Source of the DNA: Paratrimastix pyriformis
Lineage: Eukaryota > Preaxostyla > Paratrimastigidae
Assembly (NCBI GenBank): GCA_027972325.1
Contig: JAPMOS010000025.1
Coordinates: 62,001 to 126,000 of the forward strand
Length of the DNA stretch: 64,000 nt
Direction of reading: 5' to 3'
Shown: positions 1-64,000 of the stretch, piece after piece
Layout of the letters: each line of letters opens with the position of its first letter
Numbering within the stretch: the first letter of the stretch is position 1
Notes under the pieces: generated by a model
What the model was told of the DNA's origin: nothing
Database searches by the model: none
The model's input: the letters and a program-made list of their open reading frames with translations, nothing else
Program-made: the position numbers and the translations under genes

Positions 1-1
1 G

Positions 2-1268
2 AGCCCTGACAACCGGAAAATGCAGTTTCGTTCCGTTCGGCCCATCCACACCGGGGACATTCTGACCACCTCCTACCTCACATCTGACAACCGCTCGGTG
101 GAGTACCGACGTCTGATGCTCGAACAGAACCGGCAGTTCCACTGCCGTTGCCCCCGGTGCACCCGTCTCCCCGACCTGCCCCGGGCCCTGCCCTGCCCCC
201 ACTGCGCGGGCCCCTTCACCAACCTGGAGAGCGGCCTCCCCATGCTGACTTCATCGGCCTCTTTGGGCAGGTGCCCCGACCTGGGCTTCATCGTGCCCCA
301 CCCCGTCCCCGACCCGGCCGCCCCCGCGGGCCCCGGAGGCTCCCTGGAGCCCATCCTCGGCCCGGAGCCGGCCCGGTGGGAGTGGCGCTGCGACCGCTGC
401 GGCGGCCTCTTCGACGTGGCCGCCCTGCCCCGACTGAACCGAGTTGTGGCCCTGGAGGAGCTGCTCGCCCGCAAGATCAGCCGCTACGACGCCCTCCTCA
501 TGCAGCTCGGCTTCGACTGCCGCGTGGCCCGGAGCCTCTTCGCGGCGGCCACCCGGATCCTGGGCCCCCGCCACTGGGTCACCGCGGTCATGCTGCACAT
601 CCTGGCCGATGCAGCCATGAGCGCCCGCTACCAGGATAAGGCCTGGGAGAGCCTCGACGGGCACATGGAGGTCCTCGAGCAGGTCCGCCTGCCCGCTCGT
701 CCCTCTCCTTTCTCGTCGCCCCCTCGCATTTGTGCACTTGTGCTCACTCGCCATTTGTGTTCACTCGCCATTGTACTCACTCGCCATTGTGCTCAATTCT
801 CCCCGCTCACAGCTCCTGGCGTACTACCGGGGGGCCGACCTGGACATGGCGCCCCTGCGTGGGGTCTTCCTGGCCACGGCCCAGGCCCTGCTGGAGGATG
901 ACCAGGGCCCCGTGGCCCGGCTGCTGCTTGAGGCCATCCTCCCCAGCGCCCTGTTGGCCGCCGGACCGGAGCACCCCCACACCTCCCAGATCGCCGATGC
1001 CTTGGCCCGATGCCCCCCCGAACGGGCCGCCTCGCTGACGGACCTGCGGCCCCACCCGCTGCCCATGCCCATCTCACGGTTCAGCCGGGCCACGGGGGTC
1101 CCCGCCGAGCTGCGGGGCGAGCTGAAGGAGGAGCTCGAGGCGGCCCTGGCCGCCAAGGAGCTCGGCAGGGCCATCAAGCAGGCCCAGGGGGCCGAGAAGG
1201 CCAGCGCCGCCCAGACGCAGGACGGCGACCAGCAGCAGCAGCAACACAGGCGAAGGCGCCGCCGCTAA
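2..1268 (+). CDS. SMYD-like SET domain methyltransferase, 3' part (5' end outside window)
   Basis: The reading frame is open to the left edge, so the N-terminus (MYND and most of SET) is missing. The first ~60 visible residues read as the end of a SET domain, with a GDILTTSYL stretch like the family's GEEI-x-x-SY, followed by a post-SET cysteine cluster FHCRCPRC and a further CPHC pair. This layout is typical of SMYD lysine methyltransferases. One intron lies at 683-812 (GTCCGC donor, CACAG acceptor) and joins the frames in phase 0: 221 codons upstream, then LLAYYRGADL. The C-terminal part is helical and TPR-like as in SMYD proteins, and ends in a Q-run and an arginine run before TAA at 1266-1268. 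Likely a protein-lysine methyltransferase of nucleus or cytosol; the substrate cannot be told. Confidence 0.75.
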
Positions 1269-1566
1269 GCTTCCCACCTCCACCCCCACTCCCACCACCC
1301 CTGACCATTTGTTGGATTCAACAGGCGGTCGGGGGTCATCAGTCGAACGCACGGGGAGGATGGCGGTTCGGCTTGTCGGGTGGGCTCCAGTTGGCGTGGA
1401 GGTCCTTTGTGATTTGCAAAGCACTGAGTCGCGAGGAGCCCGGCCGCGACACGGCTGCTGGAGAAGGAATTCTGCAAGCGGAAAAACGGGGATGGGACGG
1501 GGAGGGTCCAAAAAACAGTCCAAAAAAAGGCCCGTGGACAGTTCCCCGTCGGGTTGAAGAATTTCG

Positions 1567-3540
1567 ATGCGGGTGAATGTTGGTTTTTATCTGTGCCTTC
1601 TCTTAGTCTCTTTGGCACAATGCGAAGATCTTTACTCTGATACCTTCTATCATTTCGCCGCGTCTCCGAGTATTCGCGTTCTCTCGCGAAACGGCACCTT
1701 CGGATCAACCTGTCTGTTCAGTCAAACCTCTCGGCACCATTTTCCCGTTGGTTTAGCTGTTTGGGGAGGAATAAATGGAATTATTTACCCAGTCCTTTCC
1801 GAAGCAGGCTTGGCTGCCTTTTTCTCCTCCACTCCGACAATGGGCCCCATGGCGGTCCTGCTGAACGGGACGCTCCTCTCCCTCACGACCGTGGAAAAGC
1901 TCTTCCAGATCCCCAGTGTCCACGGGATCATGGTTTCCTTCGATCCGAAGACGATTCCGCCCGGTCCGTGCCATCCTCTCCGGGGTCTGCCTTTTAACGC
2001 CTCACCCCCGCAGTGTCGAGCCCCGAGGGGCGCCTTCCACGGCCTGGCGACTGGCATGCCGAGGCGAAGTACCCGTGGAATCCATACGGGGACGGCCTCA
2101 TGGAGGCCAAGTTCGCTCGGCCCCTGCTGCTGCTCTCGGAGGCCGACTCGGCCTTCCTGATCGCCGTCCGCCCGCCCTGCCGCCGCCCCCCGTCCCCGCC
2201 CCCGTCGATGGCGCGCTGCTCCTGCTCGCCTTCCCTCTTCTTCCCACCCACCCATCTGTGGCACCGGCAACGGCACCATCCTGGCCCCCCCCCCCCCCCC
2301 CCCCCCCCAGTGCGGCCAATCGAACGTCGAGCGGGCCTTCGCGGCCCCCGTCTACTGGGCCCACGCCAACATCCGGATGCTCGCCCAGAGCGACTCGGTG
2401 ACGTGCCTCAAGCGCGGTCCGCGCCGCCCCACCGACCCGCTGCCGACTGGTCCCCTCCCTTGGCCTGCCGAGTGCGCCGCCCCTCCCTTCTACTACTCTT
2501 CCCTTATGGGCCCCTGCGATCCACCCCATGCCCGGCGGCAGGCCTGTGCGGCCCGATCGGAGGCCTGTCCCTGTGGGGCCACGAGGGCGACCTCACCGAC
2601 GCGGCCGCCGTCCGTCCCGCCCCCCCGGCTTTCCACGACCCCCCCCCCCCCCCCCCCCCGTCCCGTCCCGTCCCGTCCCCTCCTTATCCAAGCGGCGACC
2701 GCCCGGGTGGGGGGCCACACGGGGGTGCGCAGAAGCCCCGCGAGACTGTCTGGCTGGTGGCGCCCTTCGACAGCGCCTCGGCCTTCCTCAGCCTGGCCCC
2801 CGGTCTGCCCTCTGCCCGGCCCCCCGGGAGGCTGCCCGCCAATGGGGCGCCGCCGCTCTGAGAGGCCCTCCTCCCCTCTCCTCCCCACACACACACCCCG
2901 TCGCGCAGGGGGCGCCTCCGAGATGGCCGCCGTGTCGGCCTTGGTCGGGGCCGTGGGGGCCGTCCACGAAGTCCGCCCCCCCCCCCCCCTCTTGCTCTCT
3001 CGCTCTCGCCTCCGCTCTCGTGGCCCCTGCCGTTCCTTCCCGCCACACGCGCCGCCCTTGCTCGGATGTGCGGTGCGGCCGGGCAGCGCTCAATTCGCTC
3101 GCCCTCTGTCTCTGCTTCTCCCGGGGCGGCCGCAGTACCTGCGCACCCACGCGGCCCTGCCGATGGCCTTCGTGTATGGGCTCTTCGACGCCGAGGCCTG
3201 GGGCGCCACAGGCTCCAAGAAGGTGCGCCGCCCCGCCCCCCGCCGTGCCCCCACCCCGCGCCGCATTTCCGCCTGGCCTGTCGGTGGGGCGTCCCTCCCG
3301 CCCGTGCCGGCCTTGATGTGGCGCCGCGCTTGTTTGGTGCCTGCGGGGGTGGGGGGGGGGGGCTCGGCCACCTTCGAGTGCCGGGGCCCCACCCAGGCCG
3401 ACGGGTCCTGCGCCAACCCGCCCATGCCCACCATGAAGGCCCGTCGTCCCGTCCTTCGCTGCCCGCCAGTGCCCTGGTGGGGCCGACCAGCCCACGCCTC
3501 CCCCTCCTCCCTCCCCTCATTGGCTCAATCACTTTGTGGC

Positions 3541-3589
<49 letters not shown>

Positions 3590-5501
3590 TGCGGGTGGGC
3601 ACAGTTCAAGGAGCTCGACCTGGCCAAGGTGCGCACCGTCATCGGGCTGGGCGAGCTCTACCAGGCCGAAGGTCCTCCAGCCACACACGCCCGCCCTCCC
3701 GCCCTCCCACCATGGCCCGGCCTCCCCTCCCTCCTCGGGGCCCGCTGCTGGTCGTGGGCGAGTCGTGACCTGGCGGGGTCGGGTCGTGTCGCGGCCTCGT
3801 CCGTCTGGGGTCTGGGGGGGTGGTGGGCTCGGGCGGCAGGGGGGATGCTCCACGTGCACAGCGAGCACGGCGACCCCCACGCGGCCCTGGTGAGCACCAT
3901 CGTGGGCCTCGCCCAGGAGGCGTACGCGGTCCGCACCGGCCGCTTCCCCCCCACCCCCAGCGCACCGGCACCGGTGCAGCCGACAGGACGACCGGCACCC
4001 GGCCCGCTCATCTGCTGCTGTCGGATGCCGGATGCGGGGCGGTGGCGCACATGCGGGCGGGCGGGCGGGCGGGCGCGGTGGGGCACTCCTGCAGGCGGGG
4101 GCCATCAACATGAGCGCCACCGCGGGCCCGGCCGAGACGCCCGGCCTGCCCCCCTGCCCGGCGGCCTCCTTCCTGGGGGCCATCGGCGGGTCGGCCATCC
4201 AGGCGGCCCACATCGCCGGCCACGGTCCGCCGGCCCGCCCTCGCGCCCACGCCCCGCGCCCACGCCCCGCGCATGCTCCCCCCCCTGCCATGCCCCCCTG
4301 CTCCATGCTCTCCCATCAAGGCCCTCATTTGGGGTGCCTGTGTGTGGGCTGCTGCTGGCGGCAGGGGCGCACTATCTGAATCCGCACCGGCACTCGCACT
4401 ACGACCTGTTCCACAACGCGTCCCTGGCCTGCCCGGCCGCCACCCTGGCCGCCCGGGCGGCCCTGCTGTCCATGGGCGCCCCCAGGGCCGACCTGGCCGC
4501 CGTCACGGCCGACTGCACCCTGGTCGGCCATCGCCAACCTCCCCTCACTGGCCCCGCCCCAAACGGATCGGCACCATCGAGTCGCTGGTCCTCGCTGCAG
4601 CGGCATTCTCGTGAGGAATATTGTTGGCTGACTGCCGGCTGTTGGCTGTTGGCTGCTGGCTGGGGGGGCATTGCAGGTTGGGCAGCTGGCGGAGGCGCTG
4701 AGCCGGAACATGAGCAGCCCCTGGGTGCGGGCCATGCTGGGCGGCCCCGCCCGGACGCTGCCCTCTGAGTACGCGGGGGTCTCGTCGGGCGCAGACCCGA
4801 CTCTGCCCCGCCTGCCCGCCCCCAGGGCACTCGTCTTCCGGGCCCTCGCCCGCGCCACGGGCGGCCCCGGTCTGCATGACCCCTCGCCTCCTGCCTCATG
4901 CCCCCTCGCCTCCTGCCCTCCACACCCCTCATGCCGCCTCCTCTCGCAGCCGGGACCTGCGAGGCCGACAGCCGGTGCGAGGGCCGGGGCCAGTGCATCA
5001 ACGGGACCTGCTACCTGGGCCTCCAGGGCCCCTTCGCCCACCCGGCCCACAGCCCCGCCCTGCGGTACCAATCGGGGGGCTGGGCCTTCCGCGACCCGGC
5101 CGAGGAGCCCGCCATCGCGACGGCCCCCCTCTGGGCTGAGAGCAAGTCCGCCCCCGTGCCGCTGCCCCCGTGCCACACACCCGGAGTGTCTGATGGTGGA
5201 TGGCGGGGGTCTCTCCTCGGTTGGGCCGGGGCCGGGCCGTCCACTCACTCACCACTCGGTGCCTGGCTGGCTGGGGGCATCGGCACCTCTGGGGCGCTGG
5301 TCTGTCTGGTCTGTCTGTCTGGTCTGGGTCTTGGCGGTGTGGCGGCGCAGCTGGGACCGATTTGTGCTTCGGATCTACGTGGCCCACGGGCTGGGCGCCC
5401 AGCTGGGGGTCTTCTTCGGGGGCCTGGGAGCCCTGGTCCTGGCCGAGGGCATCGTCATCGCAGTCCGGGCCCGCTGGGCACGCATGCTGCACACCCTCTG
5501 A
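1567..5501 (+). CDS. NCSTN: Nicastrin, gamma-secretase subunit (15 exons)
   Basis: Type I membrane subunit of the presenilin gamma-secretase, which gates substrate access. The start at 1567 gives a clear signal peptide (hydrophobic core to LAQC). The exons that I could place are 1567-1963, 2014-2165, 2311-2416, 2542-2609, 2733-2802, 2909-2970, 3136-3222, one uncertain exon near 3370-3440, 3605-3671, 3840-3928, 4095-4224, 4365-4522, 4677-4869, 4950-5145 and 5351-5501. Codon phases close across them. Family hallmarks are the ectodomain core (WNPYGDGLMEA, VWLVAPFDSASAF, LPMAFVYGLFDAE), the PASFLGAI-like motif, a cysteine-rich stretch before the membrane, and one C-terminal transmembrane helix followed by a short basic tail. 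The protein is about 650-670 residues, close to the family's usual 700. The donor of the exon ending at 3222 is GTGCGC; that of the uncertain exon may be a GC donor (GCCCGT). Confidence 0.9.
3538..3597. repeat. GCGGGC hexanucleotide microsatellite in a nicastrin intron
   Basis: About nine near-perfect GCGGGC units sit directly before the acceptor CACAG of the exon starting at 3605. No coding role is seen. Confidence 0.9.
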
Positions 5502-5572
5502 TAATCACCCCCCCCCCCCCCCCCCCCCCCGAGGGCCAGATTCGATCATCACCCCGAGGTCCCTCTTCTGAT

Positions 5573-5610
<38 letters not shown>

Positions 5611-6540
5611 GCGGGAGCGTGGGACGTGATGGCAGCGTCTCTCTGTGTAAATGTCGAGCGCTCGCCTCCCCCCCCGGCCCGGTGCATGGTGTTTGCCCTT
5701 GATGACGGCGGCCATTCCCAGGGTGCAAGATCCTTTGCAAGGGCCCCCTCCTTTTCACCTTGTCCTGGCAAAATCGCCTATGGCAAGCAAGCGGGCGGGC
5801 GGGCGGGCAAGCGGGCTGGCCTTCGCGGCCGGGGTGCCTCGACAGCAGCACACTCGACGGCGAAAGAACAACCACTTATCCCACCCCCGCGGGCTCCCTC
5901 TTCCTGGTTCGGCGGGTGGCCGGGCGGGTGGCCGGGAACAGGGCAAGTTCGTGGAAAGGAAAACGCAACACCTCTGATGGGCACCCCTCGCCCAGGGATG
6001 CGAGTAGGTCGTGCAAAGAGGGGTGCCTTTTTGCAAGAGGGGTCTTTCGAGTGGGAAAAGTGTCTTCAAGCGTGGTCTTGCAAGACATCTGAAGATGAGC
6101 CCTCTTTAAAACGGGCGCGCAAGATTCAATCAAGCACAAGTCTCGTCTCAAGTCCGCTCGGACCACAACGGGGAGGACGTCAACCCTCTCGTTCTCGATG
6201 GACGGAGGAGCCCCATCATCTCGGTCATTCGGGCCCGAGACCCTCGTGCGAACCCCAAAAGGGCGCAAATCAACGCCGGGCAGAAGCGGGTCGACTGAAT
6301 TCCCCCAACTTTCCACCCCACCCCGTCATCTGTCATCTGCGAATCCAAATCTGACACCATTGGATAACGATCAGCGGTTTCGAGCATCGAAATATATTCG
6401 AAAACTTGTACCAAGGAAGGCCAGCGGGTCAAGGCGGCGAGAGAGTCAAGGCCACATGGAATCTGACGGAGGAGAGGAGAATCATCGGTGAGCAGGGCAG
6501 CGGGCAGCGAGGAACAAGGCCAGCAAAAGGGGCGCGGAGG
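5502..6540. other. Convergent spacer between nicastrin and the snoRNA host locus
   Basis: No convincing protein gene is visible. It starts with C-homopolymer runs (5508-5530, 5574-5608) in the nicastrin 3' region and becomes less GC-rich from about 5850. On the minus strand an acceptor-like CCGTCAG near 6457-6463 could open the last exon of the snoRNA host transcript, which would end somewhere in 5.7-6.4 kb. No clear polyadenylation signal was found. Confidence 0.5.
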
Positions 6541-6622
6541 AGCCTCAGTGTTCCATGTATTGGTGGTATGGCGGTTGTTCAGCAGGGGGTTCAGATAGCA
6601 AATATGGAGGATCATCACCGGC
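6541..6622 (-). ncRNA. C/D box snoRNA, family H, copy 1
   Basis: C box GTGATGAT is the complement of 6611-6618; D box CTGA is the complement of 6545-6548. An internal CTGA (D') follows a guide ending TTTGCTAT, whose target would contain TAGCAAATAT, as in the conserved large-subunit rRNA segment GUAGUAGCAAAUAUUC. This is the last snoRNA of the array in transcription order. Confidence 0.88.
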
Positions 6623-6802
6623 CGTGAGGGCGAGTGAGGGGGCAGCGGCGGACCCAAAGTTGCGGGGCTCCCCAGGATGAAGGTGGGCACGGAGTCGGCC
6701 AACGTCCTGCAACGAGAAAAGGGGAGGGGGCAGACAGTGAGTGAGCGAGGGAAGCGAACCACGCAAGTGAGACCACCATCATGCTGATACTGATGGAAGA
6801 AG

Positions 6803-6889
6803 AGAGTCAGTCGGAAGGTGGAACGTCATCGGGGCGCTCAGGTACAACAGGGATGCGTGTTCGTGACACGACTTGTGGTCATCACGTTT
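6803..6889 (-). ncRNA. C/D box snoRNA, family E, copy 1
   Basis: C box GTGATGAC at 6878-6885, D box CTGA at 6807-6810, internal D' (CTGA) and C' (GATGACG). One base differs from copies 2 and 3 just inside the D box. Confidence 0.9.
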
Positions 6890-7068
6890 CCATCGGGGGA
6901 GGCCAACAAACGGGACGAGATGGGCCAGTGGCAGACCGGCTCTTCGGTGCGCGGGCCCGCGGGAATCACCAGCCGCCAAGCTCACCTCCTGGTGAAGGGA
7001 AGGCAAGGCAAGGGCAGGGGATGAGTCAGCGAGGAGCGAGGGACCGAACGCACAGGAAGGCAGGGGCA

Positions 7069-7149
7069 TGCCTCAGGATACTCTCATTGTTCGTTTGTTC
7101 CGCACGATGAATCTCAGACAAATGCCTCGTGTGGTTCAGCATCGGCAGG
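7069..7149 (-). ncRNA. C/D box snoRNA, family G, copy 1
   Basis: D box CTGA at 7073-7076 and a TGCC/GGCA terminal stem are clear. The C box (CCGATGCT, complement near 7138-7145) is degenerate. The guide before the internal CTGA would pair with ACAAATGCCTCGT. This matches 12 nt of the conserved large-subunit CCAAAUGCCUCGUC and points by the five-nucleotide rule to the equivalent of yeast 25S A2281 (guided there by snR13). Confidence 0.8.
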
Positions 7150-7334
7150 TGACATTGGGTGGGGCCGAGGGGGAGCGGGCAGGGGCGGACCTCAAAAAAA
7201 AAAAAAGCCAACCGGCCAAACCAACGGGCGCCCCGCCGCATCGGAGAAGGTGGCCTGCAATGCGCAAAAGGGAGACGGGCGATGAGAGGCGAACCCACCC
7301 GGGTGGGGAGCGCACCCAGGGCAAGCAGAGGAGC

Positions 7335-7430
7335 GAATTCAGAAAGGCATATTCCATCTCACGTCGCCCCGCGGTGGTTTAGGCCGCGAGGGATCCGAAG
7401 GTGTCCTAAGAAATGCAGGTCATCACGTGG
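7335..7430 (-). ncRNA. C/D box snoRNA, family C, copy 1
   Basis: C box GTGATGAC at 7419-7426 and D box CTGA at 7339-7342 (in TTTCTGAATTC). At about 96 nt it is among the longest families in the array. The internal D'/C' boxes are not obvious. Confidence 0.85.
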
Positions 7431-7660
7431 TGCTCCCGTGACACATTGGGGAAGTCCAGGCGAGGGGAGCCAGGGAGCGGACCCGTGGCAGGAGGTCGGC
7501 CCATCCATCAGACGGGGGCGCGTCGAGGAGGGGGCCAGACGAGACAAGGCGCCGCAGCTGCAGCGGAGGGGCGGGCAGGAGGAGAGGGCAGGAGGAGAGC
7601 AGTCAGCAGGGCGGAAGGGCAGGCGGGGATCAGGGCCCGGGGCGGGATGGGAAGGAAAGG

Positions 7661-7746
7661 GGTCTCAGTCTCGCTATTTCTCGTCAGCGGGTGGTCTGAC
7701 GGTAATTCCATGGGTTTGCGTAGATGCATCACCGATCCCCCCGAGG
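7661..7746 (-). ncRNA. C/D box snoRNA, family I, copy 1
   Basis: C box GTGATGCA at 7735-7742, D box CTGA at 7665-7668, and C' CTGACGA. The guide ahead of a CAGA D' variant would pair with ACGGTAATTCCA. This matches the universal small-subunit 530-loop GCGGUAAUUCCAGC and predicts methylation of the U equivalent to yeast 18S U578 (snR77). Confidence 0.9.
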
Positions 7747-7915
7747 GTCCGCAGGCAGGAGCAGGGCAGCGGCAGACCTCCCCTGGGGAGGCCCGAGCTT
7801 CCGGAAGGCTTCGGCGGTCTCGGTTTGGGGGGATGCTCTACACAGGAGATGAAGGGGGGGAGAAGGAGATGAGGAAGGGGCCCGATCGATGCGAGGACGG
7901 CGGGGCGAGGGTGGG

Positions 7916-8000
7916 TGGCTCAGGGTTGCACAGTGATTCCGGATGGCAGTGTTCTCTCGTCAGGGGTCAGAAGAGGGAGCACCGGTTTTCATCAGGGCCG
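7916..8000 (-). ncRNA. C/D box snoRNA, family D, copy 1
   Basis: C box CTGATGA at 7989-7996, D' in TTCTGACC, C' CTGACGA, D box CTGA at 7920-7923, and a GGC/GCC-type terminal stem. The D' guide target contains AGAGGGAGC, present in the small-subunit segment GAGAGGGAGCCUGAG. Confidence 0.92.
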
Positions 8001-8189
8001 AGGGCCGAGGGGAGGTGGGGCTGGTGCGACAGCAGTGCAGACCAGTGGCGAGGTCAGGGATGGGGGCCCGGGGCCAACAGAGAGATCGGGGGCCACAACT
8101 GAGTTGGGGAGGGCGGGGAAGAAGAGCGTGAAGATCGGAGCAAAATGGAAGGGAAGGACAAGCGGGCACAGCAAGGGGGGAAGGCACCA

Positions 8190-8271
8190 GAGTCAGCTGG
8201 TAGTGCATGTTGAATTGAGGATCGTCACTGGGGTTCAGTCCAGAGGTGTATAAATTCGTTATCATCACACG
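8190..8271 (-). ncRNA. C/D box snoRNA, family A, copy 1
   Basis: C box GTGATGAT at 8261-8268, D box CTGA at 8193-8196, D' in GGACTGAAC and C' GTGACGA. About 82 nt. Family A is the most amplified one and is absent from the introns of the coding part. Confidence 0.92.
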
Positions 8272-8468
8272 GTGCACCGGCGGAAGTGGACCAAGACAAG
8301 CAGCAGAGTTGCCGGCAGACCATGATCAGTCCGCTTGATGGCAACGCCGCCCCTGGGGAGGACAAAAAATGGGGCGCGACGGAGGGCCCTGGAGGGACAA
8401 AGAAAGGTGTGGGGGGTTGGGGTGAGCGAAAGGGCAGGGGCACCCGAGAGGCGGTGCGCGAGGGGGAA

Positions 8469-8547
8469 TCCCTCAGAGATCTTGGTGGTTGCACAAAAGG
8501 TGTCACCATAAAGTGGTCTGAGTAGCAAATGCAATGCATCAGCGGGA
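8469..8547 (-). ncRNA. C/D box snoRNA, family B, copy 1
   Basis: C box GCTGATGC at 8536-8543 and D box CTGA at 8473-8476. The D guide target contains GATCTTGGTGGT and the D' guide target AGTAGCAAAT. The two are contiguous in the conserved large-subunit segment GAUCUUGGUGGUAGUAGC, so the two guides would sit side by side on the rRNA. Confidence 0.92.
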
Positions 8548-8741
8548 TCCGGAGGAGAGGAGGGGGGGATGCGCAAGAGATGCAGACCCCACAGAGGAGG
8601 AGCCCAGGCCAGGCCAAGGAAGGTTGGTCCTCGACCGACGGCAGGCGGAACGGCGTCACGGGGACGGGCCTGGTGGCAGAGAGCGAAAGTGAGAGACGGC
8701 AGGGCAAGGGGGACGCATTATTTCATGCGGGGCGGCAAAAG

Positions 8742-8819
8742 TCCCTCAGCTCTTGGTGGTTGCAAAAAGGGTGTCACCATAAAGGGGTCTGGGTAGCATA
8801 ATGCAATACATCAGCGGGA
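8742..8819 (-). ncRNA. C/D box snoRNA, family B variant, copy 2
   Basis: C box GCTGATGT at 8808-8815, D box CTGA at 8746-8749. It differs from copy 1 at several guide-flanking bases (TGCAAAAAGG instead of TGCACAAAAG, and GGGGTCTG). A near-identical variant lies at 11932-12009. Confidence 0.88.
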
Positions 8820-8994
8820 GGCGTTGGAAGAGGACGGTGGATGCGCAAGATGGCAGACCACAGCGGAGGAGCCCACAGGCCAGGAACTCGACTCGAAGAC
8901 CCAACCATGTCTGGAAGTGGGAAGGAGACGAGGCGGGTGAGGACGGCACGGAAGCACAGAAGAAAACCACAGTGCGCAGAAGAAGTGGGACGGT

Positions 8995-9075
8995 TGGCTC
9001 AGTAAGTGGTCACAAGTTCGCGTCATTGGAGCGCTCAGCTACAACAGGGATATTGTGTTTACGTGCATCACGGCC
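8995..9075 (-). ncRNA. C/D box snoRNA, family F, copy 1
   Basis: C box GTGATGCA at 9064-9071, D' in AGCTGAGC, C' ATGACGC, D box CTGA at 8999-9002. The sequence just outside the D box (GGGACGGTTGGCTCAG on the plus strand) is shared with the copy at 17095-17175. Confidence 0.92.
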
Positions 9076-9287
9076 GATGGGACCAGCGGGCGGGCGGGCA
9101 GGGAGCACGGTGGGCTGACCTGGGACAAGGACAAAGCCGGGCCGAAGATGGCGGCGGCAGACGGGGAGCGGAGCGCCACAGCGGTGGCTGCCGGAAGGAG
9201 GAAGGGGAGCATACGAAACGAAGGATGCGTGAGGGACGGGCAGGCCAACCAGGCGACAGGGCGCGACACCAGGAGGGGCGCCAAGAA

Positions 9288-9369
9288 GAGTCAGCTGGTA
9301 GTGCATGTTGAATTGAGGATCGTCACTGGGGTTCAGTCCAGAGGTGTATAAATTCGTTATCATCACACG
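9288..9369 (-). ncRNA. C/D box snoRNA, family A, copy 2
   Basis: C box at 9359-9366, D box at 9291-9294. A GTCCGC donor lies about 45 nt upstream of the C box (near 9412-9417). Confidence 0.92.
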
Positions 9370-9571
9370 TGGCGCAGGGGGGGATGACAGTGGCGTAGCA
9401 TGCCAGCGGACCTGGCGGATCACAGGTCCGGCTGTCCTGCGAGCGGACGTCAGGAGGGCCGCCAGCGAGCGGCCTGGAAAACACGGGGGGGGGGGGGGGG
9501 GGAAGGGGGAGGGAGTGAGAAGGTGCCAGGTGACGGGGAAACGGCTGGGACGGGCAGAAAGGCGCCAAGAA

Positions 9572-9653
9572 GAGTCAGCTGGTAGTGCATGTTGAATTGA
9601 GGATCGTCACTGGAAGTCAGTCCAGAGGTGTATAAATTCGTTATCATCACACG
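9572..9653 (-). ncRNA. C/D box snoRNA, family A, copy 3
   Basis: C box at 9643-9650, D box at 9575-9578. The D' region reads TGACTTCC instead of TGAACCCC, a change shared with the copy at 10988. The plus-strand GTGGCGCRGGGGGGGATGACAG flank is nearly the same as at copy 2, which shows very recent local duplication. Confidence 0.92.
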
Positions 9654-9830
9654 TGGCGCGGGGGGGGATGACAGTCAGCGGCAGCAGCATGCCGACAGAC
9701 CGATCGAGTGAAATGGGGCGACCGGGCCGGAGGAGGGCCACCTGGCAAACAGAAGGAAGAAGGAAGGGGTGACCGTGAGGAGCCAGCCGGAAGAGGGGAA
9801 CAAGGGGGCACAGCAAGGGGGAGAGCACCA

Positions 9831-9911
9831 GAGTCAGCTGGTAGTGCATGTTGAATTGAGGATCGTCACTGGGGTTCAGTCCAGAGGTGTATAAATTCGT
9901 TATCATCACAC
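9831..9911 (-). ncRNA. C/D box snoRNA, family A, copy 4
   Basis: C box at 9901-9908, D box at 9834-9837. A GTCTGC donor lies about 42 nt upstream of the C box. The flank GCACCAGAGTCAG is shared with copies at 8190 and 11243. Confidence 0.92.
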
Positions 9912-10097
9912 GGTGCACGGACGGCGAGGGAACGAAGAGCAGAGCTGGTGCAGACCAGGGAAGGCGAGGCAGCAGAAGAGACGGGGCGGGGTACCAGCTG
10001 GCGTTGGGCGTTGGGTCTGAGAACGACAGAAACAGAGGGCGCGATGAAGGCGAGCCAAAGCAAGGGCGGGAAGCCCAAGGGCTGGGAATGAATGCAA

Positions 10098-10179
10098 ACG
10101 TCAGCTGGTAGTGCATGTTGAATTGAGGATCGTCACTGAAGTTCAGTCCAGAGGTGTATAAATTCGTTATCATCAGCCG
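10098..10179 (-). ncRNA. C/D box snoRNA, family A, copy 5
   Basis: C box CTGATGA (first base differs from the other copies) at 10169-10175, D box at 10101-10104. Confidence 0.9.
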
Positions 10180-10373
10180 TTTTGGCCCACCCAGGCTGTG
10201 CACAAGAAGTTCAACCCGACAGACCAGGCCATCTCAAGCCGCCCGTGGCCACCATCGTCCGGGGGGTGGCGCTCGGAGAGCTGGCCGCCAAAGCTGCGAA
10301 GAGGGAAGGGAAGCGAGAGATGAGCGCAAGGACAGGGCAGCAGCAGCCATGAGCAGAGGGACGGCACAGAAAG

Positions 10374-10458
10374 AGGCTCAGGGTTGCACAGTGATTCCGG
10401 ATGGCAGTGTTCTCTCGTCAGGGGTCAGAAGAGGGAGCACCGGTTTTCATCAGCGCCA
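10374..10458 (-). ncRNA. C/D box snoRNA, family D, copy 2
   Basis: C box at 10447-10454, D box at 10378-10381. It lies between family A copies, at the position collinear with the family D copy in the coding gene (17990-18074). Confidence 0.92.
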
Positions 10459-10987
10459 CAGGGCACGAACAAGAGGCAGACTGGGGGCGGGGCGGACCAA
10501 AATGGAACCGGGAGGCCCGCCATGTATAATGCCTACAAAGTGGGGGGGAGGGGGGGGGGGAGGGGGAGAGGGCAGATGGCATTGGTGAACGGGTAGGAGC
10601 AGGTGGGGGCAAGGGCAGGGGAACGCATCAGGGATGGTGTGGACTGTAAGCTCGCACATTTGCCGACCCGCCCACGCATGAGCCGAGTGAGCCAGAGGTA
10701 AGAGGAGCTCCGGGCGTGTTGATGTGGGAAGTTGTTATGTTTGTCGCGGCACATTGGAAAGCGCCGTGACACCTCAGACTTCCGGTGGTGGTGATTGTGA
10801 TTTGGGGGGGCGGCGCAAGGGCAGGGGCCGAGAAAGACGGACCGTCGACTGGGAAACCTGCGCATCGACAGGGAAGGCGGCCAGGAGGAGCAGCCGAGGA
10901 CGCCTGCGGAAAGAACGAGCAGGAACCAAGATCATGAGCGGGAGGTTGGGAAGGCCAGGAAGGGCACGCAGAGGGGGCCGTGTGCGA

Positions 10988-11069
10988 ATGTCAGCTGGTA
11001 GTGCATGTTGAATTGAGGATCGTCACTGGAAGTCAGTCCAGAGGTGTATAAATTCGTTATCATCACCCA
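10988..11069 (-). ncRNA. C/D box snoRNA, family A, copy 6
   Basis: C box at 11059-11066, D box at 10991-10994. It carries the same D' region change as copy 3. The interval to the next snoRNA (10459-10987) is about twice the usual spacing. Confidence 0.92.
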
Positions 11070-11242
11070 TTCGCACAGGACAACGGACAGCCGGCGAGGA
11101 GGACGGACCAAAGAGTGGCGAGGGTCGGCGGTGAGGCCGTTCGTCGACTGCGTGGGAACCGCCACCTGGAGGGGAAGAAGAAGATGAGGTGAGGACGAGG
11201 GAAAGGAGAGAGCGGGAAGGCGAGGGAAAAGGGGGGGCACCA

Positions 11243-11324
11243 GAGTCAGCTGGTAGTGCATGTTGAATTGAGGATCGTCACTGGGGTTCAGTCCAGAGGT
11301 GTATAAATTCGTTATCATCACACG
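11243..11324 (-). ncRNA. C/D box snoRNA, family A, copy 7
   Basis: C box at 11314-11321, D box at 11246-11249. The plus-strand sequence after the C box (GGAAGTGGACCAAGACAAGC) is also found after the copy at 8190. Confidence 0.92.
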
Positions 11325-11640
11325 GTGCCCCGGCGGAAGTGGACCAAGACAAGCAGCAGAAGTACCCACAGACCATGGCATGATCAGTCCGCTTCATGGC
11401 AACGCCGCCGGAGGGGGCACAACGGGGAAACGAGGACAATGGGCGGGGAAAGAACGCCGACGCGGGAGGGGGCGGCGGTTGAGGGGGAGGGCTCATATCA
11501 ATCGGGCGAGTCGAGCCCGTGATTTCATCGTATAAATCAAGAAGCGCGCAGCAAGGGTCCTGGAGGGACAGAGAAAGGCGGGTGGGGTGAGCAAAGGGGC
11601 AGGGAACCCGAGAGGTGGTACACAACCCAGGCGAAGGGGA

Positions 11641-11719
11641 TCCCTCAGAGATCTTGGTGGTTGCACAAAAGGTGTCACCATAAAGTGGTCTGAGTAGCAA
11701 ATGCAATGCATCAGCGGGA
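11641..11719 (-). ncRNA. C/D box snoRNA, family B, copy 3
   Basis: C box at 11708-11715, D box at 11645-11648. It has the same guides as copy 1. Confidence 0.92.
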
Positions 11720-11931
11720 TGGCGGGAGGAAAGGAAGGGGGGATGCGCAAGAGATGCAGACCGCAGAGGAGGAGCCAGCCCAGGCCAGGAACGTCGGTCC
11801 TCCCTCGACCGACGGCAGGCGGAACCGTGTGCTGTCACAGGGACGGGCCTGGTGGCAGAGAGCGAAAGTGGGGGAGGAGGACAGTGAGGGACGGCAGGGC
11901 AAGGGGACGCATTTCAGGGGAGGCACCAAAG

Positions 11932-12009
11932 TCCCTCAGCTCTTGGTGGTTGCAAAAAGGGTGTCACCATAAAGGGGTCTGAGTAGCATAATGCAATACA
12001 TCATCGGGA
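11932..12009 (-). ncRNA. C/D box snoRNA, family B variant, copy 4
   Basis: C box GATGATGT at 11998-12005, D box at 11936-11939. It forms a B'-B pair with the copy at 11641, just as 8742 does with 8469. Confidence 0.88.
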
Positions 12010-12201
12010 GGGGGGCACAGCAAGACGAAGAAGGGCAAAGGGGGCAGACCACCGAGGGGAAGGTCAACAAACACGATGGCGCAGGGCTGGCGCTGAGGTC
12101 TTCTCCCAACGGGACGCCTGGAGGAAGGAGGAGTAAGGAGAAAGCGATGAGCAACAAGCCGGGACGACCGTCCGGTCGAGAGGGACGGCCACGACAAGAG
12201 C

Positions 12202-12297
12202 GAATTCAGAAAGGCATATTCCATCTCACGTCGCCCCGCGGTGGTTTAGGCCGCGAGGGATCCGAAGGTGTCCTAAGAAATGCAGGTCATCACGTGT
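12202..12297 (-). ncRNA. C/D box snoRNA, family C, copy 2
   Basis: C box at 12286-12293, D box at 12206-12209. The 15 bases outside the C box (TGTGCCCTCGTCCAG on the plus strand) are identical to those at 21808 and differ from the other two family C copies. Confidence 0.9.
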
Positions 12298-12496
12298 GCC
12301 CTCGTCCAGCCGTCCAGTCCAGCCCAAACACGCAGGCACAGTGCAATGAACGGACCATCGCTGCCAGGACCAAGGACCAAGGACCGGGGGGCATCGGGCC
12401 GGTGAGAAGGGCCGACCGCTGCATCGAGAGCAAGTGGGAAGGGAAGGAAGGTGAGGCGGGGACGGGCAAGGAAGGTCCGGACAGGCAAGGAGAGGC

Positions 12497-12572
12497 AGGA
12501 TCAGTCTCGCTATTTCTCGTCAGCGGGTGGTCTGACGGTAATTCCATGGTTTTGCGTAGATGCATCACATCG
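12497..12572 (-). ncRNA. C/D box snoRNA, family I, copy 2
   Basis: C box at 12561-12568, D box at 12501-12504. The guide reads CCATGGAATTACC as in the other copies. Confidence 0.92.
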
Positions 12573-12773
12573 CAACAGCAGGGGGGCAATGCAATGGCCC
12601 CAAAGGGCACAGACCGAGTGCTCGGGGGCAGCGGCGCCGGCGGACAGGCAGCGAGGAACCAACAGATGCGAGCCTGCAGGGGCGAGAGCAGAGACGAGGA
12701 CAAGCAGCGGTCAGGACGGGGACAAGCGGTGACCAGGCGGTGGGGGGGGCATGAGTGGGTTGGAGGTTTGAGG

Positions 12774-12850
12774 GTGCATCAGAAATCAACGTTGAAATCA
12801 GGGATCATCCAATGTAGATAAGGATAGATGGTTGAAAGCTCATCACACGC
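12774..12850 (-). ncRNA. C/D box snoRNA, family L, copy 1
   Basis: C box GTGATGAG at 12839-12846, D' in CCCTGATT, D box CTGA at 12779-12782, GTG/CAC terminal stem. I could not place its guide targets with confidence. Confidence 0.9.
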
Positions 12851-13018
12851 CCCAACAACGGACAGGAGGGGCAGCGCAAACGACGGACCCATGCAGCAGC
12901 GGGGCCGGAGAGGCCAAGGGGGGCGTGGGATCCTGGGGCTGCACCTACGGGAGGGCAGAGAGGTTGGAAGGTGAGCAGGAGGTCGGAGGTCGGGGCAACG
13001 GGGGAAGTGAGGGAGGGG

Positions 13019-13107
13019 TCTCTCAGCGAGCTGGGTATATGGTTGGTCAGCAGCCCCCCGAAGGAGTCAGCCAATGAACGTGAGCGCTATGTTTCTCATC
13101 GTCGAGC
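13019..13107 (-). ncRNA. C/D box snoRNA, family K, copy 1
   Basis: C box ACGATGA at 13096-13103, D' in GGCTGACTCC, C' CTGCTGA, D box CTGA at 13023-13026. The D' target contains GAACGTGAGC and the D target GAGCTGGGT. Both are parts of the contiguous large-subunit segment GAACGUGAGCUGGGUUUAG. The D guide points to the equivalent of yeast 25S C2948. Confidence 0.92.
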
Positions 13108-13213
13108 CCCATCCCAGGCGGCACGGGGAGGATGGGAGGACAGACCAAGAGCAGAGCCGGTGCGGCCACACCGTTCCGAGGAGCACGAGAACAGGGGGAA
13201 ACTGGGGGGAAGA

Positions 13214-13383
13214 CTATAATGCTCGCGCAGGTAGTCTCGGAAAGAGATGAAGAGGGTCTGCCCCAGCGCATCGGGCACCCGGTGCACCCCGATCGAGTCC
13301 AGTGCCCGGACGAAGCGCATGATGTTATACTGGGCCGTGACGATGTCGTAGCCCTTGGTGGGGTCCATGTCCCGGTAGGCGAC
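13214..13383 (-). pseudogene. Isolated coding-looking exon of unknown origin
   Basis: After an acceptor-like CTGCAG at 13384-13389, the minus strand encodes about 55 residues of normal protein composition (VAYRDMDPTKGYDIV to FISFRDYLREH). This is unlike the low-complexity non-coding surroundings. No adjacent coding exon continues it. It lies between snoRNA copies J (13488) and K (13019), where the upstream array copy has coiled-coil exon 4 (23865-23155), but it is not similar to that exon. It could be a relic exon, an exon of an unrecognised gene, or a captured fragment. I do not recognise the family. Confidence 0.4.
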
Positions 13384-13487
13384 CTGCAGCGCGTAGTGCG
13401 GGTTGGTCGCGGGCGGGGCCGGGACGGGGGAGGGAGGGAGGGATGAGCACACGAAAAAAGGGCAGAAGGGCGCAGGGAAGGGGGTTA

Positions 13488-13565
13488 TTGCTCAGGCACA
13501 CAGTCGCAGCACGGGTTTGTTCTCAGAGAGATTCCCAGTTGTGTCATTGAGTAACATCATCGCAA
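13488..13565 (-). ncRNA. C/D box snoRNA, family J, copy 1
   Basis: C box GATGATG at 13554-13561, D' in CTCTGAGA, D box CTGA at 13492-13495. The D' target contains GAGATTCCCA, present in the large-subunit segment ACGAGAUUCCCACUGUCC. The 3' flank GGGGGTTATTGCTCAGG resembles the copy at 23941, not the one at 15368. Confidence 0.92.
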
Positions 13566-13742
13566 GTGGAACCCGGGAGCAGCCGGCCAGCAGAACCCCG
13601 GCGACAGACCAAGCAGGAACCGACGGGCAGAGGCGCGCCGCAAAGGGAGCGGCCGGCCACGAGGAGGCGCACTGCAAAGCGAGGAGATTTGCGGTGAGCA
13701 CGGAGAAGGAACCTCGCTCAAGGGGGGCGCGGAGGAGGGAGG

Positions 13743-13824
13743 AGCCTCAGTGTTCCATGTATTGGTGGTATGGCGGTTGTTCAGCAGGGGGTTCAGATAG
13801 CAAATATGGAGGATCATCACCGGC
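13743..13824 (-). ncRNA. C/D box snoRNA, family H, copy 2
   Basis: C box at 13813-13820, D box at 13747-13750. It shares a flanking GGCGCGGAGGA stretch with copy 1. The D guide target contains GTTCCATGT, close to the large-subunit GGUUCCAUGUGAACAG. Confidence 0.9.
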
Positions 13825-14007
13825 CGTGAGGGCTGGGGCAGCAGCAACAACCAATCACGAGGCGCGCCAGACCATCAGAGAAAGGGCCAGGCCAAAGTGC
13901 AACATCGCTCGCTCGGGCGGTTCCACTGGAGGGAGAAGGAGAAGGGAGGACGTGAGTGGCCTGCAAGGCGCGCGCGGGTCTGACGAAGTGGTTGGCGGAG
14001 GTTCAGC

Positions 14008-14094
14008 AAGGTCAGTCGTAAGGTGGAACGTCATCGGGGCGCTCAGGTACAACAGGGATGCGTGTTCGTGACACGACTTGTGGTCATCACGTGC
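14008..14094 (-). ncRNA. C/D box snoRNA, family E, copy 2
   Basis: C box at 14083-14090, D box at 14012-14015. The D' guide target contains ACAACAGGGAT, shared with family F; the core ACAGGGAUA occurs in the large-subunit peptidyl-transferase region. Confidence 0.92.
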
Positions 14095-14301
14095 TGATGG
14101 CAGGGCAGCGCGGTCATCGCCAGGCGGCGGCAGACCTGGCAGACGGCGCAGCAGGGACGCAGCCCATCGGACGGGCGGCGGGGTCTGACAGCCCGATGAC
14201 GCGTCTGTGGGGAAAGCGAGTGGGCAGGGGAGGCCAGACAATGGAATGAGGATTTTGTGGGAAGAGCGAAGGGCGCCCTCGGAAAGGTCGGTGTGACGGC
14301 G

Positions 14302-14382
14302 TGCCTCAGGATACTCTCATTGTTCGTTTGTTCCGCACGGTGAATCTCAGACAAATGCCTCGTGTGGTTCAGCATCGGCAAG
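14302..14382 (-). ncRNA. C/D box snoRNA, family G, copy 2
   Basis: D box at 14306-14309, degenerate C box at 14371-14378, same guide as copy 1 with one internal A/G change. Confidence 0.8.
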
Positions 14383-14549
14383 TCGCACACCCAACCAGTC
14401 GAAAGGGCGGCCAGCAGACCAGGACAAGGCGGCGCACGACTCGGCTCGGCAGACACGGCGCCCCTGAGGGAAGAAGTGGAGAGGGAGAAGAGGCGATGAA
14501 GAACCACAACGCAACACAACTGTGGCACAACGGGCGCCGAGGGAGGGCA

Positions 14550-14639
14550 GGGGTCAGAGAAGACAAATCGACAGATGGCCCAGTGGGAAACCGGGCCTCC
14601 GAAGTCGGCAAATTATTAATGAGCATGCTCATCACGCCA
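14550..14639 (-). ncRNA. Candidate C/D box snoRNA, family M (single copy)
   Basis: A perfect C box GTGATGAG (complement of 14628-14635) lies at the regular array spacing. The best D box is CTGA at 14554-14557 (in TCTCTGACC), giving about 90 nt. No second copy helps to confirm its ends, and D'/C' boxes are unclear. Confidence 0.6.
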
Positions 14640-14832
14640 AGCCCGCCTTGCAGGAAGCCAGCCAAAGATCACCACCCCGACAGACCAGCACCGGATCCAG
14701 GGGGGTCCCGATCGGGCCAGAGCAATCCGCGGCCGGGGCCGCCGGCTGGAATCGAAGGAAAGGAAGGAAGAGAGGCGAGGGTGAGCGTCAGGAAGGGGTG
14801 TCGAGAGGCCCAGGGAAGGCCACGACAAAAGC

Positions 14833-14928
14833 GAATTCAGAAAGGCATATTCCATCTCACATCGCCCCGCGGTGGTTTAGGCCGCGAGGGATCCGAAGGT
14901 GTCCTAAGAAATGCAGGTCATCACGTGC
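14833..14928 (-). ncRNA. C/D box snoRNA, family C, copy 3
   Basis: C box at 14917-14924, D box at 14837-14840. It has an A in place of G in the CTCACRTCGCC segment, as at 21716. Confidence 0.9.
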
Positions 14929-15121
14929 TGCCCCCAACCAGGCAGGCCCCCCCAAGGTCAAGGTCAGGGTGATCAGACCAAAAGCAGCGGGCGGCCATCC
15001 ACGCTCGGGAGCCAGGCGGCTGGGAGGTGGCCAGGCTGCGGGGCGAGGAATGGGAGATTGGGAGATGGAATGAAGGTTTGGGAGTGCTGGGCGGGCGAAA
15101 GAAGGGGCGCGAGGGGAAGGC

Positions 15122-15197
15122 AGGATCAGTCTCGCTATTTCTCGTCAGCGGGTTGTCTGACGGTAATTCCATGGGTTTGCGTAGATGCATCACATCG
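15122..15197 (-). ncRNA. C/D box snoRNA, family I, copy 3
   Basis: C box at 15186-15193, D box at 15126-15129. One base differs between D' and C'. Confidence 0.92.
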
Positions 15198-15367
15198 CAA
15201 AGACAGGGGCAGGAGGGGCGGGAGAGCAGAGGAGCCACGGACCAGGCACGGAGCAGGCACGGAGCAGGGGGGCCGCGTACAGGTCGGCGGCCAAGCCGGA
15301 GGACTGGAGGAGGAGGGCAAAGGAGCGGCGAAGAGGAAAAAGGGTGCGGCGGGGCGAGGGGACGAGG

Positions 15368-15445
15368 GGGCTCAGGCACACAGTCGCAGCACGGGTTTGT
15401 TCTCAGAGAGATTCCCAGTTGTGTCATTGAGTAACATCATCGCAA
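15368..15445 (-). ncRNA. C/D box snoRNA, family J, copy 2
   Basis: C box at 15434-15441, D box at 15372-15375. The core is identical to copy 1 but the flanks are unrelated. It interrupts the collinear order as an extra insertion. Confidence 0.92.
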
Positions 15446-15871
15446 GTGGCGCCAGGTGCAGGGCAGGGCAGCCAGGCAGACCTTGTCAGCAAAGGGGCCA
15501 CCCGAGTGCCGAACGATCGGGCGGCGTGACCAGCCAACCAACCCCGCCCTTCCCCCCCACCCCCCGTGCGTGCCGGTGGATCAGGAAGCAACGAATCCTG
15601 TTGCCGAACCAGCGGCCATGAACGGCCAGCAGCGGAAGCGGAGGCGGCACCCCCCCTGGTGGGGGCAGAACAACAAACGGGAGCCCAACCACCCGAGGGG
15701 ACCAGCCACCACGACAAGGAAAAGGCACCGAGCACGACAAGCACTCGACAGCATCCCCCAAATAGGGTCGGGGGCCTGCAGAGGAGAAACAGAGGAGGAA
15801 CCAGAGGAGGGGGAATGAGCGCCGCGCAGGGGGAGCACAAGACAAGCGGTGGGTACGCAAAGGGTGCAACC

Positions 15872-15958
15872 AGAGTCAGTCGTAAGGTGGAACGTCATCG
15901 GGGCGCTCAGGTACAACAGGGATGCGTGTTCGTGACACGACTTGTGGTCATCACATTG
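15872..15958 (-). ncRNA. C/D box snoRNA, family E, copy 3
   Basis: C box at 15947-15954, D box at 15876-15879. Confidence 0.92.
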
Positions 15959-16142
15959 GTTACGGTGGAGGAGGCAGGGGGCTCGCGAGGGGATGCAGAC
16001 CAGGAAAGGGGCAGCGGCGCGCGGGAAGGGACAGCCAACAAGGCACCAGGCGAGGCTCAGATCTGCAGGAAGAAGGGGAAGCGAGGGCGTGAGAATGGCA
16101 GGCAGAGAGTCCGGCGCGAAGGAGTGCAGCAAGAGGTGAGTG

Positions 16143-16227
16143 AGGCTCAGGGTTGCACAGTGATTCCGGATGGCAGTGTTCTCTCGTCAGGGGTCAGAAG
16201 AGGGAGCACCGGTTTTCATCAGGGCCG
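16143..16227 (-). ncRNA. C/D box snoRNA, family D, copy 3
   Basis: C box at 16216-16223, D box at 16147-16150. A GTCCGCC donor about 30 nt upstream of the C box closes an exon of about 75 nt that starts after CACCTCAG. Confidence 0.92.
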
Positions 16228-16404
16228 AGGGGAGGTGGGGTTGCGGGCAGCCAGGGGCGGACCAAAGCCTCGCGTGGGCCTCGGCACTCAGGTCGACGGA
16301 GGTGCACCAAGCCAGGCAACGGGGCTGAGGTGATCAGCGGAAGAGAAATGAGCGGTGAGTTGGGCCGGAACAGGCAGGGACGGAGGAGCACGAGATGTGA
16401 AGGA

Positions 16405-16483
16405 TCCCTCAGAGATCTTGGTGGTTGCACAAAAGGTGTCACCATAAAGTGGTCTGAGTAGCAAATGCAATGCATCAGCGGGA
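16405..16483 (-). ncRNA. C/D box snoRNA, family B, copy 5
   Basis: C box at 16472-16479, D box at 16409-16412. It is the first snoRNA after the coiled-coil stop codon. Its GTCTGCC donor near 16530 marks the end of the long exon that holds the stop. Confidence 0.92.
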
Positions 16484-16958
16484 TGGCAGAGAGGGCCAGA
16501 AATCGGGGAGCAGAGGGGGGTCGGCAGACCGAAGGCTGGGCACCATCCGAGGCACCATCCGAGAGGGACGTCGCGGTGGGGTCGTGGGGCACACCTCCCT
16601 TGGCGGCGCTGGCGGTCGGGACGGGCCAGGACGCAGGGACGCAGGACGGACACGATAAAAAGCAGCGAACGAAGGCGCAGCTCCGACGGTACAAATACAG
16701 CAGGAGCGGAGCAGAGGGGAAATGGTGGGGGGGTGGGGTGTGTAGATACAAAGCAGACAGGAAGGTGGGTGGTGGAACGTAGACAGGGGACCACAGCAGC
16801 ATCGCAGCCGCGCGGGGCGGTGGAAACATCGCACCGGGCAGGGCAGAGAGGAGGGGAGACGCAGAAGGGCGAGGAGAGAACGCACGATGCTGCCTGGTCA
16901 CCGGGCACCGGGCAAGTGGACGCGAACGGGGCGGTCATCAGGGGTCACGAAAGCCCCC

Positions 16959-19900
16959 TCATTGGGCGGGCGAGCGGGGAGACTGCACATCGACAACGAG
17001 AAAAAACGAGGAGGGAAGTGTGAGGAGCGGCAACCCAGAGCAGCACGCAGCCAGCCAGCCAGGGTGGAAGCAGGGTGGAAGCAGGGGGGACGGTTGGCTC
17101 AGTAAGTGGTCACAAGTTCGCGTCATTGGAGCGCTCAGCTACAACAGGGATATTGTGTTTACGTGCATCACGGCCGACCGTCGCTCCCCCCCGAAGATGC
17201 AATATCGAGCAATGCCAGACCAAGGCCGTGGCGCGGTTGGGGCTCCGGTTGGCCTGGCCGGCAGCGAGCTGGGTGATCTGGGCGCGGTGCGAGCTGGCCT
17301 CGGCGTCGCGCTGGTCGGTGACCCGGCTCAGGGACTGCTGCAGGAAGCGCCGCTCGTTGGTTGCTTGTTCGAGGGCCCGCTGCAGCTCGGCGTTCTTGCG
17401 GAGGAGGTCCGTCTTGGCGGCCGACTCGGCCCGGCGCTCCTCCAAGGCGGCGTTGAGCCGGTCCTGGCCCTCCTTGCGGGCCCGCTCGGCGTCGGCCTCG
17501 GCCTCGGAGAGCTGGGCCTTGAGCTGGCCGTTCTCGAGGACGAGCAGCTCCTCGCGCTTCTCCAGCTGGGCCTGCTTCTCGGCCGCCTCGGTCCGGATGC
17601 GGTCGTAGGCGACCCCCAGGTCGGCACTGGGCGAGGCCGGGGCGGTGGGGGCCCCCGAGGCGCTGACCGAGTGCATCCGCTCGGAGAGGGCCTGCTGCAG
17701 CTCGGCGTTCTGGTCCTGCAGGGCCTTGCGCTGCTGCTGGACGAGGGTCAGCAGGGCGCTGACCTGCTTGAGCTGGCTGCTGAACTGCTGGTTGCTGTCC
17801 TGCAGGCCGCGCACCTGCTTGTGGTGGGACTCCAGCAGGCCCTGCTTCTCCTCCGACAGGCGGCGCACCTGCTGGTCCAGGGACTGCTTCTCCATCTGCA
17901 GGGACAACGACACGGGCAGAAACAAGGGAGAAACAAGATGAACGGAGGTGCGAGCAGACACGGCTCGAGAGAGGGCGTGGGGAGAGAAAAAGCTCAGGGT
18001 TGCACAGTGATTCCGGATGGCAGTGTTCTCTCGTCAGGGGTCAGAAGAGGGAGCACCGGTTTTCATCAGGGCTTAAGGCTGGCCGCATGAGGGCGTCAGC
18101 CAGAAAGCGGACCTGCATCTGGCTGAGCTGGGCGCTGAGGTCGCCGAGGCGCTTGTTGAGGTCCTGCTGCTGGGCGGCCAGCTCCTGCTTCTCGGCGGCC
18201 AGCGACTGGCTGTCCTGCTGGCTCTTGGCGGCGCTCTGCTCGGCCTGGGCCCGCTGGGCCTCGTTCTGGGCGGCCAGGTTGTCCTTCTGCTGCTGGGACT
18301 CGTCCAGGGCGGCCTGCAGCTCGCCCAGGTGCTGCTGCAGCTGCTCGAACTGGGCCGCAAGCTCGCGGTTGTTCTCCTCGACCTGGCTCTTGGCCTGGTC
18401 CATCTGCTCCAGCCGCAGCAGGGCGTCCTGCTGAATGGCCTGCGCCTCGGCGGCGGCCTCGTTGGCGCGGGTGTCGGACTCGTCGGCCCGGGCGCGGGCC
18501 TGGTCCCGCTCGGCCTCCAGGGCAGCCATCTCCTTCTTGAGCGAATCCAGGCGGGCGTTGAGCATGGCCTGCTCGGTGGTGCTCTTGTCGCGGAGCAGAG
18601 TCAGCTCGCGGAGCTGCGACTGCAGGCCCTCGGTCTTCTGGTCGAACTCCTGGTTGAGCTGCCCCAGGCGGGCGTTGAGGGTGTTGTTGTCCTCCTGGAG
18701 GGTCTTCCGCTGGGCCACCAGCAGGGTGTTCATGCCCTGGATCTGCTTCAGCTGGGCACGCAGCTGGTCGACGCTGGTCTCCAGGGCCCGCTCCTTCTTC
18801 TGGCTCGACAGCTCGGCCGACTCGCGCTCGCTGGTCATGGCGCCCAGCTGGGCCTGCAGGCCCATCAGGTCGCGCCGGGTCCGGTCGAGCTCGTCCTTCT
18901 GGCGGCCGGCGTTGTCGCGCTCGTCGGCCAGGTCGTGGGTCAGCTGGTCCTTCTCGGCCGCCAGCTGGTCGCGCTCCTTGGCCAGGCCCCCAACGGCCTC
19001 CTCGCTGCTGGCCTGCAGCTCGTTGAGCTGCTCCTGGCGCTGCTGGGCCTGGGTCAGGGCCCCCTGCAGCTCGGCGTCCCGCTGGACCAGCTCCTGCTCA
19101 CGGGCCGCCAGCCGGTTGCGGAGGTCCTCGAGCTGGACGAGAAAAGACGAAAGACGAACAAAAGCGGATGAGCGACAAGCAAAATGGACACGAAAGAGCA
19201 TGAGAGGTGAGGGATCCCTCAGAGATCTTGGTGGTTGCACAAAAGGTGTCACCATAAAGGGGTCTGAGTAGCAAATGCAATGCATCAGCGGGATGGCGGG
19301 AGGGGGAAGCGGAAAGACGGTCCATCAGCATGCACACCGACCTGTGCCTCGGCCTCCTGCTGCAGGTGGGCCAGCTGCTCCTCGAGGCTCTTGGCCTTGA
19401 CGGCGGCCTCGTCGGTGCGCATGTCGGCGTGCTTGAGGTCGCTCCGCAGGCGCTGCTCCATCTCGGCCTTCTCCCGCTCGGCCAGCCGGGCCCGCTCGCG
19501 GCTCTGGGTCAGCTCCTGGTTGGCCTTCTGCAGCTCGGCCTGCAGGGTCTGGGCCGAGTCGGTCAGGTCGTGCTCGAGGGCCTTCAGCTGGTCGGCCTGC
19601 TCGTCGAGCTGGCCCTGCAGCAGGGCCTCCTTCTGCTTGGCGGCAGTGGCGGCGCTCTCGGCCTCCATCTGGGCCTGCTGCAGGGCCTCGTTCAGGGCGG
19701 CGTTGTCGTCCTGCAGCGAGCGGCGCTGGTTCTTGAGCACCTCGTAGTGCTCCTCGAGCTCCTGGTGCTCCTGGCGGAGGAGGGTGAGCTTCTCGGTGGC
19801 CGAGGCCAGCTTGGCCTCGAGGTCGTCCACGGCCCGCTTCTTGGCGTCCTCGGCCTCCTGCAGGCGCAGCTTGTAGCCCTCCATGTCGGACTTGGAGCTG

Positions 19901-22900
19901 GCCCCCAGCTGGTTGAGCTGCTTCTCGAGCTGCTCCCGCACGGCCCGGACGTCCTTCAGCTCGGCCCGGGTCTGATCCAGGGCCGCCTGCAGGGCCTTGC
20001 GCTCCTCCTGCAGGGCATTCCGCTCCTGGACGGCCGTGTAGAGGTCCTCGACCAACTTGTGGATGCTCTTCGAGGCGGCCTCCGTCTGGGCGGTCATCTC
20101 CTCCTGGAAGGTGCCCAGCTGCTGCTTGGCCGCCTCGTGCTCCTTCTCGACGGCCTCCAGACGCTCCTGGGCCTGGGCGGCCACCTCGGCAAAGCCGGCC
20201 ACCTCGAGGTTGGCCCGCTCGAGGAGGGCGTCCATGAGCTGCTTGGACTGCATGAACCGGTCCATCTCGGCCCCGAAGGCCTGCCGCTGGGCCATGTGGG
20301 ACTTCTCGAGGTCGGCCATCTTGGTGAGGGTCTCCCGGTTGGCCTTCTCGGCCTCCTCGATGCGCTTCTCCTGGACAGTCCGCTGCCGGCGGGCGTCCTC
20401 CTCCTGGGCCTTGCGGTTGCTGTCGATGATCTTGACCTGGTTGGCGTTGATCTCCTCCAGCGAGGCCACCCGCATCTGGGCCGCGTGCAGGTCCCCATCC
20501 AGGGCGGCCACCTGGGCCTCGAGGCGCCGGATGGACTCCTGGTTGGCGCCGTTCTGCTGGAAGGCCTCCTGGCGGGCCGCGTTGAGGGCCGCCTCAGCCT
20601 TGCGGAGGTCCTCCTGCAGGCGGCGGCGCTCCTCCTTGAGGGCGTCCATCTCGGCGCCCAGGTCGAGGACGGACTTCTCGTGGCGCACCTGGAAGTCCTG
20701 CAGCTGGGTCTGCAGCTTGGCCTTCTCCTCCTCGAAGTCCTTCACCTGCTGCTGCAGCACCTGCACCTGGAGGTCGCTCCGCTGCTGGTTCATGGCCAGC
20801 TCCTCCCGGAGCCGGTCGCCCTCCTCGGTCAGCTGCTGCACCTGGTCCGCCAGCCCGGCGGCTTGCTGCTGACTCTCGGCCAGCTGGCGTCCCAGGCTGT
20901 TCTCGGTCTCCTGCAGGCGGGCCTCGGTGGCGGCCAGGGCCTGCTGCAGGTCGTGGCCCTGGGTCCGCTCGCCGGCCAGGGAGTTGTTGGTCTGCTCGTT
21001 GGCGGCGATGAGCTCGCCCAGCTTGGTGCGCAGGTCCTGCACCTCGGCCTGGTGGAGCTGCTCCTCCTTCTCGAGCCGCTCCCGGGTGCGGGTCAGCTGG
21101 GCCGTCAGCGAGCTGATCTTGCGCTGGGCCTCCTGGGCCGCGGCCTCGGTGTCCCGCTGCAGGGTCTCGGTGGCGGTGCGCTGGTCGGTCAGCATGCCCT
21201 GCAGCTCGGTCACCTTGCCCGTGAGATCGTTCCGCACGGCAGTGCGCTCGTTTTGGGTGGCCAGAAGGGCCGCCTGGGCCTCGTCGAACTTGGCCTGGAC
21301 GATGTCCCGGGCCTGCTGCATGGCGCCCAGCTGCTCGGTGGCGTCGGCCAGCTGGGCCGTCAGGGCCTCGACCTGCTGCTCGAGGGCGGCCCGGTCGGCG
21401 TCCCACTGGTGGGTGGCGTCCTTGAAGTGGTCGTCGAGGCCCAGCTTGGCCTGGGACTCCTTGCGCACCTCCTCGACCAGCAGGTCGCGCGCCTGGCGGA
21501 CCTCGTCCAGGTCGGCCTCGATCTGCAGGGCCCGGCTGTGCTCGCCCTCCAGGTCCTGGCGCAGCTTCTCCGCCTCGGTGCGCAGCTGCTGCTCCCGCAG
21601 GGCAGCCTGGGGCAAAACACGGAAAGCGAATGCAAAGCAAAGCAAAAAACGGTGAGAACGAGCCGCCGAAACAGCAAAACATATGCCACACAGCAGCTGG
21701 GGCCAGAGGAGGAGCGAATTCAGAAAGGCATATTCCATCTCACATCGCCCCGCGGTGGTTTAGGCCGCGAGGGATCCGAAGGTGTCCTAAGAAATGCAGG
21801 TCATCACGTGTGCCCTCGTCCAGTCCCCCCGACATTCCGGGCAGGGCGTGCTGACCTGGCGCTCGGTGACAGCCAGGCGCTGGGCGGCCTCGTCGGTCTG
21901 GTCGGCGAGGGTCTTCTTGATGCGCTGCAGCTGGGAGGCCAGGCTGTCCTTCTCGTTGGTCAGGATGCGGATGTTCTCAGTGTACTGCGCAGCGGGGGCG
22001 GGAGGATGAAGGGGTGAGGCAAAGCAACAAAGGGCGAGAGGGAGGTGGCGGAGACGGAAGACGGCAAGGCAGGTGCATCAGTCACGCGGTTTCTCGTCAG
22101 CAGGTGGTCTGACGGTAATTCCATGGTTTTGCGTAGATCATCCTTTGGACAGTGCCGTTGGGGCTGGATGGGCTGGGCTGGGCGGGGGTCGGGTCTGGGC
22201 TGCCGGACCTGGTTGTTCTCCTCCTGCAGGCTGGAGATCTGGGTCTGCTGCGAGACGACGATCTGCTCCTTCTCCTCCTGGAGCTTCTCGAAGGTGCGGG
22301 TCATCTTCTGCTGGGTCTCCTGGACGGCCCGCTCGCGGTCCTGCCGGGCCTGGTACTGGCGCTGGAGGTCCTCCGTCAGGCCGGTGACCTGGTCGCGGAG
22401 CTTCTCCAGGTCGCGGGCCTGCTGCTGGGTCTGCTTGGTCAGCGAGGAGACGCTGTGCTGGGCCTCGGCAAGGTCGCGCCGCAGCTGGGCGGTGGTCTCG
22501 CTGGCCGTGCGCCGCTCGGACTGGGACTGCTCCTGCTCGGCCTGGTGGCTCTTGGTCAGCCCCTCGGCCCGCTCGCTCAGCTCCTGGTGCTCTTGGGCCA
22601 GGGCCGCGTGCTCGTTTTGCAGCTGCTCGAGCTGCAGTTGAGCCTCCTGCAGAGGGAGGCGAAGAAAGGGGGGGGTGGGCGGTGAGACATGGTCAGGGGG
22701 AGGTCAGGAAGGCAGCGCCCATGAGAACAGAGTGGGTTTGAGAGTGCATCAGAAATCAACGTTGAAATCAGGAATCATCCAATGTAGATAAGGATGGATG
22801 GTTGAAAGCTCATCACGCACACCCGGGGGGAATCTCAAATGGGACGAAAGGGCCGTGACGGACCTCCAGAGAGCGCAGCAGCTCGGCCTTCTCGCCCTCG

Positions 22901-25611
22901 GCGGCCTTCTGGCTGCTCTCCAGGCGAACCTGGAGGTCCGTGCGGGCGGTCTGCAAGAGAACGACAACGAAACCAGGGATGAGTGCTGTGCCCGGAGGGA
23001 CCCGTGTCAGGCAGGGAAACGAGGGAGGGGTCTCTCAGCGAGCTGGGTATATGGTTGGTCAGCAGCCCCCCGAAGGAGTCAGCCAATGAACGTGAGCGAT
23101 ATGTTTCTCATCGTCGAGACCCGGTGGGGGGAGGGCAGGGGCAGGGGAGCAGACCTCGGCCGTGTGGAGCCGGTCGACGAGGGACTCCTTCTCGGCGATG
23201 GTGGCCTCGAGGGACTTCTGGGCGACCTCGGTCCGCTGGCGGTTGAGCTCCTTCTCGGTGTCCAGCTCGGCCTGCAGGTTGGCGGCCCGCTTCTCGTTGG
23301 CCGTGCAGTGGGCCCGCAGCTGGCCCAGCTCGGTCATGGCGCTGGTGGCGGCCTCGTTGGCCTTGCGCTGCTCCTGCTGCAGGGCCGCGAACTGCTGCAG
23401 CTTGTCCTTGTGCACCTGCTGCAGCTTGGCGTTGAGCTCGTTGTGGTCCTTCAGCAGGGCGTTGTACTTGCGCTGGGCCTCGGCCAGCTGCTGCTGCTTC
23501 TCGGCCCGCATCTTGTCCAGGTCGTCCTTCAGCTTGTCGATCTCGCCCTGCAGCAGCCGGCGGGCATTCTCGGCCGTCAGGCGGGCGTCGGCGGTGACGG
23601 TGTTCTCGGTGTGGCCCTTCTCGAGGTCGGCCTGCAGGCGGCGGTTCTCGGTCTCCAGGACGTCGATCTTCTCCTGGAAGAAGCGCTTGTCCGAGTCGGC
23701 CCGGCCCTCGCTCTCCTGGAGGCGCTGCTCCAGGTCGGTGGAGAGGTCCTTCAGGCCCCGCTCACGCAGGGCGGCCTCCTCGACGCGGGCCTCGAGCTCC
23801 CCGGTGTACTGCTGCAGCTCGGTTCGGTCCTGCTCGCGCCCGCCCCGCTCCAGGGCAAGCGCCTCCTGTAGGCATCAACAAGGGGAGAGCGGACGGATGA
23901 GATCGGAAAAACACCAAAACGTGCACGGGCGCAGGGGGTTTTGCTCAGGCACACAGTCGCAGCACGGGTTTGTTCTCAGAGAGATTCCCAGTTGTGTCAT
24001 TGAGTAACATCATCGCAAGCGCGGGGGGCTGTTTGTGGGGAGCGGCGGCGGGGCCAGACCTCCGCCTCCTTGATGCGGCCGGCGGCCTGGTCGATGCGCT
24101 GCTGCATGGAGAGGCGCAGCTCGTTGAGCTCGGTGGCCAGGGCGTCGCGCGACTTGCGCAGGAGGCCCAGCTCGTGGGCGGTGTTGTTCTTCTCGGCCTC
24201 GGCGGCGCTGAGCTGCAGCTGGCCCTGCTGCTGGAGGGTGGACTTCTCCCGACGGGCGAGGTCGACCTTCTCCTGCAGCTCTGCGACCTCCTCCTTGAGG
24301 GCCCCGATCTGCACCTGCAGCGTCTGGCCGTCGGTCTGCTTGGTGAACTCCAGGTTGGTCAGCTGGGTGACCAGCTGCTGGGAGCGCTTCTCCATCTCCT
24401 GCCGGTCGGCCCGCAGCCCGGCGGCCTCCTTCTGGGCGGTCTCGAGCTGGGTCTGCAGCAGGCGCAGCTGCGACTGGAGCTCCTTGTTGGTGTCGGTGAC
24501 GTTCTCAATCTGCAGCCGGCCGCTGGCCTGAGCCGCCTCGTGCTGCTCGTTGAGCTCGTTCACCTTGGCCTGCAGGGCCCCGTTCTCCTGCTTGACCTGG
24601 TCGAACATCTGCTGCAAGGCCTTGAACCGGCCAACCTGGTCGGCCAACATCGTGCTGAGCTCCGTTCGGTGGGCCTCAGAGCTCTAAAGAAAAGAAGGAT
24701 TCGTTAGTCGTGGTTTCACGGATGCCGAAGTGAAAGTGCCGGTGGCGTGATGTGACGCACACGGACCTGAGCAGCAGTTTCGCGCTTGGCGGTTTCTTGG
24801 TCCCGTTCGTGCTGCATGTTGCGGAGCTTGTCCGCCAGATCGCGAGACTCGACGGTCTTCAGGCGGAGATCGTTTTCAAGTTTTGTCACCTGGCCTTGAA
24901 GATCATCGCTAATAAAAGATAAGGGTCAGCCTTGGGCCCAGAAAGAAGGGAAACGGACTGGGCATGTGTGAGCGCATCAATTTCGCTGGCGCTACTTTCC
25001 TGATGCTGGGCCAGCATCCTCTGCAGACGATCCAATTCAGCGGAGAGTTGGGCCTTATCATCAGCGAGGTTCTTCTTCTCGGATTCGGTCATCTCAACAG
25101 CGGAACGCTTCTCTTTGCGAAGCTCTTGGAGGGCGTTGTTCAATTGGGTGTTCTCATCGCGGAGTTGGTTGATCCGAGCTTCAAGCTGAGACTTTTCATC
25201 GTGGGACTCGGTCTGAATTGCATCAATTGCTGCATCATGCTGGGTGGCGTCGGCTTGCAGTTGTTTATTGGTGGCGGTCAAGCTGTCGATTCGTTGGTTC
25301 AGCCGTTGATTTTCATGCTGCAGATTTTCGAATTTCTGCTGGAGAATGTGCAGATCCACCTGAGTCTGCCCGCTGGCTGGAGGAAGCGACGTTTCAGTGA
25401 CGGTGGGAACTGTGGCCTCGCCCTGGAGATCAGACAACGGGTGCGGATGGTGATTGTGAGACACTTCGAACGGAAAGTTCGGAGCCACACAGACCAATTG
25501 TGAGACAGGTACATCACGTGGGACTTGGGCCTGAACCTGGGCGACAGGGGTCGCAGGGGTTCCCCGAAGAATACGCTTCAACGAAGCTTGGTATTGCTGG
25601 AGAGCGGTCAT
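16959..25611 (-). CDS. Giant coiled-coil protein, snoRNA host (11 exons)
   Basis: Exons in transcription order are 25611-24959, 24908-24767, 24683-24060, 23865-23155, 22950-22864, 22646-22209, 21984-21856, 21606-19342, 19132-18113, 17895-17221 and 16982-16959. They sum to 6768 nt, that is 2255 residues plus TGA, an exact multiple of three with every junction in frame. After ~110 mixed residues (MTALQQYQASLKRIL, then a His/Pro-rich stretch) the protein is almost unbroken heptad-type coiled coil rich in Q, E, L, A, R and K, resembling large centrosomal, Golgi or myosin-rod-like proteins. No motor or other globular domain is visible. Donors are GTCCGT, GTCTGG, GTCTGC, GTCCGG, GTCAGC, GTCGGT or GTCCGC. 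Introns 1 and 2 are short and empty; introns 3-10 each contain one C/D snoRNA 39-65 nt after the donor. A structural scaffold role is inferred only from composition. Confidence 0.88.
17095..17175 (-). ncRNA. C/D box snoRNA, family F, copy 2 (intron 10)
   Basis: C box at 17164-17171, 49 nt after the donor at 17220; D box at 17099-17102, 116 nt before the acceptor of exon 11. D' AGCTGAGC and C' ATGACGC are present. Confidence 0.94.
17990..18074 (-). ncRNA. C/D box snoRNA, family D, copy 4 (intron 9)
   Basis: C box at 18063-18070, 42 nt after the donor at 18112; D box at 17994-17997, 98 nt before the acceptor. All four boxes are canonical. Confidence 0.95.
19215..19293 (-). ncRNA. C/D box snoRNA, family B, copy 6 (intron 8)
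   Basis: C box at 19282-19289, 52 nt after the donor at 19341; D box at 19219-19222, 86 nt before the acceptor. It reads AAGGGGTCT where copies 1, 3 and 5 read AAGTGGTCT, a base shared with the B variants. Confidence 0.94.
21716..21811 (-). ncRNA. C/D box snoRNA, family C, copy 4 (intron 7)
   Basis: C box at 21800-21807, 48 nt after the donor at 21855; D box at 21720-21723. Its outer flank matches copy 2 at 12202-12297. Confidence 0.92.
22074..22147 (-). ncRNA. C/D box snoRNA, family I, copy 4, divergent (intron 6)
   Basis: C box GGATGATC at 22136-22143, D box CTGA at 22078-22081. The 18S-matching guide CCATGGAATTACC is kept, while the sequence next to the D box has changed (AACCGCGTGA), so the second guide differs from the other copies. 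Confidence 0.88.
22744..22820 (-). ncRNA. C/D box snoRNA, family L, copy 2 (intron 5)
   Basis: C box at 22809-22816, 47 nt after the donor at 22863; D box at 22749-22752. Two base changes relative to copy 1. Confidence 0.92.
23031..23119 (-). ncRNA. C/D box snoRNA, family K, copy 2 (intron 4)
   Basis: C box at 23108-23115, 39 nt after the donor at 23154; D box at 23035-23038. One base differs from copy 1, outside the rRNA-matching core. Confidence 0.94.
23941..24018 (-). ncRNA. C/D box snoRNA, family J, copy 3 (intron 3)
   Basis: C box at 24007-24014, 45 nt after the donor at 24059; D box at 23945-23948, 79 nt before the acceptor. First snoRNA of the whole array in transcription order. Confidence 0.94.
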
Positions 25612-26131
25612 TCGCTCCGAAGAGCGAGTGGCCGACTGAACAACAACAAACGAGTGTCAAGGCATCAGAAAAAGGCTGTCCGAGGGTACTTTCAAGGGAC
25701 AGACGTCCATGATTTCTGAGGCCTCTGGTCGACGATGACCGGGTTGTAGGCTTTCAGCTCTGGGTTCGAATGCCTGGGCTGCGTCTCTGCCGGTGTGCAT
25801 TTTTTTCTCCTTTTAAATCACCTTCCTCATGTTCAATTTTGAAAATCCTGCTCACCAATATCCGTCACTCCATCTGTTCTCCCTCCTCGACCCATTTCGC
25901 CCTCCGCGGTCAGCTCAGAGCCCACGATCGCCCCGTGGTGAACAGGTTCATTCGTGTTGTGAGAACCATCAAAGGGCACAAGATCGGAATTCGAAGGGAA
26001 AATTCAAAAAAAAACACTCGGAGATGGGAGGAGGAGGACCGAAAGAAGCGCGCGAAAACCCAAAAGAAACGGCAAATAAAGGAAGGGCAGTGACCCTAGT
26101 CGAAGAAGTCGGGACCCTTCAGATCGTTCGG
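25612..26131. other. Spacer and probable promoter region of the coiled-coil/snoRNA host gene
   Basis: About 520 bp between two minus-strand genes. GC is clearly lower than in the gene bodies, with a T-run at 25800-25807 and A-runs near 26008-26015. No coding exon or canonical TATA element is convincing. A tRNA-B-box-like GGTTCGAATGCC near 25762-25774 lacks a tRNA fold around it. Confidence 0.5.
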
Positions 26132-29100
26132 TTACAGAAGCCCGAGTTCCGCCACCTTGGCGGAGAGTTCCATCTCTGGAGCCGAGAGAAGAGGAGTGTG
26201 AGGGCAGGCGGAGTGCGGAGGGGTGCCATTCCGGGCGTGGCGGACCGTGGGTGGTTGTGATCTGGGTGATGCGCTCCTCGGCCCGGGCCCGCTCCACCCC
26301 GAAGATGCGCTCGAGTCGGGAGCGTTCCTGGGGGTTGCTCACCTGGGGGCGCACACACCCAGGCGACGTTCATCCGACGATGATGAAAGGGGGCCGGGGA
26401 GGGCAGGGCGGGCCGACCTTCTGCAAGAGGGCTTCCCGCTCGTTCTCGCGGGCGCGCTCCTCGTTGATGACCGAGAGCAGGTACTCGTTCTGCTGCCGGC
26501 GCAGCTCCTCCAGCATGGCCTGGCGCTCCTCTGTGCCGCCACCCAGAGACGGCCTCTCAGATAAGCGGGTGCGTGTGTGATGGGGGGGGTGCCGGACCCT
26601 GGGTGAGGTTCTTGGTCCGGGCTCTCCTGCCGGCAGAGGGCAGGTCGCCCATGGGCGATCCGTCGGCGCCCAGGGCGGGGATGTGGTGATCCGGCCGGCG
26701 GGCGTTGGTCGACTTGGGGCGGCCCAGGACCGGCTGCGCGTAGGGCGAGGGCCCGTTGGTGTAGCTGGCCGTGGGGGTCCGGCGGGCACCTGCGGGATGA
26801 AAAACAACGGCCCAGTGGAATCAAGGTGCGACCCGAGGGGCGAGGGGGGAGAGTTTTTCGGGTGATGTGGCGCGCGCTGACTTTGGGCGGCCGGCCGGCC
26901 GGCGGATGAGGCCAGGGTGGGCGGGCGGGACGGGCCAGCCGAACGGGCGGGGCGGGCCGGGCCAAGGGCAGGGGTGGGAGGGAAGGAGAGGAAGAGGGGC
27001 AAGGTCAGGAGCAGGGGCAAGGGGCAAGGGCAGAGGGCAAGGGCAGAGAAGGGGCAGGGGCCAGGGGCAGGAGCAGGGGCGAAGAGGGCACCGAGGGAGC
27101 AGGCGAGGTGCAAGAGGACAGGGGAAGCGCGGCGATTCTGGGGGCGCATCGCATCGCCGCGCCACGACCGCCAGCCGAGCCGGGGCGGGTGAAGAAGGAA
27201 CATGAGCCCACGAGGGGCAGGCGGCGAGGGCAGGAGGGCAGGATGGGGCGCGGCGAGGCGGACCCGGGGCCGGTGGGCATGACGAAGCGCTTGGTGACCT
27301 TCATCCGCTCGAGGGCGTCGGACATCTCGCGCTTCGAGGTACGTCAGGATCCGCAGCCGCCGCTGTTGGCCCACCCCCTGCCGCCCCGAGACCCAGCCGG
27401 ACCAGAGTCGGCGATGCGGGCAGGGCAGCGCATGGCGCGGGGCAGGGCTGGGGGGGGGCTGCGGACCTGCTCCTGGAGGTCGGCCATCTTCTGCTGGTGC
27501 TCGCGGAGCCGCTGCTCGTCGTCCTGGATCTTGCGCAGGGCCAGCTCCTTCTTGTACTCCTCCATCCGCTTCATCCTGCGCAGCACCACCCCCACCCGGC
27601 CAGTGGGCGGTGGTGACGGGATGAGGTGAGGACGATGATGCGGGCACGATGTTGTCGACGGTTGGATGAAGATGACCTCATCATATGCCCGATCATCTGT
27701 GTGGGTTGAGGCGATGCCGGCTCGACTCCACCTGCTGGCGGGGGCCGGGGCGGGGCACGGACCGCTCGACGTTGTCCTGCTTGTCGAGGTTCTTGAGGCG
27801 CTCCTCGGTGGCCTTGATGGTGGCCTGCCGGCGCCGCTCGGCCAGGATCACCTCCATCTTCTGGTCCGTCTCGGCCTGTTCGCGCGGGGGGGGGGGGGGG
27901 GGGGGAGGGAGGTGAGCGGCGCTAATAATGGTGGCGGGCGTGGAGTGGGGCGGTATGTGGTGGTGGTGGCGGCGGCGGCGGTGGTGGGTGGTGGTGGTGG
28001 TGGTGGTGGCGGTGGCGGTGGCGGTGGCGGTGGCGATGGCGGTGGCGGTGGCGGTGGCGGTGGCGGTGGCGGTGGCGACCTGCTTGGTGAGGAGGCGCAT
28101 CTTGCGTGCCTCGATCTCCTGCTCCATCCGAGCCAGGACCCCCTCGCGCTGCTGCTGCTTGAGGGCCTCCTGCCGGCGGCGCTCCTCCTGCTCCTTCTCC
28201 TGCTGCTGCTGCTGCCGCAGCCGCTCGTCGGCCTCGGCCTGCTTCTGCAGGGCCGCCTCGATCCGCTCCTGCCCGCCACAAGCAGCGCGCCCACCGCCGT
28301 GCGGGTGTGAGGCGGAGGGGAGCGGGAGCGGGAAAGGGCGGGCGCAGCGGAGTGGTGGCACGGGGGGGGGGGGGGGGGCGGACCCGCTCGTGCTCCTCCA
28401 TCTTGCGCTGCACATCGGCCAGCTCGCGGGCCTTGGCCTGGCGAGGGTCAGGTCAGGGGACAGGAGCCGAGTTAGTGACGCAGTGAACGAGGGAGGGGGG
28501 AGGGGGGGGGGGGGGGACCTCGGCGCGGAGGCGGGCCTCCTCCTTCTCCTGGAGGCGCTGCAGCTCCATCTGGCGGCGCTTCTCCTCGTTGGCCCGCTCG
28601 CGCTCCTCGAAGGTCATTTGCATCTGCGGCCCCAGGCCCCGGCCACCCGACCCGCGAAGCGGTGCGGATGAGGGGCTGCCCACCCCTCGCGCCTCCACCA
28701 CGCCGCTCATCACCCACCCGCCACCCACCACCCCTGCACCACCACTGCACACACTTTCCGGCCTCCATCCCCCCGCATCATCCCGCCTCAGCCGAACGCG
28801 ACGGAGCAGCATGAGCAGCTCGCAGCCACCGGCGCGGCGTCCTGCGCATGGGTGCCGACCTGGGTCTTGATGGCGGCCTGCTGCTCGCGGATCTGGATGG
28901 CCCGCTCCTGCTGGCGGCGCTGCTGCTCCTGGTGGATGGCGGCCACCTCCTGCTTCTGCTCCTCCAGGCGCCGCTGCCGCTCGGCCTCCTTCTCCTCAGC
29001 CTGCCGGCGCCGCTCGGCCGCCAGGGCCTCCTGCCGGGCCAGGTTCTCCTCCAGCTCGCGCCGGTGCTGGGCCGCCTTGGCTGCCCGCTCGGCGTCCCGC

Positions 29101-30758
29101 CGGGCCAGCTCGGCCTTCCGCTCGGCCTGCCCCCCCCCCCCCCCCACCCGGCGGCGGCCACCCGAGGATCCATGGAGGACGTGCCACCAGCGCCACCGGC
29201 TGACCCGCGGGGCGGGGCGTGGTGGAGTGCGCTCGGGGCGGGCGGACCTCTTTGCGCTGCTCCTCGGTCCGCTTGCGCTGCTCGTCCTCGAACTGCATCT
29301 GGGCCTGGCGGCGGGCCTGCCGGGCCTGCTCCTCCTCCATCTCCTTCCGGGTCATGTCCCGCAGCCGCTGCGCGGGCACCAGAAAGAGCCAGAGGCCCCC
29401 CGAGGAACCCGCGGGGTGAAGGGGGGCGCCGGGGAAGGCGAAGGGACGGGACATTCCGGGAGGGTGGCGGTGGGCTGGGGGGGCGGGCGATGGTGGCGGC
29501 GGGCGGACCTTCTGCTCGTCGGCCTCCTGCTTGCTGCGGATCTGGGCGGCCCGCTCCTCCTCCTGCCGCTGCCGCTCCGCCTGACCGACCGACCGCACGC
29601 AACGGGGCCCCCGTCAGCCCAGCAAGCAAGGACACCCCGGACCAAGCAGCCATCCCGCCTGCCCCTCCCGCTCTCACCCCCGCATCGGGGCGGCTCATCG
29701 GGTGGGCGCGGCTGGGGGGCGCCGGAGGTGCGGCTGGGGGGTCGCCGGAGGGGCGGCTGGGGGTCGCCGGAGGGGCGGCTGGGGCGCCGGAGGGGCGGCT
29801 GGGGCGCCGGAGGGGCGGGGCGGACCGCCTGGCGGCCGATGATCTCCTCCTGGATCCGGGTGGCCTTCATCTCGCTGTGCAGCAGGGCCTGCAGCTCGGC
29901 CCGCTGCCGCCTCTGCATCTTCTCCAGGCGCCGCTCCTCCTGCGACCGTCCGGGCAAAGGTGGTGGCAGAGGTGAGGCGGGCGGGCGGGCGGGCGGAGGG
30001 GGGGAGGGGGGGAGGGGAGGGGGAGGGGGGAGAGGGAGAGAGATCGAGCAGCCCGAGCGGGAGGAGAGGGGGCGGGTTGGGGTGTGCCAAGCCCGGGGCG
30101 AGACCCCCGTGATCGTGCGAGCCCTTGGTGTCCCTCTGCTGAAAGACGCAAAGACGGCCAGGACAAAAGAGCCCCGGCGCCACACCCCGCCCGATCGGGT
30201 CGCGAACCTCGGCGAGGGCCGTGTCGGACTGGGACATGTGACTTCGGGTCGTGGCCGATCCCATGGGGCTGCGTTCCACTCTGCGGCGCTCTTCCATGGC
30301 CTGCTCTTGGATGACATGCTCCCGCTCCTCTCGGAGGAGAGCAATTTTGGCTGTGACCCAGCACCAGAAAAAAACATGTCGATGGGACGAGCTCAGAGGA
30401 GAATAGGCAGGCCTTGTCTGCGCTCCTCAAAATGCTGATAAACAAGTTCAACTTCTTCGGGAAGCTGGCAGGACCGAGAACTTTCCTTGGCGGCCTGCTC
30501 GACAATCCTACGGTGGCGCCCAGGATGGTTGAGTGAGCGAAAAAATGGAAGGATTGGAGACTTTTTTAAGAGTTCCCTAGGCTCAATACCCTCACGTTTA
30601 CAAGCCTCAATCGAGCGGGGAGAGGTCAGTGTTAAATGACGAGCCTCTTCATTAAAATTCAGCAAAGAAACCACCCCTTGGGGCTGAGACTGTTGGCTTC
30701 CTTGAGTTTCCGAACGTTGGCTCATCGGGCTTTTTGGGGGACTTTGTGGGCTCTTCAT
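26132..30758 (-). CDS. Trichohyalin-like charged coiled-coil protein (multi-exon)
   Basis: The chosen start at 30758 (MKSPQSPPKSPM) opens a less GC-rich first exon with a conserved-looking SPRSIEACKREGIEPREL motif. That motif recalls ciliary or CCDC177-type proteins, but I am not certain. Then follow about a dozen short exons of E/R/K/Q-rich single helix (for example LEKMQRRQRAELQALL, RRRQMELQ, MKRMEEYKKELALRK), typical of trichohyalin/plectin-homology proteins. A proline-rich segment with GADGSPMGDLP lies near 26640-26780. The C-terminus (SRLERIFGVERARAEERI, then ELSAKVAELGLL) ends at TAA 26132-26134. Exon 1 ends at 30413 with a GC donor (AAG|GCCTGC), which restores the frame to exon 2 (30350-30208, donor GTTCGC). 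A cytoskeletal or ciliary role is an inference. Confidence 0.7.
26935..27085. repeat. GGGCAAGGGCAGRG low-complexity run in an intron
   Basis: Imperfect short G/A-rich repeats between exons of the charged coiled-coil gene. No coding potential on the host strand. Confidence 0.7.
27950..28078. repeat. GGTGGC/GGTGGT microsatellite in an intron
   Basis: About 130 bp of mostly GGTGGY units directly before the donor-side exon boundary at 28078-28081 of the coiled-coil gene. On the host strand this is a CCACCG-type pyrimidine-rich run. Confidence 0.85.
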
Positions 30759-31296
30759 AAATTGAAGAACGGAACCAACGGAACGGTTGAGCTGGTCAAA
30801 CCACCGGGTGAAATGTCGCTGCAGGGATTTAAAATCCTGTTTCTTTTTTTTCCTTCGGCTGCCGCAAAATAATGTGGACAGGGTGACCCGACGCATCCAG
30901 CGCAAAGGGCCACTCGCTGCATCTCCAGAGTCACAACGCTTCCTAGGCCATTTCCAAAAAACTGACCGCCCGAAAAACATTCGAAAAACGCTGGCCAGGA
31001 CGGCGATCTCTTGTGAAAATAGGCGAAAAGAATGACAGCACCAAATTTACAGGCCAACAATCAAGGCGCCGATGAGCTATAATTAGGAAACGAAAAAGGA
31101 AACAGAAGGACACCACTTCAGGAGCGAGTGGCATGGAAGAACACAAAGAAAGGGAACAAAATATCGCCAGGAGAAAGCAAGAAGGAGGAAAAGGGAGGGG
31201 AAAAAAAAAGAATATTCAGTGATGATCGTGACAACAACACAAATAACAGAAAATGATCGTGAATAGAGAAAGCCGACGGGATGGGAGCCCGGGACT
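30759..31296. other. Spacer between two minus-strand genes
   Basis: About 540 bp with markedly lower GC and several A-runs (31200-31210 region). It must hold the 5' region of the charged coiled-coil gene and the 3' end of the p25-alpha gene. I see no further gene. Confidence 0.5.
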
Positions 31297-32374
31297 TTAG
31301 ATATGGGCAGCGTGGGGCACGTGGGGCACGGTGGCGCCGCTGCCAAGATTTGTCCGAGTCATCTGAGACTGAAAGAAGAGTTGAGTCAACGATTGGGCTG
31401 CGGAAAAACAACAGACCAAGTCGTGAGTCTGCGAGTCGATGCCCGAATCGCGGCCAGCCAGGCCACGCCCACGACCCTGGGCATCAAACCGCTGGGAATG
31501 AGTGCCCGTGTAGAGCGAAGAATCGGTCAGCTTGTCAAAAATAGAACGATGCTCGCCAGGTGCAGCCGCCTTGTGGGCTGGGGGGTGTGCCGCGGGTGCA
31601 GCAGCTCGCGTCGCCGTCGCCGTGGGAGGAGTCCGAGGTTTGGTCCCAGCAGGAGCCGCAGGAGGATGAGATTCAACACCACCATGGGGAACAGTGGCGC
31701 CAGTGTCAAGCGCGGGACGAGTCATCTGAGACTGATGGATGAGAAAAATGGGATGGAAGAAAAAAATTAATTAAAAAATTTGTGTGAACGTGGGAGGAAC
31801 AGACCAAATCGTGTGTTTGAGAGTCGATACCAGGATCACGACCAGCCTTCCCCCGACCATGACCCTCTGCATCAAAACGATGAACATGGGTACCTGTGTA
31901 GAGCTTGGGATCGGTCAATTTGTCGAAAATAGATGGCTTGCTGGCAGCAGGTTTGTGAGCTGCCGGACGCTCACCAGTCGGCGTGGTCGCGGTAGGGCGA
32001 ACATGAGCGGCAGGAGCCGCTGCTGGCTTGGTTCCAGGGCTTCGTGGGTGGGGAACATGAGCAGGGGCATCGGGGCGGGTCATTTGAGAAAGATCGTGCG
32101 TCAGAGAATCAATACCAGAATCGCGCCCTGCGAGTCCACGTCCATGTCCTTCGTTATCGAAGCGGTGAACATGTGTTCCAGTGTAAAGCTTGGGGTCAGT
32201 GAGCTTATCAAAAATTGATTGGTGGGGCTTGGCTGCCATGGCTTGGTTTCTTTTGGTCGCGCAAAGCGGGTCGTTTGTGGCTGTGGCCGGGGGTCGTTTG
32301 AGGCGAAGCCGTTGAGGCTCATCAACAAGCGAGGACAGGGGATCTTTTGGGCACTTTTGTATTGCAACTTTCAT
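31297..32374 (-). CDS. Protein with three p25-alpha (TPPP-like) C-terminal motifs
   Basis: Exons 32374-31805, 31731-31417 and 31368-31297 (donors GTCTGT, acceptors CATCAG and TTTCAG, all in phase 0) encode 318 residues. Three copies of the p25-alpha C-terminal signature are present: IFDKLTDPKLYTGTHVHRFD followed by GHGRGLAGRD, a slight variant, and IFDKLTDSSLYTGTH. They are separated by low-complexity Pro/Ala/Lys linkers and SQMTRP tails; the TPPP family carries the same motif once. The N-terminal helical part of the p25-alpha domain is missing. TPPP family proteins bind and bundle microtubules and occur in ciliated eukaryotes and apicomplexan apicortin, so a microtubule-associated role is likely. 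The repeats may make it multivalent. Confidence 0.85.
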
Positions 32375-34296
32375 GATATTGCTGAGTGATGGTGATGGTT
32401 TGGTGGGGGTGGTTTGATTTTGATGGTGATAGTGATAGTGATGACGTCGGTCGAAATTGGTACAGCGAGTTTCCCCTTTTGGGGACCGCTGCCCGGGTGC
32501 CCAAACCCGTGACATCCCGTGCGAGCTGAGGGGGCAGGATGTTGGAGTTTGCTGACCGGGACCCGCTGGCTTGCCGACGTGGGGTGCTGTGACACAAAGT
32601 GCATGTGCATCCGCGGTGATGGCAGGTGTGGGAAATCCATTGAAAAAGATGGCTCTGTACCGCGCAAGACCCTGGTACCCAAATAAACGGGAGGATGAAA
32701 GTGGGCCTCAAAAAACAGCCCATTCTCAGAAAAGTTGGAATCCAATGAGATGGAGGAGGTGTGATGTGACATCTCGTGGAGTGGATGCCCCTTACACGAG
32801 GAAGTGGTGGCACCTGATAAATTCCATCATCGAAAATTCCTGACTCCCAAAAGCCCTACAAAATTCCTCCCCATTCAAAAAATGTGGTAGCCGCTCCAAC
32901 CCCGCGGATCAGGAAGCTCGCTTTTGAGTCAGCATTTTTTTGTGCACAACGTGGTGGGAAAGTTCGATCCCATGAAAAACATCGGCGAGGCCGAGAAAAA
33001 CACCACGGTGATTGTGTTGTGAAAGAAAACAGACACAGAAAGACGACATGGAGCGCCGGCGGCAATGCATTAAACGGTGGGCATCTGATCAGCGACGCAA
33101 GCAGAAAAACCTATTGCAGAATGACCTAACACGGAAACATACGTTAAATAGGCCAATCATCCTCAGAACATGCCAAAGATGTGGATGATCCGAATCGACG
33201 AGCGGCGACACTTCCCCAAAACATAAAATCACCGAGGATATGAAACCCTAATAAAATGCCTCGTCAACGAAGTGAGGAGCCGCAGGAGAGCCGTCGAAGA
33301 GGCATCCCGTCACAGCGCAAGTTACCAATGGGGGAAGAGCGGCTATTTTTTCCGGGCTCGGTTTGGCCTGTTTTTGCTTCCAATTTTCCCGGGGATCGGT
33401 TAGGAATGGGCTCATTCTGGCACTGGGGATGATGTTTCCCAAGTGCGGAGCACTGCTCCACAGAGCCCTTTTTTGGAGTGGGCCCTTGGAAGGGCATCAG
33501 ATGGCGGTCGGTCATCCACTTTCTCCCCCATCCAATGCGAGCTCAGGCTCGCCGCACCAAATTGGACATGTGTGGATAGTCACTTTTTGTTTGGGGGTGT
33601 CAGTTGGGCCCTTGTCCGGGCCAATCCCAAAATGGGAACCCATTTCGACCGACGGGTGATGGTGATGGTGATGGTGGTGAAGGTCGCTCGGGGGATTTGC
33701 GGGCGCGGTCGGCTGGCAAGATCAGCCAGTCAGGGCCAGAGGACCGGGAGAGTCATGATGACGGCAGATGGGGGAGAGGGATGTTGGAAGGGGGGAAGGT
33801 GGGAAGGTGGGCTGTGTTCCTGAGGTCGGTGAAGTTCAAGGGCGCAACGACGGCCATGCGAGTGGTGGTGCAGAAGCCCCTTGCAAAGGACCCCAATCTG
33901 AACATGCGGACACCGTGTCTCTGCCCCCCTCCCCTCCCCTCCCCTTCCCTTCCCTCCTCCCGCTAGCAGGCGCAGGGTCTGGAGGCCGAGCGGCAGTGAC
34001 AATTCAGTGCAGGCGAAGCGGTGATGTAGGCGGCAGAAAAGCTTATTGACGAGAGCCTCCACATGGTCAAGGAGGGTCGGGTCACGTGAGTTCATATCGA
34101 GAGAACCACCCTATGATGCAACTCACCAGCCTGCGTTTCCCGTGGCAAGAGTATCTACTGAATGATCTTTCGTTTAGCACGCGTCTCTGCACCGAACGTC
34201 GAGAACTCGTCCTGTCGGGTTCTGCTTGCTGTCTCCACCGTTTCTGATATTTCTTTCTCGGACTCCCCCCGCCCTCCCTCGCACTTTGGGACGTTG
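32375..34296. other. Divergent intergenic region, no confident gene
   Basis: About 1.9 kb between the minus-strand p25-alpha gene and the plus-strand giant gene. GC is low at both ends. A GGTGAT-type microsatellite sits at 33656-33685. On the minus strand 33960-34095 and about 33820-33930 read as short stretches of fair protein composition (one resembling an N-terminal targeting peptide), but I cannot join them into a gene. No tRNA or snRNA signature was found. Confidence 0.5.
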
Positions 34297-49761
<15,465 letters not shown>

Positions 49762-50095
49762 TGATGATGGGCCCCGCGCACCCGCTCCCAGTGGCCCCTT
49801 GACGCCCCCTCGTTGCGCGCCCAACCCGAGTCGGGGAGCCATCATCAATCCCCCCCCCCCCCCCCCCCCCTACCAACCAACCACCACCAAACGGGAGGGT
49901 GAGGAGGGCCGGACGCCCCGGACATGGTTTTATTTGGGTTGTTGGACCCATGCATGGGCCCCGACATGCCGCTTTCGGCCCTCGGATGGCCCCAAGATGC
50001 GCACGGCCACGAAGAGAATGCTGCTCGATCGTCACGGGGCAGGCTGTTCCCCGAGTTGGGGCCGAGCGGGGGGGGGGGGGGGGGGGGGGGCCTGC
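49762..50095. other. Convergent spacer between the giant gene and the RING gene
   Basis: About 330 bp holding C and G homopolymer runs (49850-49870, 50069-50090). No gene or RNA element is seen. Confidence 0.6.
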
Positions 50096-53078
50096 TCAGC
50101 CGGGCATCACCTGTGCGCGGCAGTAGGGGCAGGTCGTGTGGGCCTCGAGCCAGAGCCCCACGCAGCGCCGGTGGAAGCGGTGCCCGCAGGGCAGCCGGAC
50201 CGCGTCGCCCGGGGCGCCCCCGAGCTGCAGGGCCGACCGCTGGGCCGCCCGATCGGCGACTGGGGGCGCGGCCTCCGGGGCGGGCAGCCCGTCCAGGCAG
50301 ATGGCGCACACCTCGCCCTCAGGCTCGCCGCCTCGCCCCTCCCCCCCACCCGGCAGTGGAGGAGGCCCCGGGGGCGCCGAGCGGGCAGGACCGGGCAGCC
50401 GGGGACCCGGGGAGGCGGCCGGCGAGGGGGAGAGGGCCTCGCTGGGCCGTGGGGGTGGGCCTCGGAGCGGGTCGACGGGGCTGCGGGCGGGCGGCGGGGG
50501 CCCCGCTGGAGGCGGCCCGGGCGAGGCCCCTCCAAGGGTGTCGCGCCAACGGCTCACCTGGAAGCGGCCCCCCGCTGCACCGGCCCCGGGGGCAGGCGGC
50601 CCGTCCGCCGCATCGGCATCGCCGGGCTGGGACGCCGCGGCGGCAGGAGCAGGGGCCGCAGGGGCAGGGAAAGAGGGATGTCGATGAGAAGGCGGGTGGC
50701 CGGCGTGCCACCAGGGGGCCTGCGAATAACCCTCGGCCGGCCGGAGGGGCACCTCGGTCGGGTCCTCGAGGAGGAGGAAGGGCTCACCCAGCTCGGCCGG
50801 CCCGTCGTCGCCGGGGGGCAGGAGGTGGCCCATCGGCGGTGGTGGGGGGCCGTCCGGGGGCAGGGGAGGTGGCCGTGGTGGGGGAGGGGGCGAGGGCGGC
50901 TCCAGGGGGATGCCCACGTCCTCGCCATCGGGGCCGCCCCACCCGTGATCGTCCTCGGGGCCGAGGGCGAGGTCGAGGACCCCCGCAGCCAAGCGCCGGA
51001 GGACGGCCGGGACCGGCGGGGAGCGCGGCGGGGAGCGCGGCGGGGAGCGCGGAGGGGAGCGCGGAGGGGAGCGCGGAGGAGAGGGCCGGGCCGGGGGCCA
51101 GGGGTGGTCCAAGAGGGGAGGGGGGAACAGGGCCGGGGATCCGGGCGAGGGGCGCGGGGGGAAGGGCAGCTCCCAGGGCGGCGCCGCGTCGAAGGGCGAG
51201 CGAGGCGAGTCGGGCGGGGAGGGGGCCAGCGGGGCCGGCAGCACGAAATACTCCTCCTCCTCCTCCTCCTTCTCGTCGTCCTCATCGTCCTCCTCGTCCC
51301 ACTCGGGGGCCAAGGCTCCCCGGAGGGGCGCTGGTGCTGCCTCCCCCCGGGCCCCGGGCACCCGGCTCTTAGCCGGCAGCCAGCGGCGGCCATGCCGGTC
51401 GCCATCCGCCCACGGGTCCGGGCCGGGCGGGGGCAGCGAGGGGCTGGGGCCGGGGCGCCTCATGTCGGGGTGCGGGGGGCTTCCGGCCGTGGCTCTGGGG
51501 CTGGGGCTGGCGGGCAGTCCGACGGTGGGCGGCGCGGGTGGCGGCAGTGAGGCGCGGCGCGACCGAACGACGCGGTGCGGGTAGCCGGCCCCGGCCTCGT
51601 CTTCGAGCTCGTGGGCCCAGGGCGGCTCAGTGGCGGCCGGGTGGCGGTGGTGGGAGGGGCCCCGCGGCCGAGGGGCCGGCCCTGGAGCCGGGACGGGCTG
51701 CCGCCTGGGCGGGGGCTGCCGCGGGGGCAGGAGGGCCTCCAGGGGCGGCGTACTCGGGACGGCCATGGCCTGACCGCGCCCCCGGGCGGCTGCCCACTGA
51801 TGAGCCGGTGGCCCATCGAGATTGCCGCCCCGGGGCCGCCCGCTTCGGTCCTCCTCGACGGACTGGGCCCAGGGGGGCGGGGACGCCTCGGGGGGGGCCG
51901 GCAGCAGGCCTCGCCGGACGAGCGGCTCGACGGGCCTCCGCCGAGGGGCCGGGGCCTGGGGCGGGACGAGGGCCTCCAGGGGCAGCGGGGCCGAGGACGA
52001 CCGGCTCGCGGGCCGGCGGTCGAGGGGCCCAGGGCTGCCCGGACCGGCACTCGGGGCCGGGCGGAGGAGGAGCGGGGGCGGGATGGGGTGCCGCTTGGGC
52101 GGGGGCGGCAGGGGCGGGAACATGCGCTCGAGGGGCTCCACCGGGGGGACGGGCGGCGACGGGAACGGGGCTGTGCGCACAAGGGGGGTGCCGCGGGGCG
52201 GGGGCAGCAGGGCGGGGCTGCTGGGCCCCAGGCGGCGGGGGGCGGGGGGTCGGGGTGGCAGCACCTCGAGGGGCGGCATGGGATGCCCCCAGGTGGCACA
52301 GCTGGGGCTGCTTCCACTGGCCGGAGAGGCCGAGGCCGAGCGGGTCAGCGGGCGGTGGGGATGGGCGGCCGTGCCAGCGGGAGGCAGCGGAGAGGGGTCG
52401 GCCGGAGGCGGGGGCGTTCGGGTGACCTCCTGATGCACCAGGGGACTCCTGCTGGGGGTGACCGGGTGGGGAGCCGGAAAGGCCTGACAACGGGTGAGAC
52501 GAGACGGTCAGAGGGCAGTCTGGGGAGGGGCAGACCTCCGGGGCGGTGGATGCAACCGGCGGGCGATTGGCCATGTCGGAGGAGCAGCGTCCGCTCGTGG
52601 GAACGGGAGGACTGGAGGATGCTGGCATCGGCAGAGGATCGGCACGGTCCCGAGATGTCCGGCACGGGGGGGAGCCAGCCGGGGCGGAGTCAGCCGCAGC
52701 AGGGACGGCGGGCATCATCGGCCGGGGCCCGGGAAGCATGAGCGAAGCCAACCCAAGGCCACTGGGGAGGAGAGGCTCTCCTTGATCGGAATGGCCTGTG
52801 GACGAGAGTTGCGTCACAATGGGCAGCGGCGGAGGAATGGCGGGGACGATACACATATCCTGTTCAATGACGGGGACGGGGGAAGGTGGAGGATGCTTTG
52901 GGAAAATCAGTCCACGAGGAGGGGATCGTAGTAGAGGCTCCAAAAGACCCCCACGAGAGTGGAGGCTTCTCTGAGCCGTCGATGTGGATAAGGGGAATGG
53001 GTTTGAATGGGGTCTCAATGGATGCAAGTCCAGATCCTCATCGGGTTTCACAAACTGGCTAGTGGCAGGCAAATCCAT
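50096..53078 (-). CDS. RING-H2 finger protein with long proline-rich N-terminus
   Basis: A C-terminal RING-H2 (CAIC ... LPCGHRFHRRCVGLW ... CPYC) ends three residues before the stop at 50096, as in many E3 ubiquitin ligases. The ~900 residues ahead are disordered and Pro/Arg/Ser-rich with SPPRSPPRS repeats (51015-51085), an acidic run (EWDEEDDEDDEKEEEEEEYF, near 51245-51310) and several LEALxPP motifs. The less GC-rich first exon starts at 53078 (MDLPATSQFVKPDEDLDL). An intron lies near 52465-52535: the frame changes between the two long open stretches and a GTCTGCC donor is near 52535, but I could not close the exact junction. Substrates are unknown. Confidence 0.75.
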
Positions 53079-53599
53079 TCATCGAAGCTGTGGGGAAAGC
53101 GTGTTGGCCGGGCTCGAAAGCCGCCGGAGGGAAGGGAAGAAGAACGGCAGGAGCCCGAAGAGCCCGCAGGGGAATAACGGGGCGTCATTGACAAAAACAG
53201 AGCAAGACAACCAGAAAAAAAAGGAGCCAAACATTCATGCATCGCTAGACCGAAAATGCATTAATCTCACTCGCGATCACATCATCTGCCCCCTCCTGCA
53301 TTTTCGGCGAAATTCGTTTGAGGGCAAGTCGTGGGCCACGCTTAGAGACCAGAAAACAAAAAAGCAGAGAAAATATGGTTTGGTGAGGCGGGATGGGGTG
53401 GAAAACTGGCGCTTACACGCGTAATCCGGGAGTATCCGGAGAGAATTACGAATTAAACCCAGAGATCAAAATTATGATTGATCGGAGGGAATTAGGCCGG
53501 GCCTTTGCCCAGCGGGGGAGAGATGGGGGAGGAGATATAACCGGGTGCACACTGCCCTCCTGCGGTGCCAAGTTGCAGGGCGGCAGCAAGCTCCCGCCT
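53079..53599. other. Spacer with low GC
   Basis: About 520 bp between the start of the RING gene and the stop of the Na+/H+ exchanger, both minus strand. GC is clearly lower than in the flanking exons, with A-runs near 53214-53222. No gene is recognised. Confidence 0.55.
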
Positions 53600-56494
53600 T
53601 TATGGCGGGGACAGAGACGGTTGGGAGGGGGAGATCATCATGGTGACTTGGGAAGGCACCGACTGCAGGGTCACCTCGGAGGGGACCGGCTGCAGGGTGA
53701 TGTTGGCCTCCGAGGGGACCGTCGCGAAGCCCGCCGAGGTGGCCGGGCGGGGGAGCGAGGCCACATCGGTCCGGGAGGGGGACGTGACCACCGTCGAGAA
53801 GGAGGCCACCGTCGGGAGGGGGCTCTTCGGGGCGGGCGGGGCCATCTCCGGCTGGGAGGAGCTCGGCGCGAGGCCCTTGGACGGCCGGCCCAGGATGGGC
53901 TCCGACGGGATCGGGGCCAGGTCGCCATCGTACCGGTTGGGCTGCGGGGGCGGAGTGGCGGCCGACTCGGGGGGAGTGGCCGACGCCGGGGAGGCCGGGG
54001 TAAACCCATCGGGCGGGGTGACGTGCTGCTGGCGCTGCTGCAGCTCGATCCAGTCGGCCTGGCCGCCAGCCGCCCCGGTGGGCGGGGTGCCCGGCACGGA
54101 GACCATCATCTCGACCCCGCCCACCTCGCTCATGACGGCCCGGTGGGCGGGACCGCCCGTCCCCATGCGGCGCTCCTCCTTGTCCTCTTCGCGCAGCACC
54201 TTGGCGGCCATGGCGTTGATCTCGGGGGTGGGGGCCGACGTGATCGCAGCCAGTGGGGTCTCCTGGGCCGGAAGGGCGGGGCTGTGTTGCCTCTTCTTGC
54301 TCCAGCACCGCGGCACCTCGCTGGGGTCGGGGACGTCGACTCGGGGGGTGGCCACCCGGAACCAGCCCATCAGGATGCGCCGGTCGAAGCGCAGGAACCA
54401 GTTGGGCCGCTCGGAGGTCTGCACGGGCGAGGGCGCCAGCCGGCCATCCTCGCCCAGGGCCAGCGCGCGCGAGCGGGCCTCCTCTTCCATGCGCTTCTTG
54501 ATGGACTCCCCCTGCAAAGCCGGAATGGAAGCCCAGAAAAAAAGGATCAGGATCAGCACGGCCGATGGAAGGCGGCGCAGGGGGGCTGGGAGGAGGATGG
54601 GGGGCGTTGTTGCAGACATCCAGCTTGAAGAGCCTGAGGAAGGGGAGCGTGGTGAACCCGTGGAGCACCAGGGTCACCAGCACGATGGACATGGTCAGGT
54701 AGACCACGTACGGGCGGTGCTCCTCCCCGGGGAAGGCCAGCGACATCGAGAAGGCGATGGCCCCACGGAGGCCCGCATTGATCATCATGGTCTGCTGTCT
54801 GCACCCATATGAGCGGGTGAGCGGGCGCTCGGGGGAGGACACAGACTTCCAGTTGATCTTGTTGGTTCGGAAGCAGTTCAGGATCCAGGTGAGCGGCACG
54901 ATGTTGGCGATGCGCCCAAGGACGCAAAGCAGCTGCACAAAGAAAGGAAATATCACCAGATGAAGGCCTGCATGCGGACAGAACCCCATCCCCCCCCCCC
55001 CCCGGGCAGCAGCTGCTGCAGCAGCAGTTGGGTGGACAGACGATGCCGGCCAGGATGAGGCCCCAGTCAAACTTGCCCTGGAAGGTGAAGATCGAGCAGC
55101 CCATGTAGCAGAAGACCCACGTCTCGCAGACGAGGGCCAGCACACGGTACAGCTGCGGGATGGTGATCTGGGGGCGGCAGGGGAGGTTTTGTCAATGGGC
55201 GATCGCAGTCGTTGATGAGGGCAAGCAGACCCGTGACCGGGGGGACAGGTTGAACCGGGTCGTGTGGGCCATGGTCATGCCGCAGACTGGAGAAACCAGC
55301 CGAAAAAACGGGTCAGCTGGCGGGGCCGGACCGGAGGGAGATGCAGACACATGATGGCCATGATGCCGCTGAGGGAGAGCCCATCCGCCAGGACGTAGAT
55401 CATGTAGGGGATGAGCACCATCAGGGCCATTTCCAGTTGGGGGAACAGGTACAGCGGCAGGAACTTGAAGATCTGTACGACCGAGGAAAGACGAGGCAAG
55501 GCGGTCAGCGGACAGGCCGGGGCAGGGGGAGGGCCGGCAGACCAGAGCGGACATCAACCCCCAGGCAACCCCGAGTGCCGTCGAGCCGAAGGACATCAGA
55601 AGGAACTGGCCGAGGGCCTCGAAGATCACACGCACACTCACCGACTTGGTGCGGAAGATATCGAACGTCCGATAGAGAACAATGGCCACGGCGTCATTCA
55701 GGACCCTGCCAAGCAAACCAGCGTGCCCGTGTGCTCCAAAAAGACCCATGCAACAGACGACTCGCCAAAGCAGAGCATATAAAGCGTCTCGTCGGCCTTC
55801 AAGGAGGAATAAATCGAGAGTGTCGCAACAGGGTCAGTCGCGCTGCCGAGAACATTATGAAGAAGAGATTGGGATTGGGGATAATCAACAGACGAAACAA
55901 GGGCACCATAAAGGAGGGATCCCACAGGTCCCAGGTCATGAATAAGACCGCTCATGCCCAACAACCAGAGGCCAATCCCGATAACGACGTTGGAAATGGT
56001 CGTTCCGGCAAATGCATACATCAAAACACCGCCAATGTTCCGGAAAAAAGGGCCTAAAGACATTCAAGAAACAGTACACAAAAAATGTGACCTTTGGCCA
56101 ACGCGTAACCACTTTCGAAAATGATGGGAGGCAGCAAGATGAGGAAGAACTTTTGCGATGCGAAAGAGAACAATTTCGTCCAATACATGCCTACATCAGC
56201 GGATTATCACGGAAAACAAAGCGGGTCAAACAGACTGCCGACAGAAAAACGCAGGACAAGGCCGATGAAGATGCCAATAATGAGAACCAAGATCGACTCG
56301 GGAAGGAACTCAAATTTGACATATTGCAATACGAAGATGGCGCACATCAGGAAAGTCAGGACGGCAAAAATAACCAAGAGAGATAATGATGCAGTTGTGC
56401 CACACCCAAGAGTTTCGTCGCACTCTTCCTCAGGGTTGATCACGTCCGCAGAAATCCCACCGACGAGAAGCAGGAGCAGTAAATGCCAAAGCAT
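53600..56494 (-). CDS. Na+/H+ exchanger, organellar NHE6-9 type
   Basis: Electroneutral cation/proton antiporter of the SLC9 family. The start at 56494 gives a signal-anchor (MLWHLLLLLLVGG) and the first helix. In order follow LLPPIIFESGYALAKGPFFRNIGG, ATDPVATLSIY, FGESVLNDAVAIVLYRTF, DGLSLSGIMAIMFCGMTMAH, and GLRGAIAFSMSLAFP, all classic NHE motifs: the DPVAT and N-D ion-binding region and the arginine of GLRGA. The FCGMTMAH segment is nearer to NHE6-9 than to plasma-membrane NHEs. A ~330-residue cytosolic tail is Pro/Ser/Thr-rich and ends at 53600. At least eight exons, with donors GTCTGTT, GTCACAT, GTCTGCC and similar. A role in endosomal or contractile-vacuole pH and Na+/K+ balance is inferred from the family. 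Confidence 0.9.
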
Positions 56495-57918
56495 AGCCGC
56501 GGGCGTTGTGCAGACAAAATGGGATGGATAGTGAATTCAACCCGCGTAATTTGCTCAAAAAAAGTCCAATTTCATTTTGACGACAGGACGGCCGTACGAG
56601 GCTACTCAATTACCAAAGAGAATCTCACAAAAGTTTTATCCCAGCCCACCCGACCAGACCCCGCATCAATTAATTAGTGAAAAGACAGGCCACGAGACTG
56701 ACTGGAGGAGAAGACGGGCACAGCAGGGTTCGGAAGTCTACCACGTGGACCTGGGTTCGGAAGTCCACCACAATCTAGTTGACGGCCCCTGGTAGGGTGC
56801 GCCCTGCAGCGGGCTCTCGAACCTGCCATTTGTCGGCATCGACCGGATGGGCAGGATGGCCTCGTACGGCGCCCGCCCAGAGTTTTCCCGACCTTCGCCG
56901 ATGTGTGGGGGCCCCGCCCTCACCTTTGGCAGTTTCTCGCCCAGCTCAACCAGTCTCTCGAACGAGGCGGTCCTGTGCAGCATCGATGCGTCCCCACTCG
57001 ATCATGATCTCCTGGACCAGCAAACCCGCGATTGGCATCAGCCCAGGTCCACCTCATGCACGCGAGTAGGCAAAGAGGCACTGAGCCGTGTCCCTGGCTG
57101 CCTTCCGGTCGCCCAGGTTGGAGAAGGCCGCCGCCGCCCAGAGCACTTTCGGCAGACCAGAGGTGCTTCGCAGTGAGCGGAGGCAGGGACCGACTTGACT
57201 TGGGTCTGCTGTCTTGCCGCTCAGGCGCACTGACCGCTGCTTCTTGTCGGCAGCAGACCTCTCCTTGCGCACGGACACGTCGTCCGCGTATTCCACCCTG
57301 CGCCGCCACGACTCTCGGTTCTGGTACATAGCGAGCAAGTGCAGGAGGCAGCCTTGTGCCTGCAGATCAGGCCCCGCTCGCCGGCTCACACAGTAGAGTT
57401 GCGCGAGCTTTTCTTCATCTTTTTCCACTTTCTTCTTCTTCTTCTCCGTCCGGGAAAGGCACCCCCACCCGACACGGCCCGGCCGAGTCCCACGAACCAT
57501 CACCGCCAGGTCGCCCCTCACCTAAGGGTTAGCAGAGGCAGATGAGCAGGTGGGCAGGTGGGGAGGTGGGCAGGTGGCAGGCCCCGATCTTGCCGAGCCC
57601 GGGTGCCCATCCAGAGGCAGTCGAGTGTCGAAAAGCGCGGAGTGTGGGGTCCCGAGGGAGAGAGGGGAGTCTGGGAGGTGCGGGCGTCAGGGAAAAAAGT
57701 GTCCTGCCCTGCCCGCCTGCCAGTCTTTTCGCAGGGCGACAAGATGTTATCAACTCCCGAAACTCCGACCGCTTCCGGTCGACACACATGTGGAGGAACT
57801 CAGTTTCCATTTGGCCCAGCGTGGAGGAACTCGGGATTTCACGCGCTCGGTTGTTGTTGCGAGTGGATCACCTGCAATAATTCAACTCATCCCTGGGTCC
57901 GACCCGCCGCCGCCTGGG
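56495..57918. other. Region without a confident gene; possible unrecognised minus-strand exons
   Basis: About 1.4 kb between the divergent exchanger and thioesterase genes. On the minus strand 56780-57520 contains short stretches of plausible protein (ERLVELGEKLPK near 56950; a K-rich helix then EKLAQLYCVSRRAG near 57420; a TPR-like SNLGDRKAARDTAQCLFAYSRA near 57100). These suggest an intron-containing or decayed gene, but I cannot close a model. On the plus strand 57720-57880 may be untranslated or upstream exon sequence of the thioesterase. Confidence 0.45.
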
Positions 57919-58572
57919 ATGGAAGGGACCGCAAAAGACGTACCGAGACCCGTTTCCGCATCCCGGTCGGAACTCGCTGAATTAATGAATCCGGCTTATG
58001 CCAATATTCAAGGTCCGGCCCGCTGGGGCGCTCTCCATTTCCTAGCTGGGGCTCTTCTCCATTTCGACTCCGATAGGGAACGTTCATGGCGGACATATTT
58101 TGAAGTTGATCGACGAGTGTTGCGGGCTCTGCGCCGTCCGGCATAGTAGATCCGCATGCGTCACCGTTTCGATGGATAGCGTCAGTTTTGTGCAGCCCGT
58201 GCGGATCGGAGACGTGTTGACGCTGAGGGCAGAGCTGTCTTGGGTGGGGGCAAAAGCGATGGAAGCCGAGGTGGAGGTTTATTCCGAAAAGCCAACCACA
58301 GGCCCGTTCGGCAGGGTGGCGTGCAACCCCCCGAGCCCACTCTGGTTGTTGTTTTGGTAGGGGTGCGGACGCTGACCAACCGGGCGCATGCGGTGTATGT
58401 GGCCGTCGACGAGAACGGCCGCCCAAAGCCTGTCGCGCCGCTTCTCATCGAGACCGCCGAGCAGCGAGCCCGCTTTGAGGCGGGGGCCCTGCGCCAACAG
58501 GCCCGGCTGGAGGCCCGCGCCCGGGAGAAGGCAAGGGCCTCGGCTCCCACCGACCCGACGACGACCCGATAG
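57919..58572 (+). CDS. Acyl-CoA thioesterase, single hotdog domain
   Basis: Hydrolyses fatty acyl-CoA to free acid and CoA. Exons 57919-58012, 58077-58301 and 58361-58572 close in frame to 176 residues, the usual size of single-hotdog BACH/YciA-type enzymes. The signature GNVHGGHILKLIDECCG carries the catalytic aspartate of the helix. It is followed by VTVSMDSVSFVQPVRIGDVL and YVAVDENGRPKPV, as in the ACOT7 family, and a basic Arg/Ala-rich C-terminal tail. The first intron has a GTCCGG donor. The second starts GCCCGT and ends GGTAG: a GC-AG intron required to keep the conserved PTTGVRTLTN reading. The start at 57919 is the best in-frame ATG. An upstream exon with a targeting peptide cannot be excluded. 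Confidence 0.88.
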
Positions 58573-58935
58573 AAGGGGTATAGATCTTTTGTGCCGGGGC
58601 AAGGGTGACTTGCCGGACAAAAAACAACACCGACGACACCACGAGGAGACCCAACGAGGGGCGAAGAGAAGAGAAAATCAAACAGCCCCCCGCCAACGAG
58701 GAGAGGCAACGGGGGAGCAGTGGGAGGGTGGGGCCCAGCTGCCCCGGTCTCGGCAGGGTGCGTGCGGCCAAGCGGTCCACAGATCGCGAGGTGCCCGCGC
58801 CGAGCCAGGGCAGAGCGAAGCTGGCGAGGGCAATCCAGCAACATTGGACATTGGGGGTGGGGTGGGTGGGGCGGGAATGAGAAGGAGAAGGGGGGCCGCG
58901 GCGAAAGGGAGCGGGAATGGCGCGGGGGGCCGAGG
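58573..58935. other. Convergent spacer
   Basis: About 360 bp between the thioesterase stop and the stop of the next minus-strand gene. AG-rich on the plus strand. No gene or RNA element is seen. Confidence 0.6.
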
Positions 58936-61900
58936 TCAAAGGTCCAGCAGGTCGGCCTGGCGCTGGGTCAGCATGGCGGCCCCCTTGGCCCCGAGCTGGG
59001 AGAGGGGAGGAGGGGGAGGAACGGGTGAGGAGGGGGGGAGACGGCACGGTGGTGAGCACGGCCCCAGGTTTCCTGGGCGGGCGGGCGGACCATTTCCAGC
59101 CGCTCGGGCGTGTCGACGGCGCTGCTGAAGGCGGCCCCCTTGACGGGCGTTGTGAAAAACCGTGAAGCCTAAGGGGGGCGCGAGCCGGGGTGCGGGTGCG
59201 GGTGCGGGTGCGGGTGCGGGTGCGGGTGCGGGTGCGGGTGCGGGTGCGGGTGCGGGTGCGGGTGCGGATAGGAAGGAGAAATGAGTGGACGCCAGAGGAC
59301 CCGCAGGCCGCGTCGAACGTCGGGGTGTGGGGATGTGGGGATGTGGGGGTACGGGGTGGCGGGGGTTGGGGTGGCGGGCGGCGAGGGGCGAACCTTCTCG
59401 GGGGTGGCCCAGGCGGCTTCGAAGGCGACCGGCTCGGGGGCGGGGCTCATCCAGTCGCCCTTGGTGAACCCGCCGGGGCTTGGGGGGATCAGGGGCATCC
59501 CCATCCCGGCCGGGCCGCCCTCGGGGGACATGACCAGGGGGCTGCTGTCGAGGCCCTTTTCGAGGGCCGGGCCGGCGGCCTGCAGGACCACGACCGACGA
59601 GGGGGTGGGCAGGGCCTGGTCGATGGTGGTCAGGGGAGTGCTGGCCCCCTCGGCGTCCGCCCCCAGCAGGCTCGTCGTGGCGGGCGGTGAGGCCCCGGCC
59701 GAGGGCGGGCTGGGCCGGCAGATCGAGAGCACCACCGTCTGGGGGGTCGAGGCGGGCGTCAGGGCCACCGGCGAGGCAACCCCCGGGGACTGGGGCGTCC
59801 CGGGGGCCGGCGCCGAGGCAGCCAGGGCAGCACCGCCAAAGAGCCGCCGGGGCCTGGGGGGGAGGGAGGGGGAGGGGAGGGGAGGGGGAGACAGGCAAAT
59901 GGTGAGGAGGAGGGTCCGAGGGGCGGCACGGGCAGACATGAGGCGCCTCCGCTCCTGCAGGGTGTCGGCCGGGTGGGCCACGTCCTCAGGCTGCTGCGAC
60001 GGCTGCTGCTGGGCGGCCTGCTGGCCCTTGGCGAGGCCCACCAGCTCCTGCACGACCGAGTCGAGCAGCCGGGGCCACCGGCGGGCGCACAGGATGCGGG
60101 GCGGCGAATCGACGGGCGAGGGGGCCACGGGCTCCTCGGCGGGGCCCTGGGCGGGCACGGCCACCGCCACCGGGCTGGGCGGCTGGGGCGGCGCCCCGAC
60201 CAGGCCGAGGGCATGGGGGGCCCCCACGAAGTGGGCCGGGTGGCACTCGAGCAGGAACCGGTCCAGGGGCCCCATCTCCTCGGGTGAGCTGGGCGCGATC
60301 AGGCAGGGCCGTGGGCCCGTGGATGGCGACGAGGGTGCTGGCGCCTGGCCCGCGGCGGTGCCGAGAGGAGAAGGGGGCCCCCCGTGGGCGGCCCGGCTGG
60401 AGCGGACGGGGGCGATGGGGCTGGCCTCGTCGGTGGCCGCGGCCAGGTCGAGCCGCCGGCGGGCGGTGCGGATGGACGGGGACAGCTCCACCGGGGTGGC
60501 GGCGGGGTTGCGGGGCGGCTGAGGCGGCATGGGCGAGCCGAGGGGCGCCAGCGGGGTCGGGACGGCGAAGGGCGACGAGAGGGGGGCCGGGGTCGCTCGG
60601 AGGGCCGAGAGGGGCGAGCCGCAGGGCATGGGCGAGGCCCCGAAGATCGAGAAGCCGGGCGAGAGCAGGTCCGTGGTCTAAAGGCCACACCCCCAGAGAG
60701 TGGGGTGAGGGTGGCGACGGCATGGCCGGACACCACCGATGCCCGGTGGGCTCATCATTCCCTCCTCAAAAACGGGATGGTGGGGTTCAGTCTGTCCTTT
60801 CGCGAGCCAGGTGGGGACGATGGTGGCGATGGTGGCGGGGGCAGACCTTGGCGCGCCCCGTGACAGGGGTCATGAAGAGGTCCTCCGTCCCGGCAGCCTC
60901 CTCGGCCTCGGCCTGGACAGCGCTGCGGCGGCCCTCGGCGGCCGACGAGGGGGTGGCCCCCGACCGCAGGGCCGAGCCCACCATGAGCCGGCTCCGGCCC
61001 AGCGAGGTGGGCGTGGCGCAGGGGTCGTAGCCGTCGGTGGCCGCGAAGAAGGAGAAGCCGGCACCCTCGAGGGCCCCCGAGGGCGACATGGGGCCCTGGC
61101 CCAGCGGAGAGGCCTCCAGGGCCGAGAAGAGGGCCTGCGTGACGGGCGACTGCAGGGCCGAGGAGAACCGATCGCTGCGGGCCGAGGGGGGCGGCGACTC
61201 GAGCAGCTGGCCCGGCGCCGAGCTGGCCGGCAGCGGGGTGGCGGGGTGCATGGCCAGCGAGTGGGGCAGGGGCGTGGTGGGCATGAGGCCGCCCTCCTCG
61301 GGCAGCCCGAAGGCCCCCTCGAAGGTGGCCAGCCGGGGGAACTCGTCCGAGTCGCCCCCGTCCTCCCCTGCCGCCCCGCCGCCCCCGCCGGGCGTGGCCA
61401 GGGCCCCCGCTGGCCGCGTGGGGGTCCGCAGGAGGGTGCCGGGCGTGGATGGGTGGCCAGCCGCCCCGCCCGAGAGGCCGCGGGTTGGGGTGTGCGGGGC
61501 GGCCGGGAGCGGAGAGAGGGGGCCCTCCGAGGCGGCCAGGGTCCCGTCCGGGGCAGGCAGGTCGGCGGCATGCAGCAGCTTGGGGTGGGGCTGGTGGTAG
61601 CCGGGCACCCGCGGATGGGCGGCGCTCCCCCTGGCGGCCCGGGGACGTTTGTGGGGCTCCTCGGCGTTTCCGGCGGCGGGGCCATCCCGGTCGGGGTCCG
61701 ACTCGGCCCCCGAGGCGCCCGACGTGACGGACTGGGTCTCGTCCTCGCGGGAGCTCTCGGGGCCCTCGGTCGTGGTGGCGGCGGCCTCCTCCCCATCGGC
61801 GGCCCCCTCGTCGTCGTGCAGCGAGCGCAGCCCCAGTCGCCGGCCGGCCGGCTGCGGGTGCCGGGTCGAGCGGCGCTTGGGTGGAGTGGGGTGTTGGGTC

Positions 61901-64000
61901 CGCTTGCGGCCCGCGCGGCGGGGCGGCACCGCGACCCGAGTGGGCACGCGGGTCGGGGCGGGCGCCTCGGCGTCGCCCTGGGGGGTGGTGCTCTCCCCGG
62001 GGGCGCTGGCGGCAGGGCCAAGACGCGGCGACACAAGCTGCGAACCGCCCGACGGAGCGAGCACCTGGTCGACCTCTTCGCCCGGGGCAGATGTGGCTCC
62101 CAGGGCAGCGGCGTGGGCTGCCGAAGCGGCGGGCGCGGCGGCGGCGAGGGGCGCGTACGACGACGTGGCCTCGGGGACGGCCGGGGCATCCGGGGCATCC
62201 AGTCGCGATGAGCGCGTCTGCCGCCGAGCGGCGGTAATGGCCGGGAGGGCAGCAGCCCCTGCGACAGGGGGCGCCGCGTCGCCCGTCAGGGGGGGCGTGC
62301 TGGCGGCCGGGTCGGCCTTGGGGCGGCGGATGCGCTTCCGGCAGGCGGCCGGGTCAAAGTCGGCGGGCGGAGGGGCCAGTGGCGGGTGCTTCTCATGGAC
62401 CGTCGGGTTCCGTCCGTGCAGAGACGAGCCACCGCGCCGTGTTGGGGCGTGACGCACAACTGGGGGCGGCGGGGGAGGAGGATGATCTGCAGCGGGGGGT
62501 GGTGGAGGCGGTGGGGGAGGCGGTGGGGGAGGTGGAGGTGGAGGTGGAACTGAAATCATCTGAGTTGCTTGTGGCGTTGGCGCTGAGGCGGGTGGCTGAG
62601 GAACCATCATCGAATGGACGGGCGCAGGAGCAAAATATGAGGGATACATGACGGGGTTTGATGACGGATAGGAAAATTGTCCATAAAATGCTTGTGGTGG
62701 GTAAGAAAGCATGGAAGCCGAACGCACAGGAGGGAACATTGGAGCTCCCGTGATTGTTGGGAAGGGAGCTGGACAGATGAAATCAATCGACAGGGTGGGC
62801 TCCCGAGAAAAATATAAAATCAATACAAACCTGTAGAAATATGTGTGGGCGGAATGGAGTTCAGCTTAAGAGCATCTTCCGTGTTGGGATCCTGAAGGGA
62901 AAAGGAATGAGAGAGGACGGACCAAGCACAAGGAACCAGACCATTTCCAAATAAGGGTGGATGTGATTTGAAAGAAGAAAGGGAGAAAGTCGGAATCGGT
63001 TGAAAGGAGGAAGTCGCCCAAAGGGGAAAGAAGGGAACCGATCGCGTTCGCTAGAACCAGAACCTAGCGGCTAACGTTTTTCGGGTCGTTTTTCTGCTCG
63101 GAAAGGCGAGTGTCGCGTCTCGCAGACCTTTTCGCAGATGGGATATCCACCTATCATTTGCATTTCAAGAGAGAACCTTAGAATAACTCCCCTCTCTCAG
63201 AGCGATCTTTCCCTCAAGGACCATGGCGCCCAAAACCTCGGACAACTAGCGGGCGGCCGCAATGGGGCGTTGCCGATCCTTTCAAAAGCACAGACCTTCT
63301 CTTTGTTGGGCACCCACTTGTCATACTGCATGGGCGCACAAAATCGTTTCAGGTACCTGTGGAGGGGCTCCAGGCTCATCGTCTTGAAAGTCTGGAGGAC
63401 TTCAAGAGCCTTTTGTCCGAAGAGTTGCCGCAGATGCAAGGTGGAACCCTCCGGTGGTTCAGAGGAGGCTCCCTGCCCGGGGCTGCAGATCCCCCCGGGC
63501 GAATCAAGGAGGCTGCCGCCCGCGCCACTGGGGCCCTGCGGCGGCCCCCGCGATCGGTCGGTGAGCTGGGCAAAGGCTCAAAGGTGCGAGACGGACCGCG
63601 ATGGCCTCCCACGAGCGGAGCGACCCGGCCGGGGATGCGAGCAGCAGCGTCGCCAGGGAGGAGGCCGCCGAGTGGACCGACCCTGGGCCAGCAAGCGGGG
63701 CCGCAGACGGGGGACGGGGACGGGGGGTGCAGATGCAGTCAGGACCACTGACGCGGGGTGGGGCAGGTGGTGCAGACCCATTGGCGATGGCGCCACAGGA
63801 GAGGCTGCCGGGGTGGCGGGTGGGGCAAGGCTGCTGGGGGCGGGGGACGTCCCGGGGGCGGAGCCGCCAGGCGGCCCGACGGGGGCCACGATCCCGTTGT
63901 GCTCGGTCAGCACGCCCTGTGTTTGCCAAAAGGCTGTCCGAGAGGAGGGAGAGCCGAAGGAAGGATGAGGGGCAGCGACCGCAGAGGGCGGCGGACCGAG
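58936..64000 (-). CDS. Large disordered S/T-P-rich protein (5' end outside window), family not recognised
   Basis: The model joins an exon at about 63483-63296 (LRQLFGQKALEVLQTFKTMS, then LHRYLKRFCAPMQYDKWVPNKEK, donor GTCTGT) to an exon at 62897-62832 and then to a long exon from about 62768. More disordered sequence lies towards the right edge. The long part is Pro/Ala/Ser/Thr-rich with many SP and TP sites (ASTPPLTGD, LRTPTRP, LFMTPVTGRAK), a basic stretch (RRAGRKRTQHPTPPKRRSTRH) suggesting nuclear localisation, and short hydrophobic islands near the C-terminus (RFLLECHPAHFVG, WPRLLDSVVQELVGLAKG). It ends LTQRQADLLDL at the stop 58936-58938. The many proline-directed sites suggest CDK or MAPK substrates; that is inference. 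The 5' part could be a separate gene. Confidence 0.55.
59187..59269. repeat. GCGGGT hexanucleotide microsatellite in an intron
   Basis: About 13 GCGGGT units (CCGCAC on the host strand) between the acceptor of the exon containing TTPVKGAAFSSAVDTPERL and the donor after ATPEK. Confidence 0.85.

Follow-up and report, generated by a model that had tools for sequence, protein, structure and literature searches.

The minus strand between positions 24016 and 6542 of the window (the whole 64,000-nucleotide stretch of DNA that was analysed) contains 42 copies of box C/D small nucleolar RNAs (snoRNAs) belonging to 13 families, and the locus is very probably a snoRNA host of the UHG/SNHG type that grew by block duplication onto a protein-coding gene and is expressed as one or two transcripts. 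The copies were recovered by BLAST with 14 representatives against the window, one for each family except the SNORD24-like one, for which both variants (K and N) served as queries. The numbers per family (7, 6, 4, 4, 4, 3, 3, 2, 2, 2, 2, 2 and 1) agree with those listed in the initial annotation, which had proposed a 42-member, 13-family array on this strand. Elsewhere in the window no further copy was found at E<=1e-3, and the scattering of units that the annotation had named as grounds for doubt is absent within this stretch. A tandem-repeat search of the window returned 12 short arrays, the snoRNA units not being among them. Families B and M cross-match each other over 31 nt by BLAST. The assignment to C/D snoRNAs is supported by Rfam matches to SNORD24 above the cut-off, by the boxes and terminal stems, and by placement within predicted introns.

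The units had been described as running from RTGATGA to CTGA. The ending holds throughout, with a CTGA D box at the 3′ end of 42/42 copies, but the exact C box is found in 18/42; the TGATG core is present in 37/42, and the remaining five have CGATG or GGATG. An internal CTGA, CAGA or CGGA is present in every copy (42/42). Because the C boxes are degenerate, a strict scan (RTGATGA, CTGA and a stem of at least 3) recovered just five units on the minus strand and one on the plus strand; the families were then located by BLAST, and the weakness of the strict scan means that family resemblance bears the weight of the array claim. The short terminal stems that had been proposed are borne out on average by permutation. 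The copies' own stems have a mean of -9.2 kcal/mol, compared with -8.1 kcal/mol when partners were swapped within families (3 of 5000 permutations were as good) and -5.7 kcal/mol when flanks were swapped among all 42 (none of 5000 matched the original pairing). Stem sequences vary between copies, each still pairing with its own partner, and the stems are weak in four copies (C at 24015, D at 15192, D at 12567 and L at 18069).

Each of the 42 copies is placed 35-66 nt past the 5′ splice site of a predicted GTCNG intron, the introns being 178-249 nt long; these predicted splice sites support one snoRNA per spliceosomal intron. The motif GGTCNG occurs 35-66 nt upstream of 42/42 copies; when 20,000 positions were drawn at random and the donors of the array excluded, it did so for 4.6%. 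The comparison is post hoc, since both the motif and the distance range were derived from these same introns. In 37 of the 42 copies the distance from the 5′ splice site is 41-60 nt, the main range described for Neurospora crassa (PMC2780460).

The coding part of the host (16959-25611, minus strand, start at 25611 and stop at 16959) comprises 11 exons, whose reading frame is continuous across 10 GTCNG...YAG introns and, once spliced, encodes a coiled-coil protein of 2,255 aa, in agreement with the protein-coding host first suggested for this array. Codon-position GC is strongly patterned (e.g. 0.76/0.36/0.94). Intron 1 (24909-24958, 50 nt) and intron 2 (24684-24766, 83 nt) carry no snoRNA; the other eight of the 10 hold, in order along the minus strand, C (23945-24015, a weak SNORD79 match), I (23035-23113), J (22749-22816), D (22078-22142, snoZ7/R77-like but below the cut-off), E (21720-21807, a weak SNORD58 match), K (19219-19288, SNORD24 by Rfam), L (17994-18069, a weak SNORD100 match) and M (17099-17171). 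The host protein is left without a name, since Pfam and NCBIfam gave only weak coiled-coil-like matches below their curated cut-offs and PDB gave none.

Past the stop codon, splice signals without codon periodicity point to an extension on the same strand (6463-16958) with 34 C/D introns and one further intron; position 6463 is the last acceptor, taken as the low limit of the tail, and the terminal exon reaches beyond it. Following the same strand, the snoRNAs of the tail are K (16409-16478), L (16147-16222), B (15876-15954), C (15372-15442), D (15126-15192), E (14837-14924), the single copy of F (14554-14635), G (14306-14377), B (14012-14090), H (13747-13820), C (13492-13562), I (13023-13101), J (12779-12846), D (12501-12567), E (12206-12293), N (11936-12003), K (11645-11714), A (11246-11321, SNORD33-like but below the cut-off), A (10991-11066, the best SNORD33 match), L (10378-10453), four further copies of A (10101-10176, 9834-9909, 9575-9650 and 9291-9366), M (8999-9071), N (8746-8814), K (8473-8542), A (8193-8268), L (7920-7995), D (7665-7731), E (7339-7426), G (7073-7144), B (6807-6885) and H (6545-6618). 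The three K copies are SNORD24 by Rfam, and the two N copies are K variants with a shifted guide. Tail exons are mostly about 60 nt (median 61.5), compared with 453 nt for the stop-codon exon, though these lengths are less secure than the donors because acceptors were chosen by a score mildly favouring 85 nt. Codon-position GC is flat in the tail (0.66/0.70/0.69), unlike that of the host. A reading of the tail as coding sequence was rejected on this ground, although once spliced it contains 458 consecutive codons free of stops, a run exceeding that of 98% of shuffles. With 34 copies past the stop codon and short exons lacking a coding signal, the long non-coding extension that had been proposed is supported.

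The additional tail intron, at about 10843-10533, lacks a C/D copy and possibly holds an H/ACA snoRNA. A weak candidate on the minus strand at 10642-10783 has a fitting layout of two hairpins, a pocket, an H box and an ACA 3 nt from the end; in folding, hairpin 1 has a z of -4.3 and hairpin 2 of 0.26, with -1.54 and -1.45 for longer stretches. Rfam gave no H/ACA match at 10783-10642 up to E 10, and a target search of the candidate gave no consistent site.

With covariance models, snoRNA-type Rfam matches at E<=10 were obtained for seven families (A, C, D, E, H, K/N and L), and none for B, F, G, I, J and M. Only K clears a curated cut-off, its four copies passing that of SNORD24 (RF00069, 41), compared with 29.6 and 25.1 for the two N copies. 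The best A match to SNORD33/SNORD32 (RF00133) reached 41.4 bits (E 1.5e-4, cut-off 44), and the best D match to snoZ7/snoR77 (RF00268) reached 36.2 (E 0.003, cut-off 43). Candidate guides preceding D or D′ were compared with borrowed rRNAs of other organisms, the canonical layout being about 10 nt or more of complementarity with the target 5 nt from the box. Of 34 guides, five scored at least 11 in this position, where shuffles averaged 0.175, and these point to conserved rRNA for K, F, D, A and G; the match of G (7/7 rRNAs) is circular because its target lies inside the word used to fetch the rRNAs, leaving four. The statement that several guides fit conserved rRNA segments thus stands for four independent families, while for the remaining 8 of 13 no guide was above chance against the borrowed sequences. 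The snoZ7-like 18S guide of D pairs in 4/5 SSU sequences. The 18S guide of A pairs at the same site in 4/5, the fifth match (L006) lying elsewhere, and on this basis family A probably works like SNORD33, though its Rfam score falls short of that assignment. Relative to K, the N copies have a 2-nt deletion before the D box, which should, as predicted, move SNORD24 methylation two nucleotides along 28S rRNA; in addition, their upstream SNORD24 guide carries a base insertion.

Several observations bear on the origin of the array. In seven pairs of blocks that could be aligned (some blocks entering more than one pair), identity was 1087/1130 (96%) in snoRNAs, 767/1410 (54%) in introns and 229/383 (60%) in exons. 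Family order contains five repeated triples against a mean of 0.19 in shuffles, the highest of 5000 shuffles also giving five, and the C-I-J-D-E series seen in the coding part occurs again in the tail. The array probably expanded via block duplication, after which exons and intron flanks would have decayed while selection maintained the snoRNAs, the splice sites and base pairing in the terminal stems. Since flanks and exons have decayed while these elements were kept, the tail would work like a non-coding host of the UHG/SNHG type.

Intronic C/D snoRNAs are matured by debranching and trimming to the snoRNP, an established mechanism. Here, RNA polymerase II would transcribe the minus strand from a start upstream of 25611, and transcription would either continue past 6463 or be joined by a second start belonging to the tail. 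Splicing would free the 178-249-nt introns, each with one box C/D snoRNA, and the debranched and trimmed lariats would yield C/D snoRNPs guiding 2′-O-methylation of rRNA, with targets predicted for 5/13 families, including the circular G.

Whether one gene or two underlies this host locus can be weighed from the junction between its halves. A division into two genes has slightly less than an even chance of being correct: the coiled-coil mRNA would end in the stop-codon exon, and the tail would be a separate snoRNA host on the same strand with its own promoter. That exon, at 453 nt beside a tail median of 61.5, leaves space for an end and a promoter. Its predicted donor is at 16529, and the following exon spans 16324-16263. 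In many eukaryotes introns past a stop codon expose an ordinary mRNA to nonsense-mediated decay, and 35 of them fit poorly with a stable mRNA. Against two genes, the families, donor pattern and spacings are common to both halves, and the tail repeats the C-I-J-D-E order. More tentatively, a single transcript may serve as both a long coiled-coil mRNA and the precursor of 42 C/D snoRNAs (perhaps with one H/ACA), with about 35 introns past the stop.

It is unlikely, though still to be given some weight, that only some copies are active and many are decaying duplicates held alike by gene conversion. The D copy at 22142 matches its three family members at 86-91% identity and has a GGATG C box, and the inserted base in the upstream guide of N and the four weak stems would also fit such decay. 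In family A, however, the seven copies differ between C and D only at 4 nt of the D′-C′ linker and at a single base of the C box. On average the stems co-vary, and gene conversion of the bodies alone would not maintain their pairing. Very improbable is an origin as a mobile element or as retroposed snoRNA copies. In many pairs the similarity does break off no more than about 10 nt from the C and D boxes (a few tens of nt in others), as if mature RNAs had been copied into new introns. Against this, family order repeats, flanks and exons are common to several pairs (477 bp at 83%), pairing of the terminal stems is restored from copy to copy, and every copy is on the same strand at a similar intron position, with none outside the locus in the window.

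The block-duplicated host locus can be compared with several known systems. Hosts of the UHG/GAS5 type (the SNHG class) carry one C/D snoRNA per intron between non-coding exons that are not conserved. The present locus resembles them in its single C/D snoRNA in each snoRNA-bearing intron and in its short, apparently non-coding exons, whose sequence, unlike that of the snoRNAs, is not conserved; it differs in that a coding part of 2,255 aa, itself hosting eight snoRNAs, precedes the tail. To our knowledge, 42 snoRNA introns exceed those in known UHG-type genes. In mammalian loci of the SNURF-SNRPN type, a protein-coding gene is continuous with repeated intronic C/D snoRNAs. The distribution over coding-gene introns and a long non-coding tail appears to be of a known kind but of unusual size and mixture; in view of this mammalian parallel, the initial description of it as unusual should be moderated. 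Like the present locus, SNORD115-SNORD116 of SNURF-SNRPN and rat Bsr have repeated intronic C/D snoRNAs, there in large tandem repeats, and a review describes such arrays as eutherian-specific, orphan and imprinting-linked (PMC11028025). The present locus differs in its 13 mixed families, with conserved rRNA guides among them, and its genome looks unlike that of a mammal, given a G+C content of 67.7% and predicted introns of 50-249 nt. Clusters in N. crassa are a further parallel, with UHG-like non-coding hosts in a microbial eukaryote and a similar distance from the 5′ splice site; the comparison to GAS5 and UHG is also made there, and the account of these small clusters, in the part relevant here, mentions neither tandem same-family copies nor a long coding part (PMC2780460). 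Searches among open-licence papers found neither a description of this locus nor another array as mixed as this one.

A mixed array with conserved rRNA guides in a GC-rich, non-mammalian-looking eukaryote would show that such arrays arise elsewhere too. If the single transcript is real, an extreme complement of 3′-UTR introns is tolerated, or even put to use, in this lineage, and rRNA methylation evolves through guide duplication inside a gene, as in the N copies. The locus would also be a natural experiment within one gene, in which dozens of copies allow the constraint on snoRNAs, stems, splice sites and exons to be compared, including an apparent guide shift in one family (K/N).

A similarity search of the whole window recovered 42 copies of 13 sequence families of predicted C/D snoRNAs (A to M, with N as a variant of K) on the minus strand between 24016 and 6542, matching the copy counts and array limits of the initial annotation; no family copy was found at E<=1e-3 in the rest of the window. 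Every copy terminates in the D box CTGA, as that annotation had claimed, and every copy has an internal CTGA, CAGA or CGGA. The RTGATGA start that it had also described holds in this strict form for 18 of 42 copies and so not for most, although the TGATG core stands at the start of 37. The SNORD24 model of Rfam scored above its curated cut-off at all four K copies, and no other snoRNA model reached the curated cut-off in the window. In a relaxed Rfam search covering 6000-26000, family A resembled SNORD33/32 (best score 41.4 against a cut-off of 44) and family D resembled snoZ7/R77 (36.2 against 43), with weak matches of C to SNORD79, E to SNORD58, L to SNORD100 and H to SNORD24; families B, F, G, I, J and M had no snoRNA-type match in that interval even at the relaxed level. 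The window, which has a G+C content of 67.7%, is eukaryotic, since a U6 snRNA (96.7 bits) and spliceosomal-type introns are present.

Guides were compared with rRNAs of other organisms, namely five SSU and seven LSU sequences, a number of the latter truncated, from seven eukaryotic rDNA contigs in prokaryote assemblies. With the target fixed 5 nt from the box and a pass defined as a score of at least 11 in at least three rRNAs, five of 34 box-adjacent guides passed on these foreign rRNAs, where 40 shuffles gave 0.175 on average and at most 2; within the same snoRNAs, 1.6% of 554 non-guide windows reached score 11. The predicted targets of the passing families lie in 28S (K, G and F) and 18S rRNA (D and A). 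Family G pairs with all seven LSU sequences, but this match is circular and constitutes no test, because the 23-base word used to fetch the contigs contains its target, which leaves four families. The score-11 test allows different sites in different rRNAs, and site agreement was compared separately: K has one common site in six of seven LSU, as does F (one of the six in a shifted register), and for D, as for A, the same site recurs in four of five SSU. At score 9 the excess was smaller (11 guides against 4.8 in shuffles). Guides of the remaining eight families showed no excess over chance on these rRNAs of other organisms, family L having a 9-base match in two of five SSU only. The seven contigs (L001-L007) are themselves filed as prokaryote genomes while carrying eukaryotic rRNA genes, a contamination of public assemblies, and the LSU gene of L005 is interrupted by a group I intron.

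Over seven alignable block pairs, with some blocks reused in more than one pair, identity is 96.2% in the snoRNAs, 54.4% in introns and 59.8% in exons. Among other pairs, homology ends within about 10 nt of the snoRNA in many and within a few tens of nt in others. The C-to-D bodies of the seven A copies vary at just two places, the 4 nt that link D' to C' and, in a single copy, the base that opens the C box. The terminal-stem flanks vary among copies, yet each pairs with its own partner (mean -9.2 kcal/mol). Swapping partners among all copies gave -5.7 kcal/mol, with none of 5000 permutations as good, and swapping within families gave -8.1 kcal/mol, with 3 of 5000 as good, a within-family effect partly inflated by the common ancestry of some blocks. 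Stems are weak in C 24015, D 15192, D 12567 and L 18069; on average, the terminal stems show compensatory change between copies.

The families follow the order C I J D E K L M in the coding part of the host gene and K L B C D E F G B H C I J D E N K A A L A A A A M N K A L D E G B H in the non-coding tail. Five ordered family triples recur; shuffled orders gave 0.19 on average, though the best of 5000 also reached 5. Some blocks stay similar across their exons (477 bp at 83%). The best-fitting history is duplication of blocks, after which all but the snoRNAs and splicing signals decayed. In the N copies, two nucleotides are deleted ahead of the D box and one base is inserted in the upstream guide, and their predicted 28S target is at index 1632 rather than the 1630 of K, as numbered on L003, the rRNA of another organism. 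Families B and M have a common 31-nt module (90% identity).

With the introns removed, the minus strand reads as a single frame of 2,255 codons that starts at 25611 and stops at 16959; splice sites were chosen by eye and then checked against the open frame. Eight snoRNAs lie within introns of this coding part; its introns 1 and 2 (50 and 83 nt) carry none. The host protein is a predicted coiled coil, for which searches of Pfam, NCBIfam and PDB gave no informative match. Downstream of the stop codon lie 34 further C/D introns, separated by exons with a median length of 61.5 nt (25 of 34 at 50-70 nt) and no codon-position signal; one stop-free stretch of 458 codons in the tail exceeds 98% of shuffles. 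The tail exon at 13146-13383 (minus strand, 238 nt) reads as coding-like (VAYRDMDPTKGYDIVTAQYNIMRF...), had no match in PDB and none above cut-off in Pfam (RAG2_PHD, 17.9 bits against 27), and may be the relic of an exon from a different gene. Two other minus-strand tail exons, at 11374-11559 (186 nt) and 15482-15775 (294 nt), are far longer than most, the former including a small GC-rich hairpin-like stretch. One tail intron, at about 10843-10533, is without a C/D copy. Inside this intron, at 10783-10642 on the minus strand, lies a weak candidate for an H/ACA snoRNA, proposed from its sequence: two hairpins joined by an ACATCA hinge, with an ACA three bases from the end. Its first hairpin is far more stable than its shuffles (z of -4.3) and its second is not (0.26), longer stretches around it are only mildly stable (-1.54 and -1.45), and it gave no consistent site in a target search and no Rfam match. 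The tail may be a separate non-coding gene rather than part of one transcript with the coding part. In many eukaryotes, a transcript with 35 introns past its stop codon would be strongly marked for NMD, and this expectation lends substantial weight to two genes, a reading we rate at somewhat under an even chance.

The 42 snoRNA introns are predicted to span 178-249 nt. Their C boxes stand 35-66 nt past the 5' splice site, with a median of 47, and 68-116 nt (median 87) separate the D box from the chosen acceptor. In the coding part the acceptors are fixed by frame (79-116 nt from the D box); in the tail they came from a score that leaned mildly towards 85 nt. All 42 have G/GTCNG donors, a pattern set post hoc from these introns; 4.6% of random positions have a G/GTCNG in the same upstream range. 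The donors of these 42 introns and of the host introns at 24958 and 24766 are G/GTCNG or A/GTCCG, with C at +3, and not the usual GTRAGT. In the 42 this was imposed by the search pattern, and for the ten coding-part introns it is supported by the frame staying open. The ACAGAG box of the window's U6 is normal and partly complementary to TCTGT donors, and U1 was not found within the window.

Among known kinds, UHG/SNHG host genes and the tandem arrays of mammals come closest. A 2024 review calls large tandem C/D arrays orphan families specific to eutherians, adds rat Bsr as another case, and suggests that understudied genomes might hold more such arrays (PMC11028025). UHG-like clusters in N. 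crassa have a main 5' splice site spacing of 41-60 nt (PMC2780460), a range into which 37 of the 42 copies here fall. The locus would work like these systems, and differs from them in the size of the array, in mixing families that have predicted conserved rRNA guides, and in beginning within a long coding gene.
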